From: a virus
Reading direction: 5' to 3' (one strand)
DNA length: 45,101 nt
Virus record (IMG/VR): IMGVR_UViG_3300042908_000860
Span: 1-45,101 of that record
The notes beneath the pieces are model-generated. The model saw only the letters and a program-made list of their open reading frames with translations, had not been told where the DNA came from and did no database searches. How positions within the stretch are numbered: position 1 is the first letter of the stretch; each line of letters opens with the position of its first letter. Shown piece by piece: positions 1-45,101 of this stretch. A program made the translations under genes and the position numbers.

Positions 1-163
1 GCCTCCACTACCTGTCAGATGTGCGCCAGGGTCTGCTGTTGGGGCAGCGGGTGGCGGAGCAGGTACTGAGGGGCGCCAAGGTGAATGCCAAGGTGCAGGA
101 GATCGAGGAGTGGGGATCGACCACCTTCGAGGGCTACTTCGGTACTACGGTTTCAATCCCCTG
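1..163. repeat. Left copy of 163-bp terminal direct repeat
   Basis: Bases 1-163 are identical to 44939-45101 apart from position 128 (C) against 45066 (T), a synonymous TTC/TTT change in a Phe codon. The repeat lies inside one reading frame that runs off the right end and stops at 162-164, so the window is best read as a circular or circularly permuted genome cut at an arbitrary point. The mismatch points to population variation among reads. Confidence 0.95.
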
Positions 164-164
164 A
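1..164 (+). CDS. Vanadium haloperoxidase-like protein, C-terminal end (residues 387-439)
   Basis: This is the tail of the gene that begins at 43783. The frame enters at base 3 with the Leu-His of the vanadate-binding GGLHY segment and ends at TGA 162-164. The closing C-terminal stretch is the same as at the right end of the window. The stop codon abuts the TCA (reverse TGA) of the minus-strand gene at 165, so the two genes meet tail to tail with no spacer, in a TGATCA palindrome. See the 43783 entry for the functional argument. Confidence 0.85.
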   Translation, partial: LHYLSDVRQGLLLGQRVAEQVLRGAKVNAKVQEIEEWGSTTFEGYFGTTVSIP

Positions 165-467
165 TCAGGGCGGCGGCAGGCGTAGATGGATCCTGATCTG
201 TTGGAGTTCTTTGTCCTGCCGCTCGTTCACTTGATCTTGCCTGTTATCGGTTGCGTCCTTTCTTGCCATGAAAGACACTATTTTTTCGCACAAGCCATCA
301 AAAGAGGTTTTGATAGTGGCAATCTGCACAGCGTGTTGATTCATCTGGCTGGCCGCACCTTGCACAGCGCCGAAGAAGCTGGCGGCAGCGACGCCAGCAA
401 TGCCGATCAGCAACGGCCCAACCCACGCGGGGACGCCCTGGCGCTGATTGGTGCCGTTGTCGGTCAT
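165..467 (-). CDS. Small membrane protein with coiled-coil tail, lysis region
   Basis: A 100-residue protein. A polar N-terminus is followed by one hydrophobic segment (about residues 14-34, rich in Gly/Ala/Ile), then a soluble part with heptad-like Gln/Asp/Arg-rich sequence (about 70-92) that could form a coiled coil. The start ATG at 467 overlaps the stop of the upstream gene (464) as ATGA, implying translational coupling. It is the last gene of the late minus-strand operon. Position next to the endolysin and the one-TM-plus-coil layout suggest a holin accessory or spanin-like role, but no lipobox or clear family signature is visible, so the role is inferred from context. Confidence 0.7.
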   Translation of the reverse strand: MTDNGTNQRQGVPAWVGPLLIGIAGVAAASFFGAVQGAASQMNQHAVQIATIKTSFDGLCEKIVSFMARKDATDNRQDQVNERQDKELQQIRIHLRLPPP

Positions 468-670
468 CGCTTGGCCATCGGGAGGACGATGCCAGCCAGG
501 ATCTCAAGTGCCTTGTAAGCCCTGGGGATGATTGCCCCTATCGCGCCAGCTGTTTCGTCATCCCGGGGCGTGGGGGTCAGATTGACGATCAGCATGGCGA
601 CAGCATGAACCGCAATGGCGATCTCGAAGAGTTCGCGGCGGTTGTCGATCAGGTAGCTGATAATTGGCAC
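464..670 (-). CDS. Small hydrophobic protein, candidate holin
   Basis: A 68-residue protein starting at GTG 670, with GAGG about 5 nt upstream as a ribosome-binding site. It has a central hydrophobic segment (about residues 14-31) and a second Ala/Ile-rich segment (about 41-64), separated by a charged turn containing Pro-Arg-Asp-Asp. Size, two potential membrane helices and location beside the endolysin fit a class II-type holin, but sequence families of holins are too divergent to name one. It overlaps the next gene by ATGA. Alternative: structural membrane peptide without lysis function. Confidence 0.6.
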   Translation of the reverse strand: MPIISYLIDNRRELFEIAIAVHAVAMLIVNLTPTPRDDETAGAIGAIIPRAYKALEILAGIVLPMAKR

Positions 671-792
671 GGAGCCTCGATGAGCGCTGGTAAAGCCATG
701 CTAACCCGTCCGTGCCGGGCTATAGGATGCGCGGGCGTCACTCATGGCGCTTCATGGGTCCTTGTCAGTGGGCCTGTGGGGATTGGGTCTTT

Positions 793-821
793 GCCCCGCC
801 AGTGGAACGGCGGGGCTTTTT
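793..821 (+). terminator. Rho-independent terminator, plus strand
   Basis: GCCCCGCC (793-800), an 8-nt loop, GGCGGGGC (809-816), then TTTTT (817-821). The U-tract is on the plus strand; the minus-strand reading is followed by AAAGAC, so it is not a minus-strand terminator. It would stop plus-strand transcription coming out of the haloperoxidase gene (ends 164) after it has run antisense through the two small lysis-region genes. Confidence 0.75.
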
Positions 822-829
822 GTTGGCCC

Positions 830-1570
830 CTACTGGGGCCGCACATCGAGGGCCCACCCGGTGGCGGGGCCGTCGGCTTCCCAGCGGCGGCCCCAATTTT
901 TCCGGCTGTAGTGGATGCCGGCGCCGCCCGAGTGGTTGACGTAGCCGCCGCCGATCAGATCGGCTTCGCCGTTCGGGTCGTTGTGGATCCAGTCGGTGGG
1001 GGTGCAGCCGATCACGACGGTCCAATGGCCGCCGCCGGTGGGCGCAGTCGATGGGCCCTTGTGCAGCCAGCCGACGGGCACGGGCCGGCCCGCGGCCAGG
1101 GCGCCCTCCAGGAAGGCGGCGGTGCAGTTCGTCACCAGCCTGGCGGAAAGGCCCAGGTGGCGCAGGGTGGCGATCTGCGCCTCTGAGTTGGTGCTGTCAC
1201 CGAACCGGGCGCGGATCTTGTTGTAGGCGTCGTCGCCGGTGACCTTCCCGTAGAACGCCGCGACCATGGCGCAGCTGCTGCTGAAGCATTCGCGGTAGCC
1301 GGTGCCGCTGGCGTTGTCGTTCTGGCTGAAGTAGGGCACTTTCAGCAGGATTCCGGCTTCCGGGTGCGGCTTGTCGGTCAGCTTCTTGCCCGTGCTCCAG
1401 GTGCTGAACCACGGTTCAGAACGGCGCATCACATCGACGTAGGGCCTGCCCTTCATCAGTTCCGCTTCAAGCTCCACAATGGCGGCATCCTGCCGGGCGG
1501 CGGCTTCAGTGCCGGGGGCAGCCTTGTAGCGCCAGAGCTGCTGAAACGTGATGGGCGCTGGGTTGGTCAT
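830..1570 (-). CDS. Endolysin-like protein with C39-type cysteine peptidase domain
   Basis: A 246-residue protein. From about residue 78 it shows the layout of the peptidase C39-like (papain-fold) family: VPYFSQ, then ECFSSSCAM with Cys95 seven residues before Met as in the family's catalytic motif, an Ala/Tyr/Gly helix after it, GGHWTVV carrying the likely catalytic His, and WIHNDPNGE carrying the third residue. The N-terminal 75 residues could be a wall-binding or linker region. It sits directly after a small membrane protein (ATGA overlap at 1567-1570), typical of an endolysin in a lysis cassette. Cleavage of peptidoglycan cross-bridges is inferred; a virion-associated peptidase is an alternative. 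Confidence 0.75.
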   Translation of the reverse strand: MTNPAPITFQQLWRYKAAPGTEAAARQDAAIVELEAELMKGRPYVDVMRRSEPWFSTWSTGKKLTDKPHPEAGILLKVPYFSQNDNASGTGYRECFSSSCAMVAAFYGKVTGDDAYNKIRARFGDSTNSEAQIATLRHLGLSARLVTNCTAAFLEGALAAGRPVPVGWLHKGPSTAPTGGGHWTVVIGCTPTDWIHNDPNGEADLIGGGYVNHSGGAGIHYSRKNWGRRWEADGPATGWALDVRPQ

Positions 1571-1860
1571 GGTGTCGAATCGTTAGGGTCAGGTTCGCCG
1601 CGGCGGGGGTCACGCAATGCCGGGTTGTAGGTGTGATACCCCAGCACCCCGCCAATACCGAGGCCACCAAGGGCAGTAACCAACCTGCCCACATCCGTGA
1701 CTTGAATCGTCAGCGGGTTTTCCTTCCAGCATGCTAACGACGATCGCCCCTCCAACCTGCAATCGATGCCAACACCAAGCCAAGTAAGATACCAGACCGC
1801 AGCAATCCTGCCGCCGTATTTCAAAACGGCGTTGATTGTTGCCGGCGAGAATGTCATCAT
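1567..1860 (-). CDS. Putative holin / small membrane protein
   Basis: A 97-residue protein with two hydrophobic stretches, about residues 18-32 (Ile/Ala/Trp/Leu-rich) and 56-75 (Val/Leu/Gly-rich), and a charged, proline-rich C-terminus, the usual pattern of phage holins. Start ATG at 1860; a second ATG follows immediately. The stop overlaps the endolysin start by ATGA, so the two are probably translated together. Another open frame (1610-1924) overlaps it but has no such pattern. No named holin family recognised. Confidence 0.6.
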   Translation of the reverse strand: MMTFSPATINAVLKYGGRIAAVWYLTWLGVGIDCRLEGRSSLACWKENPLTIQVTDVGRLVTALGGLGIGGVLGYHTYNPALRDPRRGEPDPNDSTP

Positions 1861-1910
1861 GGCACCAAAGGAGCCCGGGAAACAGTATCAACATAGCAGC
1901 TAGCTGCGCA

Positions 1911-2168
1911 TCACCTCTTGACACCCGATATGGTTTCCAGCCTGATCAACCGTCCATCGTGCTCCCCGATCTTCTTTGCATTCTCCAAGATATCGCGACG
2001 GCTTGCCTCTAGATCAGTCTTAATTTCTTGCTGGTTTTCCAGTACCTGGGCCAACTGCCTTGGAACGGTATAGATCAGATAGCCAATGCCACCGACGGTT
2101 GCGGTGACTAAAACGACCGCGCCGCCCGCGAGGGTCTGGGCCTTGACCTCTTGCCAGAATGTACCCAT
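1911..2168 (-). CDS. One-TM protein with coiled coil, lysis or tail associated
   Basis: An 85-residue protein starting at ATG 2168, six bases after the preceding tail gene. It has one membrane segment (about residues 14-33, Gly/Val/Ala/Ile-rich) and a long charged helix (about 36-80) with heptads of Leu, Ile and Gln, a probable coiled coil. This resembles the i-spanin type (inner membrane anchor plus coil) or a holin partner; no outer-membrane lipoprotein partner is obvious in the neighbourhood. Function inferred from layout and position only. Confidence 0.55.
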   Translation of the reverse strand: MGTFWQEVKAQTLAGGAVVLVTATVGGIGYLIYTVPRQLAQVLENQQEIKTDLEASRRDILENAKKIGEHDGRLIRLETISGVKR

Positions 2169-2173
2169 CGGCC

Positions 2174-4033
2174 CTAGGCGATCACCCGCTGATAGTCCCA
2201 CGATAGCGAACCCGCCGCATCGCTCATAACCAGCGTTGCCGTCGATGCGGTACCGCTCAGGGTGGTGGTGGTGGCCGTCGTGATGGTGCGCGTCACAGTG
2301 GGCCCACTCCCCACCGATCCCGGCGCCGGGTCCGTGGTCACACCCTGCAGGTTGTGGCCGCCGCCGAGATCCAGCGCCAACGCGGCGGCCGGCTGCCGCA
2401 ATGCCCACCCCTGCGCCAGGCAGCCATAGGCCGCATCGAATGACCCACTGGCATGCACCACCAGCCGTTGCCGGCCTGGGTCCACCTGGTACCGGGTGGC
2501 GCCGTACAGCGGTCGCTGGTTCGCGGGATCCAGCTGGGTTTCGAGCTCCGTCAGGTAGTCGAGACCCGTCGCTTCGGTGTTGGTGGCCAGCACCGTGAGG
2601 GCATTGGAAAGGCCAAAGGTTGCGCTGCCGTAGCTGACCAGCCAGCCGGCGCCGCTGGCATCGAAACCCGCCGTGACGTGGTTGATTCCGGTGAGGAAGT
2701 TCCCGCCGGTGCGGGGGTAGGCGTAGTGATTCAGCACCCCGTAGGTGGATGACACCCGCAACAGCCCGAGGATGTTGGCCTGGCCGCTGATGATGCTGCC
2801 GTTCGAGCCGATCAACAACCCGCCATCGGGCAGCACCACCATTTCGTTGTCGTAGGTGGTGGGACCGGTGGCGAGGGGTGAGCCGTAGCCGCACACGGTC
2901 GAGACCGCGAACGCGCTCGTGAGCTTCACCAGGTAGGACCGGACGGATGGCGCGGTGGAGAAGTCAGACCGGCGACAGAGGAACAGGACGCTTCCGTCGG
3001 TCTGCACGGCCAGCCGGCGCAGTTCGGTCTCGGCGCCATCGACCGTGAACCGATGGGCGTTGATGAAGTTGCCATTGGCGGTGTTGAGGCGCACCAGGGT
3101 GGGCACCAACGCCACCGATGGTGTGCGGGCGGAGGTGCCCAGGATGATCTCCCCGCTGCTGGCGTTGGGGCACAGCTGCGCGGGGCCCATGATCGCCAGC
3201 GCGTACTGGCGCTGCCAGCGGGTGGAGCCGTCGGCTTCGAGGCACCAGACATGGGTGGCGCTGGTGACGTCCGGATCATCACTGCGGCGGGCTGCTACCA
3301 CGCACCCGCCGCCGGGCAGCGCTGCTACCGCGGGGGCGAAGCTCACAGCTCCTTGGTTCACGCCATCGAGACCTGTAGAGGTCCACCGCTGCCACAGGAT
3401 CACGCCGGCATCGGTGCGCTTCACCACCACCACCCGCGAAACGGTCGAGCCGGTAGGGGCGAACCAGAACGCCTGGTAGTTGGTCCCGTCCGATTCGTCG
3501 GTGGCGATGTTCCCGTAGCTGCGGAACGCGCCGCTGCTGACGTTGGCGGGGGTGGTAAGCCTGCTGCTCCAGATGGTGGGCAGGGTGTCGGGGCCGACCA
3601 GCGTCGTAGGTGCGCCGAGCTCGATGGTCGCCGTCCGGGCCCGCATGACGATCCGCTCGATCCACGGCGGCGCCGGATCCTCCACCAGCTCGAACGCGAT
3701 CGAGTGACCGTCCTTCGCGGTGTCGTTCAGGTCCGGGATGCCGGCGTACCGCCAGCGCTTCACCCCCCACGATGGGTTGGGCGCCACGTCGATCAGCTCC
3801 GGCGACAGCAACCACGACCCCATCCGCCCCTCGGCCATCGCATGGTCCCGGATGGTGTGCTGAACGGTGCGGCTGAGCCCCTCGAATGACACCCGGATGC
3901 GCGCCGGCGTGGAGCGGTTGATGCCAGACATGGGCCGGTAGTTGCCGGCGTCGCTGCGCTCATCACTCACCGGCTGACTGCCAGGCAGCCAGGCGATGGA
4001 GGAGGCCCTGATGCCGGTGGGGAAGTCAGCCAT
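2174..4033 (-). CDS. Large tail protein with beta-propeller-like repeats
   Basis: A 619-residue protein. The first 150 residues look like a phage tail domain; residues about 170-500 carry repeated segments of the type Leu-Pro-(Asp/Gly)-Gly-Gly followed by a hydrophobic strand, alternating with Trp-Gln-Arg and Asp-Gly-Ser strands. This spacing is what beta-propeller or delta-60-type repeats look like. The C-terminus is Thr/Ala/Gly-rich and could be a fibrous or Ig-like domain. It overlaps the next upstream gene by one base and follows the tail-tip genes, so a distal tail adhesin or receptor-binding role is likely. The propeller call is by eye, not by profile. Confidence 0.6.
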   Translation of the reverse strand: MADFPTGIRASSIAWLPGSQPVSDERSDAGNYRPMSGINRSTPARIRVSFEGLSRTVQHTIRDHAMAEGRMGSWLLSPELIDVAPNPSWGVKRWRYAGIPDLNDTAKDGHSIAFELVEDPAPPWIERIVMRARTATIELGAPTTLVGPDTLPTIWSSRLTTPANVSSGAFRSYGNIATDESDGTNYQAFWFAPTGSTVSRVVVVKRTDAGVILWQRWTSTGLDGVNQGAVSFAPAVAALPGGGCVVAARRSDDPDVTSATHVWCLEADGSTRWQRQYALAIMGPAQLCPNASSGEIILGTSARTPSVALVPTLVRLNTANGNFINAHRFTVDGAETELRRLAVQTDGSVLFLCRRSDFSTAPSVRSYLVKLTSAFAVSTVCGYGSPLATGPTTYDNEMVVLPDGGLLIGSNGSIISGQANILGLLRVSSTYGVLNHYAYPRTGGNFLTGINHVTAGFDASGAGWLVSYGSATFGLSNALTVLATNTEATGLDYLTELETQLDPANQRPLYGATRYQVDPGRQRLVVHASGSFDAAYGCLAQGWALRQPAAALALDLGGGHNLQGVTTDPAPGSVGSGPTVTRTITTATTTTLSGTASTATLVMSDAAGSLSWDYQRVIA

Positions 4034-4683
4034 CAGGGCGGGGGCGTGTAGGTGAGGTCCGCCACCCCATCGAGGATGATCTCGCCGACGTCGGGCAGCG
4101 CGAAGGTGGAGAACCGCAGATCCGCCACGCCGTCGAGGATGATCTCGCCAACCGGCAGCTGTCCGTCAGGTGATGGCGTCTCGACGATCACCGGCGGCAG
4201 CACATCCGGATCCGGGATGGGTGTAGGGCGTGGCGGCAGGGCCGGCAGTGCGGCGCCGACGATCGCGCCAGCATCACCACCCGACAGCACCGGGCCCGAT
4301 GTGGTGGGTCCGATCGTGATGCCCACCGCCTGGAGCGCAACGGTCAGGCTGTAGTGCCCCGCGCTCACGTACTCGGGTTCAGGCGCGGCGGTGTAGATCC
4401 ACTGCAGGGAAACATCGGCGATGGCGTCGCCGCCGTCGTTGCCGCACCAGACCGCAGCGGGCAGGGTGAAGGGTTCGCCGTGCTGCGTCTCGAAATGGTC
4501 GGTGATCTGATCGATCTCCGCGGTCGGCCGCTTCGAGTAGGGCAGCTCCAGGGTCTGCCCGACCGCGAGGGTGCCGACGCGGTAGAGGTAGGCGATGCCG
4601 GATAGGCCGCTGTACTCCGCCGTCGGAATCTGCCCGATGGTGTAGGAGCGTTCGTCTGGCGTGATCGCCGGGAACTGCGCCAT
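4033..4683 (-). CDS. Tail-associated structural protein with C-terminal tandem repeat
   Basis: A 216-residue protein. The start is ATG 4683, which shares one base with the stop of the upstream gene; the open frame extends further upstream but there it lies inside that gene. The N-terminal part is a mixed soluble domain (tail or hub-like, unrecognised); residues about 140-170 are Pro/Gly-rich, and the C-terminus holds two copies of GEIILDGVADL. Position between tip proteins and the propeller-like protein makes it a minor tail component. No family recognised. Confidence 0.6.
   Translation of the reverse strand: MAQFPAITPDERSYTIGQIPTAEYSGLSGIAYLYRVGTLAVGQTLELPYSKRPTAEIDQITDHFETQHGEPFTLPAAVWCGNDGGDAIADVSLQWIYTAAPEPEYVSAGHYSLTVALQAVGITIGPTTSGPVLSGGDAGAIVGAALPALPPRPTPIPDPDVLPPVIVETPSPDGQLPVGEIILDGVADLRFSTFALPDVGEIILDGVADLTYTPPP
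4059..4149 (-). repeat. Two direct copies encoding GEIILDGVADL
   Basis: Bases 4059-4087 and 4121-4149 are near-identical, differing at a few positions, and encode the same 11-residue strand unit at the C-terminus of the 4033-4683 protein. Such short repeats are common in phage fibre proteins and can change copy number. Confidence 0.7.
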
Positions 4684-5150
4684 CAGATCGCGGAGCGAAG
4701 CCGCATCATCCCGTCGATGGCGCTGAAGTCGACCTTGAAGATGCCGCCGTTGGGCACGGTGATGGTGCTGGGATAGGCCCAGTACCCGATCAGGCTCCGG
4801 TTGGCATCGGTGGCGTTGGAGGTCTTGCTGAGCAGGTTGACGTAACGGAATGGACCGAAACCGGTGGCGTCGGTGGCAGCAGTACCGGTCCACTCAATGT
4901 CGTTGGCGACGAAGCGGCGGGTGTTGCTGTAGGTGCTGCGGGTGATGACCAGATCAACCATCCCCGCATAGCCGTTCTTCGCCGTGATCTCTGCGAGGTC
5001 GCCCTTCACCGCATGGGTTGCACGGTTGGGGGTGGCATTGCTGAGATAGACCGACAGGGTGTCAGTGGAGAGATCGATCTTCGTGCCGCCTTTCCCCTTT
5101 TCAAGTTCAGCCAGGAACGCATCGAAGGTGTAGAAGTTGGCAGCTGCCAC
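4683..5150 (-). CDS. Phage minor structural (tail) protein
   Basis: A 155-residue protein starting at GTG 5150. It begins with a Phe/Leu-Glu-Lys-rich helix, then a beta-rich domain with Asp-Ile-Glu-Trp-Thr-Gly-Thr and Gly-Phe-Gly-Pro-Phe-Arg-Tyr segments of a type I associate with small structural proteins of siphophages. It lies between the tail-tip gene and the next tail protein, with an overlapping stop/start downstream. Precise role unknown; distal-tail decoration or fibre attachment are possibilities. Confidence 0.6.
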   Translation of the reverse strand: MAAANFYTFDAFLAELEKGKGGTKIDLSTDTLSVYLSNATPNRATHAVKGDLAEITAKNGYAGMVDLVITRSTYSNTRRFVANDIEWTGTAATDATGFGPFRYVNLLSKTSNATDANRSLIGYWAYPSTITVPNGGIFKVDFSAIDGMMRLRSAI

Positions 5151-5185
5151 GTCTGGTGGTTCTCAGTCCCGACAGTCTAGATCAC

Positions 5186-7207
5186 CTACGCCACAGTGGC
5201 CGCCGCCACCTCCCGGGCGATGATGCTGCAGCCGTTGTCGTCTACCGGGTGGTGGGATGCCTGGATCGTCCAGGGCCCCAGTAGGGGGCCGCTGATGCTC
5301 TCGATCTCGTAGAGGTAAGACCAGATCGAGGAGGCCCCCACCGATGGGTTACGCGCCCGGTCCTGCCGCACGATGTCGCCGGCCCGGAGCGCGGCGATCT
5401 GCGGGGTAGGGGTCACGACCCAGGAGGCGTCATGGGTGATGTGCCGCCGCTGCGCCAGGCGTAGCGCACCAGCTCGGACCGCGTGGAGCTCTCGCGTGAT
5501 GAACTCGGACCCATCCAGGTCCGTCCATGGGCCGTCGATGGCGGTGCCGGCGTAGCGCACCTCCGTGGCTTGGGTGACGCCCACATCGTTCTCGGGCTGG
5601 TCGCGCCACAGCACCAGGGCCGCAAACGGCTTGCGGTCGGCGATCGAGCGGCGGGTGATCTGAAACTGGCTGCTGTTCGATTCGTCGAACGCCATCACCG
5701 GTGTGATGGGGCTGGTATCGATCGCGTGGGCGATGGTCACCGGCAGGGCCGGGCGGAGACCCAGCAGGCCCCATCGATCTGTGACGCGCAGCAGGTGCAT
5801 GGGCGCCATGAGGCTCAGGTACTCGCGCACGTTCGCCGGGTTGGCGATCACCCCATCGAAGGTGATGCCGTTGGCGGCACAGAACCTGGCAGCTGCGGTC
5901 AGGCCCGACACGTCGATCAGCTGGGACGGCATCCGGCCGGAGGCGATCAGCAGGTGATGGGCCACATCAGGGAAAAGGTTCGTAGCGCCAGGCGTGCCTT
6001 CGATGAGGCGATGGATGGGCTGGCCGTTGCGGATGAAGAAGTGCGCCTGACGCTGCCAGCCCGTGTCACCAGCTGCGTAAGTCCTGGAGAGGGAGACGGT
6101 GGTGAGGCCGGCGTAGGTGCCGCCGGTTCCGCAATAGATGGTCGCCTCGGGTTTGGGTAGGGGCTCGCTGTTCTCCTCGGTAACTGTGATGTCATACGTC
6201 ACGCCAACCAAGCCGCCGTAGATGCTGGCCGCGTAGGTGCCGTCGGAGACATTGTGGAATGCGCTGGCGTAGGTGAGAACCGCGCCGTTCACATACTCAG
6301 AAGCCTGGAACGAGATCCCGCCGTAAGTCTCCAGTGAAGCAGGGCGGGTGACTTGATACTGAGCCAAGTTGATGTTGCGCCCGAACCTGGCGCGGTCTAC
6401 CAATGCCTGGTTCGGTGAGATCCACCAGATCTGAGTCCCGTAGCCATAGGCCCGAATCACGGCATCATCCAGGCTGCCATCCGGCGATGGCCCAGCCAGT
6501 GGATCGTCAGCAGGGAACCACGCTTGAGAGGCGTAGTACGCAACGGTTGGCGCTGGGTAAGGTATTCCGGTTGGATAGACCTGGCCCTTGTACGCCTTTG
6601 TCCTGCCAGCCGTCGGCCAGTTGACGTGCTTAATTACGTCAATCTTAAAACTGGTTATGTAGTTACCGCTGCTCTTGATTGAGATTGTTGCTACTTGTTC
6701 GTCGATGTGGTTGGCCAGCTGTTCATCAGTGGCGAATGAGGCAAGGTCCAGCATGGGGCCAACGCCGATCGGCTTGCCCTCGATCACCTCCCGCGTGCTG
6801 GTGGTGGTCACCTCAAACCGCTGCTGGATGAAGTTGCCGGGCGCCCAGCTGGCAGCTCTGGCGCCGTACGCCTGCACGATCTCGCCCGACGAAAGCTGTG
6901 TGTCGCCCTGGTAGGCGTCGGTAGCGGCGATCGTTCCGAGCTGGCCATCCGCCAGCACCAGCAGGTAGGAGGCCGTTACCCGGTTGGCTGCGTCGTTGGT
7001 GAAACGGCACTCGGCCGCCGGGGGCGAGATCAGCACCCCGCCGGTGGAGCCGGTGCGCTTGCCGATCACCAGCGGGATCGCCTGCCCGAGCTCTAGCGCT
7101 GTCTGCTGCCCGTTCAGATCAGCCCTCACCGACAGGTTGTCATTGCGCACCACCTGCCGGCGCTGCGCGGCGAGCGTGGGGACGGCAACGGCGGGTGTGG
7201 AAGGCAT
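5186..7207 (-). CDS. Tail tip / host-specificity protein (gpJ-like)
   Basis: A 673-residue protein, ATG 7207, three bases after the preceding hub-like gene. It is long, beta-rich and situated after tape measure and hub genes, where lambda-type phages encode the central tail-tip protein that forms the end of the tube and contacts the host. The N-terminus carries a Gly-Gln-Ala-Ile-Pro-Leu-Val-Ile-Gly segment like the conserved opening of tip proteins; the C-terminal third has several Arg-Asp/Trp segments. It is shorter than lambda J (about 1,130 residues), so adhesion is probably shared with the following tail genes. Family call by position and overall pattern. Confidence 0.6.
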   Translation of the reverse strand: MPSTPAVAVPTLAAQRRQVVRNDNLSVRADLNGQQTALELGQAIPLVIGKRTGSTGGVLISPPAAECRFTNDAANRVTASYLLVLADGQLGTIAATDAYQGDTQLSSGEIVQAYGARAASWAPGNFIQQRFEVTTTSTREVIEGKPIGVGPMLDLASFATDEQLANHIDEQVATISIKSSGNYITSFKIDVIKHVNWPTAGRTKAYKGQVYPTGIPYPAPTVAYYASQAWFPADDPLAGPSPDGSLDDAVIRAYGYGTQIWWISPNQALVDRARFGRNINLAQYQVTRPASLETYGGISFQASEYVNGAVLTYASAFHNVSDGTYAASIYGGLVGVTYDITVTEENSEPLPKPEATIYCGTGGTYAGLTTVSLSRTYAAGDTGWQRQAHFFIRNGQPIHRLIEGTPGATNLFPDVAHHLLIASGRMPSQLIDVSGLTAAARFCAANGITFDGVIANPANVREYLSLMAPMHLLRVTDRWGLLGLRPALPVTIAHAIDTSPITPVMAFDESNSSQFQITRRSIADRKPFAALVLWRDQPENDVGVTQATEVRYAGTAIDGPWTDLDGSEFITRELHAVRAGALRLAQRRHITHDASWVVTPTPQIAALRAGDIVRQDRARNPSVGASSIWSYLYEIESISGPLLGPWTIQASHHPVDDNGCSIIAREVAAATVA

Positions 7208-7210
7208 GGA

Positions 7211-7678
7211 TCAGAGACGGCAGGGGGTGCCCACGAGGGCGGTTGTGAACCGACGGGGCGGCACCTGCGCGCCGAGCGATTCGAGGGCAGATCCGACCGT
7301 GATGGTCACGGTCGAGGGGAACACCTCGCCGCCGCCAGTCACCTCTCCGATCGCGGTCAACAGCACCACCTGCCCCGGCGGGGGGGTGTCGGGCCGGGTC
7401 GGCAGGTCGAACTGGTAGACGGTGATGGTCGCCAGCCAGCCCTCTGCCATGGCGTCATCGGCGGCGGTGGAGATCGCCGTGAGGCCCGGCAGGGTGATCG
7501 TGAGATCTGTTTCGTCAGCGCTGCCGGTGTTAGCCAGGCCGTCGATGGTGAAGTCCACGAACTGGTAGGAGTCGGCCCCGATCGTGACCGGCGCCTGGCG
7601 GTAGAACGACTGCAGCGTGATTCCGGTGGCGTTGGTGGTCGGCTCCCACAGGCGGAGGAAGGTGGCGTGTTGGATCAT
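7211..7678 (-). CDS. Minor tail / hub-like protein (gpL or DUF1833-like)
   Basis: A 155-residue protein starting at ATG 7678, overlapping the tape-measure stop as ATGA. It has alternating beta strands, a central Asp-Leu-Thr-Ile-Thr-Leu-Pro strand followed by an Ala-rich helix, and a short Pro-Pro-Arg-Arg-Phe tail with a terminal Cys. Small proteins of this pattern directly after the tape measure make the distal tail or upper hub of siphophages. I cannot separate gpL-like from DUF1833-like by eye. Confidence 0.55.
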   Translation of the reverse strand: MIQHATFLRLWEPTTNATGITLQSFYRQAPVTIGADSYQFVDFTIDGLANTGSADETDLTITLPGLTAISTAADDAMAEGWLATITVYQFDLPTRPDTPPPGQVVLLTAIGEVTGGGEVFPSTVTITVGSALESLGAQVPPRRFTTALVGTPCRL

Positions 7679-10600
7679 CGGATGCCCAGCTTCTGGCGGT
7701 AGGTGATCGAGCGAAGGTTGCCATCCATCTGCGCGACTGCCTGGCGGGCGGCATCACTGGCGAGCGCCTGCGCCTGCGCCAGCGTCACCCGGTCCTCGCC
7801 GTCTTGGCGCACCACCTTGTCCACGCGGGTGTTGATGGTGATGCCGCCGCTGGTGCCTGGCGCGCCGTGACGCACCATCGAAGCGCCGCCGCCGCGGAGA
7901 TGCGCCGGTGACGACAGGGTGCCAGATCGGCCGGTTGTCGTGCGCATCGACACCCCACCGCCAGAAAGGGCCGCCGCTCCAGTGGCGCCACCCAGCACAG
8001 CTTGAGCAAAGCTACGGGCCTTCGATCGCGGCACGACATGCTCCGGCTCCCCCCCCTCTCCGATCAGCGCAAGGGTGGGCTTGGTGACGTAACCGCCGGT
8101 AGCAAAGCGGGGGATGTTCAGTTCCGGGATCCCGGCCGGGCGATTATTTCCAGACCAAAAACCCATAAGACCACTGAACATATTATAAAGCCTGTTCATT
8201 TGGGCGATGAGTCTATTAATCGCATCTTGGATAAACCCAACAATGGAATTAAACACTGATCGGACACCATTGACGACACCATCCCACACAGACATAACCG
8301 CATTGGCAGCGGATTCCATGGCATTGGGCAGCAGCCGAGTCAGGCCCGTCCATGCGTTCGTGATCGGCCTAACCACCAGGCTGTTGAAATTGTCGCCGAT
8401 CTCCTTCCACTTCCCGTTGAGCCACTTCACCGCTACGAAAGTAACATCCTCGACCAGCTTCCACGCGGCCTCAAATCCTGCCTTCATGTTCTCCCCAAGC
8501 CACGACAGAAACTTGGTGATGGGCTCACGGAACGCGATGGCCATGGTGACCACGGCCGCCACCGCAAGCACCGTCCAGCCCACTGGGCCAGAGAAGAAGG
8601 CGATCAGTGCCGGGCCGATGGTGCCGGTGAGGAAGCCGAGGAAGCCGGTAAAGGCGGCGCCAGCAGCCGCCAGAGACGGTCCAACGATTCCGGCAAACCC
8701 GGCAATCGCCGCACCGGCCGCTTGCATGCCAGCAATCACGCCTAGGCCAAACTTGACAGCCTGAAACGCTGTGATCGCGATGACAACCGCGTTCAAGATC
8801 GGCCCCAGTGGGCTGGCAGCCACGGCCAACACTCCGAAAGCAGCGGCAACCAGGCGGAGCGGACCTGGCAAGAAGGCGAGGATCTGCAACCCGGCGCCCC
8901 ACCTTGCAAGCAATGCAAGCGAGAAAATACCACTGACGGCACTTGCCAAGCCAACGGCGCCAACAATTAAAGGCGTAAAAATCTTTCCGAATACCGTAAC
9001 CCTTGCGAAATAATTGACCAGCCCACTCATGGCTTGCGTAACGCTTGCCAGTCCGCCAACAAAAAAGCGCAATACCGGAAGCAACGTGTCAAGCGTTGGC
9101 TTGAGTGCCTCGCCAAGCGCAACGCGGAGCCTGTAAACATCGTTCACAAGCAGCGTGATTTGATTGGCAGTTGTTTCCGACCGGATTCCATACTCTCTGT
9201 TCACCGAACCAGCCGATGCCGTTGCGTCAGTCGCTGCCTTAAGCACCCTTTCCAGTTCTGACATATTGCCAATCAACTGAGGGAGGCCCCTGGCTTCATC
9301 GCCAAACAGATCACGCATGACCGAAGTTTGCTGCGCTTTAGGCAGTTTGCTGATCTTGCCTAATATCTCGATCAAAAACTTTGATCCATCTTTCTGCAAT
9401 CGCTCAGAGAAGCCGAGCTTCCAGGCGTCGGCGGCATCCTCTGCCTGCTTCTTTTGTTCTTCCTCTATTAGCTTCTGTGCTTTTTTGAATGTTTCAATCT
9501 TATCCTTCTCGCCCCTTTCGTACGCCTCTTGCTGCTTCCGAATGCCATCCTGTTCGTTTCGTTCTCGCGTTTCAACCGCCTTTATTGCCGCCTGCTCCCG
9601 GTCTCGGGCCGCGCGACGTTCAACCTTAAGGCGATCATCTAGCCCGTTTTCTATGACCCGTCGCTGAGAATCAAAACCCTCCTCTAGCTTTTGCATTTCC
9701 GCGTCTTGCAGGTCTCGATACCGGCGACGCAGAGCGTTCAGCTCGCCATCCATCTGCCGATCTAGCATCCGCTGGCTTTCTTCTGAGGCGGTGCGTGTGA
9801 GTGCCTTGTAGCGGTCGCGAATGCCTTGTTCCTCTATCCGCTGCTGGTCTTCGTAGTAGTCGCTCAGGCCCTTTCTGGCAGCGCTTTCGCGCTGCTGTAG
9901 CGCCCTGGTCTCTTTGTCCGCGGCAGCATTGATCGCCCGCTCCCTGGCGTCTCGTTCATCTTCCCACTGATCTTGCAGTGTCTGTTTCACACGCGCATAG
10001 CGATCATCGATCTCGCGAATCAGCTTCTCTGTTTCATCCTCGGCAATCTCTAATCGCCTACGGCTTTGTTCTTCGACTTCTTGGGAAAAATCCCGCTCAC
10101 CGGTGATCGCAGGCTTGAAAGCATAGCCTAAGTCGTTTAGAGCGCTCACCTGCCGATCGGTCATGCTCTTTCCTGCAGAGAGCGCCTTGATCATGTTATT
10201 GAAGCTGGTGGCGGCGATCTCGGTTTCTACGCCTGTCTGCTGCATGGCCGCACCAAAGGCCATGGTTTCCTGTGCGCTCAACCCTGCAATCTTGCCGGTG
10301 GCGCCGGAGCGAGTCATGAACTCAACCAGCCCTGCCGCACTGGCACCGCTGACGTCGGAGACATAGTTCATGGCATCCGCCAGCGACGCCACCTGCTTGG
10401 TTGTCAGACCCAGCGATACCCGCATCTGAGCGAGAGCCGTACCGGCCTCCTGGGCCGTCATGTCAAAGGCGGTGGAGACTTTGGCGACCAGCACCGAGAA
10501 CTCTCGAAGCTCGCCCCTGGCGATCCCGCTGGCGCCAGCTGCTGCGTAGATCTCCGTGAAGCCCTTCGCCGTGATCGGCATCTGACTGGAAAGCGCCAGG

Positions 10601-10902
10601 ATCTCGCTCTTGATCTCTCCCAGCGCCTTCGGAGTGTCCAGTCCAGACACCACCTTGCGCACGTCGGACATGGAAGACTCGAAATCGATTGCCGCCTTGC
10701 TGCCAGCCACCAGGGCCGCGCCCATGGCAGTGATCGACAGAGCGGAAGTGCGCCAGCCGTTGCTGGCCTCCCTGGTCTCCTTCAGCTCCTTTGCGGCGCT
10801 TCGTGCCGCATCCTCAACGCCCGCCAGGCTGCCCTGCAGGTTGCGAACCTCGCCAACCCCTGAAACCTTTGCCTTGATCCGCAGGAGAGCGTCCAGGTTC
10901 AC
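7675..10902 (-). CDS. Tape measure protein
   Basis: A 1,075-residue protein starting at GTG 10902 with AAGGAG about 10 nt upstream. Residues about 70-265 match the TP901-type tape-measure core (Met-Pro-Ile-Thr-Ala, Ala-Ala-Gly-Ala-Ser-Gly-Ile-Ala, Ser-Gly-Ala-Thr-Gly-Lys). A highly charged coiled coil of roughly 225 residues (about 270-495) follows, after which the core resumes (Ser-Lys-Leu-Pro-Lys-Ala ... Asp-Leu-Phe-Gly-Asp-Glu). Several hydrophobic helices (about 620-790) fit membrane insertion during DNA delivery. Length sets tail length: about 1,075 residues would give roughly 160 nm at 1.5 angstrom per residue if fully helical. The gene follows the GT frame, as in lambda. The DNA of the coil and of about 8,150-8,260 is AT-richer than neighbours. 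Confidence 0.9.
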   Translation of the reverse strand: MNLDALLRIKAKVSGVGEVRNLQGSLAGVEDAARSAAKELKETREASNGWRTSALSITAMGAALVAGSKAAIDFESSMSDVRKVVSGLDTPKALGEIKSEILALSSQMPITAKGFTEIYAAAGASGIARGELREFSVLVAKVSTAFDMTAQEAGTALAQMRVSLGLTTKQVASLADAMNYVSDVSGASAAGLVEFMTRSGATGKIAGLSAQETMAFGAAMQQTGVETEIAATSFNNMIKALSAGKSMTDRQVSALNDLGYAFKPAITGERDFSQEVEEQSRRRLEIAEDETEKLIREIDDRYARVKQTLQDQWEDERDARERAINAAADKETRALQQRESAARKGLSDYYEDQQRIEEQGIRDRYKALTRTASEESQRMLDRQMDGELNALRRRYRDLQDAEMQKLEEGFDSQRRVIENGLDDRLKVERRAARDREQAAIKAVETRERNEQDGIRKQQEAYERGEKDKIETFKKAQKLIEEEQKKQAEDAADAWKLGFSERLQKDGSKFLIEILGKISKLPKAQQTSVMRDLFGDEARGLPQLIGNMSELERVLKAATDATASAGSVNREYGIRSETTANQITLLVNDVYRLRVALGEALKPTLDTLLPVLRFFVGGLASVTQAMSGLVNYFARVTVFGKIFTPLIVGAVGLASAVSGIFSLALLARWGAGLQILAFLPGPLRLVAAAFGVLAVAASPLGPILNAVVIAITAFQAVKFGLGVIAGMQAAGAAIAGFAGIVGPSLAAAGAAFTGFLGFLTGTIGPALIAFFSGPVGWTVLAVAAVVTMAIAFREPITKFLSWLGENMKAGFEAAWKLVEDVTFVAVKWLNGKWKEIGDNFNSLVVRPITNAWTGLTRLLPNAMESAANAVMSVWDGVVNGVRSVFNSIVGFIQDAINRLIAQMNRLYNMFSGLMGFWSGNNRPAGIPELNIPRFATGGYVTKPTLALIGEGGEPEHVVPRSKARSFAQAVLGGATGAAALSGGGVSMRTTTGRSGTLSSPAHLRGGGASMVRHGAPGTSGGITINTRVDKVVRQDGEDRVTLAQAQALASDAARQAVAQMDGNLRSITYRQKLGIR

Positions 10903-10906
10903 AGGC

Positions 10907-11631
10907 CTACTCTCCTTTGCTTCGAGCTTCGTTCAGCAACGTGGCCGCCCGCTGCGAGATGACCTGAACGTCCTCCCATAGCTGGCGGAGATCCCTGATT
11001 CTGCACATCCTAGCCGCCTGTAACACCCGGTCCAGATCTAGGCCGACGAACATTTCGCCCACGCTGACCCACTGCTCCTGGCACAACAGGAACACGTCCA
11101 ACGCGGCCCAGTGCTCCGGCCACACCTCGCAATCTGAAGATGGCGCCTCCATGTCTGGCAGCACCACCCCCATCAGTTCGGCTGTGTCCTTCAGCCGTTC
11201 GTGTTTCTGTGCATCGCTGTCACCGTGAAACCAATGCTCAGCGATGCTGATCAGTTTCCCCGCTTACCTGGCTTCTTCTCTGACTGAAGCGAATTGAAGA
11301 ACTCGCGCAAAATCTGATTGGCCACTGTGGGGATCTCCAGCATTTCCGCCAATCCGGCAACAGAAAAGGCAACGGCTTCGTCGTCGTCGTCTACGACTCC
11401 ATCCCATCCCACCATGATCTCAGAGACCATCTGTCGCTCGTTGGCCTCATCCTCGTCAGCCCGCCCGCGCTCGATGGCAATGGCGAGCTGACGAATCTCG
11501 TCAATTCGAGATTGAGAGAGACGCTTGAAACAAGCATCGAAGACGTGGGTTTCCCGTTTCCCGCCATCCACTGGGATGACAAGGGAAACGGGCCACTTGT
11601 AGGAGGGGGACTGCTTGAGCTTAAACGCCAT
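10907..11631 (-). CDS. Tail assembly chaperone G-GT frameshift product
   Basis: If ribosomes slip -1 on GGGAAAC (11260-11254), translation of the G frame continues at CTG 11254-11252 and reads without a stop to TAG 10907-10909, giving a 241-residue fusion (126 from G, 115 from T). The T part, from Leu-Ile-Ser-Ile-Ala-Glu-His-Trp to the charged C-terminus, has no good start of its own in the first 27 codons (first ATG at 11173) although the frame is open. Lambda-type phages make the G/GT pair this way to recruit tape measure and tail-tube protein. The T part resembles small acidic tail-assembly proteins (DUF1799-like, tentative). Confidence 0.75.
11251..11631 (-). CDS. Tail assembly chaperone, G-like short product
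   Basis: A 126-residue protein between the major tail protein and tape measure. A Lys-rich beta-like N-terminus is followed by an Arg/Glu-rich helix and an Asp-rich stretch (Val-Asp-Asp-Asp-Asp-Glu, about residues 78-85), then a C-terminal helix ending in a basic tail at the slippery site. Length and position equal lambda G (140 residues). It ends at TGA 11251-11253 directly after the heptamer. Expected role: bind the tape measure during tail assembly; not part of the virion. Confidence 0.75.
   Translation of the reverse strand: MAFKLKQSPSYKWPVSLVIPVDGGKRETHVFDACFKRLSQSRIDEIRQLAIAIERGRADEDEANERQMVSEIMVGWDGVVDDDDEAVAFSVAGLAEMLEIPTVANQILREFFNSLQSEKKPGKRGN
11254..11260 (-). promoter_or_regulatory. 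-1 ribosomal frameshift heptamer GGGAAAC
   Basis: In the zero frame the minus strand reads CGG GGA AAC TGA, i.e. G-GGA-AAC, a perfect X-XXY-YYZ heptamer immediately before the stop codon. Lambda uses GGGAAAG at the same place in G/GT. The -1 frame is open for 115 codons after it and closed by TAA just before it (six codons' worth of bases earlier), which is what a programmed overlap requires. Confidence 0.85.
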
Positions 11632-11651
11632 AGTTGGATAGGCGAGACCCC

Positions 11652-12605
11652 TTAAGTATAGGCGATAGACAGCTCAGAGGTTCCATCGGTCGAGATCGGC
11701 GCAAACGGTAGGTTGATGAACCTGGTCCCGTTGTCGAGCGTCGCGAAGCTCGGCTCGTAGATGTCCGCCTTGCCGACCGTGACGGTGCTACGGGTGCCGG
11801 CAGTCCCGCCAGTGTGGCCCACCACGATCGGGTAGGTGAGGTCAGACTCAGACAGCGCCCAGAAGTTCTGGCCCGCGATCAGCTTGTCTTCCACCTGGAT
11901 GCGCCCCTCGGGGTTCGATCCGGTCATCGACAGCTTTTCGGTGCAGCCGGCCCGGTTGGAATGCACCAGGTCGTTGTTCAGCGCCACCTCAAACTCCGAC
12001 ATGCAGCACGCCACAGCGTTGATCGTCACCAGTGGCGTGTTGGTGCTGTTCACCTCCACCGCCAGGCCCTGGTTCGCGTAGGTGCCGGCTGCGTAGGTGA
12101 TGTCAGTCGGCTGGCTGTAGATCCCCTGAAACTCGAAGTCGATCCTCGGATATTCGCCGCTGTTGCGGATGATGGTTGCGGTTCCGTAGGCGCCGGAGAA
12201 CTGGTGCTGAATCGCCTGGCCGCTGGCCGTGTCCTTCTCCACCCATCGCATCGTGAGAGACTTGATGCCGGTGCTCACCAATGAGTAGGTGACGGACACA
12301 CCGGTAACGATCGTCTCAGTGAAGCGGCACGCCAGCAGCAGGGGCCCATAGGCCGGGGCAGTGCCCACCACCCCGCTGCCGCCATCCTCGACCGAAAAGG
12401 TCATCGTCACCCGCTTGTTGATCAGCCGCTTTCGATCAGCACCAAACCAGGGCTTGGCCTGGCCGCGCTCCAACCGATCGGCCACCAGCGGGCTGAGTTC
12501 TGGATCCTTAAGGATCAGCAGCGGGGTGTAGGGGCTCGCCGGGGGCGTGCCGTAGATGGCCTCCTCCTTGAAGGTGAGAAGGGCCTGGTTCCTGTTGATG
12601 GGCAT
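11652..12605 (-). CDS. Major tail (tube) protein
   Basis: A 317-residue protein starting ATG 12605. The N-terminus (Leu-Thr-Phe-Lys-Glu-Glu-Ala-Ile-Tyr-Gly-Thr) is the typical opening of siphophage tail-tube proteins. The body is beta-rich, with Thr-Met-Thr-Phe-Ser-Val-Glu-Asp-Gly-Gly and Ile-Asp-Phe-Glu-Phe-Gln-Gly-Ile-Tyr strands characteristic of tube subunits. It sits between the tail terminator and the G/GT chaperones, the canonical position. Forms the hexameric rings of the non-contractile tail. Confidence 0.85.
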   Translation of the reverse strand: MPINRNQALLTFKEEAIYGTPPASPYTPLLILKDPELSPLVADRLERGQAKPWFGADRKRLINKRVTMTFSVEDGGSGVVGTAPAYGPLLLACRFTETIVTGVSVTYSLVSTGIKSLTMRWVEKDTASGQAIQHQFSGAYGTATIIRNSGEYPRIDFEFQGIYSQPTDITYAAGTYANQGLAVEVNSTNTPLVTINAVACCMSEFEVALNNDLVHSNRAGCTEKLSMTGSNPEGRIQVEDKLIAGQNFWALSESDLTYPIVVGHTGGTAGTRSTVTVGKADIYEPSFATLDNGTRFINLPFAPISTDGTSELSIAYT

Positions 12606-12611
12606 GGCGAC

Positions 12612-12887
12612 TTAGGGGGAGGTGGTGCCGGAGGAGCTGCCGGTGCCAGCACCAGCCGCCGGGGCGCTCGTGCCAGTACCGCCGGTGCCAGTGCCGCCGG
12701 TGCCGGTGCCGGCGTGCGGGTCAGTGTGGGTGGCGCCGGCATGCCCAGCAGGGGCCGCAGGATTGGGCGCATGGTCCAGCTCTGGCGTATCGGTGCGACG
12801 CCATTTCGTCTCAGAGGGGCCCCGCTCGAAGTGGCCACACACGTCAGGAAGCGGCACTTCAACCACAGCTGGCTTCGCGTCTGGCAT
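12612..12887 (-). CDS. Small protein with Gly-Thr repeat tail
   Basis: A 91-residue protein in the tail-gene run, overlapping its upstream neighbour's stop (TGATG at 12887). The first 35 residues contain a Cys-Gly-His segment; the rest is low complexity (His/Ala/Pro, then Gly-Thr-Gly-Thr-Gly-Gly repeats and a Ser/Gly/Thr tail) and is probably disordered. The DNA at about 12,670-12,718 is a matching GGT/GCC repeat. Unrecognised; possibly a tail-tube accessory. Confidence 0.55.
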   Translation of the reverse strand: MPDAKPAVVEVPLPDVCGHFERGPSETKWRRTDTPELDHAPNPAAPAGHAGATHTDPHAGTGTGGTGTGGTGTSAPAAGAGTGSSSGTTSP

Positions 12888-13330
12888 CAGATCGTGAGGT
12901 CATTCTCCCTCGTAACATAATCGATCTGGTAACCCATGTCGACGACGCCTGGCCCTTCGTTTCCCTTGTCCGGTTGCCAGCGAGTCGCCAGCGGTCTGAC
13001 CGCCGTGGCCAATCCTCCGAGGGTTGTATCTGCCATCAGGATTTGATGAATGCTGACCCTGGTGGGATCCGCCAGGCGTGATACCGCCCCGCCGGTGATC
13101 AGGATGTAGATCCGCACCGTCAGCACCCAACGGGTGCGGCAGCTGGTGAAGGCTGGCGTCGGATCATCCACGTCAGGCAGCACCACCAACGCGGGGAGCT
13201 CCGCCTGTGCGAACGCCTCGGCACGGTCCCGGTAGACGCGCCCACCAACACCAGCCGCGGCGCCGAGGATGCCGGCGCCCTGGGTGGTGCCGGTGAGGTG
13301 TTGCAGGATCTGCTCACAGCGGCTTGGCAT
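12887..13330 (-). CDS. Tail terminator protein (gpU-like)
   Basis: A 147-residue protein directly upstream of the major tail protein cluster. It has an N-terminal helix (Arg-Cys-Glu-Gln-Ile-Leu-Gln-His-Leu), a Val-Tyr-Arg-Asp-Arg strand, a Leu-Pro-Ala-Leu-Val-Val-Leu-Pro strand and a Trp-Val-Leu-Thr-Val-Arg-Ile-Tyr strand, the order seen in the lambda U / minor tail terminator fold (U is 131 residues). Caps the tube and joins it to the head. Family assigned by pattern and synteny. Confidence 0.7.
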   Translation of the reverse strand: MPSRCEQILQHLTGTTQGAGILGAAAGVGGRVYRDRAEAFAQAELPALVVLPDVDDPTPAFTSCRTRWVLTVRIYILITGGAVSRLADPTRVSIHQILMADTTLGGLATAVRPLATRWQPDKGNEGPGVVDMGYQIDYVTRENDLTI

Positions 13331-13333
13331 GGG

Positions 13334-13558
13334 TCAACGCCTCGGGATGGTGGAATGATGGCCGCCGGGTGGGGCCATCTCGTGCCGCACCTCCTGCCGC
13401 AGGATGCGGCGTTCCTGCTGATCCGTCAGCTCCTCCAGCCGCTCCAATCGGTAGCGGTTGGCATCGACGCGAAACGGCTCTGAGACGACACGCAACAGGA
13501 ATCCGGCGGCGATGATGCCGAGCACGCCGATCGCCAGATCTCGCCAGGCGCGGGTCAT
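13334..13558 (-). CDS. Small one-TM protein within tail genes
   Basis: A 74-residue protein; ATG 13558 overlaps the upstream stop as ATGA. One membrane segment (about residues 8-24, Ile/Leu/Gly/Ala-rich) followed by a charged helix with Leu-Glu-Arg-Leu-Glu-Glu-Leu heptads and a basic tail. Unrecognised. Its presence between fibre-related and tail-terminator genes is unusual for a membrane protein; a spanin-like or superinfection-exclusion role is possible but unsupported. Confidence 0.55.
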   Translation of the reverse strand: MTRAWRDLAIGVLGIIAAGFLLRVVSEPFRVDANRYRLERLEELTDQQERRILRQEVRHEMAPPGGHHSTIPRR

Positions 13559-14118
13559 GGCGCTACCGGCGGCCCTGCTGGAGCAGCGGCAATCGCCGCC
13601 TGAAAATCAGCCGGTAGGTGATGGGCAGCGGCCAGGGCGCGGAAGCGGTCGAGCGTGTCGGCGGGTGGATTGGTGGCGATCAGCCATTCCTGCCAGATCG
13701 GCAGGAAGCGATCGAGAGCGCCCCGTTCTGCTTCCTCCAAAGCGTGCCCAAGGGAGAGGGCTGTTACCTGCTTCAGCCTGCCGAGATCATTGATTGCGTC
13801 CACGATGGATGGATCGTTCTGAATCGCGATGTCAAACCCGATCCAGTCGGGCTCGGGGGGCTGCGGTGGCAGATCCACCAACCGCCAAGTCTGCCGCCAT
13901 TGGCCGCCGGTCTCAACCGGCTGGATCTCCTCCACCCGCTGGCCGGGGCCAGGAACAGGAGGAGCTGTAGGAGCGACGACGCGCCAGCCGTAGGGCGAAA
14001 GGTCATCATCGCGTGGGCTGTCACTCACGGCCAGATCGGGGAAGGCGGCGCGGAAGTCGACGACCGACCGGGGGTAGAGGTCGGGGGTGGAGGGGGTGTA
14101 GAGGATGGCGACGGTCAT
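13555..14118 (-). CDS. Putative tail-fibre accessory / assembly protein
   Basis: A 187-residue protein downstream of two fibre-type genes. The N-terminus is Pro-rich with Asp-Leu-Tyr-Pro; a Trp-rich segment (Trp-Arg-Gln-Thr-Trp-Arg-Leu-Val-Asp, about 73-82) lies in the middle, and the C-terminal half is helical with Trp-Gln-Glu-Trp-Leu. The order large fibre, small protein with a C-terminal helix recalls fibre assembly chaperones, but I do not recognise the family. Confidence 0.5.
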   Translation of the reverse strand: MTVAILYTPSTPDLYPRSVVDFRAAFPDLAVSDSPRDDDLSPYGWRVVAPTAPPVPGPGQRVEEIQPVETGGQWRQTWRLVDLPPQPPEPDWIGFDIAIQNDPSIVDAINDLGRLKQVTALSLGHALEEAERGALDRFLPIWQEWLIATNPPADTLDRFRALAAAHHLPADFQAAIAAAPAGPPVAP

Positions 14119-14189
14119 CGGAAATCAAGAAATGGGGCGGTCAAAACGGGGCTGTTGGCGGTCTGCTGGGTGTAAATAAGGCGGAGCAT
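14115..14189 (-). CDS. 24-residue mini-ORF coupled to next gene
   Basis: ATG 14189 to TGA 14115-14117, encoding a short basic-hydrophobic peptide that starts MLRLIYTQQ and ends FLDFR. It fills the only gap between the glycine-rich tail gene (ends 14194) and the next gene, and its stop overlaps that gene's ATG as ATGA, the same coupling used throughout this operon. No ribosome-binding site is clear. It could be a real mini-protein or a leader that couples translation. Confidence 0.35.
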   Translation of the reverse strand: MLRLIYTQQTANSPVLTAPFLDFR

Positions 14190-14193
14190 AGTC

Positions 14194-14940
14194 TTAGATT
14201 GGATAACGGATAATGACAATTCCAGAGCCGCCATTCTTTCCTGGGTACGACCCGGTGGACGCGACGCCACCGCCGCCGCCACCGGTGTTGCTCGTTCCTG
14301 GTTGTGCGTCTGCAAGCCCGAAGTCGCCGTAACTTTGCCCCCTGCCACCGCCGCCAGCGCCGCCAAGTCCACCAAATGTATAACCCCCACCACCCCCACC
14401 CGCGTATGTAACCGCTGTGCCTGTGATGGATGATGACCCGCCGTCTCCGCCAGCTCCGGCGTACATACCAACTCCTACCCCCCCCGGTGTACCGGTTCCG
14501 CCCGCTCCGCCACTTCTGGCAACAGTACTTGATGCTCCAGATCCACCTAAGCCACCACTTGCCGTAATGTTCCCAAAAGAAGAATTACCGCCATTGCCTC
14601 CGTTGGCATTTGCGACACCAATTCCACCTCCTCCAACAACAACGCTAATGATTCCAGAGATCGGGGTAGAACTGGTTAGCATTTGACCGGCACTACCACC
14701 GTCGCCGGAGTTGTTTATTACACCGTTTACACCGTTTCCTCTACCTGCGCCGCCACCTGCAACTATTAGATACTCAGCCATACCGGATCCACTAACAACT
14801 AGGCTTGCGGAGCCAACCGTACGGAACTCATGCACGCGGTAGGTAATACCACCGACCGTAATAACACTTTCAATGCCGCCCGAGGCGGACAGTGCCACAC
14901 CTGCCCCGCTAGCCTTCATCAACAAACTACGCCCTAGCAT
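14194..14940 (-). CDS. Glycine-rich tail fibre / tip protein
   Basis: A 248-residue protein (ATG 14940; a GTG lies one codon earlier). After about 45 N-terminal residues with Val-Ile-Thr-Val-Gly-Gly-Ile-Thr-Tyr it becomes extremely glycine-rich (runs of 4-6 Gly with Ser, Asn, Ala) and closes with Gly-Gly-Ser-Gly-Ile-Val-Ile-Ile-Arg-Tyr-Pro. That ending and the polyglycine sandwich are typical of phage adhesin domains with glycine-rich motifs. Its start overlaps the fibre gene's stop. Likely a receptor-binding tip; such domains vary rapidly between relatives. Confidence 0.75.
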   Translation of the reverse strand: MLGRSLLMKASGAGVALSASGGIESVITVGGITYRVHEFRTVGSASLVVSGSGMAEYLIVAGGGAGRGNGVNGVINNSGDGGSAGQMLTSSTPISGIISVVVGGGGIGVANANGGNGGNSSFGNITASGGLGGSGASSTVARSGGAGGTGTPGGVGVGMYAGAGGDGGSSSITGTAVTYAGGGGGGYTFGGLGGAGGGGRGQSYGDFGLADAQPGTSNTGGGGGGVASTGSYPGKNGGSGIVIIRYPI

Positions 14941-16478
14941 CACGTCCTCCCTCGCATGGGTGCCACGTAGACCGTAGGCGTAGTGAACGGCGTACCGGTT
15001 ACAGCAGGCGTGATTCGGACAATCAGTGTTTCAATTTCACCTGCCGTTGGCGTCGCTGCAGTGTTGCCGTCCCATGTAGTGGTAAAGCCAGCAGCAGAAA
15101 TTGTGATAACACCAGATGTGTACCTAAAGTCTACTTCTACTTCAACGTATTCAACAAATCCACCTGCCACCGCAAGGTCGGCAACACCAGAAAACGCGAT
15201 CGTTGTATTTCCTGCAATGGCTGCGCCAAGCATGAACCGATTAGCGGCCCGGATGTCGCATGTATAGGTAGAGCCGACTGCCGTAACAACCTGCGCACGA
15301 GGGAGAACACCCGATCCCAGCGCCACGGAGTAGCCAGGCTTTGGCGAAACCCCTGCGCCAAGTCCAGCAAGCTGCACGGCCCCGGTCGCGCCATCCACCA
15401 CACTGCCAGGAATCGCCCCCAGAGCCGTGCCGTTTCGATATTGGACTTCAGTACCGGTTCCGGCCGTTGCCAGGTTGCTGGTGCCGGCGCCGATCGCCGT
15501 CCGGGCTGCTGCCTGATCAGCTGCTGCCGCCAGCGACCGCCCAACAGAGGAGGTGACCGTCAGCCACCAGGCCGCCGCCGCTTGCCGCCATCGCTGAGCC
15601 GTCCATGCCGTCCGCGTCGTGCTGGTGCCAGCCTCAGCATCGGCCTGCGTGATCGTTGCCGCCGTCCATTCCCGGGCGTTGCTCAGGCTGGGGTCGGTGT
15701 TGAGTGGATACCTGGCGTCGCCTTCTGTTTGGGTCAGATACTGCGCGTGCGGGTCTGCTGCCGCCAGGTGCGCAGTCATCGCAGCGGATGCCGCTCCAGC
15801 AGGATCGGCGCCGATCTGCGCCGGTGTCGGCTCGACCCCCTGGATCGCTACCAGCAGCGTTCCGGTGGTCGCATGTTGCCGCCCTACCGTCGCCACCTGC
15901 TGCGCCCCGCTCGCTGGCCTGGTGCCCGTCGTGCCGCCGCTGGCACCCACCCACAGCACCGAACCAGGCGCAAGCGCTGTGTTCACGTCCTGCAGCTCGC
16001 CCAACAGCACCGCATGCCCAGACGCATTGTCGGCCAGGTCCGCATAGAGCAGACCATGCGCCTGCGTCACACCCACCACTGACGGGTTGGTGGCCTCCAC
16101 CTCAAGGGTGGTCGTATTGCCCACCGCACCAACCACCGAAATCGGCGTGCCCTTCGTCAACGGCCCGCCGCTGACGTTCTTCACGTGGAAGTACAACGTG
16201 CCCGCCACGTCGCCATGGATGTGCGGGATCACCACTGCATTGGAACCGGTGATCGTCAGCCCCGCGAAGCTCGGCGAGTCATCCGCGCCCAGCTGGTCGA
16301 GCCTTGCCTTGTCCGCTGCTGACAGCTTCCCCGCCGTGGTCGTCGTCGCATCAGGCAGGGTGGCCGCAATCGCCGCCGTGGTCGCATCTACGGTTGTGCC
16401 GCCCTGATCCATCGGCACTCGTTCAGACCCTGTGAGCGCTGCCGCGTTGGGCAAGTTGGTGATCGTTGTCTCTTCCAT
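14940..16478 (-). CDS. Tail fibre protein
   Basis: A 512-residue protein of fibre composition: Ala, Thr and Gly dominate, with few charged residues. The N-terminus has Ile-Thr-Asn-Leu-Pro and Ala-Ala-Asp-Lys-Ala-Arg-Leu-Asp segments common in phage fibres, the middle contains His-Ala-Gln-Tyr-Leu-Thr-Gln-Thr-Glu-Gly-Asp-Ala-Arg-Tyr (a frequent fibre repeat element), and the end is beta-rich. One-codon TAA/ATG overlap with the gpFII-like gene. Host recognition together with the next glycine-rich gene is likely. Confidence 0.75.
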   Translation of the reverse strand: MEETTITNLPNAAALTGSERVPMDQGGTTVDATTAAIAATLPDATTTTAGKLSAADKARLDQLGADDSPSFAGLTITGSNAVVIPHIHGDVAGTLYFHVKNVSGGPLTKGTPISVVGAVGNTTTLEVEATNPSVVGVTQAHGLLYADLADNASGHAVLLGELQDVNTALAPGSVLWVGASGGTTGTRPASGAQQVATVGRQHATTGTLLVAIQGVEPTPAQIGADPAGAASAAMTAHLAAADPHAQYLTQTEGDARYPLNTDPSLSNAREWTAATITQADAEAGTSTTRTAWTAQRWRQAAAAWWLTVTSSVGRSLAAAADQAAARTAIGAGTSNLATAGTGTEVQYRNGTALGAIPGSVVDGATGAVQLAGLGAGVSPKPGYSVALGSGVLPRAQVVTAVGSTYTCDIRAANRFMLGAAIAGNTTIAFSGVADLAVAGGFVEYVEVEVDFRYTSGVITISAAGFTTTWDGNTAATPTAGEIETLIVRITPAVTGTPFTTPTVYVAPMRGRT

Positions 16479-16861
16479 TACTGAATCACCAGGTAGCGGC
16501 CATCTTGAGTGATCAGGGCCAGGCCTGACTGCGTGATTATCCTAGTTCCCCCCGTCACAGCGATCGGGCCGTTCAGGTAGACCAGGCAATTCTCCCCACC
16601 GCCCAGTGGCTGCGGCTGATAACGCACCGTGAACGATTGCCCATCAACAGTGATTGGATCACCAAACAACAGCCCACCAAACAAAGAAGTGGGGACGTTC
16701 AACTCATAAACATCGCTGCTGATGTGTCCCTCGGCGGTCATCTCCTGGCTTCTATTCAGGATGCCGCCAATAAATGAAATGGCGCCAGCTGTCACGCTGA
16801 CGCCACCAAGCCTGGCGCGGGCTACCCGATCAACAGAAGCAGAAAGGGCAGCCCAGCCCAT
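16478..16861 (-). CDS. Head-tail joining protein (gpFII-like)
   Basis: A 127-residue protein right after the capsid genes. Features fit the lambda FII / Phage_attach family (117 residues): an N-terminal helix with Val-Asp-Arg-Val-Ala-Arg-Ala-Arg-Leu-Gly-Gly, a loop with Gly-Gly-Ile-Leu, then Ile-Thr-Val-Asp-Gly-Gln-Ser-Phe-Thr-Val-Arg-Tyr-Gln-Pro and a final Leu-Val-Tyr-Leu strand. It caps the portal/gpW ring and accepts the tail. ATG 16861 shares one base with the previous TAA. Confidence 0.6.
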   Translation of the reverse strand: MGWAALSASVDRVARARLGGVSVTAGAISFIGGILNRSQEMTAEGHISSDVYELNVPTSLFGGLLFGDPITVDGQSFTVRYQPQPLGGGENCLVYLNGPIAVTGGTRIITQSGLALITQDGRYLVIQ

Positions 16862-17232
16862 TAGGTCACAGCAGTAGCGGTCTGGTTAGAAGCCGAGGGC
16901 ATCAGCTTCACCCGGAGGTTGCCGGTCACAGCACCAGACGTTGCCAGGTTGATGCCCACCAGCACGTTAGCGGTGGTGCTGGCAGTCGTGACCGTCTTAA
17001 CGCCATTGCCAGCGAGCACGCAGTAGACGGGCAGTCCCACCGTTGCAAACTCTTCAGATCCGGTCTTCGGGATGTCAAAGACGCCCTCCGTTTTCAACTC
17101 AACCTGCTCACCGCTGGCAGCTGATGTGACGGCAATGCCGCGAATGCGCCCCACCTGCACAAAGTCGCCGGAAGCAACAGCAGATGGAGCCGTTACTGTG
17201 ACGTTGTCGCCTTCTTGGACAAAGTTTTTCAT
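16861..17232 (-). CDS. Capsid decoration / DUF2190-like protein
   Basis: A 123-residue protein; the start is taken at ATG 17232 (MKNFVQEGDNV), because the longer frame would begin in the MCP terminator. The opening Met-Lys-Asn-Phe-Val-Gln-Glu-Gly-Asp and the beta-strand run Val-Ala-Ser-Gly-Asp-Phe-Val-Gln-Val-Gly are typical of DUF2190 proteins, which lie next to major capsid genes and decorate heads. Gene order supports it. The start has no obvious Shine-Dalgarno sequence. Confidence 0.7.
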   Translation of the reverse strand: MKNFVQEGDNVTVTAPSAVASGDFVQVGRIRGIAVTSAASGEQVELKTEGVFDIPKTGSEEFATVGLPVYCVLAGNGVKTVTTASTTANVLVGINLATSGAVTGNLRVKLMPSASNQTATAVT

Positions 17233-17252
17233 TGGTCTGTGGTTAAAGGTGA

Positions 17253-17282
17253 AAGGAAGAAAGGGCCGAATGAGATCGGCCC
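17253..17282 (-). terminator. Hairpin with T-rich tail downstream of capsid gene
   Basis: Minus strand GGGCCGA (17282-17276), 6-nt loop, TCGGCCC (17269-17263), then TTTCTTCCTTTC. The tail is interrupted by C, so termination may be partial. It lies between the capsid stop (17289) and the next gene start (17232). Confidence 0.5.
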
Positions 17283-17288
17283 AATAGA

Positions 17289-19385
17289 TCAAACCCCAGA
17301 ACTGCGGTAGATGAACCGGTAATCCTTGACCGCGCAGCCAAAGTCGGTTCGCGCCAGCAGGGTTACGCCGTCGGGATCACGCTCAGGGACTGGCGTAATG
17401 GTCGGCCCCGGCTCGTCTGCCAGGTAGCCATAGACCAAGCCGTCGATCCGGTTGGGGCCAGCAGCGGTGTACCACTGAGCGGCAGAGCCATCGAGACGAG
17501 GCTCGACGATCAGTTGCATGGAACCGGCGTAGATGTTCGGGCCGGCGGCACCCGTCAGGGCTACTGGGGCGTAGCCGTTGGTAGAACTGAGAAGGAACTG
17601 ACGCGCCGTTCCTTCCAGATCAGTCGGAACGATCAAGAAATCAGGCGTCAGATTGACGGCTACCCCGCTGATGTCGGTTTGTTTCCGCATCGCTTTTACG
17701 GCGCCGTTCACGCCAGGAACGCCGATCGCACCGGTGCCGGTGTTGTTGTGCGAAGCATGGAACAGCACCTGTCCGTCGACGCTGGTTACAGCGTTGCCGC
17801 TGATCAGCGCCCACACCAGGTTGGACTCCAGCCGACGGAAGCCGCGACCCATGTATTCGGGCACGCGCTCCAGAGCGCTCAGGTCATCATTGATGATCGC
17901 CTGACGGGAGACGACGATCTTTTTGGTGTAGGTGAAAAGACGCCAGGTCGCTTGCGCTTCCTTGACGGTGCCGGACTTGTACTCCCCGCCTTCAAGGGTG
18001 AGCTCAGGCAGCAAGTCGGCAGCCATTACCAGATCGGCCGCTTGCTTGAAGTCCGGCAAGTTGCGTTGCCGGGCGATCTGCTTGTAGGTGTGAGGCTCCT
18101 CTTCGTAGGCGGCATCCAGGGCCTTGCCGGCGAGATTGGAGAACAGCAACGGGAAATCGCTGGTGCTGTGCATGGCCATCGCCACCAGGTCGGACTTACT
18201 CCGGCCCACGGTGCTGATACCTCGCGACTCCGCGTAGATGCGCACACACTCCATCAGGGAGTAGCCGCGATACTGCTTGCCAGCATCAGACAGCTTCTGC
18301 CCTGGGTTAATCCTGGCGTACAGCATGTCGCCGATGCCGGCCATGACCGTATCGCCCTCATGGCGGGTTACCTGGATCCGGGCCGGATGGCCCGCGGCAC
18401 CTGCGCGCCCCTCGATCACAGAAGAATGGGCAGACACGATCTCGACGGCGACCTCAGAGAAGGGCTTGCCGCCATCGACCATGGCTTGCACGGTCTCCGG
18501 AGAAAGGCCAGCCTGGGCGGCGCAGCGGCGGATGTCAGTCTCGCGGCGCAAGGCTGCAACGGTCGCCGACTCACCAGAAGCGGCGGCGGCAACAGGGACA
18601 GGCGAAGGGGTAGAAGGTTGAACGACTGGCGCAGCCTCGTTGGTTGTGGCTGCCATGACTTGATCGTCAGCGGTGGCGGCCGGAGGCGCAACACCAGCGA
18701 GGGATTGCGTGGTCATCGGGAATGGCGAGGGTGGCGGAATCCTATCCTCTTCTCTCATCCTATCCTCTTTCGCTCCCCATGTCTGCAGTAACGCAGCCGG
18801 TGGGGAGGTGAAGCGATCAGCAGGAAGACGCGGCACGCTGGCGCGCACCTGCGCCGGGGCCGCCACCTCATCCACCAGGCCAGCGGCCAGAGCATCCTCC
18901 GCCGTGAACCACGTCCCGGCGCCGGAGCCCGCCGACATCCACCCAGTCACCTGCTCCTCTGTTGCGCCCGTGCGTTGCGCGTAGGTGCGCCGGTAGGCAG
19001 CTGAATAGGTGTCGAGGAGGGCTGCCGATGTCCGCAACGACTCCGCGTCACCGGCCGCCATCGACCAGCAGTTGTGGATCATCAGCAGGGCATTCTCTGG
19101 CATCACCACCCGATCGCCAGCCATCGCCACAATCGAGCCAGCCGAAGCCGCTACGCCATCGATCACGACCGTCTTCTTTCCCTGGTACCGGGCCAGGATG
19201 TCGTGAATGGCTATTCCCTCGCCCGCATCGCCACCGTAGGAAAACAGGTTGACGGTGACATCCCGCCCACCTGCTGATTCCATGGCGCGCGCAACATCCG
19301 CTGCCAAGATGTCAAATCCGACATCCCCATACAGCTGCACCACTGGGACAGTGCCGGCTGCATTAACGGTCACACCCAAAGCCAT
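17289..19385 (-). CDS. Fused prohead protease (ClpP-like) and major capsid protein
   Basis: A 698-residue protein from ATG 19385 (frame open to 19424). Residues 1-185 are a ClpP-type serine protease: Phe-Ser-Tyr-Gly-Gly-Asp, the nucleophile in GVAASAGS (Ser81), the His in LLMIHN (His104). Residues about 190-330 are Ala/Pro/Val-rich and charged, like a scaffold or delta domain. From about 340 to the end it has HK97-fold capsid features, including a spine-like helix region and Ala-Val-Lys-Ala-Met-Arg ... Pro-Asp-Phe-Leu-Ile-Val-Pro. Separate genes are usual; here protease, scaffold and capsid are one chain, presumably self-cleaved in the prohead. The portal stop lies about 40 bases upstream. 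Confidence 0.85.
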   Translation of the reverse strand: MALGVTVNAAGTVPVVQLYGDVGFDILAADVARAMESAGGRDVTVNLFSYGGDAGEGIAIHDILARYQGKKTVVIDGVAASAGSIVAMAGDRVVMPENALLMIHNCWSMAAGDAESLRTSAALLDTYSAAYRRTYAQRTGATEEQVTGWMSAGSGAGTWFTAEDALAAGLVDEVAAPAQVRASVPRLPADRFTSPPAALLQTWGAKEDRMREEDRIPPPSPFPMTTQSLAGVAPPAATADDQVMAATTNEAAPVVQPSTPSPVPVAAAASGESATVAALRRETDIRRCAAQAGLSPETVQAMVDGGKPFSEVAVEIVSAHSSVIEGRAGAAGHPARIQVTRHEGDTVMAGIGDMLYARINPGQKLSDAGKQYRGYSLMECVRIYAESRGISTVGRSKSDLVAMAMHSTSDFPLLFSNLAGKALDAAYEEEPHTYKQIARQRNLPDFKQAADLVMAADLLPELTLEGGEYKSGTVKEAQATWRLFTYTKKIVVSRQAIINDDLSALERVPEYMGRGFRRLESNLVWALISGNAVTSVDGQVLFHASHNNTGTGAIGVPGVNGAVKAMRKQTDISGVAVNLTPDFLIVPTDLEGTARQFLLSSTNGYAPVALTGAAGPNIYAGSMQLIVEPRLDGSAAQWYTAAGPNRIDGLVYGYLADEPGPTITPVPERDPDGVTLLARTDFGCAVKDYRFIYRSSGV

Positions 19386-19424
19386 GGCCACACAATCGCT
19401 AGCCGCATGATACTCCGACCGCAA

Positions 19425-20873
19425 CTACGCGGCCGGCGCATCTGGCGGAGTCGCGTCAGTAGGTGGGAGAACTGAACCGGCCGGCCGCGCCTGCGTCACG
19501 CCGCTGCCGCTGACCAATCCTGGGTCGACGCTGAGCGTCAAGCCTGCGCGCTTCGCTCGATCCATGTCTGCCGCCAGTTCCGTGATCACCTCCTCTGGCA
19601 CGTAGCCGAAAGCCCGCTGCACCTCTGACAAGCTCATAATCCCGGCCCGTACCGCATCGATCAACGCCGGGATTTCCCGGGTCGGATCGATCATTTCCCG
19701 CCGCGGTGGCGTGTGGCTCCACTGGACCGGCCCGCGCAGCAAACCCGCCATCTGCGCAAGCTCGTCATGCCAGCGGCACACCGGCGACAGCATGCCAGGA
19801 ATCGTCACCTTCCCGCGAAGGTACGCAATCCGGCGGCTGAACTCCAACCACCCACCACGGAAGCTGGAATAGTTGACGTTCGACAGGTCGCCTGTCATCG
19901 ACTCATAGGTGATCTCGTAGGCAGCCGCTACAGCCCTTGCGTATTCCTTGTGCGTGTTGACAAAATCGCCGGAGCTTGGTGGAGTGAATGCGTTGAAACT
20001 GCGGCCAGGCGGCAGGTACTCCACTGCGCCTGGCTCGATTGTGTCAAACGCGATCGGGTCGCCACCAGTTGTTGGCTCACCATCAGGCTCAGACACAACA
20101 CCAAAGAAGCATGCGGCAATTTTGTCCTTCATCTGCTGCGCCACTCGAATATCACCCATATCGCGCAGCGTCAGGATGGCGGCAGTCCCGAACGGCAGCC
20201 CCATCCGCTGCCCCGCCCGGCGACTGTCAAAGTGCAAAGCAATCTCTTCCTTTGAAACGAACGTGCTCTGGAGCTTTGCGCTTGAACTCAACAGGCTTTC
20301 GCCCGGATGGTTATCACGTATCCAATATCCCTTCAGCCTGCCACTTGTATCAAATTGCTGGCCAAATAAAATGTCAACTCCATTATCCTTATTGAAGTCA
20401 AGCCAGTCAGGCTCCAGCATCTGCACCTGCAGCGGCACCAGCCCATAGCGCTCCAGCAGCTCCGGTCGCACCCGCTTACGAACCAGCACCGCACCACGCA
20501 CCGCCGTGGTCCTGGCGCCTACCGCCTGATTCCCGTACCAGTCATGCACCCCATAGAAATCAGACTCGGTTGTCTCCACCCAGCTTTTCCACGCCTGCGA
20601 GTATCGGCGCGTTGAACCCTGCGGGGTGCTCATAATCCCATCACCAATCCAGTTATTAACGATCACGCCAATCGCACGCGATGCGTAGGCGTCATTGTCC
20701 GCAAGGTCTTGATGGCGCTTTACCAGCCAATACCACGCCTGACGGAGATCACTATTTGGCCCGCTATTATTTGTCCACCAATTTGCAGTTCTCCTAGTTT
20801 GTTTCGCCGCCTCAAACTCTGACAGCACGCGCCGGGCAAGCTGCGCTTCAAGCCGCTTCCGCTTCTTGCCCAT
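19425..20873 (-). CDS. Portal protein, lambda gpB family
   Basis: A 482-residue protein, the size of lambda-type portals (about 500). The N-terminus is basic and helical; Arg-Thr-Ala-Asn-Trp-Trp-Thr-Asn-Asn-Ser-Gly-Pro-Asn and Ala-Ser-Arg-Ala-Ile-Gly-Val-Ile-Val-Asn-Asn-Trp-Ile-Gly-Asp-Gly-Ile are hallmark segments of this family. The C-terminus is Pro-rich. ATG 20873 overlaps the gpW-like stop. Forms the dodecameric DNA-entry ring at one capsid vertex and docks the terminase. Confidence 0.9.
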   Translation of the reverse strand: MGKKRKRLEAQLARRVLSEFEAAKQTRRTANWWTNNSGPNSDLRQAWYWLVKRHQDLADNDAYASRAIGVIVNNWIGDGIMSTPQGSTRRYSQAWKSWVETTESDFYGVHDWYGNQAVGARTTAVRGAVLVRKRVRPELLERYGLVPLQVQMLEPDWLDFNKDNGVDILFGQQFDTSGRLKGYWIRDNHPGESLLSSSAKLQSTFVSKEEIALHFDSRRAGQRMGLPFGTAAILTLRDMGDIRVAQQMKDKIAACFFGVVSEPDGEPTTGGDPIAFDTIEPGAVEYLPPGRSFNAFTPPSSGDFVNTHKEYARAVAAAYEITYESMTGDLSNVNYSSFRGGWLEFSRRIAYLRGKVTIPGMLSPVCRWHDELAQMAGLLRGPVQWSHTPPRREMIDPTREIPALIDAVRAGIMSLSEVQRAFGYVPEEVITELAADMDRAKRAGLTLSVDPGLVSGSGVTQARPAGSVLPPTDATPPDAPAA

Positions 20874-21079
20874 CAGGTCGGCCTCGACATTCCAAAGTAC
20901 ACCCGGCGGATGAAGCCGCCAGTCCCTACCCCCAGTTCTTGCGCCATGCTCTTTTCAATCCGGCGCATTTCATCCAGGCTCCGGTAGGTCAGCTGCCGGC
21001 CGTCGCTGAATCGCACCTGAAGAACACCTTCCGCAATCGCGGAGCGCAGTTCCTCAAGTTGGGTGATGGTGTAAGCCAT
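20873..21079 (-). CDS. Head-tail joining protein, gpW-like
   Basis: A 68-residue protein, identical in length to lambda gpW. It shows the gpW pattern: Leu-Glu-Glu-Leu-Arg-Ser-Ala-Ile-Ala-Glu-Gly, a beta hairpin Val-Arg-Phe-Ser-Asp-Gly-Arg-Gln-Leu-Thr-Tyr-Arg-Ser, then Glu-Met-Arg-Arg-Ile-Glu-Lys. Sits between large terminase and portal as in lambda. It binds the portal after packaging to stabilise DNA and provide the tail docking site. Confidence 0.85.
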   Translation of the reverse strand: MAYTITQLEELRSAIAEGVLQVRFSDGRQLTYRSLDEMRRIEKSMAQELGVGTGGFIRRVYFGMSRPT

Positions 21080-21088
21080 GCCACCATC

Positions 21089-23002
21089 CTACCGGCTGAT
21101 CCACTTCTCGCGCACCCCACGGGCCTGGCTTGGCCGCTCGATCCATCCTGCCCGCTTGCCATCGGCGCCCGGCTGAGCTGGTGGAGGAGAGGCCCCCCTG
21201 GCGCCGCCTTCCGCCAGCCGCTCCAGCTGGTCCCACATCGTCGCTCTGTTGTATTTCCGCTTCAGCAGCTCCAGCATCGCCAGGCAGTACACCTCCAGGT
21301 CGAGCGGTTCATTCCTCGCACCCGATGGGCAATGCCACTCCAGCACCTGGAACCCCTTCACGTACCGCGGCTGCAGCCGCTCCGCCGTCAATCCCGCCAG
21401 ATACTCCTCCGTCGTCTCATCATCAAAATGCACGTAGCCAGGGCCTGGCTCCGCAATCTTCAACCTGCTGTAGACCGTCCGCTTCAACCCATGGCCGCCC
21501 ACCATGTACAGCGTCAAACCATTCGCGATCGTCCGGCCCCTGAACGTCACATCGATCTTGTTGCCCTTACTCAGCGCCGGCGCGTCCCGCTTGTTCGCTC
21601 CCTTGATCGCCACCACCCCTTCCCTCGTGTGCTCCCGGGCCCAGTTGTAAGCCTCCGGCGTGAAGTGCCCCGCCGTGTCCACCGCACAAAACCGCACCCG
21701 CATCGTGCCGCCACCCTCTCGCGGGAAGTCGGTCCGCAGAATCGTCAGCACCTGATCCCACACATCATCTTGCGCCGGGTCGCCCTCGATCTTCTGGTGC
21801 CACACCCGCCAGCTTTCATCACCCCTGCCATACCCCTTCACCACCACCTCCAGCCAGGTGTCCTGCACGTCCACGCTCATCAGCAGCACCAGCACACCCG
21901 CCGGGCATGTCCCCGCCCGATACTCACCCGCCCGCACAATCAGCCCGTCAGCGCTCACCTTCGCCAGCGCTTCGTCCTCCCACGCCTCCGCGGCTCGCTT
22001 GTTCACCCAGCCCTTGAGCAACAGCGGATCACCATGGGCCCGCAGAAACTCATCCCTGATCTGCTCCCACGGTGTCCACCCCGCCGGCGCATACCACCCG
22101 GGCAGGTGGAAGCCTGCCGTCATCCCATCACCCGCCGCGCTCGGCTTCCATACCGCGCCCATCAACATCGCGGTCTTGTGTTCCTGTCCCACCCGTTCCC
22201 CGCAAGCCGGGCATCGCATCCACACCTCCCCATCCGGTCGGTCCCATTGCGCATGTTCCCGCCACTTCAGCACCTCATGGGCGCCGCAACATGGCATCAA
22301 CGCCGCATAACCCCGCCGGTCGCTGCGCTTCTCATACTCCTCCGTGATCCTGCACGCTCCCCTTGTACCCGGCGTGCTCGTGATCAGCACCTTGCCCATC
22401 GGGAAAGTACTAGTCCTGGTCTCCGCATTCTCCAGCGGGTCGCCCTTATCATCCGCCTCCATCGGGTAGCTGCTCACCTCATCCGCCGCCAGGTTTGCGG
22501 CCGGCATGCTCTGCAGCCCGCTACCGCTATTCGCACCCGTCAGCACGAACAGCCCCCCGCGGAACTCTTTCAGAAACATCGTGTTCCCGCTGTCCCGTGA
22601 TCGGGCCGGTGCAATCAGCTCTGTCAGCACCGGCGTTTCCGTCAGCAGCGGATCCAGCCGCTGCCGATTCAACCGCTTCGCCATGTCTAGCGTTGGCTGC
22701 ACCAGCAGCGTCGGGCCTGGCCATAGATGGATGATCGCCCCCAGCCAATTCAGCACCACTTCCGTCTTCCCCATCTGGCTCCCGAACATCAGCACCACCC
22801 GCCGCCACGGGCTTGACGGGCTCAGGCAATCCATCGGTTCCCGCAGGTAAGGCGTCCGATCTGTTCGCCATGGCCCCTTCTCCGCTGATCCCTTCCCGCT
22901 TAACCATCGGTAGCGATCCGCCCATTGACTAACCGTCATAGGGTCAGGCGGCGTCAGCCCTTCGGCGAAAGCCTGCCGGTAAATCGTTGCTGCGTCAGCC
23001 AT
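21089..23002 (-). CDS. Large terminase subunit, GpA family
   Basis: A 637-residue protein, like lambda A (641). The start is taken at ATG 23002 (8-base overlap with the small terminase) over a longer frame from 23023. Walker A GSQMGKT at about 74-80, Walker B Ala-Asp-Glu at about 173-175, and a C-terminal nuclease with Val-Asp-Thr-Ala-Gly-His typical of the family. A Cys-rich stretch (Pro-Cys-Cys-Gly ... Cys-Pro-Ala-Cys-Gly) near residues 240-270 is a zinc ribbon seen in many GpA proteins. GpA terminases often cut at cos sites; no cos could be identified here. Confidence 0.92.
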   Translation of the reverse strand: MADAATIYRQAFAEGLTPPDPMTVSQWADRYRWLSGKGSAEKGPWRTDRTPYLREPMDCLSPSSPWRRVVLMFGSQMGKTEVVLNWLGAIIHLWPGPTLLVQPTLDMAKRLNRQRLDPLLTETPVLTELIAPARSRDSGNTMFLKEFRGGLFVLTGANSGSGLQSMPAANLAADEVSSYPMEADDKGDPLENAETRTSTFPMGKVLITSTPGTRGACRITEEYEKRSDRRGYAALMPCCGAHEVLKWREHAQWDRPDGEVWMRCPACGERVGQEHKTAMLMGAVWKPSAAGDGMTAGFHLPGWYAPAGWTPWEQIRDEFLRAHGDPLLLKGWVNKRAAEAWEDEALAKVSADGLIVRAGEYRAGTCPAGVLVLLMSVDVQDTWLEVVVKGYGRGDESWRVWHQKIEGDPAQDDVWDQVLTILRTDFPREGGGTMRVRFCAVDTAGHFTPEAYNWAREHTREGVVAIKGANKRDAPALSKGNKIDVTFRGRTIANGLTLYMVGGHGLKRTVYSRLKIAEPGPGYVHFDDETTEEYLAGLTAERLQPRYVKGFQVLEWHCPSGARNEPLDLEVYCLAMLELLKRKYNRATMWDQLERLAEGGARGASPPPAQPGADGKRAGWIERPSQARGVREKWISR

Positions 23003-23549
23003 CTGCCAGCACCCGCAAAGCAACCCTGATCTCTTCTATCAACAAAGCGTGAACTTCTCTTGTATCGTTTATTGCGGCAAGCTGGGGAGACAACCTATCG
23101 GCAATGCCCATCATTCCATCGCGCACAGCGCGCCCTGTTGCAAATGCTTGAGTCCTTACCTCGCGGCTGGGCAACAATTCTCCTGTTCGCTCTTTGTATT
23201 CAAGCTCAGTCAGCTTGGCCTCATACGCTGCCTTTACCTGCTTGCTTACCGCCAGCGACGGCCCGCCGTTGGTGGCTGGTGGAGGGGGGGCGGCTACGGC
23301 AACTGCTTTCGCCGTTGCGTGTCTTGGCTGTGTTGCAGTGCCGATTCCCATTGCCCCCTGCTCTCCGGGGTCAGTGCGAGCTGCCCATTGAGCATCAGCC
23401 AGTGCAGGATCAATCACCCAGTTTCTGCCTTCACGACGCACGGCAGGTTCGCTTAGCCGGCCGTCATTGATAGCGTTGAGCACTGCAACATGCGAGGCGC
23501 CACGTAGCCCAAGCGCTTTGCGGTGGTTGGCGTAGGCCTGGAGGTTCAT
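22995..23549 (-). CDS. Small terminase subunit
   Basis: A 184-residue protein immediately before the large terminase, close to lambda Nu1 (181). The N-terminal 50 residues form a winged-HTH-like unit (Ala-Tyr-Ala-Asn-His-Arg-Lys-Ala-Leu-Gly, then Ala-Val-Leu-Asn-Ala-Ile-Asn-Asp-Gly-Arg-Leu, Trp-Val-Ile-Asp-Pro) for DNA recognition. Residues 70-95 are an Ala/Pro linker; the rest is a helical Lys/Glu-rich oligomerisation region. ATG 23549 overlaps the methyltransferase stop as ATGA. Confidence 0.8.
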   Translation of the reverse strand: MNLQAYANHRKALGLRGASHVAVLNAINDGRLSEPAVRREGRNWVIDPALADAQWAARTDPGEQGAMGIGTATQPRHATAKAVAVAAPPPPATNGGPSLAVSKQVKAAYEAKLTELEYKERTGELLPSREVRTQAFATGRAVRDGMMGIADRLSPQLAAINDTREVHALLIEEIRVALRVLADG

Positions 23550-24610
23550 GGGTCGTACTCAATCCCGAACCACTGCCGGCCGATCTCCAGCGCTACCCGC
23601 TGGGTCATGTAGGGCGGGACGGACATGCCGCAGACGTATTTAGTTTTCATTTTTCCAAAGATGTAATCGTCTGGATAAGACTGCAGCCTTGTGATCTCTT
23701 GCTCCGATAAGTGACGAGGAACAGCAGGATGCAGCAAGTCCTGAGTGCTTGTCACGGTAAGAGACGGCTGCCACCATCTAAGACGTCCGTGGTTAAACAG
23801 TTTTTTCTTTTGTTGCAGCTTGATTGTAAAATATTCATAAATAAACTTGCGGTCTTCTTTTTTGCACCAAGTCCAAGCATCCAACATCTCTCCTTTTATT
23901 GCTTGCGCTTGTTGCAGTGGCAATCCTCCCCAGGCTTCTTTCACTGATACTGGCTGCTCCTCAAACTTCATCTCCAACTTTCCCCACCCCAGGCTCCGCC
24001 GCCGCGCAATGAAGAACGTTCGCTCTCTGGCCTGCGGCACGCCCATCCGCGCTGCGTTGAACAGAAACAACTGAGCGTCGTAGCCTGCCTCTCGGAATGC
24101 TGCAAAGATCTCTTTCACATAGCCCTTTGCATTGCCGAGGATCAGGCCCTTCACGTTTTCGGCCACAATCACTTTCGGCTGCAGCCGCTGGCCAACCTCA
24201 ATGAAGTGGAAGAACAAGTCGTCTAGCACTTGCTTTACTTGCCCTTCGCGGAAGTGGTGAGCATCGCCCCATTTCTTTTCCCTGCTGCCAGCCATGCTGA
24301 ACGATGAGCACGGCGGCGAGCCGTCAAGCAGATCTAGGTTCTTTAGTTCATCAGGGATCTCGTCTAGCGGCAGCTTGTTGAACTGCTGCACTCCCATCAA
24401 GTAACTGTGCTTTGGCTTGTGGTTGGCCCGGTAGATCGCCATCATTTCCGGGTCAATCTCAACGCCGCCCAGCACGTTAAAACCGGCGAGCTTGTAGCCC
24501 ATTGTTGAGCCGCCGCCGCAATGGAAGCAGGAAAATGCTGTGAGGCCATTCTTTGGAACAGTGGCTAAATCAGTCAGGTTCCATGGACCATGAAAGCGGC
24601 GCAGCGTCAT
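23546..24610 (-). CDS. DNA (cytosine-5) methyltransferase
   Basis: A 354-residue C5-methyltransferase. Motif I-like Phe-His-Cys-Gly-Gly-Gly (about 29-34) with an acidic motif II (Gly-Val-Glu-Ile-Asp, 49-53); motif IV Gly-Ser-Pro-Pro-Cys-Ser-Ser-Phe with catalytic Cys101; motif VI Glu-Asn-Val (151-153); motif VIII Gln-Ala-Arg-Glu-Arg (193-197); motif IX/X region Arg-Leu-Gln-Ser-Tyr-Pro and a final Ser-Val-Pro-Pro-Tyr. All core residues are intact. No partner restriction enzyme is visible. Its base composition is AT-richer than the flanking late genes, a sign of separate acquisition. Likely protects phage DNA from host restriction. It overlaps both neighbours by ATGA. Confidence 0.9.
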   Translation of the reverse strand: MTLRRFHGPWNLTDLATVPKNGLTAFSCFHCGGGSTMGYKLAGFNVLGGVEIDPEMMAIYRANHKPKHSYLMGVQQFNKLPLDEIPDELKNLDLLDGSPPCSSFSMAGSREKKWGDAHHFREGQVKQVLDDLFFHFIEVGQRLQPKVIVAENVKGLILGNAKGYVKEIFAAFREAGYDAQLFLFNAARMGVPQARERTFFIARRRSLGWGKLEMKFEEQPVSVKEAWGGLPLQQAQAIKGEMLDAWTWCKKEDRKFIYEYFTIKLQQKKKLFNHGRLRWWQPSLTVTSTQDLLHPAVPRHLSEQEITRLQSYPDDYIFGKMKTKYVCGMSVPPYMTQRVALEIGRQWFGIEYDP

Positions 24611-25137
24611 CCGTTGAACTCAAAATTGCAGCGTGGGCACTTGTGCTCAAACTCGCTAAACCCTTCTTCGCCGTATTCCTCAGCACCATTGTATTCTTTG
24701 GCTGGCTTGTCAATCCCTTCCGGGTCCAGCAGTTTTGCAATCTGATCACTGTCAAACCCCAACAGGCTCAGGTCAAAGTCAGCCAGGTTTAACTCTACGA
24801 CTTCCTGTTGCAGCAGCTCCTTATCCCACCCTGCGGTCAGCGCCAGTTGGTTGTCCGCGATCACGTAGGCCCTGCGCTGCTCGGAGCTCAGGTGGTCGAG
24901 CACGATCACCGGCACTTCGGCCAGGCCTATGTCCTTTGCCGCCGCTAGCCGCCCATGGCCGGCAAGGATTCCGTTCGACCCGTCAACCAGCAACGGGTTC
25001 GTGAAGCCGAACTCTTGGATGCTCGCGGCAATCTGCGCCACCTGCTCCGGGCTATGCGTCCGGGCGTTGCGCTCGTAAGGACGCAGCCGCTCCAGCGGCC
25101 ACATCTCAATCCTCTTCGCGGTAGGCGGTGCTGTCAT
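24607..25137 (-). CDS. ParB/Srx-like nuclease-domain protein
   Basis: A 176-residue protein. Residues 8-95 are a ParB N-terminal-like domain: Leu-Arg-Pro-Tyr-Glu-Arg-Asn-Ala-Arg-Thr-His, Ile-Gln-Glu-Phe-Gly-Phe-Thr-Asn-Pro-Leu-Leu-Val-Asp and Gly-Ile-Leu-Ala-Gly-His-Gly-Arg (the CTP/phosphate-binding box with HGR for ERR). The C-terminus is acidic and ends in Cys-Pro-Arg-Cys, half a zinc ribbon. No HTH for a parS site. Such proteins are commonly encoded next to, or fused with, phage DNA methyltransferases, as here (ATGA overlap). A role in DNA modification or processing before packaging is inferred. Confidence 0.8.
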   Translation of the reverse strand: MTAPPTAKRIEMWPLERLRPYERNARTHSPEQVAQIAASIQEFGFTNPLLVDGSNGILAGHGRLAAAKDIGLAEVPVIVLDHLSSEQRRAYVIADNQLALTAGWDKELLQQEVVELNLADFDLSLLGFDSDQIAKLLDPEGIDKPAKEYNGAEEYGEEGFSEFEHKCPRCNFEFNG

Positions 25138-25361
25138 TGGGAACTGGCTGGGCGGCTTTGGCGCATTGTAACCTAGAAGCGTCGTAACCGCTTACAAGCC
25201 CGAAAGCCCTTGCCGCGACAGGGGCGCACCGGTGCCACGGGCGGCGCACGGGCCGGGTCGATGTAAGTGCCGCCCCGCCTCCCGCTAGCGAAAAAATGGG
25301 CAGCTCATGGACCCGCACTAGAATAACTCCAGGAGGACCCGTAAAATTTTCTCGGCAAACT
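25138..25361. other. Non-coding gap upstream of parB-like gene
   Basis: 224 bases with no convincing gene. Near its lower end the minus strand has GGTTACAATGCGCC, with TACAAT as a possible -10 for the ParB-methyltransferase-terminase genes; no good -35 at normal spacing. GTAACC occurs twice, 16 bases apart, in the same place. A cos or pac site is also possible here but nothing specific supports it. Confidence 0.3.
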
Positions 25362-25994
25362 TCAGCGGCCGTAGCCTCGCGCTGCGTCTGAGAAAGTTTT
25401 CTCAAATGCTTTAGAAAACGAGGCCAGCACTGCGGTTTCGGTTTCGCTGCGCAGTTCACGGGCATACAAAGACTTGCCTGTGTATATCTGTCCGATGCTC
25501 GGACCATGAAGAACAGACAGCGAACCGCGTCCGCGGTTGTTGCTGACCCTGATCATGGGCAGGCCATTGGGCGCGAGGAAGGCCGAGGGCAGGAGCTGAG
25601 CAGGGCGACCCCTGAACACCTGCATGGATGCGGGACGGCCTGGCGGCTGAGGCTTGCCCCATCCTTGACCGCGACCAGCGCCGGGCTGTGGACCACCGCG
25701 GCGGCCGGGCTTGAACTTGTACTGAAGGGCTGTAGGTGGCTGGCGTGATAGGCGCAGGGTTACCGAATCATTGGCCATCCATGGTTGGGATACATCAGCC
25801 TTGGCACGTGTGGATGGGATGGTGTAGCGCTGAGCGATGCCCTTGGGGATCTGCGTCCGTGCTGTGCGTCCTGCTGCTTTGAGCCCCATGGCCTGGGCCT
25901 TGGCAAAGAGCTTGGGATCGAGGATGGCTTGCATCTGACGGATGCCGCTGACGTCCACGTTGATGGCGACGCCACCAGTGAAGCGGTTGGCCAT
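25362..25994 (-). CDS. Minor tail protein Z-like (GPZ)
   Basis: A 210-residue protein of the lambda Z (192 residues) type: N-terminal Val-Ala-Ile-Asn-Val-Asp-Val-Ser, a long helix Phe-Ala-Lys-Ala-Gln-Ala-Met-Gly-Leu-Lys, then Ile-Pro-Lys-Gly-Ile-Ala-Gln-Arg and a Gly/Pro-rich basic middle section (about 95-125). In lambda Z lies between FII and U and connects tail to head. Here it stands upstream of the terminase genes, an unusual placement. No ribosome-binding site is evident before ATG 25994. Confidence 0.65.
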   Translation of the reverse strand: MANRFTGGVAINVDVSGIRQMQAILDPKLFAKAQAMGLKAAGRTARTQIPKGIAQRYTIPSTRAKADVSQPWMANDSVTLRLSRQPPTALQYKFKPGRRGGPQPGAGRGQGWGKPQPPGRPASMQVFRGRPAQLLPSAFLAPNGLPMIRVSNNRGRGSLSVLHGPSIGQIYTGKSLYARELRSETETAVLASFSKAFEKTFSDAARGYGR

Positions 25995-26041
25995 GGCGTG
26001 GGGGTAGGCGGATGGGGTGAGGCCATGGTAGGGCGTGCATG

Positions 26042-26065
26042 AAAAAGCCCCGGGGGTGCCGGGGC
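26042..26065 (-). terminator. Rho-independent terminator, minus strand
   Basis: Minus strand GCCCCGG (26065-26059), 5-nt loop, CCGGGGC (26053-26047), then TTTTT (26046-26042). It follows the 44-residue gene (stop 26087) and precedes the gpZ-like gene, separating that cassette's transcript from the late genes. Confidence 0.8.
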
Positions 26066-26086
26066 GGGGTGCAGTGGGGGATGGGG

Positions 26087-26221
26087 TCAGGCGCGGCTAT
26101 TAATGATTGCTGCAATCAGTTGAGACTTGTTCCATTTTTGCAAGATAAAAACGTCATTGTTACGAGCGTAAATCCGAAGCTGGCGAACGGAAAAGGTTTG
26201 AAGATAAGCAGCTCGGGTCAT
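26087..26221 (-). CDS. 44-residue cassette protein, SAP/Rho-N-like
   Basis: The start at ATG 26221 is fixed by the conserved promoter and leader just upstream (26264-26316); the longer frame would begin inside the promoter. The product (Leu-Arg-Ile-Tyr-Ala-Arg-Asn-Asn ... Lys-Trp-Asn-Lys-Ser-Gln-Leu-Ile-Ala-Ala-Ile) has the helix-turn-helix spacing of SAP or Rho N-terminal-like DNA/RNA-binding domains: helix, short turn, Lys-(Ser/Arg)-Glu/Gln-Leu-Ile. It is much AT-richer than the neighbourhood and ends in the shared GCC-TGA-CCCC context. Likely a small nucleic-acid-binding or host-takeover protein. Confidence 0.65.
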   Translation of the reverse strand: MTRAAYLQTFSVRQLRIYARNNDVFILQKWNKSQLIAAIINSRA

Positions 26222-26263
26222 GTCTGTGGTTGGGATTGTGGAGGGCCTCCCCTCCGGTTCCCA

Positions 26264-26316
26264 TATCGTAGAGCATCCGTTACGCGGTTGGCCATGGCCG
26301 CGCAACAATCCGTCAC
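26264..26316 (-). promoter_or_regulatory. Conserved phage promoter module, copy P5
   Basis: On the minus strand element A is GTGACGGATTGTTGCG (from 26316; it contains the stop codon of the upstream gene). Element B, GTAACGGATGCTCTACGAT, starts 33 bp later at 26283, with TACGAT as -10. A hairpin GGAGGG-GAGG-CCCTCC and a C-rich leader then lead to ATG 26221. It matches the plus-strand copies at 28826, 36533 and 39192. Confidence 0.75.
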
Positions 26317-26558
26317 ATTAGCGGCGGATCGCAGGGCAGCGACTCCACCCGCCGCACCAGCAGGGCCAGCTCAGCCACCAAAGCGCGCAGGGCAAGATCA
26401 GTTGCCGGGGAGCGACGGGAGGAGTTGCAGCGCGATGCCATCTCTGCGTGTCGCTCCCGCAGGATGGCCGCGATGGTGTCGCGTTGGAGCTTCATGCCAG
26501 CAGCGCCAGCGATGGCGAGGGCCTCGCGGGCCTGATCGAGGGTGGGGGTGGTGGTCAT
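26313..26558 (-). CDS. Small helical protein, unknown
   Basis: An 81-residue protein from ATG 26558. Thr-rich start, then helices with Leu-Asp-Gln-Ala-Arg-Glu-Ala-Leu-Ala-Ile and Ile-Leu-Arg-Glu-Arg-His, and a Leu/Ala/Arg-rich C-terminal helix that could dimerise. Its TGA lies inside the next cassette's A element. Not recognised; the frame extends to 26666 but the extra part is basic, proline-rich and looks non-coding. Confidence 0.5.
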   Translation of the reverse strand: MTTTPTLDQAREALAIAGAAGMKLQRDTIAAILRERHAEMASRCNSSRRSPATDLALRALVAELALLVRRVESLPCDPPLM

Positions 26559-26730
26559 GCGAGGAACGGGCAGATCGTGATGGGATGGGGTCGGGCGCTG
26601 ACCAGCGCACCCGGGAATGCCTGCCGGCCGATGAGGATGGCCGCGGCGGGTGATGGTGCCAGGCAATCGAGGAGTTGAGGCGCCGCGCCGCGGCGATGGG
26701 CCACGACGCGGAACGGGAAGACGCGACGGC

Positions 26731-27042
26731 TCACCGATCGGTCGGCATCAGGGTGTCGTAGGGATCGGCGCCCTGGGTGATGGGCGGCTCAGGCGGCACA
26801 CCTTCCTGCAGGGTGCAGAGGATGGCGCGCCGTGCGAGGCGCCGAGCGTCGCTGACGGTGGCGTGGGCAGCATCGAAGCTCCACCCGCGGGAGCGGATCT
26901 GATGCGTGGCCCAAGCTGTGAGGCAGGGAGGCGAAGCCCAGGCGATCACGGCGAAGTCATCGACGGGACCGGTGGAGATGTGGTGAGCGTTGCGGTAGAG
27001 CAGGCGCAGCTTGCGGAGCGCATCGAGGGGTGTGGGTGCCAT
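26731..27042 (-). CDS. Small protein of unknown function
   Basis: A 103-residue protein from ATG 27042 (a GTG at 27075 is possible and would overlap the upstream gene by a few bases). Basic N-terminal helix Leu-Arg-Lys-Leu-Arg-Leu-Leu-Tyr-Arg-Asn-Ala-His-His, a hydrophobic Phe-Ala-Val-Ile-Ala-Trp segment, and a C-terminal Arg-rich helix with an acidic end. No family recognised. Lies in the small-gene block between origin and late operon. Confidence 0.5.
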   Translation of the reverse strand: MAPTPLDALRKLRLLYRNAHHISTGPVDDFAVIAWASPPCLTAWATHQIRSRGWSFDAAHATVSDARRLARRAILCTLQEGVPPEPPITQGADPYDTLMPTDR

Positions 27043-27068
27043 GGAGGAATTGGGATGGGTTGGAGTGA

Positions 27069-27224
27069 TCACCACTGGGGCAGCGGGTAGCGCGACCAGC
27101 CGAGGATGGTGCCATCGGTGCCGACCAGCTCGCGGGCAGCGTGCAGGGCGGCGGTTTGATCGGTGGAGACCAGCTGCCAGGTGATGTCACCCTCTGGGAA
27201 GCGGATTCGGAAGTGGAAGGTCAT
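27069..27224 (-). CDS. 51-residue small protein
   Basis: ATG 27224 to TGA 27069-27071. It starts MTFHFRIRFPEG, alternates strands and one Ala-rich helix (Ala-Ala-Leu-His-Ala-Ala-Arg-Glu-Leu) and ends Tyr-Pro-Leu-Pro-Gln-Trp. The compact beta-beta-helix-beta arrangement is common in phage small proteins. The codon choice matches neighbours. Function unknown. Confidence 0.5.
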   Translation of the reverse strand: MTFHFRIRFPEGDITWQLVSTDQTAALHAARELVGTDGTILGWSRYPLPQW

Positions 27225-27257
27225 GGGGTGTCGGGTGACGAGTGAAACCTAGCCCCG

Positions 27258-27614
27258 TCAAGCGTCCGTTACAGGGGGATTGTTGCAGTTGTTCATGGTG
27301 GCCAGCAGCTCCCGCAGCTGCGCCAGGGTCATCACCACGTACTGATCCGCCGGGTCGGTGGAGCGGTAGCGCTTGATCACCAGGGCATGTAGCTCCTTGC
27401 GGGCGTCCTGCTGCTGCTGGATCGTCTCCCGCAGCCATTCCCCGAGGCGGATCGACTTCTGGTTTTTGCATTGGATCAACGCCGTCCGGGTCCAGAGGTC
27501 CCCCCGGTCAACGGTCGCGCCGGCCGGGATCCGCTCGCAGTCCAGCCGCTCGGACAGATACCGCTGGATGCTCAGCTCGAAGGCGTCTCCTTTGCGCTTG
27601 TTTGCGTTGGCCAT
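27258..27614 (-). CDS. PD-(D/E)XK nuclease, Holliday-junction-resolvase-like
   Basis: A 118-residue protein. An N-terminal helix Asn-Lys-Arg-Lys-Gly-Asp-Ala-Phe-Glu-Leu-Ser-Ile supplies the family's Glu, then Val-Asp-Arg-Gly-Asp-Leu-Trp gives the catalytic Asp and Leu-Ile-Gln-Cys-Lys the (D/E/Q)xK pair. This is the spacing of archaeal-type Hjc resolvases and VRR-like phage nucleases. Expected metal-dependent cleavage of branched DNA, useful before packaging. Its ATG overlaps the upstream stop (TGATG). Confidence 0.7.
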   Translation of the reverse strand: MANANKRKGDAFELSIQRYLSERLDCERIPAGATVDRGDLWTRTALIQCKNQKSIRLGEWLRETIQQQQDARKELHALVIKRYRSTDPADQYVVMTLAQLRELLATMNNCNNPPVTDA

Positions 27615-28162
27615 CAGAGGGAAGAAGCCAGATGCTCAAGTAGAGACTGCGGGTCAACAGAGACCGCGATCAGCTCTCCAGAAGGGGTGTAGAGCGCGTC
27701 CTGCGCATAGCCCTCCAGGGTGATGGGGGGCGAGTAGGTGGGGAGGTACTGGGGCGGCACCCACTCGCGGCGCCACCAGGCGAGGGGCTGGCCGTGGCGG
27801 GAGACCAGGCAGGCGGCCTCGCAGGGGTGGGAGGGTGAGGGATGCGGCTGCCAGGGGCCGAAGGCGAACGGGCAGGGCCCTGGGGGCTCAGTGGAGCAGC
27901 GGTAGGGGGCGATGGGCGGCACGGGGTGCTGACGGATCGCCTGGGGGACCGTGGGGGGCGGTGCGGGCTGTGGGGCGGCTGTGGAGCCAGGCCCGCGGAT
28001 GAGGTCGAGGACGGAGGGCACGGCGCGGCTGTTGGTGGGGCAAGTGTAGCCGGTTGTGGTCTGCCTGGTCAGCAGCGTCAGCGGCGGGCCCGGGGGCCCG
28101 GGGGCAGGGCGTACTACCGGGCGGTGGAGGGGGGGTCTGGGGCAAAGGAGCGCAAATAGCAC
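27614..28162 (-). CDS. Proline-rich protein of unknown function
   Basis: The frame is open from GTG 28162 to 27614 (182 residues). The first 110 residues are proline/arginine-rich, GC-driven and overlap the first origin half-site, so the true start may lie further in, although no internal ATG exists. The last 65 residues (Ala-Trp-Trp-Arg-Arg-Glu-Trp, Ile-Thr-Leu-Glu-Gly-Tyr, Leu-Ile-Ala-Val-Ser-Val-Asp) look like a real folded domain, and the stop is coupled to the nuclease gene. Unrecognised. Confidence 0.45.
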   Translation of the reverse strand: MLFALLCPRPPLHRPVVRPAPGPPGPPLTLLTRQTTTGYTCPTNSRAVPSVLDLIRGPGSTAAPQPAPPPTVPQAIRQHPVPPIAPYRCSTEPPGPCPFAFGPWQPHPSPSHPCEAACLVSRHGQPLAWWRREWVPPQYLPTYSPPITLEGYAQDALYTPSGELIAVSVDPQSLLEHLASSL

Positions 28163-28501
28163 AAAGGAGCACAGCGTGCGCTACTCGAAAAGGCCAGTAA
28201 CGACAGGCGATCTGGGGCGATTTGAGCGCGTAGCACAGCCATGGGGCAGACATGCGTATCCAAGCCCATGGAGTAGCACATCTGTACTAATATATATATA
28301 AAAAAAGTATTTATCTATAAGGGGTGTGCTATTGCGCTACAACCGGCCCAGATCGCTTGCAGCGCAATGGGAGTCGAGTAGCGCACCCTGTGCTACGGCT
28401 GTGCTCCGCCAGCCCCCTCCCACCAGCCAAGAAAGCTTGCTACGACAGGGTTTCTGCGTGCCAAGAAAAAGGAGCACAAGGTGCGCTACGGGCTGCGCTA
28501 C
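28157..28501. repeat. Iteron-like TGYGCTAC repeats, putative replication origin
   Basis: Three 19-bp dyads of the form GTAGCRCA-N3-TGYGCTAC: GGAGCACA-GCG-TGCGCTAC (28166-28184), GTAGCGCA-CCC-TGTGCTAC (28378-28396), GGAGCACA-AGG-TGCGCTAC (28471-28489). Single half-sites at 28157, 28230, 28273, 28325, 28333, 28400 and 28494. They surround an AT-rich tract. No credible gene occupies 28163-28865. The array sits at the strand switch between the minus-strand block and the plus-strand early genes. Ring of repeats plus AT tract plus DnaA-like boxes is what an iteron origin looks like; a divergent operator is the alternative. Confidence 0.65.
28286..28320. other. AT-rich tract (candidate DNA unwinding element)
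   Basis: 35 bases almost wholly A/T (TAATATATATATAAAAA and onward to ATCTATAA) in an otherwise GC-rich genome, centred among the TGYGCTAC repeats. It may be the melting element of the origin, and also contains TATAAT-like hexamers that could act as promoters. Confidence 0.55.
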
Positions 28502-28752
28502 GGCGTGCTGCGGCGGTTCTGGCCCCTGCCTGCGGCGATGGCGAGGTGCTCCCGGGGCCGAGCTGGTGCGGGGAGGGCCCCAGGAGCCCCCAGGAGGCGC
28601 CCTGGGTGCCGCTGCCGTTCGGATGGGCGGGCGATGGTGCTGCCGGCCCGCTGTGGGGCGCTGTGGGGCGGGTGAGGTGCTGCGACTCCCCCGATCCGTG
28701 TGCCGCCCCCCTTCGACCGGGCGCGGATGCGCCCGCGGGGCCTACTGAGGCC

Positions 28753-28808
28753 TGTGGAAAACCCTGTGGAAAACCCCGACGGCAGCTTGTGGAAAAACCT
28801 GTGGAAAA
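28753..28808 (-). other. Four DnaA-box-like sites (TTTTCCACA)
   Basis: TGTGGAAAA on the plus strand at 28753, 28765, 28788 and 28800, i.e. TTTTCCACA on the minus strand. Starts are spaced 12, 23 and 12 bp apart, as two regular pairs in one orientation. TTTTCCACA is the DnaA-box form described for Synechococcus; E. coli prefers TTATCCACA. A cluster of four exact copies in 56 bp is unlikely by chance. Confidence 0.65.
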
Positions 28809-28825
28809 CCTCAGGGGCGGGAAGT

Positions 28826-28902
28826 GTGACGGATTGTTGCGTGGCGGTTCCCAATTGAGTAACGGGTGCTCTATGGTGAGGGGACAGCGGGGGAAGCCCT
28901 GC
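28826..28902 (+). promoter_or_regulatory. Conserved phage promoter module, copy P1
   Basis: Element A GTGACGGATTGTTGCG (28826-28841), element B GTAACGGGTGCTCTATGGT (28859-28877, 33 bp after A), -10-like TATGGT, then the leader hairpin GCGGGG-GAAG-CCCTGC (28887-28902) followed by TTTT. A C-rich leader leads to ATG 28929. No -35 hexamer at standard spacing. Confidence 0.75.
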
Positions 28903-28928
28903 TTTTCACCCCATCCCCAACGGCAGCC

Positions 28929-29222
28929 ATGACCACCTGCTTCTCTCACGGACTCGACTACAACCGCGCTACCGCTTATGAGGTGGCCGTAGAAATCAAC
29001 GGGGCGACTGTGGTCGCTGGATTCACCCAGCGCAAAACAAAGTCTTCTCTGTTAAGGGTTGCCATGGATAACGCAAAGATTCGTGAAATGATGCTTGCCG
29101 CCATCCCTGCCGACGACGCCAGCTCTCCTGCCTACAGCCGCACCAACGGTTGGCAGTTAAGCAGCGCCAACCGAATCTTCTTTACTGGAGGCACAGCAAA
29201 GAATCCCATTCTTTTTGCCTGA
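28929..29222 (+). CDS. 97-residue cassette protein, unknown
   Basis: ATG 28929 is placed by the conserved leader of promoter P1. The product begins MTTCFSHGLDYNRATAYE, has an Ala-Tyr-Glu-Val-Ala-Val-Glu-Ile-Asn-Gly strand pair, Phe-Thr-Gln-Arg-Lys-Thr-Lys, then a helix Leu-Leu-Arg-Val-Ala-Met-Asp-Asn-Ala-Lys and a beta-rich end. It has lower GC than flanking DNA and ends GCC-TGA-CCCC like two other cassettes. First gene transcribed out of the origin region; probably an early takeover or regulatory protein. No family recognised. Confidence 0.65.
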   Translation: MTTCFSHGLDYNRATAYEVAVEINGATVVAGFTQRKTKSSLLRVAMDNAKIREMMLAAIPADDASSPAYSRTNGWQLSSANRIFFTGGTAKNPILFA

Positions 29223-29254
29223 CCCCCGCCAGCCGGGAGCGCATCTCGGCGGTT
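29223..29254 (+). other. Cassette trailer hairpin
   Basis: Directly after the stop: CCCCCGCCAGCCGGGAG and CGCATCTCGGCGG can fold. The similarly placed trailer after the 36631 gene (from 36853) has the related CCGGCCCGCCGGGAGCCGAT. The two genes they follow are unrelated, so the trailer looks like a cassette boundary element. Confidence 0.4.
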
Positions 29255-29273
29255 CACCTATCCTCTGATCACA

Positions 29274-29438
29274 ATGAAAACCTTTAACAGTTTCCTACTT
29301 AATTCCATGGGTGTGCTTCTTGTCACAACCGCCGCCTTTGCAACTTTTAACCGTTCGCCTGAGGTGGACAGGCTTGTAGGAAACCTCACTCTTTCAGGTA
29401 TTGGGCTTCTTTTGGTTCGCATTAATACAGACGACTGA
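29274..29438 (+). CDS. 54-residue small membrane protein
   Basis: ATG 29274 to TGA 29436-29438. Two hydrophobic segments, about residues 6-24 (Phe/Leu/Val/Ala with Thr-Thr-Ala-Ala-Phe) and 37-49 (Leu-Thr-Leu-Ser-Gly-Ile-Gly-Leu-Leu-Leu-Val), separated by Arg-Ser-Pro-Glu-Val-Asp-Arg. AT-rich for this genome. Ends before a bidirectional terminator. Small two-helix early membrane proteins in phages often act on superinfection or membrane physiology; the function here is unknown. Confidence 0.55.
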   Translation: MKTFNSFLLNSMGVLLVTTAAFATFNRSPEVDRLVGNLTLSGIGLLLVRINTDD

Positions 29439-29460
29439 TCTCCACCAGCTCCCGATAGCG

Positions 29461-29496
29461 AAAGCCCCCCAGCCTGACGACTGGGGGGCTTTCTTG
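29461..29496. terminator. Bidirectional terminator between convergent genes
   Basis: AAAGCCCCCCAG (29461-29472), 8-nt loop, CTGGGGGGCTTT (29481-29492), then TTCTTG-type tail at 29490-29496 on the plus strand; on the minus strand the stem also ends in TTT. It separates the small plus-strand gene from the convergent primase gene that stops at 29547. Confidence 0.8.
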
Positions 29497-29546
29497 TGGA
29501 TGTAACCGAGAATGCCAGTTCGGTGTACGTGGTGGAGTGTAGCCGC

Positions 29547-32174
29547 TCAATCCCCCGGCGGGATCCACTCGACCGTCTTCCCGTTGCGCCGGACGATGCC
29601 GCATCCCTTGGTGGTGGCCACCACCTCCAGCAGCCAACGGCGCACCTCAGGGGCGGGGCATTGGCGGGCGGGGAGGCACCAGCTGCGGACGGTCTTCTGT
29701 GGCACCGGCTGGGAGCCGTGCTGCTGCCGCCAGGTCTTGCCGCGATCGAGGAGGCGCTGGATTGCGCCAGCGGTGGAGCTGCGGACGGGCGCCAGGAGCT
29801 TCTGGCGTTCGGTGGCGAACAGTGCCGCCAGGGCGATGGCGTCCCGCAGGGTGGAGAGGGGGATGGGTGTGGCGAGGGTGAGGCCTGCGGATGCCTGGCG
29901 GATGGCGTGGAGCACCAGCGCGAGACGCAGGGTGACGCCCCGCTGCTTGGACAGGTACTGACGATCAGCGCCATCGGTGGCCGCGGCCTGCAGTTCGGTC
30001 AGCCGGTCAACCCATGCGGCCCAGGTGGTGAGGGCATCGCTGTCGAGCGCGACGACGGGCGGCCGGTTGGTTTCCTCGTTGCGTGGTGGCAGCTGAGCGG
30101 CCTGAGCGTCGATGGCCCGGTAGAGGTTGCCGAGGACCGGCGCGAGATCGGTGGTTGAGCTGCGGTAGTGGTAGGCCCAGTCGCCGAGGTCATACCAGAG
30201 GAATCGGCCCCAGAGGCCATCATTGTCAGCACAGCCGTTGTTGTTGCTGGCGTCCGCTTTCCACAGGCCTGCGAGCATGTCCGGCTGCAGGTTGCCGAAG
30301 AGGCTGACGCACGGGTTGGGGACGAAAACCGAATCCCTACCGACTCGATCGGTCTTCAATGCGGAGCCTGGGTAGAGCGACAACCACTTCGGGCGGTCGG
30401 ACCGGTGAGCGGAGCGGGTGAGCTGCTGGAACCAGCCGGTCAGTTCATCGTGGTAGCTGAGGAGGCCCGGGCTAGCGCCGGCAGAGAGGATGATCTCCAG
30501 CTGCTCGATGGTGGTGTCTGAGATCAGCAGGTGGCGGGGCTGTGGCTGCGGGTTGGCAGCCAGGTAGTCGGCCACGGCATCGGCTCCACTACCGCCTGAT
30601 TCGGAGGCGGCCGCCTTGGCGGTGCGCTGCGCCTCGGCGAGCCCCGCCTTCCAGGTAGCGAGGGCATCAGCGTGCCGCTTCCGTTCGCGGGCCTGCCAGG
30701 GCGTGAGGGCGCCGATGGTGCAGGGCGTGGCGGTAGGGGATTTCCCGCCGCCGGGTTCAGCGACGTTGACGCCCCAGAGGATGGCGGGTTCAGTCCAGCC
30801 GTTGCCGGGTTCGGCTGCCACCTGGACCCGATCGCCGAGGATCGATGCGGCAGTGCAGAGGATGGGCAGCAGGAAGCCGCGGGGTGGTAGCTGCTGCTCC
30901 TCGGCGTAGCGGGTGATGGTGTTGGCGATGCCAGTTGGGAGGACGTTGGGGATGGTGGCGAGATCAGCCGCGGCCGAGAGGTCGCGGAGATCAGCGATCG
31001 CTGCGGCGAGCTCGGCGGCTGCGTCTTCATCGTCGAGCTCCCCACCAGCTGCGGCAGTGGCGTGATGGCCGTTGCCGTTGCCGTTGGTGGTGTGCGGATC
31101 GGAGGGGATGAAGGGATCGCCTGAGAGCGGCGGGGTGGGGCGGGGCGCCTTGGGCACGTCATGCCGGGAGACGTCCACCCGGGCGGCTTTGCATTGGGCG
31201 ATGAAGGAACCGGGGTCGAACTGCTCGAACGCCCAGCGCTCCACCCCCTCGAAGGTGTCGGCCGCCTGTGGGTGGTAGCGGGAAGCGAGGGCGATGGCGT
31301 CAGCCTTGCCCATGCCGATCAGCTCCAGGCAGCGGGTGAGGCCACAGACGAGCTTGAGGGCTTCATCCCGCTGGCCGTTGTTGGCGACGATGGTCGGGTA
31401 GGCGGCTACCAGGCGTTCGAGCTCGGCGTAGGAGCGGGGTTCGCTGGCGCTGCTGGTGCGCGCTGGTGCTGCGGGTGGAGCAGCGGGCGGGGGCGGCGGG
31501 GGGAGCTGGGGAAGGCCTGCCTCGAACTCCTCGGCGGCGTAGATGGCGGCCGGGTTGGAGGAGATGAGGCGCGCCCGATGGGGCCCGTACTGACCGCCAA
31601 GGCTGGTGCCGTCAGGCGCGAGGTCCTGGTGCCGGTAGATGTAGCTGGATCCGGCGAGCCGCATCAGCCGCGACGGATTGCGGCAGGTGGGGTCGGAATC
31701 GCAGAACCGGATCAGCCGGGCGGTGAGTGCCCTCCACCTGCTCGGATCGATGGGTTCGCGCAGGCGCCAGTAGCAGTGGACCGACTTCCCGCCGGTGGCG
31801 AGCTGGGCGGTGGGTTCGGGTAGGCCGAGGGTCTGCCAGGCAGTGGTCTGCCAGGCGAGGTCTTTGTCGTCCCACTCGACGAAGAGGAACTGACAGCTGG
31901 TGACGTCGCTGTCGTTGGGCCCGCCATTGGGGAGCCAGTAGAGGCGATAGCCGCGGCGCTGGAGCTGCTCTAGCTGCTCACGGCGATGGCCGAAGGTGGG
32001 GGAGAGGTGGACCGCTCGGTCGCTGGCGGGTTCGTGCTTGGCATCCCAGTGGATGGCGCGGTAGTGGCAGGTGTTGGGCGCGACGCCAAGGGCGGCCATG
32101 AATGAGACGGCGGCTTCGACGTCGAAGCGCGTGGCGGGCCCGATGTCAGCGACGGGCGCCGTCGAGAGGGTCAT
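29547..32174 (-). CDS. Primase-helicase: AEP-like N-terminus plus DUF3987-like ATPase
   Basis: An 875-residue protein. Residues about 20-215 resemble a primase of the archaeo-eukaryotic type: Gln-Phe-Leu-Phe-Val-Glu-Trp-Asp-Asp (about 95-103, acidic metal site) and Thr-Gly-Gly-Lys-Ser-Val-His-Cys-Tyr (about 127-135, the sxH motif). A Pro-rich linker (220-250) and helical region precede the ATPase part, with Walker A Ala-Glu-Pro-Gly-Gly-Gly-Lys-Ser (about 472-479) and Tyr-His-Asp-Glu-Leu-Thr-Gly-Trp (Walker B-like). This fusion is known in phage and plasmid replication proteins. It lies on the minus strand while the surrounding replication genes are on plus, and shares its start region with the helicase. 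Confidence 0.8.
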   Translation of the reverse strand: MTLSTAPVADIGPATRFDVEAAVSFMAALGVAPNTCHYRAIHWDAKHEPASDRAVHLSPTFGHRREQLEQLQRRGYRLYWLPNGGPNDSDVTSCQFLFVEWDDKDLAWQTTAWQTLGLPEPTAQLATGGKSVHCYWRLREPIDPSRWRALTARLIRFCDSDPTCRNPSRLMRLAGSSYIYRHQDLAPDGTSLGGQYGPHRARLISSNPAAIYAAEEFEAGLPQLPPPPPPAAPPAAPARTSSASEPRSYAELERLVAAYPTIVANNGQRDEALKLVCGLTRCLELIGMGKADAIALASRYHPQAADTFEGVERWAFEQFDPGSFIAQCKAARVDVSRHDVPKAPRPTPPLSGDPFIPSDPHTTNGNGNGHHATAAAGGELDDEDAAAELAAAIADLRDLSAAADLATIPNVLPTGIANTITRYAEEQQLPPRGFLLPILCTAASILGDRVQVAAEPGNGWTEPAILWGVNVAEPGGGKSPTATPCTIGALTPWQARERKRHADALATWKAGLAEAQRTAKAAASESGGSGADAVADYLAANPQPQPRHLLISDTTIEQLEIILSAGASPGLLSYHDELTGWFQQLTRSAHRSDRPKWLSLYPGSALKTDRVGRDSVFVPNPCVSLFGNLQPDMLAGLWKADASNNNGCADNDGLWGRFLWYDLGDWAYHYRSSTTDLAPVLGNLYRAIDAQAAQLPPRNEETNRPPVVALDSDALTTWAAWVDRLTELQAAATDGADRQYLSKQRGVTLRLALVLHAIRQASAGLTLATPIPLSTLRDAIALAALFATERQKLLAPVRSSTAGAIQRLLDRGKTWRQQHGSQPVPQKTVRSWCLPARQCPAPEVRRWLLEVVATTKGCGIVRRNGKTVEWIPPGD

Positions 32175-32207
32175 GCGAAGGGGACGGGTGATCGCACCCT
32201 ACCATCC

Positions 32208-32223
32208 TGTGGTGAGTTGTGGT
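32208..32223. promoter_or_regulatory. TGTGGT-N4-TGTGGT direct repeat in primase/helicase divergent region
   Basis: TGTGGT (32208-32213), GAGT, TGTGGT (32218-32223): a 10-bp-spaced direct repeat, one helical turn. The same arrangement occurs at 33731-33746 in front of the ribbon-helix-helix gene. Ten-bp-spaced direct repeats are typical operators of such regulators. Position between the divergent primase (starts 32174) and helicase (starts 32253) would let one repressor control both. Confidence 0.5.
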
Positions 32224-32252
32224 GTATGGTCTGGTGGTGTTGCTGCTGTGGT

Positions 32253-33728
32253 GTGTTTGAGCTGCGTCCGTACCAGACGGCCCTTGCGACGGCAGGGGAT
32301 GAGGCGATGCTGCGCGGGCAGCGGCCTTGCCTGGTGGCGCCGACGGGTGCAGGCAAGACCGTGATCCTGGCGGAGCTGACGCGCCGAGCGCTGGCCCGTG
32401 GTGAGCAGGTGCTGGTGCTGTGCCATCGGGAGGAGATCTTGGGGCAGATCGTCGCCAGCCTGCGGCGCCACCTGGGCCCATCGGTGGTGGTGGCGATGGT
32501 GACCGCTGGCAGCCGTCCGCGGATGGATCGGCGCGTGATCGTGGGCATGGTGCCGACGCTGAACCACCGCCTGGCAGCGCTGGCGAAGCTGGCCGGCTGC
32601 ACGGTGCTGGCGGACGAGTGCCATCACGCTCCAAGCCCCAGCTGGCGGCGGGTGATGACGGCCGCGGCCCCGGCGCGCATGGCGGGGCTGACGGCCACAC
32701 CGGTGCGACCCGACGGGAAGGGCCTGGGTGATGAAGGTGTGTTCGATGTGCTGGTGAATGGCCCGGAAGCGGCGGAGCTGATGCGCGACGGGAAGTTGTG
32801 CCGCTACCGGTTGTTCGCGGCGCCGCATCGGATCAGCTCGAAGGGTGTCAAGCGCCGCGGCGGGGAGTTTATCTCCTCGGAGGTCGAGGGCAGGGTGGTG
32901 GAGATCAACGGCTACATCGTGCGCGACTGGCTGGCCGCCAATCCGCAACGGCTCCCCACCATCTGCGTGGCGGTGAGCGTGACCCATGCGCACGAGGTGG
33001 CGGAGCTCTACCGGGCGGCGGGCATCAGTGCTGAGGCAGTGGATGGGAAGACCGCGAAGGAGGAAAGGAGGCGGATCTTCGAGCGGTTCCGGCAGGGCCG
33101 GTTGACGGTGCTGGTGGCGTGCGCGGTGGTGGATGAGGGGCTGGACGTACCGGAGGCGACGGTGCTGCAGGTGCTGCGGCTGATCGGCAGCCTGCGGCTG
33201 TGGCGGCAGCTGATCGGCCGTGTGCTGCGGCCTGCGGACGGGAAGGAGCACGCGATCATCCTTGACCACACCGACAACTGGCAGCGGCTGCCGCCGCCGG
33301 ATGCGGACATGGACTGGCGGCTGAATGCAGAGCCACAGCAGCCCCGCAAGCGGCTGCGGGTGGTGATGGATGAGGAGACGGGAGAGGTGCGGACCGATGG
33401 CGAGCTGCCGCCTGTGGAGGTGGAGGAGAACGGGACGCGGCTGGTGGAGATCTCACCAGCTGAGCTGGCGCGGTCGCATCCGATCGTGGCGCGGCGGCTG
33501 CTGAATGAGAGGTGTAGGGCGGAGATCGTGCAGGGCGGCACCGATCTGCGGCGATGGCTGAACTGCCTGGATGTGCTGGAGGATGAGACGCTGCGGGCGT
33601 TGGGTGCGGCGCCATCGCTGCGGCTGCCGTCGGGCTGGGCAGAGGGCCAGATGATGCTGCGGATGCTGCTGAGCACGGAACAGCGCCTTGCCGCGACGAA
33701 GCGCCTACAACGGCACTGGATGGGGTAG
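32253..33728 (+). CDS. DECH-box superfamily 2 helicase
   Basis: A 491-residue protein. The start is taken at GTG 32253 (MFELRPYQ, motif Q region); an ATG at 32226 would add a Trp/Cys-rich leader that looks non-coding. Motifs in order: Ala-Pro-Thr-Gly-Ala-Gly-Lys-Thr (Walker A, about 29-36), Asp-Glu-Cys-His (121-124), Gly-Leu-Thr-Ala-Thr-Pro (motif III), Ala-Cys-Ala-Val-Val-Asp-Glu-Gly-Leu-Asp (motif V) and Gln-Leu-Ile-Gly-Arg-Val-Leu-Arg (motif VI). Close to the RecQ/UvsW-like and SSL2-type phage helicases. Roles in replication, recombination or branch migration are inferred. Confidence 0.9.
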   Translation: MFELRPYQTALATAGDEAMLRGQRPCLVAPTGAGKTVILAELTRRALARGEQVLVLCHREEILGQIVASLRRHLGPSVVVAMVTAGSRPRMDRRVIVGMVPTLNHRLAALAKLAGCTVLADECHHAPSPSWRRVMTAAAPARMAGLTATPVRPDGKGLGDEGVFDVLVNGPEAAELMRDGKLCRYRLFAAPHRISSKGVKRRGGEFISSEVEGRVVEINGYIVRDWLAANPQRLPTICVAVSVTHAHEVAELYRAAGISAEAVDGKTAKEERRRIFERFRQGRLTVLVACAVVDEGLDVPEATVLQVLRLIGSLRLWRQLIGRVLRPADGKEHAIILDHTDNWQRLPPPDADMDWRLNAEPQQPRKRLRVVMDEETGEVRTDGELPPVEVEENGTRLVEISPAELARSHPIVARRLLNERCRAEIVQGGTDLRRWLNCLDVLEDETLRALGAAPSLRLPSGWAEGQMMLRMLLSTEQRLAATKRLQRHWMG

Positions 33729-33730
33729 GA

Positions 33731-33746
33731 TGTGGTCTGTTGTGGT
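33731..33746 (+). promoter_or_regulatory. TGTGGT-N4-TGTGGT direct repeat before the RHH gene
   Basis: TGTGGT (33731-33736), CTGT, TGTGGT (33741-33746), ending 10 bases before ATG 33757. Identical in arrangement to the repeat at 32208. Suggests autoregulation by the downstream ribbon-helix-helix protein. Confidence 0.5.
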
Positions 33747-33756
33747 CTCCCTTCCA

Positions 33757-33954
33757 ATGGCGTCGCCCCCCGCGACCAATGCTTTGCAGCCGTCGTTCTC
33801 GCGGAATGTTCGGTTTCCGATCGCGATGTGGGAGCGCCTGCGGATGCTGGCTGCAGCAGATCGCCGATCCATCAACTGGCTGGTGGTGGACCTTCTACGG
33901 GAAGGCCTCGACCGGCGGGATGGAGAGGCCACCCAACAATCCCCAACCCCTTAG
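33757..33954 (+). CDS. Ribbon-helix-helix (Arc/MetJ-like) DNA-binding protein
   Basis: A 65-residue protein from ATG 33757. It has the RHH pattern: a short strand (Phe-Ser-Arg-Asn-Val-Arg-Phe-Pro) whose alternate residues would contact the major groove, helix 1 (Met-Trp-Glu-Arg-Leu-Arg-Met-Leu-Ala-Ala-Ala-Asp), turn Arg-Arg-Ser-Ile-Asn, helix 2 (Trp-Leu-Val-Val-Asp-Leu-Leu-Arg-Glu-Gly-Leu). Dimeric repressor is the expected form. Candidate regulator of the TGTGGT direct repeats here and at 32208. Sits between helicase and ERF recombinase genes. Confidence 0.75.
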   Translation: MASPPATNALQPSFSRNVRFPIAMWERLRMLAAADRRSINWLVVDLLREGLDRRDGEATQQSPTP

Positions 33955-33960
33955 GCATTC

Positions 33961-34710
33961 ATGCCCACCCCCCAAGCAACCCCGCAGGCGGCGCCCTCGC
34001 CACCGCCTGCCTCATGGACGATGCCGGCATTCTGCGGGCCTGACCCTGGCACCGTCGCCGCGCTCGACAAGGCGATCTCACTGGCCCGGCCCAACTTCGG
34101 GCCGTTGACGAAAAACGCCGAAGCCGACATCAGGGGCAAAGGTGTGAAACACGGCTACCTGAACCTCCCCGGTCTTTACGAGGCGGTGGTGGTGGCCCTG
34201 ATGACCCAGGGTGTTTCTGTCAGCTCCTCGATCCAGCAAGTGGCCGGAGGTTTTTTGATCGTGACCCAGCTGCGGGACATGAACGGCGGCGGCTGGCGGC
34301 TGAGCGAGTTTCCGGTGATCAACTTGTCGGGCGGATCGAGTGCCGTCGCTGCAGCGGCCACCATCGCCCCCAGGATCAACCTGCAGCTGTTGCTGGGCAT
34401 CTGCGGTCAGGATGATGAAGTCGAGGCGCCGGCGGCCGCGGTGGCGCCATGGAATGCCCCGGCGGCGGCGGGTGGCAGCTGGGAGGTGCCGGCGATGCCG
34501 GCGGCCCCGGCTGCTGGTGGCCAGCCGTTCGCCGGTGGGTATGACCCGACGCAGGGCCAGGCCCACCAGGCGCCACAGGCGCCCCAGGCGATGCCTGCAC
34601 AGGCCATGCCTGCCCCGGGTGTCCCTGCCCAGGGGATGCCCTACCCGCAGCATCCGCAGCAGGCGGCACCACAGCCACAACAACCCCAAACCCCCTACGC
34701 CAACTTCTGA
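33961..34710 (+). CDS. ERF-family single-strand annealing recombinase
   Basis: A 249-residue protein, 6 bases after the RHH gene. Residues about 32-150 match the ERF fold: Leu-Asp-Lys-Ala-Ile-Ser-Leu-Ala-Arg-Pro, Tyr-Leu-Asn-Leu-Pro-Gly-Leu-Tyr-Glu-Ala-Val, Leu-Met-Thr-Gln-Gly-Val-Ser-Val-Ser, and a Leu-Leu-Leu-Gly-Ile-Cys-Gly-Gln-Asp-Asp-Glu close (the family's LLGIxxEDDD). The C-terminal 90 residues are Ala/Pro/Gln-rich and probably disordered. Anneals homologous strands with the exonuclease at 35267 for replication, circularisation and repair. Confidence 0.75.
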   Translation: MPTPQATPQAAPSPPPASWTMPAFCGPDPGTVAALDKAISLARPNFGPLTKNAEADIRGKGVKHGYLNLPGLYEAVVVALMTQGVSVSSSIQQVAGGFLIVTQLRDMNGGGWRLSEFPVINLSGGSSAVAAAATIAPRINLQLLLGICGQDDEVEAPAAAVAPWNAPAAAGGSWEVPAMPAAPAAGGQPFAGGYDPTQGQAHQAPQAPQAMPAQAMPAPGVPAQGMPYPQHPQQAAPQPQQPQTPYANF

Positions 34711-34712
34711 CC

Positions 34713-35267
34713 ATGAAATCTGCACTCATTTCCCTCTGGAACGCACAACCCCCCAGGAACGAAGACCCCAACAAATCCCCGACGGTCTTCACGGCCGAGA
34801 TCTGCATCCCTTGGTCGCTGGTGTGGGAGCTGTATCAGTACATGCAGGCTCAACAAGGCCACAAGGTCAACCGCGAGGGAGAGCCTTACTTCTCCCTGCG
34901 CACGTGGATCAAGCGCAGCAGAGCGAACGGTGAGAATAATTCAGCCATTCTCTATGGCTACATCCAGTCGCTGAGTGAGGCTGCGGCCTACGAGGCCAAC
35001 AAGGCGCAACAGGGCGGCGGCGGCTTCGGTGGCGGCCAGTTCGGCCAGCAGCCAGCAGCACCGGCCCAGACAGCACCGGCGGGCTACCCGCCCCAGGGCC
35101 AGCCCCCCGCGGGCTACCCGCCTGCCGGCTACCCGCCTGCCGCGGCCCCTGCTGGCTACCCGCCCGCCGGTGGTGTGCCCATGGCGCCACCCATGGCGCC
35201 CCCTGCTGCTCCTCCTGCACCACCTCAGACTTGGGGCCCGCAGGGTGGTGGCGGCTGGTCGCAGTAG
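34713..35267 (+). CDS. Recombination-module protein with Pro/Gly-rich tail, SSB-like candidate
   Basis: A 184-residue protein between the annealase and the exonuclease. The first 95 residues form a compact domain (Thr-Ala-Glu-Ile-Cys-Ile-Pro-Trp-Ser-Leu-Val-Trp, then Ser-Leu-Arg-Thr-Trp-Ile-Lys-Arg-Ser, Ser-Ala-Ile-Leu-Tyr-Gly-Tyr-Ile-Gln-Ser). The rest is low complexity with several Gly-Tyr-Pro-Pro units, in the manner of the flexible tail of single-strand binding proteins, but without a terminal acidic DDDIPF peptide. No OB-fold signature can be proved by eye. Confidence 0.6.
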   Translation: MKSALISLWNAQPPRNEDPNKSPTVFTAEICIPWSLVWELYQYMQAQQGHKVNREGEPYFSLRTWIKRSRANGENNSAILYGYIQSLSEAAAYEANKAQQGGGGFGGGQFGQQPAAPAQTAPAGYPPQGQPPAGYPPAGYPPAAAPAGYPPAGGVPMAPPMAPPAAPPAPPQTWGPQGGGGWSQ

Positions 35268-36160
35268 TGGCACCGACGCTGGCCCTCCTCCCACCACAGG
35301 AGGGCCTGGTCTTCGATGAGGCCAGCCATCGGTACTGGGCCTGGTCGGCGCGCCGTGGTGAGTGGCTGCAGCTGCCCAGCTGCTCGCAGGTGCTGTCTGA
35401 ATCAGGCGTGAAGGCGTTCTCTTCGGCCAACTGGGAGCGGTCGCTGATCGACAAAGCAGGGATGCGCCCCTACGAGGCCAGGTTGTTCACGGAGCTCCAC
35501 CGCGACGGCCGGGGCGCCATCGGCACGGAGCTTCATGGGCTGATCCGTGCGGAGCTGCTGGGGGTGCCGGCCCGGCGGCCGGTGCATGCCGAATCGTTGA
35601 TGCTGCTGGCCACCTGGCGGCGGGAGTTCCTGCCCCGTATTGAGGTGGTGCTGGCGTGTGAACAGCCGATGTTCAGCCGGATGGGCTTCTACTCGGGCAC
35701 ACCGGATCTGATCGCCCGAGTAGAGGGCCTGTGGTTGGTGCTCGATCCGAAGACGAAGGTGAGCCAGGAGAAAGCCAAGCCCTCGGGGTGGTGGCGGTAT
35801 CAGCTGGCGGCCTATGACCTGCTGGTGGCCGAGAACCACGGCATCGAGCTGGACGGCGCCGCGAATCTGATGATCTGGCCTGATGGGCTGGAGGAGGTCC
35901 ACCAGGATGCAGCCGACATGGTGAAGCACCGATCCCGGTTCATCGGCCATCTGGCGTGGGCCCATGCGGTGGCGGGTGCGGCGGGCAATGGCGATCGGGC
36001 CAGGGCGTTGGCGCACCTGCTGACGGTGCGGCCTGATGCGCTGGAGCTGGCGCCACCACCCCGGGAGTGCGGGGGGTGGACTGTTGCGGCGGCGTTGGGT
36101 GCGGATCACTGGGCGGTAGCTGCGGCGGGCCCGCGTGACCCACCTGGTGCGGCTGGTTGA
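35267..36160 (+). CDS. PD-(D/E)XK exonuclease (RecB/Cas4-like)
   Basis: A 297-residue protein; start taken at GTG 35267, overlapping the preceding TAG by one base (frame also open from TTG 35231). Core: Ala-Cys-Glu-Gln-Pro-Met-Phe ... Tyr-Ser-Gly-Thr-Pro-Asp-Leu-Ile-Ala (the Asp), Leu-Val-Leu-Asp-Pro-Lys-Thr (D-x-K) and Gln-Leu-Ala-Ala-Tyr-Asp-Leu-Leu (Q-Y motif). This is the phage exonuclease/YqaJ-RecB nuclease pattern. Resects ends to produce the single strands that the ERF protein anneals. Confidence 0.8.
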   Translation: MAPTLALLPPQEGLVFDEASHRYWAWSARRGEWLQLPSCSQVLSESGVKAFSSANWERSLIDKAGMRPYEARLFTELHRDGRGAIGTELHGLIRAELLGVPARRPVHAESLMLLATWRREFLPRIEVVLACEQPMFSRMGFYSGTPDLIARVEGLWLVLDPKTKVSQEKAKPSGWWRYQLAAYDLLVAENHGIELDGAANLMIWPDGLEEVHQDAADMVKHRSRFIGHLAWAHAVAGAAGNGDRARALAHLLTVRPDALELAPPPRECGGWTVAAALGADHWAVAAAGPRDPPGAAG

Positions 36161-36203
36161 TGGTTCCTCTGTTCCTTGTTCCCTGTTCCCCTATCCCCTT
36201 CTG

Positions 36204-36536
36204 ATGATGACTCGACAACTACAGGATCCTGATCTGCCGGCAAGGTTCCCGATGGAGCTGGCGGCGGCACGTGATGAGCATGGCGAGGCGCTGGCGCTGG
36301 TGCGCTGCAACGACGGCTCGCTGTGGCTGGACACTGGCAACGCCACGGTGCCATGGCGCCGTCTGCCGGCGATCCCGGAGCCGACGGATGAAGAGCTGGA
36401 TGCCTTGGAGGCGCCGGAGAGGAAGGAGGAGCGGCTGGCTGACGCGCAGGCTGAGCGGCTTCTGGCGAACGGCTGGCGGCCCACTGCGGCAACCATCTCG
36501 CAGTACCTGCCCCCGCGGTATCGCCGCCTTCCGTAA
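36204..36536 (+). CDS. Small acidic protein, unknown
   Basis: A 110-residue protein from ATG 36204 (second Met next). Contains Leu-Val-Arg-Cys-Asn-Asp-Gly-Ser-Leu-Trp-Leu-Asp, a charged Glu/Asp-Ala-Leu-Glu-Ala-Pro-Glu-Arg helix and a C-terminal Ser-Gln-Tyr-Leu-Pro-Pro-Arg-Tyr. Its TAA is part of the A element of promoter P2. Unrecognised. Confidence 0.55.
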   Translation: MMTRQLQDPDLPARFPMELAAARDEHGEALALVRCNDGSLWLDTGNATVPWRRLPAIPEPTDEELDALEAPERKEERLADAQAERLLANGWRPTAATISQYLPPRYRRLP

Positions 36537-36606
36537 CGGATTGCGACAGCCCCCCTCGCAATGGCGTAACGGATGCTCTATGCTCTGTTCAGCGGGGGAG
36601 GCCCCG
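36533..36606 (+). promoter_or_regulatory. Conserved phage promoter module, copy P2
   Basis: Element A GTAACGGATTGCGACAG (36533, overlapping the upstream stop), element B GTAACGGATGCTCTATGCT (36566-36584), 33 bp after A as in P1 and P5, -10-like TATGCT. The leader hairpin GCGGGG-GAGG-CCCCGC lies at 36592-36607, then a C-rich leader to ATG 36631. Confidence 0.75.
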
Positions 36607-36630
36607 CGGTTCTTTCCCCAGCAACCAGCC

Positions 36631-36852
36631 ATGTTCCCTTCTTTTCAGTCCGTCACAGATTGGACCTTTGAGCGCACTGATGATCACTTCCGCCCTGTTC
36701 CTGTCATGCCTGCCGAAGAAAGGAAGGCGTGGATTGAATTGAACCACATGGCGGCAATGCAGCCGATCACCAGCGAGCAGCGCCGCATACTGCAGGCGCT
36801 CAATCGGAAGATCAGCTACCGCGCCCAGCACGAGAAGCTGGCCATCGCCTGA
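36631..36852 (+). CDS. 73-residue cassette protein, unknown
   Basis: The start ATG 36631 is fixed by the P2 leader (hairpin, then about 23 nt). The product begins MFPSFQSVTDWTFERTDD, continues with an acidic Pro-Ala-Glu-Glu-Arg-Lys-Ala-Trp-Ile-Glu-Leu-Asn-His-Met helix and a C-terminal Ile-Leu-Gln-Ala-Leu-Asn-Arg-Lys helix, possibly an HTH-like pair. Ends GCC-TGA-CCCC followed by a CCGGCCCGCCGGG trailer, like the cassette at 28929. Not recognised. Confidence 0.65.
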   Translation: MFPSFQSVTDWTFERTDDHFRPVPVMPAEERKAWIELNHMAAMQPITSEQRRILQALNRKISYRAQHEKLAIA

Positions 36853-36920
36853 CCCCCCGGCCCGCCGGGAGCCGATCCCGGCAACATCCATCCCAATCCC
36901 CTCAATCCCCACCCTTTTCA

Positions 36921-37073
36921 ATGACCCGTTACTACATCCCCTTCAGGCTCCAGCCGACGCTAGCGGTCGTGTTCCTGATCCTCTGCACGTTCAGCGTGCT
37001 GGGGCGTGATGAGACCCGCCTGGACCGTAGCTGCACCAGCTACGCCAGCGCCGCCGCTTGCAAGAGGTTCTAG
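36921..37073 (+). CDS. 50-residue membrane/secreted small protein
   Basis: ATG 36921 to TAG 37071-37073. N-terminal Thr-Arg-Tyr-Tyr followed by one hydrophobic segment (about residues 12-29, Leu/Val/Ile/Phe) and a Cys-containing hydrophilic end (Arg-Ser-Cys-Thr-Ser ... Ala-Cys-Lys). Cys at two points in the extracytoplasmic part could form a disulphide. Follows the P2 cassette as the two-TM protein follows the P1 cassette. Unknown function. Confidence 0.55.
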   Translation: MTRYYIPFRLQPTLAVVFLILCTFSVLGRDETRLDRSCTSYASAAACKRF

Positions 37074-37075
37074 CT

Positions 37076-37591
37076 ATGACCCCTTCCTCCTTCACCCGCG
37101 CCTACGTGGCGCATGATCTGGGCGGTGAGCTCCACCGCCTCGCCCAACGTGCCGCCGTGGTTGCGGCTGCCCTGTACGTGACCGGTCTGGCGGTTGGTGT
37201 GGTGATCCACTGGGCCAACGACTGGCTATCAGGCGATCGCCGGCCGTGGCCGGTTGTCTGGGGGGCTGCAGCGGCGCCCCGGCCGCGGCTTCGTGATCGC
37301 TACACCAGGCTGGCCATAAAGACGGAGGTAACCATGGGCACACCGTCGCCAGTTTACGTTCTGAAGCCCAACCCAATCGTGGCGCCGGCCGCGGCCGAAT
37401 CAACCTTTGATAAAACGTCCTTCGAGTACGGACGAGCTTTCGCACGAATGCAGTTGTGCGATCCAGCCGTGACAACAGAGGTTCTGGAGCAAATCGCAGT
37501 TTGCAAAGGTATTAAATACGTGGGAGGCAAGCACCTGTATTTAGCGGAAAGAGAAGATCTTATTGAAGCTATTTTGGACACCATTAAATGA
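37076..37591 (+). CDS. Protein with TM segment, unknown
   Basis: A 171-residue protein from ATG 37076, two bases after the previous stop. One hydrophobic helix (about residues 27-46) lies before an Arg/Pro-rich segment; the C-terminal 80 residues (Glu-Tyr-Gly-Arg-Ala-Phe-Ala-Arg-Met, Ala-Val-Cys-Lys-Gly-Ile-Lys-Tyr) form a soluble domain. It overlaps the next gene by ATGA. A fusion of two small frames by read-through is possible: base composition changes near 37,330 from GC-rich to AT-richer. Confidence 0.5.
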   Translation: MTPSSFTRAYVAHDLGGELHRLAQRAAVVAAALYVTGLAVGVVIHWANDWLSGDRRPWPVVWGAAAAPRPRLRDRYTRLAIKTEVTMGTPSPVYVLKPNPIVAPAAAESTFDKTSFEYGRAFARMQLCDPAVTTEVLEQIAVCKGIKYVGGKHLYLAEREDLIEAILDTIK

Positions 37592-37767
37592 CCCACCCCG
37601 TAACAATCCAAACGCGGCGACAGGCGTATCTGGAATGGCTCTACCGCCAGGCGGGCCGCGATGACCCCCGCCATCCTGCCCACGGGCTCTACACGGGGCT
37701 GCTACAGCTCCGCTGTGCAGAGCTGATTGACTTTGACCAACGTGTAGCCCTTGGAGATGTTCAATGA
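37588..37767 (+). CDS. 59-residue small protein
   Basis: ATG 37588 to TGA 37765-37767, coupled to both neighbours by ATGA overlaps. Basic-aromatic N-terminus (Arg-Arg-Gln-Ala-Tyr-Leu-Glu-Trp-Leu-Tyr-Arg-Gln) then Gly-Leu-Tyr-Thr-Gly-Leu-Leu-Gln-Leu and an acidic-hydrophobic C-terminus. Gene order and coupling argue it is translated. Unrecognised. Confidence 0.6.
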   Translation: MTHPVTIQTRRQAYLEWLYRQAGRDDPRHPAHGLYTGLLQLRCAELIDFDQRVALGDVQ

Positions 37768-37976
37768 CCGAAGACGAAAAGAAAGCCCTGCTGCTTGCGG
37801 GGAAGATGGCTGCCGAAGTGCGTTTGCTTGTTGGTGGTGGTGACATGTTTGGTTGGCACCACGAGCCTTGCACAATAGAAAACCTTGGGCCAAGGTTAGG
37901 CGCTATCAGGAAAGCCCTTAATGCCTACGACGATTGCATCCTGCAAATGATCCGGAGCCAAAATGCCCCTCGCTGA
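37764..37976 (+). CDS. 70-residue small protein
   Basis: ATG 37764 has GGAG about 9 nt upstream. Begins with an acidic/Lys-rich helix (Glu-Asp-Glu-Lys-Lys-Ala-Leu-Leu-Leu-Ala), then Leu-Leu-Val-Gly-Gly-Gly, a His-His-Glu-Pro-Cys segment and a C-terminal Arg-Lys-Ala-Leu-Asn-Ala-Tyr helix. The His/Cys cluster could bind metal. It overlaps the start of the deaminase by 14 bases. Unknown. Confidence 0.6.
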   Translation: MTEDEKKALLLAGKMAAEVRLLVGGGDMFGWHHEPCTIENLGPRLGAIRKALNAYDDCILQMIRSQNAPR

Positions 37977-38502
37977 CTTCCAAATCACCAACCTTGCCCT
38001 CGCCGGCATGGTGGAACCGTTTGAACCTGAGCTGGTAAATCCTGCCAGCCTGGATGTGCGGCTTGGTGATTCAATCCTGATCGAACAGGCCTCTTCCCCC
38101 GAAATGGTCCCGTACCCGTTTGACAAGCACAGCCAGGAGAATCCCTACCTGATGGTGCCGGGACAGTTCCTGCTGGCCCACAGCCAGCCGTTTTTCAACC
38201 TGCCGCGTGGGATCTGCGCGGACTTCTGCCTCAAGTCGTCCCGTGGCCGTGAGGGCCTTGACCGGACGTTGCGAGACATCGGGATTGATCACCTCAATGC
38301 CGGATTCTGCGACCCAGGGTGGACCGGATCGGTGCTCACCCTGGAACTGAAAAACGTTCGGCAACTGCACGCGGTGCCGATCTGGCCCGGCATGCGGATC
38401 GGTCAGTTGAAGTTTCAACAGATGGATGCCTTGCCGCGGCACAGCTACGAGGAAGTCGGCCGGTACAACGGCGACGCCACCGTTCAGCAATCGAGGGGCT
38501 GA
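37963..38502 (+). CDS. dcd: dCTP deaminase / dUTPase-like enzyme
   Basis: A 179-residue protein of the trimeric dCTP deaminase-dUTPase family. Ser-Leu-Asp-Val-Arg-Leu-Gly-Asp at about 29-36 matches the family opening; Leu-Lys-Ser-Ser-Arg-Gly-Arg (about 91-97) the SSxAR motif; Asn-Ala-Gly-Phe-Cys-Asp-Pro-Gly-Trp-Thr-Gly ... Leu-Glu-Leu (about 112-128) contains the catalytic Glu; Pro-Gly-Met-Arg-Ile-Gly-Gln-Leu follows. Makes dUMP/dUTP precursors for dTTP synthesis in the infected cell. Whether it deaminates or only hydrolyses dUTP cannot be told by eye. Confidence 0.8.
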   Translation: MPLADFQITNLALAGMVEPFEPELVNPASLDVRLGDSILIEQASSPEMVPYPFDKHSQENPYLMVPGQFLLAHSQPFFNLPRGICADFCLKSSRGREGLDRTLRDIGIDHLNAGFCDPGWTGSVLTLELKNVRQLHAVPIWPGMRIGQLKFQQMDALPRHSYEEVGRYNGDATVQQSRG

Positions 38503-38504
38503 GC

Positions 38505-38612
38505 ATGATCGCTTCATGGTTGCTGGCGTTTGCGGTATCGAGCGCCGCGGGCTGGGTGCTGGGAAAGTTGCTGCCGCCGATGGTGGATGAAGAGGATCCC
38601 GATGGCTGGTGA
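38505..38612 (+). CDS. 35-residue small membrane protein
   Basis: ATG 38505 to TGA, beginning MIASWLLAFAVSSAAGW. One hydrophobic helix (residues 3-26) and an acidic tail (Asp-Glu-Glu-Asp-Pro-Asp-Gly-Trp). It overlaps the next gene's start. Typical small phage membrane peptide; function unknown. Confidence 0.5.
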   Translation: MIASWLLAFAVSSAAGWVLGKLLPPMVDEEDPDGW

Positions 38613-39195
38613 ACGGTGGACAGCGGAGGAGCAGGAATGCTTCGAGTCGCTGTGCGGCGACATGCCTTGGCCGATGGTTGTTGCCTCCATGCACCACGAG
38701 GCATCGCGTTACGGCTGGCCGCGGCGAGAAGAATCGGCATTGAAGCGCAAGGCGGAATGTGATGGCATCCAGGTGTCGAGCGTCGGTGAATGGGTGCGCC
38801 CAAAGCTGATTGCCGACACGCTGAAGATTAGCTCTAACACTGTGGTGCGATGGATCAAGGCGAACAGATTGCCAGCGCGACGGTTCTACAACGTGCCGTA
38901 CGTGTCTCGGAAATCACTACGTGAGTTTGCCAATCGTGAACCGCATGTATTCGCCGGGTTGCCGGTGCCGGATCTGGTGCAGCTGTTGAGTGATCAACGG
39001 TTGGCGGAGAAGCTGACGGATTACCCGGTACGAATGCGGCGATTCTGCTCGCCGGTGGTGTGCGTGACGACTGGCCGAAGGTTTGAGAGTATCGCTGCAG
39101 CGGCAAAGGACGCAGGCGTGACGAAGCAGCGATTACGAGATGCGATCCGCGAACGGCAACGCGCTGGCGGGAAGCTGTGGCGCCGCGAGACGTAA
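38602..39195 (+). CDS. DNA-binding protein: Myb-like, HTH and NUMOD1-like modules
   Basis: A 197-residue protein from ATG 38602 (GAGG upstream). Residues 1-50 resemble a Myb/SANT helix set (Arg-Trp-Thr-Ala-Glu-Glu-Gln-Glu-Cys). Residues about 60-110 contain an excisionase/MerR-like HTH (Ile-Ala-Asp-Thr-Leu-Lys-Ile-Ser-Ser-Asn-Thr-Val-Val-Arg-Trp-Ile-Lys). The last 45 residues match NUMOD1: Cys-Val-Thr-Thr-Gly-Arg-Arg-Phe-Glu-Ser-Ile-Ala-Ala-Ala ... Gly-Gly-Lys-Leu-Trp-Arg. NUMOD1 usually accompanies homing endonucleases; no nuclease domain is present, so this may be a regulator or a degraded or domesticated homing protein. TAA lies in promoter P3's A element. Confidence 0.7.
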   Translation: MAGERWTAEEQECFESLCGDMPWPMVVASMHHEASRYGWPRREESALKRKAECDGIQVSSVGEWVRPKLIADTLKISSNTVVRWIKANRLPARRFYNVPYVSRKSLREFANREPHVFAGLPVPDLVQLLSDQRLAEKLTDYPVRMRRFCSPVVCVTTGRRFESIAAAAKDAGVTKQRLRDAIRERQRAGGKLWRRET

Positions 39196-39241
39196 CGAAT
39201 CACCCCACCCGCCGGCCATCCCGTAACGGATGCTCTATACT
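39192..39241 (+). promoter_or_regulatory. Conserved phage promoter module, copy P3
   Basis: Element A GTAACGAAT (39192, overlapping the upstream stop), element B GTAACGGATGCTCTATACT (39223-39241), 31 bp apart, -10 TATACT, the best -10 in the set. No clean leader hairpin here; the leader runs GGCAGCGGTTCCCC, then C-rich to ATG 39275. Confidence 0.75.
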
Positions 39242-39274
39242 GGCAGCGGTTCCCCAATCCCCAACGACAAACCC

Positions 39275-40327
39275 ATGGAACAGTTCAAGGCTGAAGAAGA
39301 AGACTGGCAGCGAGTTGAGGCGGACGCAATCACCCACCCCATCCCCAGCACGATATGCGAACTCCGCGACCGCGTGGCGGCGCTGGAGGCGGCTCCCGAT
39401 CGCGTCTTTGTGCGGAATCAGACTGGCGAGTACCTGAGAGCGGGCACGCCTGTCTATGCAGATCCTCGCAACCGGCCTGTCAGCTACTCGGTAGGCGAGG
39501 CGCGACCGATGCTGGAATGCGGCAAGGATCATGTTGTGCCCGCCCCGGCGGCTGCCCCGGTTGTGGCGGTGCCGTCGGATCAGGAGCTGTGGGAGGTGCA
39601 GTTGAAGGTAAAGAGTCAATCAAGGCCGCACATTGGCTGGCAGGTATGGTCTCCAGAATCCGAACCTCTGATCGCCGCCCACCGCGCCCTATACGACCAC
39701 GGCTACCAGCAGGGCCTAGCGGCCGGCCGCGCCGAGCAGCCGGCGACGACGGAGCTACCCACCGACTACGACTACGACGCGCCCCAGACCCTGCACACCG
39801 TTGCCCTGGGCATGGTGGATACCCTGCGTCGCAGGATCGGAGTAACTGATCATATCTGCGACACCATCGAGCGGGCGATCCGTGAGCCCGCCCCTTGCCC
39901 GCACGTCCGATCATCTGGCGACAGCAACTGGTGCGCGCTGGCGGAGCAGCAGGCAGCTACCGAGGAATCCTCGGCAACTCAATCGGATCCCGCTATGACC
40001 GCGCTGGAGCTGCCAAGGGACTGGTATCCCGACTTTGCCGACTGGCTTAAGCGGCAAATGCCAGAAGGCACGGTAATAGGTGATCCGTTGTGGTGGGCTT
40101 CGTGCATTGCGGCTTGGCTCATAGCAAAGGCCACCCTAGGGCCCAAGTCCAGCCCGTCCCCGGCGGGGGATGCGGGGCTGGTGGAGGAGGTGGTGCGTGC
40201 TATGCGTGCCGCGCCACTGGGCTACCAACCCGAAGCCCGCGCCGCAATCCTCAGAGCGGCCGGTTGGCTGCATAGAGAGGGCCACCTCAGCGCTGCCGCT
40301 TTGCTTGAGCGGGAAGCCAACCGATGA
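39275..40327 (+). CDS. Large early protein of unknown function
   Basis: A 350-residue protein whose start ATG 39275 is set by the P3 leader. An acidic coiled N-terminus (Met-Glu-Gln-Phe-Lys-Ala-Glu-Glu-Glu-Asp, Leu-Arg-Asp-Arg-Val-Ala-Ala-Leu-Glu) is followed by a domain with Gly-Trp-Gln-Val-Trp-Ser-Pro-Glu, an Ala-Gly-Arg linker, and a C-terminal region with Trp-Trp-Ala-Ser-Cys-Ile-Ala-Ala-Trp-Leu and a Leu-Glu-Arg-Glu-Ala helix. It may combine several small domains typical of phage regulatory proteins. No family recognised; stop overlaps the sulfotransferase-like gene by ATGA. Confidence 0.6.
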   Translation: MEQFKAEEEDWQRVEADAITHPIPSTICELRDRVAALEAAPDRVFVRNQTGEYLRAGTPVYADPRNRPVSYSVGEARPMLECGKDHVVPAPAAAPVVAVPSDQELWEVQLKVKSQSRPHIGWQVWSPESEPLIAAHRALYDHGYQQGLAAGRAEQPATTELPTDYDYDAPQTLHTVALGMVDTLRRRIGVTDHICDTIERAIREPAPCPHVRSSGDSNWCALAEQQAATEESSATQSDPAMTALELPRDWYPDFADWLKRQMPEGTVIGDPLWWASCIAAWLIAKATLGPKSSPSPAGDAGLVEEVVRAMRAAPLGYQPEARAAILRAAGWLHREGHLSAAALLEREANR

Positions 40328-40908
40328 TCATTCACCCGTCTTTCATCTACGTCCACTTCCCCAAGACCGGCGGGATGAAGATGCTTGAACTACTCCTTAC
40401 CATCCCCGGCGCCGAAAGGGTTGCCAGCCATCACCACGACAGCATCGAAGCCCGCATCGAGCGCGACCCCAGCTTTCGGGTTGGCGATCGGACGGTGGTC
40501 GTCGGGTTCCGCCGGCTGCCCAGCTGGCTGCACAGCCGCTACAGCTTCGAGCGGCAACGGTCGCCGCACCTGCCCCACGATCCACAGAGGCTTGCCGAGG
40601 GCTGGTTCCTGGAGGAGAACGGACAAGAAGGGTTCGCGGACTTCTACGCCATGAACTGGGCCAGCGAATGGCTGGTGAACAATCACCGGGTTCTATTCGT
40701 AAGGCAGGAACATTTCGCGGCCGACTTCATGGCCGCCTTTGGGGAGCACCTGCCGGAGGGTTGGCAGGGTGATCTATCCACCCGCACCAACCGGAGCGAG
40801 CATGACGACGAGGCAGCGGCTGTGATTCGGGAGAACGTGGATCAGATCTACGAATCCTGTAAATACTGGACCAGCCTTGAAGAAAACCTTTATCGGAGTC
40901 CACGATGA
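40324..40908 (+). CDS. Sulfotransferase-like enzyme
   Basis: A 194-residue protein. Residues 9-20 (Tyr-Val-His-Phe-Pro-Lys-Thr-Gly-Gly) are the 5'-phosphosulfate-binding motif of PAPS-dependent sulfotransferases, and about 57-72 (Val-Val-Val-Gly-Phe-Arg-Arg ... Trp-Leu-His-Ser-Arg-Tyr) matches the 3'-phosphate-binding Arg/Ser segment. Shorter than cellular sulfotransferases (typically 250-300), perhaps a minimal version. The acceptor is unknown; phage or host glycans, lipids or exopolysaccharide are possible. In an early operon with the upstream P3 gene. Confidence 0.7.
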   Translation: MIIHPSFIYVHFPKTGGMKMLELLLTIPGAERVASHHHDSIEARIERDPSFRVGDRTVVVGFRRLPSWLHSRYSFERQRSPHLPHDPQRLAEGWFLEENGQEGFADFYAMNWASEWLVNNHRVLFVRQEHFAADFMAAFGEHLPEGWQGDLSTRTNRSEHDDEAAAVIRENVDQIYESCKYWTSLEENLYRSPR

Positions 40909-41114
40909 CCACCATTGTCAACGGAGAACGCCGCTACGGCGTGTGGGCCGGTTGCCAGAAGGGGTTTCCCGAGATTCCCGAAAGGTGCATCGAGGAGATC
41001 TGGCCTCACGGCAGAGGTGGATGGACCCCTTACCAGTGCAGCCGCAAGCGCGGCCACGGCCCAGATGGGCTCTACTGCAAGCAACACGCCAAACAACACG
41101 AGGCCACGAAATGA
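40905..41114 (+). CDS. Small cysteine/histidine protein
   Basis: A 69-residue protein, ATG 40905 preceded by GGAG and coupled by ATGA. Cys residues at about 17, 28, 45 and 58 together with His at 34, 51 and 61 suggest a small zinc-binding fold. Basic overall; ends in a Gln-His-Glu-Ala helix. Nothing more specific can be recognised. Confidence 0.6.
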   Translation: MTTIVNGERRYGVWAGCQKGFPEIPERCIEEIWPHGRGGWTPYQCSRKRGHGPDGLYCKQHAKQHEATK

Positions 41115-41419
41115 CCACCCCGCCGCTTTCCGCCGCCGCTCAGGCGGTGCTGGATGCCGCTGAACAGGTTCCAGTGCCCCATGGGCAGGCTTTCCCGCTG
41201 ATTCGCCTAGAGATCGCCGCCGCCATCTGCGCCCTGGTGGAGCAGGTGGCACCAGAAACGCTGCCAGCGGGTCTTTGCGATCCAGAGCTACAGAGCTTTG
41301 TCGAGGTAATCAACCGCACGTTTCGGACCAAACTGCAGTCCATCGCCGCCGAGCTGGACGGCGGGGCGGGCCAGCACACCACCCAACCCACGGAGACAGC
41401 TAGTGATTCTGAGCGTTAG
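41111..41419 (+). CDS. 102-residue protein of unknown function
   Basis: Start ATG 41111 overlaps the previous TGA (ATGA); the frame extends upstream only inside that gene. An Ala-rich helix, a hydrophobic Ile-Ala-Ala-Ala-Ile-Cys-Ala-Leu helix and a C-terminal Ile-Asn-Arg-Thr-Phe-Arg-Thr-Lys-Leu helix, then a Thr/Gln-rich end. Probably all-helical. Unrecognised. Confidence 0.55.
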   Translation: MTTPPLSAAAQAVLDAAEQVPVPHGQAFPLIRLEIAAAICALVEQVAPETLPAGLCDPELQSFVEVINRTFRTKLQSIAAELDGGAGQHTTQPTETASDSER

Positions 41420-41585
41420 GCACATCGGCAAATATGCCGAGGTCTTGATTTCTTCCGGTTCAGGAACAATCGTAACTTCACTGCTCGACAAGGCCGAACA
41501 GAAACAGTTGGCCGATGCCTTCCGAGGTGTCGCCGACGAACTAGACACCACCCACCCCACGGAGACCCCCGATGAGCACGCCTGA
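41403..41585 (+). CDS. 60-residue protein, unknown
   Basis: GTG 41403 with GGAG upstream, overlapping the previous gene. Compact beta-helix pattern: Val-Arg-His-Ile-Gly-Lys-Tyr-Ala-Glu-Val-Leu-Ile, Thr-Ile-Val-Thr-Ser-Leu-Leu, then Lys-Gln-Leu-Ala-Asp-Ala-Phe. Overlaps the next gene by 14 bases. Unknown. Confidence 0.55.
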   Translation: MILSVRHIGKYAEVLISSGSGTIVTSLLDKAEQKQLADAFRGVADELDTTHPTETPDEHA

Positions 41586-42408
41586 CCCCACCCCCACGCC
41601 GCTGCCGGCCGCGCCCGACTGGAGGGCGTTGCTTGAGGAAATGACCCAATCCCTGTCCCTTCTCGACAAACCGCCGCATGATCTCCTGGCCAGAGCACAG
41701 GCGTTTCTGGCCGCCACCACGGACCGCACCCGCTTGGTGATCTCACTGGCCACCCCGCCGGCCCCATCCCCGGAGCCCCGTGGCTGCCCGACGCCTGGGG
41801 CCTGTAGCTGCCCCACAGCGCCAATTGTGCCGCCGGAGCTGATTCGGGCGCTGGAGCTGGCGGAGGAAGCACTGGCGGACATCGGCGACGCAGAGCGCGA
41901 GCCGGGTGATGACATCGCGTGGGCCGAGCGTCGCGCCGCCCAAGACCTGCCCCGCGTCCGCCATGCGCTGCAGACCTGGCGCGATCACGCCACTCCGCCG
42001 GCCGCCACCCGCGAGGCGGGGCCGCTGCCGCAGGCGGGGGCGGAGATCAGTGATAAGGAGATCGATCAACTGGAAGCGTCTATGTGGGAGCCGACTGGCG
42101 TACACGAGCAGGGGCAATTAGAGCAGATCTTCAACTATCGAGCCTTCGCCCGCGCCGTGCTTGCCCGCTGGGGCGGCGCAGTGGTGCAGCCGGTGCCGGT
42201 GAGTGAGCGGCCATGGAAGCGGCCTGGCTGGTGCGATGCGGAGGGCCGGTGCTGGTGTTTTGCAGTGGGAAGAAACTGGCGCTCCGGTTACTCTGCCGAT
42301 CGCGCGTGGATGCTTCGACAGCCTGAACCGGGCGTGTACGACACCCACTCGCTGCCCCACTGGGCGATGCCGGTGCCCGCCGCCGCCGCGGGGGAGGTGC
42401 AGCCATGA
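41572..42408 (+). CDS. 278-residue protein, C-terminus DUF551-like
   Basis: ATG 41572 with GGAG upstream. Pro/Leu-rich N-terminus with a Cys-Pro-Thr-Pro-Gly-Ala-Cys-Ser-Cys cluster (about 72-80), a central helical region, and a C-terminal Pro-Gly-Trp-Cys ... Trp-Cys-Phe and final Leu-Pro-His-Trp-Ala-Met-Pro-Val-Pro. The last element matches how DUF551-type phage proteins end (THWxPLPxPP). Family call weak. Tightly coupled to the downstream gene. Confidence 0.5.
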   Translation: MSTPDPTPTPLPAAPDWRALLEEMTQSLSLLDKPPHDLLARAQAFLAATTDRTRLVISLATPPAPSPEPRGCPTPGACSCPTAPIVPPELIRALELAEEALADIGDAEREPGDDIAWAERRAAQDLPRVRHALQTWRDHATPPAATREAGPLPQAGAEISDKEIDQLEASMWEPTGVHEQGQLEQIFNYRAFARAVLARWGGAVVQPVPVSERPWKRPGWCDAEGRCWCFAVGRNWRSGYSADRAWMLRQPEPGVYDTHSLPHWAMPVPAAAAGEVQP

Positions 42409-42581
42409 CCCCCAAGGAAATCGCCGCCGCCATGGTCGCCGCCTACATGGACCGCTGCGACCGCATCGGCCCGCTTGAGGACCCGGAGCCTGAGTGCCTC
42501 GCCGCTGCCCTGCGTGCCCTGCCGCGCCTGCCCATCCTGGACCTGGCGGCCGTGATTGATGCGCTGGAGGCGATGGGATGA
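42405..42581 (+). CDS. 58-residue helical protein
   Basis: ATG 42405 preceded by GGAGG; overlaps both neighbours by ATGA. Helical, with Ala-Ala-Ala-Met-Val-Ala-Ala-Tyr-Met-Asp, Cys-Leu-Ala-Ala-Ala-Leu-Arg-Ala-Leu and Val-Ile-Asp-Ala-Leu-Glu. Unknown function; probably real because of its coupling and strong ribosome-binding site. Confidence 0.6.
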   Translation: MTPKEIAAAMVAAYMDRCDRIGPLEDPEPECLAAALRALPRLPILDLAAVIDALEAMG

Positions 42582-42808
42582 TCCCCGCCCCCGTCTCCTG
42601 GTTCGCCATGGGTCTTGTGTTTGGGATGCTGCTATGCGGCTATCCCTGGCATCCCCGGTTCAGCCGCTACCAGCCCCGCCGCCGCCGATCCGTGCCGCCT
42701 TCCCCGCCGCGTGATCCACAGCCCCGCCCAAGCGGCACTGGCCCCGTGCTGCCCGTCCTTCCCGCCCCTCCTCGACTGCGCCCCAGGCGCCGCCAGACAT
42801 GGCGTTGA
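42578..42808 (+). CDS. Small membrane protein with basic Pro-rich tail
   Basis: A 76-residue protein, ATG 42578 with GGAGG upstream. One hydrophobic segment (about residues 8-21: Phe-Ala-Met-Gly-Leu-Val-Phe-Gly-Met-Leu-Leu) followed by an Arg/Pro-rich cytoplasmic tail. The tail may be translated GC-rich filler. Unknown. Confidence 0.45.
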   Translation: MIPAPVSWFAMGLVFGMLLCGYPWHPRFSRYQPRRRRSVPPSPPRDPQPRPSGTGPVLPVLPAPPRLRPRRRQTWR

Positions 42809-43038
42809 CGCCTGCCGAACGCACCCGCCTGTATCGGCTCCGCAAGGCGGGGGAGCTCCCACCAGCCCCCGGCCGGTGGTGCGCGACGCCCGGTTGCCCG
42901 AACCGCAGCCATGGCAACCACGGGCCCCTGTGCTCGCGGTGCTGGCTGAAGTTCACACCTGAGGGCAGAGAACAGCGGGCCGAGTGGGCCCGGCAGCAAC
43001 GCCGCCGGCAACGTGATCGCGATGGCCCCGGCCGATAG
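42799..43038 (+). CDS. Small zinc-ribbon-like protein
   Basis: A 79-residue protein overlapping the previous gene by 10 bases. Basic N-terminal helix (Thr-Arg-Leu-Tyr-Arg-Leu-Arg-Lys), then Trp-Cys-Ala-Thr-Pro-Gly-Cys and Leu-Cys-Ser-Arg-Cys with His residues between (CxxxxC-x14-CxxC), a zinc-finger arrangement, and a highly basic C-terminus. A DNA-binding or nuclease-accessory role is plausible. Confidence 0.6.
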   Translation: MALTPAERTRLYRLRKAGELPPAPGRWCATPGCPNRSHGNHGPLCSRCWLKFTPEGREQRAEWARQQRRRQRDRDGPGR

Positions 43039-43160
43039 ACTCCCAGCGGGTGTCCGGTCAGCCCCTAACCGCAAGGCGGGGCGTCGCCGCTGGCTGTTGG
43101 GGTCATCGGAGGGAACCGAAGCCGGGCACCCCCCTACGACCCACAACCGGCCATCTGTTC

Positions 43161-43205
43161 ACAACGGATGGCCTACCATCAACATGCGGGGAGGTCCCGC
43201 ATTCC
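43161..43205 (+). promoter_or_regulatory. Divergent promoter module, copy P4
   Basis: ACAACGGATGGCCTACCAT (43161-43179) aligns without gaps to element B of the other copies at 12 of 19 positions. It is followed by a hairpin GCGGG-GAGGT-CCCGC (43186-43200) and the C-rich leader to TTG 43220. No clear A element at 31-33 bp upstream, so this copy is weaker. Confidence 0.5.
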
Positions 43206-43219
43206 ATCCCAACGAAACA

Positions 43220-43495
43220 TTGTCACAACCACATCTACGCCCGCGGTTTTCCTGCGTCGGGCGAATCCATAGCCTCACGATCGATAACGGCTTCGCTACC
43301 TGGAAGCTCCAGGAACCACGCAATGGTGAGCCGTTTGATTTCAGGTTGAAGACCACCAGTCCCGACGTTCTGGAGCAGCTGGCCACCATTGCGGATGGTG
43401 CGCTGGTTGGTGTGATCGCGTCGTTGGATCGAGCATCGGCGCCAGGTGAGCCGTACACGGTGACGCGGTTGGAGGTGCTGAGCCGTGACCGCTGA
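43220..43495 (+). CDS. Small beta-rich protein, OB-fold-like
   Basis: A 91-residue protein read from TTG 43220, chosen because leaders of the other modules end at the same distance from the hairpin and no ATG fits (an upstream ATG at 43183 lies in the promoter). Strands Cys-Val-Gly-Arg-Ile-His-Ser-Leu-Thr-Ile, Phe-Ala-Thr-Trp-Lys-Leu, Phe-Asp-Phe-Arg-Leu, Leu-Val-Gly-Val-Ile-Ala-Ser-Leu and Tyr-Thr-Val-Thr-Arg-Leu-Glu-Val-Leu are in the order of a five-strand OB barrel. Single-strand DNA binding is a possibility. Overlaps the next gene. Confidence 0.5.
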   Translation: MSQPHLRPRFSCVGRIHSLTIDNGFATWKLQEPRNGEPFDFRLKTTSPDVLEQLATIADGALVGVIASLDRASAPGEPYTVTRLEVLSRDR

Positions 43496-43757
43496 CATCC
43501 CCAACCGCGATGAGCAACACGGCGGCATGGAAGCCGTCGGTGCGCTCAGTCAGAACCTGAAGGGTTGTCTTCGACGGAGTAACGGCTGGAGCCGGTTGGA
43601 TTCAGGCGAACGCGAAGCGCTCGACATGATCTGCCACAAGCTCGCACGGGTGCTCTCCGGCGATAACCCCCACGATCCGGAACACTGGCGCGACATCGCC
43701 GGTTATGCCGTTGCCGCCCGCCGGGCGGATCCACCTGCTGGCCCTACGGCCACCTAA
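43485..43757 (+). CDS. DUF6378-like small phage protein
   Basis: A 90-residue protein from GTG 43485, overlapping the previous stop. Its core (Glu-Arg-Glu-Ala-Leu-Asp-Met-Ile-Cys-His-Lys-Leu-Ala-Arg-Val-Leu-Ser-Gly-Asp ... His-Trp-Arg-Asp-Ile-Ala-Gly-Tyr) matches the pattern of a common small phage protein family (DUF6378-like, from memory). Function unknown; located in the operon leading to the haloperoxidase. Confidence 0.55.
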   Translation: MTADIPNRDEQHGGMEAVGALSQNLKGCLRRSNGWSRLDSGEREALDMICHKLARVLSGDNPHDPEHWRDIAGYAVAARRADPPAGPTAT

Positions 43758-43782
43758 CCACCCAACAACCCAACAGCAGATC

Positions 43783-45101
43783 ATGCCCAATCAACAGTTC
43801 TCGAAGGGCTTCTATGCCGAGGATATGGCCGCCGCGCTGGAGGCCCCGGCCGAGAATCGCGCCGCTGCCTTCGCCGCCGTTCGCCTCAAGTCACAGGGCG
43901 GCATGCTGCCCGTCAACCCCCGCGCGGGCACGTTGCCGGCGTTGGAGCTGGTGGAGGAGCTGCCCCCATTTCCTGCGGATGACAGCGCCACCACCGCGGC
44001 CGAGCTGATCCAGATAGCGATGGCCACCGCCTGGTTGGCGGATGTGCCCCTGCGGGATCTGCGCACCACCATCCAGGCCGCCGGTAACCCCCTCGAAGGG
44101 CTGGAGGTGGTGCTGGGCGCACCGGTGCGGCCCGCGGCTGCGTTCCGCCTGGTGGACCAGGAGAAGAACAAGACGCCGATGATCTCGCAACTGCTGCTGC
44201 GGCCATTCGAGGCGGGCAGTCTGGCGATCGATCTCCGCCACCGCCTCGACCTGGGGCACTACGGATACCGCCCGGAGACGCTCACGGCGCTGCTGAACGG
44301 CAAGCCGATCGAGTCGCAGGTGACCAGCTCGCGAACCCACTACATCCACACGCTGAGGGCGCTGGCGTCGAGCATGCGGGCCGATCCGCCGTACCTCTAC
44401 GGCCTGCTTGCCGCCTGCATGCTGGACACCCTGGGGGCGAAGCGCAGCAGCCTGTTCCCGGCGCTGCCGAAGGAGGCTGGTTTCGTGTTCTACGGCGGCC
44501 AGCTGGATGCGCAATGCCTGCTGGTGCAGGCGGTGCGCCAGGCGATGAGCATGACGTGCTGGATGCAGAAGTGGGAGCAGGGCCAGGAGCAGCGGGCCCG
44601 GCCCGAGGAGCTCATGGCAAACCCAGAGCGGCTTCATCCGCTATGGGCCGAGCGTGGCGCGCCGCTGCTGGCCCGCCATGGCATGGGCCCCCATCTGCCG
44701 CTGCTGTCCGCGAAGGGTTCACCGATTCATCCCAGCTACGTCTCCGGCCACGCCGTGATCGGCGGCGCCGTGGCGACGGTTTTGAACGCCGTCTACCGGG
44801 ACGCTCCCTGGCCGGTGGCGATGGTGCAGGCGGACCCGTTGGGCCTGGAGCTGGTGTCTGCGAATGCGACAGCCCCCACCATCCACCAGGAGACACGGAA
44901 GCTGGGCGAGAACTACGGCATCGGGAGGGTGGTCGGTGGCCTCCACTACCTGTCAGATGTGCGCCAGGGTCTGCTGTTGGGGCAGCGGGTGGCGGAGCAG
45001 GTACTGAGGGGCGCCAAGGTGAATGCCAAGGTGCAGGAGATCGAGGAGTGGGGATCGACCACCTTTGAGGGCTACTTCGGTACTACGGTTTCAATCCCCT
45101 G
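43783..45101 (+). CDS. Vanadium-dependent haloperoxidase-like protein (3' end continues at 1-164)
   Basis: A 439-residue protein when joined through the circular junction. It carries the haloperoxidase/PAP2-type active site: Lys263-Trp ... Arg271/Arg273-Pro-Glu (vanadate oxygens), Pro-Ser-Tyr-Val-Ser-Gly-His (Ser321, Gly322, His323, acid-base His) and Gly-Arg-Val-Val-Gly-Gly-Leu-His-Tyr (Arg382, His388, the vanadate ligand). The Lys-Trp-to-Arg-Pro spacing is two residues longer than in algal bromoperoxidases, and Val replaces the Pro before Ser-Gly-His. No signal peptide. Uses H2O2 to oxidise halides, or may be a phosphatase-like relative. Last gene after P4, 25 bases after the DUF6378-like gene. 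ATG 43783 has no Shine-Dalgarno sequence. Confidence 0.8.
   Translation, partial: MPNQQFSKGFYAEDMAAALEAPAENRAAAFAAVRLKSQGGMLPVNPRAGTLPALELVEELPPFPADDSATTAAELIQIAMATAWLADVPLRDLRTTIQAAGNPLEGLEVVLGAPVRPAAAFRLVDQEKNKTPMISQLLLRPFEAGSLAIDLRHRLDLGHYGYRPETLTALLNGKPIESQVTSSRTHYIHTLRALASSMRADPPYLYGLLAACMLDTLGAKRSSLFPALPKEAGFVFYGGQLDAQCLLVQAVRQAMSMTCWMQKWEQGQEQRARPEELMANPERLHPLWAERGAPLLARHGMGPHLPLLSAKGSPIHPSYVSGHAVIGGAVATVLNAVYRDAPWPVAMVQADPLGLELVSANATAPTIHQETRKLGENYGIGRVVGGLHYLSDVRQGLLLGQRVAEQVLRGAKVNAKVQEIEEWGSTTFEGYFGTTVSIP
44939..45101. repeat. Right copy of 163-bp terminal direct repeat
   Basis: Matches 1-163 with one synonymous difference (45066 T, 128 C). It lies in the haloperoxidase gene and allows the genome to be closed at 44,938 bp. 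See the left-copy entry. Confidence 0.95.

Follow-up and report, generated by a model that had tools for sequence, protein, structure and literature searches.

A repeated promoter module framing exchanged small ORFs in a cyanosiphovirus, and its likeness to host HLR1-type promoters

An IMG/VR virus record of 45,101 bases (IMGVR_UViG_3300042908_000860, taken as a whole and termed the window below) carries on both strands several copies of a composite element with features of a promoter and no recognizable -35. What reads such an element, and what is it repeated for? The answer favored here, by a small margin over even chances, is that the module is a promoter of host-activated type to which the phage lineage has added an element of its own, and that it frames small ORFs which are exchanged while the frame stays.

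Copies of the module

The downstream part, element B (GTAACGGATGCTCTATACT), is present in the window, with up to three mismatches allowed, only at 26265-26283 on the minus strand (locus 1) and, on the plus strand, at 28859-28877, 36566-36584 and 39223-39241 (loci 2 to 4), where shuffled sequences lead one to expect 0.01. As a sequence-only reading of the window had it, B ends in a -10-like hexamer, here of the form TAN3T (TACGAT at 26265-26270, TATGGT at 28872-28877, TATGCT at 36579-36584 and TATACT at 39236-39241), and the GTRACGGAT of an upstream element A precedes it by 33 bp in three copies (26316 on the minus strand, 28826 and 36533) and by 31 bp in the copy at 39223, whose A has one mismatch to that sequence. 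Its claim that a -35 is lacking also stands: a sigma-70 -35/-10 pair was found at none of the copies, and a TTGACA-like hexamer lies 16-18 nt upstream of the -10 at none of them. A hairpin with a GAGG or GAAG loop, reported for four copies, is present at 26255-26240 (minus strand), 28887-28902, 36592-36607 and 43185-43201, with folding energies of -11.0 to -13.7 kcal/mol. The last of these belongs to the weak copy at 43161-43201 (ACAACGGATGGCCTACCAT), a B-like site with TACCAT and no element A, and locus 4 has no hairpin.

Virus, host and relatives

The window encodes TerL, a head protease, a tape measure protein, helicases, an Erf-like annealing protein and an exonuclease. Judged from its sequence it is a cyanosiphovirus, an S-CBS-type siphovirus. 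Its TerL shares 73-75% identity with those of the Synechococcus phages S-CBS1 and S-CBS3, which makes a GC-rich, Cyanobium-type picocyanobacterium, presumably of fresh water, the most likely host. The module is absent from S-CBS1 and S-CBS3 themselves. The motif search in related phages proposed with the sequence-only reading did find it there, in five further contigs (L017/G303, L019/G302, L063/G304, L104/G301 and L221/G327), making six module-bearing contigs with the window, mostly fragments; the 60-kb L104/G301 has several copies. A search with CTAYGATATGGGAACC matched 16 stretches, among which the only known members were G301 and L063. Exact element B had zero matches in the genome contigs searched, and none of 50,697 phage records matched a 116-bp stretch bearing the locus 3 cassette.

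The module is not host-wide. With one mismatch allowed, B gave 23 matches in 300 Cyanobiaceae genomes, no more than the reversed-pattern control, and the idea that it is a host element was rejected on this absence of enrichment; on the same ground B is assigned to the phage lineage of the window.

Separately, group 2 sigma genes are found in related cyanosiphoviruses (L101:835-1662, L102, L103, L106:20409-21299 and L107:21858-22757), and L104:8108-8215, in contig G301, holds tandem repeats of TGTGACTGTGTGGCACATGGG type.

Exchange of the framed ORFs

What the first reading overlooked is that the module serves cassettes as their 5′ frame. In relatives the promoter and leader are conserved up to the start codon, the small ORF that comes next is unrelated, and homology restarts at or after its stop codon, with a terminator or a conserved 3′ hairpin, so that the ORF is exchanged between phages and the 3′ frame kept. 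This holds for four ORFs in four contigs at locus 3, three in three at locus 1 and two in two at locus 2, and that we are dealing with a repeated promoter cassette with exchanged ORFs is close to certain.

At locus 3 the frame from element A (CGTAACGGATTGCGAC, 36532-36547) to the start codon (36532-36633) has 88-92% identity in L221, L017 (to 36608) and G301, and homology restarts at 36845-36855, at the stop codon of a 73-aa ORF (36631-36852), with a conserved 3′ hairpin (GCCGGGAGCCGATCCCGGC) at 36864-36882. The ORFs of the four contigs, of 73, 76, 102 and 60 aa, are mutually unrelated; that of L017 is phrog_9437, which occurs in rhizobial and Vibrio phages, and that of G301 has a homologue in L101-L103 without the module promoter. 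At locus 1, on the minus strand, element A (TGTGACGGATTGTTGC, 26302-26317; TGTGACGGAATGTGAC in L063 and GATGACGGATTGTGAC in G301), a B that is conserved in the same two contigs and a leader hairpin (26240-26255) precede a 44-aa ORF (26087-26221), in place of which L063 has an ORF of 84 aa and G301 one of 57 aa, all between one promoter and one intrinsic terminator (26047-26065), the conserved 3′ frame following GCCTGACCCC. (Similarity between the 44-aa and 84-aa ORFs, E = 0.02 over 31 residues, is treated as chance.) The 44-aa ORF has a weak Rho_N-like match, below cut-off, and the remaining exchanged ORFs gave no usable family match.

Locus 2 has the same A sequence (TGTGACGGATTGTTGC, 28825-28840; TGTGACAGCGTGTTAC in G301), a leader hairpin at 28887-28902, a 97-aa ORF of no family (28929-29222), for which there were no close relatives among viral contigs, a conserved 3′ hairpin (GCCGGGAGCGCATCTCGGC, 29232-29250) and, as the end of the unit, a terminator-like stem-loop at 29460-29493, read from the sequence and conserved in G301. 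There the unit is elsewhere and inverted, with about 700 bp more ahead of the 3′ hairpin. Within the window the 3′ hairpin (GCCGGGAGCNNATCYCGGC) follows only the ORFs of loci 2 and 3; it is also present in relatives, including L101-L103. At locus 4 the module, with orthologues in L019 and G301, precedes a gene of 350 aa (39275-40327), whose N terminus is conserved and which is mosaic downstream. Replacement of ORFs also occurs free of the module, as with 37764-37976, which has no homologue in G301.

Element A and host promoters

Element A extends beyond GTRACGGAT, being a 16-bp direct repeat, TGTRAC-N4-TGTRAC, with a period of 10. Over 15 sites from the window and relatives, a second TGTRAC-like half-site at offset 10 is the sole strong peak besides B (mean 4.2 of 6 versus a background of 1.9), the next, at offset 33, being B itself. 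The second half-site precedes the -10 by 35-37 nt, a spacing that persists when B is missing or displaced, and if the start is placed some 7 nt downstream of the -10, A would be at about -59 to -44. HLR1 is the box recognized by RpaB, a redox regulator of the host belonging to the OmpR family of response regulators, and A has the same format read on the other strand, with two half-sites of period 10, the second degenerate at locus 4 (CGTAACGAATCACCCC, 39191-39206). HLR1, KTTACAWW-N2-KTTACAWW, activates at positions -66 to -45 and represses at -38 to +23 (PMC13421787). The predicted position of A falls within the activating range.

A scan for HLR1 followed by 35-38 nt and TAN3T found three window sites scoring at least 12, all of them module (locus 1, for one, has 12 of 14), against 0.05 in Markov shuffles, a comparison weakened by the choice of spacing limits after the sites and psaA had been seen. 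Sites of NtcA type (GTA-N8-TAC, centered near -41.5) were found in none of the A elements analyzed, all of which are direct repeats. Elsewhere in the window, on the minus strand at 27297-27246, a related promoter has an A-type box (CATGAACAACTGCAAC) and TAGGTT at module spacing (36 nt), with GTAACGG elsewhere and not adjoining the -10; its orthologues are at L063:1536 and L235:7231. Boxes of HLR1 type 36-37 nt before TAN3T, followed by a start codon and with no B, were also seen at L101:5832-5730 (minus strand), in L103 and at L037:5320-5370.

Host psaA promoters have a comparable geometry. Upstream of this photosystem I gene, 8 of 12 host-clade genomes have TGTAAC at a distance of 36 nt from the -10, oriented as in the module; the -10 is mostly TATACT or TATGCT, after which come AGCGG and a hairpin at +1. 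The locus 3 promoter (A, 37 nt, TATGCT, 6 nt, AGCGG with the hairpin) matches this layout. In psaA the first half-site is weak (ATTGAA), and exact HLR1 is rare in these GC-rich hosts, with 6 occurrences versus 3 in controls among 34 large genomes; four of the six are upstream of one gene which, from its N-terminal sequence, we take to be an hli gene. The hli family is known to be RpaB-controlled, and host hli upstream regions contain TGTAACAGATTGTGAC. Upstream regions of psaD and phycobilisome genes had no HLR1-type promoter at threshold. Shared between the module and psaA-type promoters, then, are two TGTRAC-type half-sites, a -10 without a -35 and a 5′ hairpin starting with AGCGG, while the module differs in being viral, in its extra B, in its degenerate half-sites and in that binding is here a prediction. 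It is rather probable that A is an RpaB-type activator box.

Element B and the reading of the module

Across 12 copies the invariant positions of B are ACG, TG, CTA and the final T of the -10; that is, a single half-site-like ACG with a conserved TG-N2-CTA-N3-T surrounding the -10. The distance from A-type box to -10 is kept, with B displaced or missing, in the class of the promoter at 27297, in L101-L103 and in L037. B is not accounted for by RpaB alone, and it occupies the zone where HLR1 represses. The earlier proposal of two operators that replace a -35 survives in part: the upstream box would stand in for the -35, but A and B are probably not equivalent operators, because A alone has the HLR1/RpaB layout and the activating position, B having just its one half-site-like ACG.

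On the favored reading, both half-sites of A would be bound by an OmpR-family response regulator of the host, RpaB being the likeliest candidate, which would recruit host RNA polymerase to the TAN3T -10 without a -35. B, a lineage-specific addition beside the -10 with its half-site-like ACG and constrained spacer, may tune or gate the promoter. The transcript would begin at or just before the strong hairpin, which probably protects its 5′ end, and promoter, leader and 3′ hairpin or terminator would together frame a small ORF that the lineage swaps, presumably through recombination between frames.

An unlikely alternative, though the most probable of the rivals, is that a phage DNA-binding protein recognizes the GTRACGGAT shared by A and B, either activating or repressing the promoters as a phage regulon. 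That the 9-mer is common to A and B in the window, and B not enriched in host genomes, fits this, and there is a candidate in the HTH_17/excisionase-like protein of 38530-39195, whose gene immediately precedes the 39223 copy; this protein recurs in G302 and, with 30% identity, in G301. However, the shared 9-mer is lost in relatives (A is TGTGACAGCGTGTTAC and B GTGACGAATGACC in G301) where the period-10 half-sites persist, the B-less promoters of L101-L103 and L037 have HLR1-type boxes at module spacing, and L042 has a relative of the HTH protein but no module. Less probable again is that an alternative (group 2) sigma factor, from host or phage, reads B and the -10 together as its promoter, A being a secondary enhancer. 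Such factors are encoded by S-CBS1, S-CBS3 and L101-L103, and the conservation of B reaches right to the -10, but no sigma-70 region 2 was found in the window, B is lacking from those phages in which a sigma gene was found, and the 35-37 nt from A to the -10 are kept even without B or with B shifted. That the element is chiefly a signal for DNA recombination or RNA processing, its promoter features incidental, is very improbable, since the ORF exchange at frame borders, the 5′ and 3′ hairpins and the relocated locus 2 unit, which would suit it, are set against a fixed spacing from A to the -10, an invariant TA and final T, and hairpins at the predicted +1.

The leader hairpin

Under the favored reading of a host-activated promoter, the leader hairpin would begin at about +1 to +3 of the predicted start. 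Its stems are GCGGGG/CCCCGC (locus 3, loop GAGG), GGAGGG/CCCTCC (locus 1, GAGG), GCGGGG/CCCTGC (locus 2, GAAG) and GCGGGG/CCTCGC. Pairing is 100%, with two compensatory pairs, a modest figure from six sequences of two stem types. Stem-loops that protect the 5′ end are a known RNA feature near the transcript start, which the hairpin resembles in starting near the predicted +1, and that it acts as RNA is quite likely. Rfam gave no match. Since AGCGGGGGAGGCCCCGC on its own also hits L222 and L223, two unrelated regions, the hairpin by itself is not diagnostic of the module.

Parallels with known systems

The PeSLs of T4-type phages were reportedly described by Arbiol (2010) and Comeau (2014). According to one account, they are repeated promoter and stem-loop elements bordering exchanged genes (PMC4503421). 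The module is likewise a promoter and stem-loop repeated, at three loci, at the borders of shuffled genes, but it belongs to a siphovirus, its promoter is of cyanobacterial activator type and not a T4 early promoter, and its hairpin is a 5′ leader, a separate 3′ hairpin framing the ORF. Descent from T4-type early promoters is not indicated, the virus being an S-CBS-type siphovirus with no such promoter at the copies. Morons of lambdoid prophages are genes that sit among phage genes, each with a promoter and a terminator to itself. The locus 1 terminator (26047-26065) and locus 2 stem-loop (29460-29493) fit that description, but locus 3 has no more than a 3′ hairpin lacking a T run; unlike in morons, here it is the frame that stays and the inner ORF that changes.

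In SIRV2 a conserved early promoter, common to highly expressed host genes, precedes many unrelated small anti-defence genes (PMC11065993). One host-like promoter before many unrelated small accessory genes is what the two cases share, the module differing in having a bacterial promoter and ORFs without known anti-defence function. For T4-like cyanophages with NtcA boxes, use of a global host regulator has been proposed (PMC3037559). Such use would be common to both, though the NtcA site is a palindrome (GTA-N8-TAC) as against the direct repeat of HLR1 type. In how it works the cassette would resemble T4 PeSLs, morons or the promoters of SIRV2 anti-defence genes, as a variant of its own. Among the four papers found to mention both cyanophage and RpaB, no title or abstract was about phage promoters.

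From the SIRV2 analogy it may be guessed that the ORFs in the slots serve host take-over or counter-defence. The fuller version, in which the slots are for RpaB-driven genes of that kind and the phage reads both the light and the redox state of the host at the start of infection, is speculative and rather unlikely. If true, phage gene expression would be coupled to electron flow in photosynthesis, a point of relevance to the light dependence of cyanophage infection. The frames would offer a way to find, by sequence, small and mutually unrelated genes, probably host-directed, that homology searches miss, and the promoter would be a marker for host-interaction genes in cyanophages.

Other features of the window

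Directly upstream of the locus 2 module, and adjoining a helicase-primase gene, 28100-28810 is a likely replication origin, with four TTTTCCACA boxes at 28753-28808 (0.22 expected), an AT-rich stretch at 28290-28325 and GCGCTAC/AGCACA repeats. Near the end of the window, 43705-45099 on the plus strand encodes a vanadium bromoperoxidase-like protein (PDB 1qi9, E = 7e-20, residues 331-435) with an SGHA motif, for which no relative was found in 50,697 phage records; in the related contig L019 the same stretch has 96% identity, so that it is not a stray piece of host DNA.

Follow-up and report, generated by a model that had tools for sequence, protein, structure and literature searches.

Does the gene that closes a 45,101-nt viral contig encode a vanadium haloperoxidase, and what would a phage gain from such an enzyme? 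The contig, IMG/VR record IMGVR_UViG_3300042908_000860, was analyzed over its whole length and is called the window here. A sequence-only reading had placed the gene in the vanadium haloperoxidase family, with a phosphatase-like paralogue as the alternative.

The Reading Frame Is Completed Across Redundant Contig Ends

The reading frame opens with an ATG at 43783 on the plus strand and is still open at the window end, 45101. The two window ends consist of the same 163-nt direct repeat (1 to 163 and 44939 to 45101, 99% identical); thus, the record is terminally redundant. Because the ends are this repeat, the last codon, cut after TG, is finished as TGA at the other end, giving a protein of 439 aa (Table 1). 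The haloperoxidase gene had been described as the last gene. This holds for its own strand, but with redundant ends the opposite-strand lysis and tail genes come directly after it. A near-identical gene (97% identity) is present complete with its stop codon (ORF 6477 to 7871) on a separate phage contig, L003, in which the order of early genes, haloperoxidase gene, and endolysin and tail genes is unbroken. An alternative in-frame start that would lengthen the protein lies at 43705; the protein read from 43783, however, starts at a conserved F-(S/A)-K-G stretch, and so do those of L003 and two further relatives, L038 and L009. The repeat copies differ at one silent position (T at 45066, C at 128, both Phe), suggesting either a mixed population or overlap in the assembly and not one clonal genome.

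Table 1. Coordinates of the haloperoxidase gene, its active-site motifs, and other features of the window
Feature	Position	Strand	Remark
Vanadium bromoperoxidase (VBPO)-type gene, residues 1 to 439	43783..45101	+	TGA stop finished at 162 to 164
C-terminal part and stop of the same gene, other contig end	1..164	+	Terminal redundancy
Terminal direct repeat copy	44939..45101	.	Other copy at 1 to 163; one silent difference within the gene
Motif 1, W260-x2-K263-x9-R273-P-E275	44560..44607	+	Presumed vanadate-binding Lys and first Arg
Motif 2, H316-PSYV-S321-G322-H323	44728..44751	+	From alignment
Motif 3, R382-x5-H388-x3-D392	44926..44958	+	Presumed second Arg and vanadate-ligand His
90-aa gene directly upstream	43485..43757	+	Matches PHROGs without assigned function; ends 25 nt ahead of the ATG
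100-aa convergent gene directly downstream	165..467	−	Related 87-aa gene at the same place in L034
Endolysin	830..1570	−	phrog_10051, E 9.4e-74
Large terminase subunit	21089..23023	−	73% identical to S-CBS1, 75% to S-CBS3

The Gene Lies Between Replication and Lysis Genes of a Cyanophage

The window encodes proteins with matches to families for the large terminase, portal, head maturation protease, tape measure, tail, and endolysin, confirming that the gene is phage encoded. Judged from sequence relationships, the phage is a Synechococcus-type siphovirus. The cyanobacterial host proposed earlier is supported by relatedness, namely that of the terminase to those of Synechococcus phages S-CBS1 and S-CBS3 (Table 1); likewise, all five phage records matched by a tail protein of the relative L037 infect Synechococcus (S-LBS1, S-CBS1, S-CBS3). 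The haloperoxidase gene was absent from the S-CBS1, S-CBS3, and S-LBS1 records by tblastn, and the available portion of the S-LBS1 paper mentions no peroxidase.

The gene is the last on a strand that also carries helicase, Erf-like annealing protein, exonuclease, and dCTP deaminase genes, and it converges on the 100-aa gene and the endolysin gene. Its earlier assignment to an early-type operon apart from virion genes therefore stands with respect to strand and upstream replication genes, but across the contig ends the gene abuts the lysis/tail module. A scan of 42400 to 45101 returned no promoter-like sites and one terminator-like site, no more than in shuffled sequences.

Two further observations concern this neighborhood. 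A 278-aa protein encoded at 41572 to 42408 has no PHROGs or PADLOC match, and its relatives lie upstream of the haloperoxidase gene in L034 to L038. A role in defense was considered and dropped, as PADLOC returned no match for the haloperoxidase, four nearby window proteins, or a Rhizobium relative described below.

The Protein Carries the Bromoperoxidase Active-Site Set

In the phmmer chain alignment with the Ascophyllum nodosum VBPO I (PDB 1qi9), nine of nine active-site positions match. Specifically, W260, K263, R273, H316, and S321 correspond to Ascophyllum W338, K341, R349, H411, and S416, and G322, H323, R382, and H388 to G417, H418, R480, and H486. These positions have catalytic roles in the Ascophyllum enzyme, and H316 falls at the halide-site position, which is Phe in chloroperoxidases. 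Across an alignment of 32 rows (the window protein, L003, 18 other viral proteins, and 12 cellular proteins), W260, K263, R273, H316, G322, H323, R382, and H388 are invariant (32/32), as is R273-P-E with K263, while position 321 varies, mainly between Ser and Ala. With three plasmid-borne bacterial rows and one near copy added (36 rows), H323 and W260 are only nearly invariant, because some of the plasmid-borne bacterial copies are eroded. Thus, K263, R273, S321-G322-H323, R382, and H388, all named in the sequence-only reading, are present, but R271, named with them, is not a conserved Arg.

One feature of the active site counts against haloperoxidase activity. As read from the alignment, the K263-R273 spacing is 10 in the window, L003, and L038 proteins but 8 in most relatives, and also in the Ascophyllum enzyme, whose motif 1 is K-x7-RPE; the window protein thus has two extra residues between Lys and Arg, and the loop that places Arg273 differs.

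Could the protein have lost catalysis and serve as a scaffold or binding protein whose active site is a relic? Some plasmid-borne bacterial relatives lack key residues, with no His at 323 in the Polymorphobacter (P0005) and Microvirga copies. In the viral rows, however, all catalytic positions are intact, the sole variation being Ser or Ala at 321, and the solved Acaryochloris marina enzyme also has Ala at the equivalent position. We regard a dead protein as highly improbable.

The bacterial plasmid copies merit description in their own right. The His of Ser-Gly-His is lost in L007 (1083 to 2978, Microvirga plasmid) and in P0005 (Polymorphobacter plasmid), yet the latter is annotated as a vanadium-dependent haloperoxidase. 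The relative on a Rhizobium phaseoli plasmid (L004, 2659 to 3786) has Gly-Gly-His in place of Ser-Gly-His, is annotated "hypothetical protein," and adjoins genes annotated as an AbiGi antitoxin and a Shedu nuclease.

Sequence Searches and the Predicted Fold Favor a Bromoperoxidase over an Acid Phosphatase

Every one of the 10 PDB sequences that phmmer found for the window protein at E ≤ 0.001 is a vanadium haloperoxidase, with 1qi9 at the top (E 5.7e-20), and a profile of the 32-row alignment found 11 at E ≤ 1e-5, all bromo- or haloperoxidases. The Pfam PAP2 model (PF01569) gave 26.6 bits (E 5.7e-6), just under its curated cut-off of 27.2 bits, which we count as a point against the assignment; homology to the PAP2 superfamily is clear from the tests other than this score. 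The AlphaFold2 monomer model, a prediction helped by the homologues in the 32-row alignment, had a pLDDT of 85.6 and a pTM of 0.89. All 12 PDB matches that Foldseek returned for the model at E ≤ 0.001 were VBPOs (1qi9, E 5.7e-17). In VIA comparisons, the model superimposed on 1qi9 with a Z of 36.8 and an rmsd of 2.6 over 413 of 438 residues. Z was 30 to 37 for all VBPO entries listed, 11 to 17 for chloro- and iodoperoxidases (iodoperoxidase entries, 15.1 and 14.9), and 12 to 14 for acid phosphatases, with 185 to 196 residues aligned. Active-site residues, sequence, and predicted fold thus agree on the haloperoxidase family assignment. The gene is intact and has the full bromoperoxidase active-site set together with a predicted VBPO fold.

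Class A acid phosphatases (PhoC, PhoN, E. blattae AP) have a four-helix pocket with Lys, Arg, Ser-Gly-His, Arg, and His. A phosphatase-like paralogue would hold phosphate in this pocket and dephosphorylate a nucleotide, lipid, or sugar during infection. Such a reading is consistent with the shared pocket, with the position of acid phosphatases as the next fold group, and with the title of PDB entry 3bb0, according to which vanadium-free vanadium chloroperoxidase catalyzes dephosphorylation. The phosphatase fold match is partial, however, and both the sequence searches and the structure prediction placed the protein far closer to the bromoperoxidase subfamily. His316 and Trp260, halide-site residues of the bromoperoxidase type, are invariant (32/32), and there is no signal peptide as for a periplasmic phosphatase. 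Membership in class A was rejected on the NCBIfam PhoC model (E 0.15, 11.6 bits versus a 430-bit cut-off) as well as on the fold scores. We therefore consider a phosphatase unlikely and retain the bromoperoxidase assignment.

The phage protein is nonetheless distinct from the solved enzymes. It shares 26% identity in the structural alignment with the Ascophyllum VBPO, an algal and not a viral enzyme of 556 aa. The cyanobacterial haloperoxidase of A. marina (5lpc, 8q20, 8q21) resembles it in fold (Z 30 to 36) and motifs but has Ala before Gly-His where the phage protein has Ser, has a 666-residue chain, and is not a sister of the phage proteins in our tree. Algal VBPOs are dimers or higher oligomers.

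Relatives Are Found in Several Kinds of Viral Contigs

Scans of IMG/VR revealed 26 contigs with a relative of the haloperoxidase in addition to the window. These comprise window-type contigs (L003, L038, L009, L034, L035, L036, L037), marine or low-GC phages (L018 to L027, L032, L033, L177), large contigs of 95 to 619 kb (L028 to L031), and two with weak relatives (L039, L040). No match was found by tblastn in 50,697 GenBank phage records with the window protein and the relatives L018, L027, and L009, nor did E. coli genomes contain a match. Phage hallmarks in the window-type set include a terminase in L003, a major head protein, endolysin, and DnaB in L009, and tail or lysis genes in L034, L037, and L038. 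Among the marine or low-GC set, L020, L022, and L023 have a terminase and L026, L027, L032, and L033 a T4-type portal, which is marginal in L025 (E 5.6e-4); L018 carries a Clp protease gene and, by eye, a GroEL-like gene. L019, L021, L024, L028 to L030, L039, and L040 showed no hallmark among the phage families searched, and L031 had one terminase match, far from the haloperoxidase gene. With so few hallmarks, L028 to L031 could represent huge phages, plasmids, or elements of another kind. These four contigs share the haloperoxidase gene and several neighboring gene clusters.

Seven further contigs of the window clade have the gene at the same position. In window-type contigs with enough flanking sequence, it faces lysis or tail genes encoded on the opposite strand. 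The endolysin gene lies 666 nt away in the window, 339 nt away in L009, some 400 nt away in both L003 and L038, and 3.5 kb away in L034; in L037, a lysozyme gene is 1.8 kb away. L009 has another head gene and helicase type, yet shares the arrangement of the window. In L023, a transglycosylase gene and genes for small proteins that probably span the membrane precede the haloperoxidase gene on the same strand. The haloperoxidase gene is thus repeatedly near lysis genes, but in the window it does not form one operon with them.

The T4-like contigs (L026, L027, L032, L033) depart from the earlier statement that the gene is not with virion genes, as their copies come after portal and major head genes and before long, repeated, probable fiber genes; from our reading of gene order, L020 and L022 copies are also flanked by probable fiber genes. 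This T4-like gene order is the reason for retaining as a rival a virion-associated enzyme that would sit on the particle and target either the host surface or rival phages. Against it, the gene in the window and its clade is on the replication-gene strand, opposite the virion genes, and the protein matches no virion family. Indeed, a virion structural protein, the best match that would have spoken against a haloperoxidase, was not found among the PHROGs, none of which the window protein matched at E ≤ 1. We judge a virion role to be quite unlikely, and favor an enzyme of the infected cell.

Two neighbors of the relatives are also of note. A gene upstream in the T4-like contigs (L032, 7439 to 8398) was considered as a phosphate transporter and rejected, having no Pfam match. 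In L035 (9258 to 9842), L036 (3000 to 3584), and L037 (9255 to 9842; PF00353, E 1.9e-6 in L037), the gene immediately before the haloperoxidase gene codes for a calcium-binding repeat protein of the RTX type.

The Gene Is Accessory, Under Purifying Selection, and Apart from Sampled Cellular Enzymes

Comparison of the window and L003 genes (68 differing nucleotides, 438 codons) gave a dN/dS of 0.145, and that of the window and L038 genes a dN/dS of 0.25; the gene is under purifying selection. It is also accessory, which we count against the favored function. A related endolysin occurs in 47 viral loci and the haloperoxidase in just one of these, L121, which is the L003 contig; with the count limited to the 28 loci with 2.5 kb or more of sequence downstream, 1 of 28 has the haloperoxidase.

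In two unrooted trees, a branch separates 20 VBPO-type viral proteins from the sampled algal, cyanobacterial, and other bacterial enzymes, with support given as SH-aLRT values, without bootstrap, of 99 and 100. Each tree includes half of 80 cellular loci, and the second adds the Ascophyllum, Corallina, and Acaryochloris enzymes. The viral rows are 20 of 27 (26 contigs and the window), leaving out the near copies L032, L036, and L037, the cut L033, L177, and the weak L039 and L040, which have very long branches. When L039 and L040 were added, in a tree that also restored the Rhizobium row absent from the second tree, both fell outside the viral branch and the other 20 stayed together (support 100). 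The Acaryochloris and Corallina enzymes and a Pseudanabaena plasmid copy group together, apart from the cyanophage proteins. Bacterial loci annotated "vanadium-dependent haloperoxidase" (L041 to L120) share the motifs and full-length similarity but lie on the other side of the tree, and 73 of 80 have Ala in place of the Ser. Given unrooted trees, only two cyanobacterial rows, and long branches, a single viral lineage, present in several unrelated uncultured phages, is the simplest reading of these sequences rather than proof.

Is the gene instead recent host cargo without a phage function, taken from a cyanobacterial bromoperoxidase? VBPOs do exist in cyanobacteria (A. marina, 5lpc), and among phages whose endolysins are related the gene has a scattered distribution. 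However, purifying selection acts on it, and the locus is common to phages whose haloperoxidase proteins are just 33 to 38% identical. The phage proteins are, moreover, apart from the Acaryochloris and Pseudanabaena enzymes in the trees, and an AU test, limited by long branches and by a group picked after tree inspection, rejected uniting six window-type rows with Acaryochloris, Corallina, and Pseudanabaena (p 0.00065), that is, capture from a sampled cyanobacterial VBPO. Recent cargo thus appears distinctly improbable. In a genome contig scan with an L011-led viral alignment, 80 of 414 loci were kept, with no cyanobacterium among the 80.

A Cytosolic Haloperoxidase Is the Favored Function

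A twin-arginine motif followed by a hydrophobic stretch was found in 0 of 20 viral rows and in 32 of 79 bacterial loci with a complete N terminus, both figures being simple pattern counts made without a trained predictor. The missing signal suggests that the phage enzymes would remain cytosolic until lysis, or enter virions.

On the strength of the predicted fold and active site, the protein probably, though by no means certainly, catalyzes vanadate-dependent halide oxidation, and it would most likely be a cytosolic haloperoxidase that uses host H2O2 and bromide or iodide. The compact, signal-less enzyme would fold in the cytosol of the infected cell, bind vanadate via K263, R273, S321, G322, H323, R382, and H388, form peroxo-vanadate with H2O2, expected to be plentiful in an illuminated cyanobacterium, and oxidize bromide or iodide to hypohalous species. 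Peroxide would thereby be lowered, and nearby organic molecules might be oxidized or halogenated, both while infection proceeds and once the cell has lysed. The dying cell and the lysate could receive hypobromous acid or halogenated products. Fresh and estuarine waters are poorer than seawater in bromide and vanadate, which counts against this proposal.

As for the benefit to the phage, peroxide removal with diffusible halogenation is our first choice, but it is a tentative guess. The roles suggested in the sequence-only reading (peroxide detoxification, hypobromous acid, quorum signals, and surface polymers) are likewise conjectural. Bromoperoxidases are described as protecting organisms against reactive oxygen (PMC6299022), and the macroalgal and cyanobacterial enzymes as releasing freely diffusible hypohalous acid that can act on quorum signals (PMC8407465). 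A broader picture, which we offer as somewhat doubtful, is that phages own an old vanadium haloperoxidase lineage without export signals, passed between cyanosiphophages, T4-like phages, and tailed phages of other kinds. With it, they would convert peroxide from the host and halide from seawater into reactive halogen, either inside the infected cell or when it lyses. Vanadium-dependent halogen chemistry would then be a viral trait. Algal and bacterial halogen-activating enzymes help drive natural organohalogen production; should tailed phages have a bromoperoxidase lineage of their own, infection itself might contribute to this chemistry or divert it.

No report of a phage haloperoxidase was found among the titles and abstract openings of the open-access papers listed by our searches. 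The nearest precedent found in print is the cyanophage flavin halogenase; one review gives flavin-dependent halogenase genes in 20 of its 153 cyanophage genomes (PMC10452541). These enzymes (VirX1 type) are likewise halogenating and cyanophage encoded but are unrelated flavin enzymes; if our reading is correct, they gain a second, unrelated counterpart. At 439 aa, the window protein is a compact member of a family whose solved members have 556 to 666 residues, and should be easy to express and test.

The gene seems nameless in phage resources, given the PHROGs and Pfam results above. Among viral predicted structures, phage proteins gave no match to the model at E ≤ 0.001, and the good matches were confined to giant viruses (Hokovirus, Sylvanvirus, and Yasminevirus; E 2.8e-21 to 1.3e-18). 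These giant-virus proteins (BFVD A0A1V0SGK0, A0A3G5AI90, and A0A5K0U6L7) have full-length bromoperoxidase-like predicted folds and are labeled just as PAP2 superfamily or uncharacterized.
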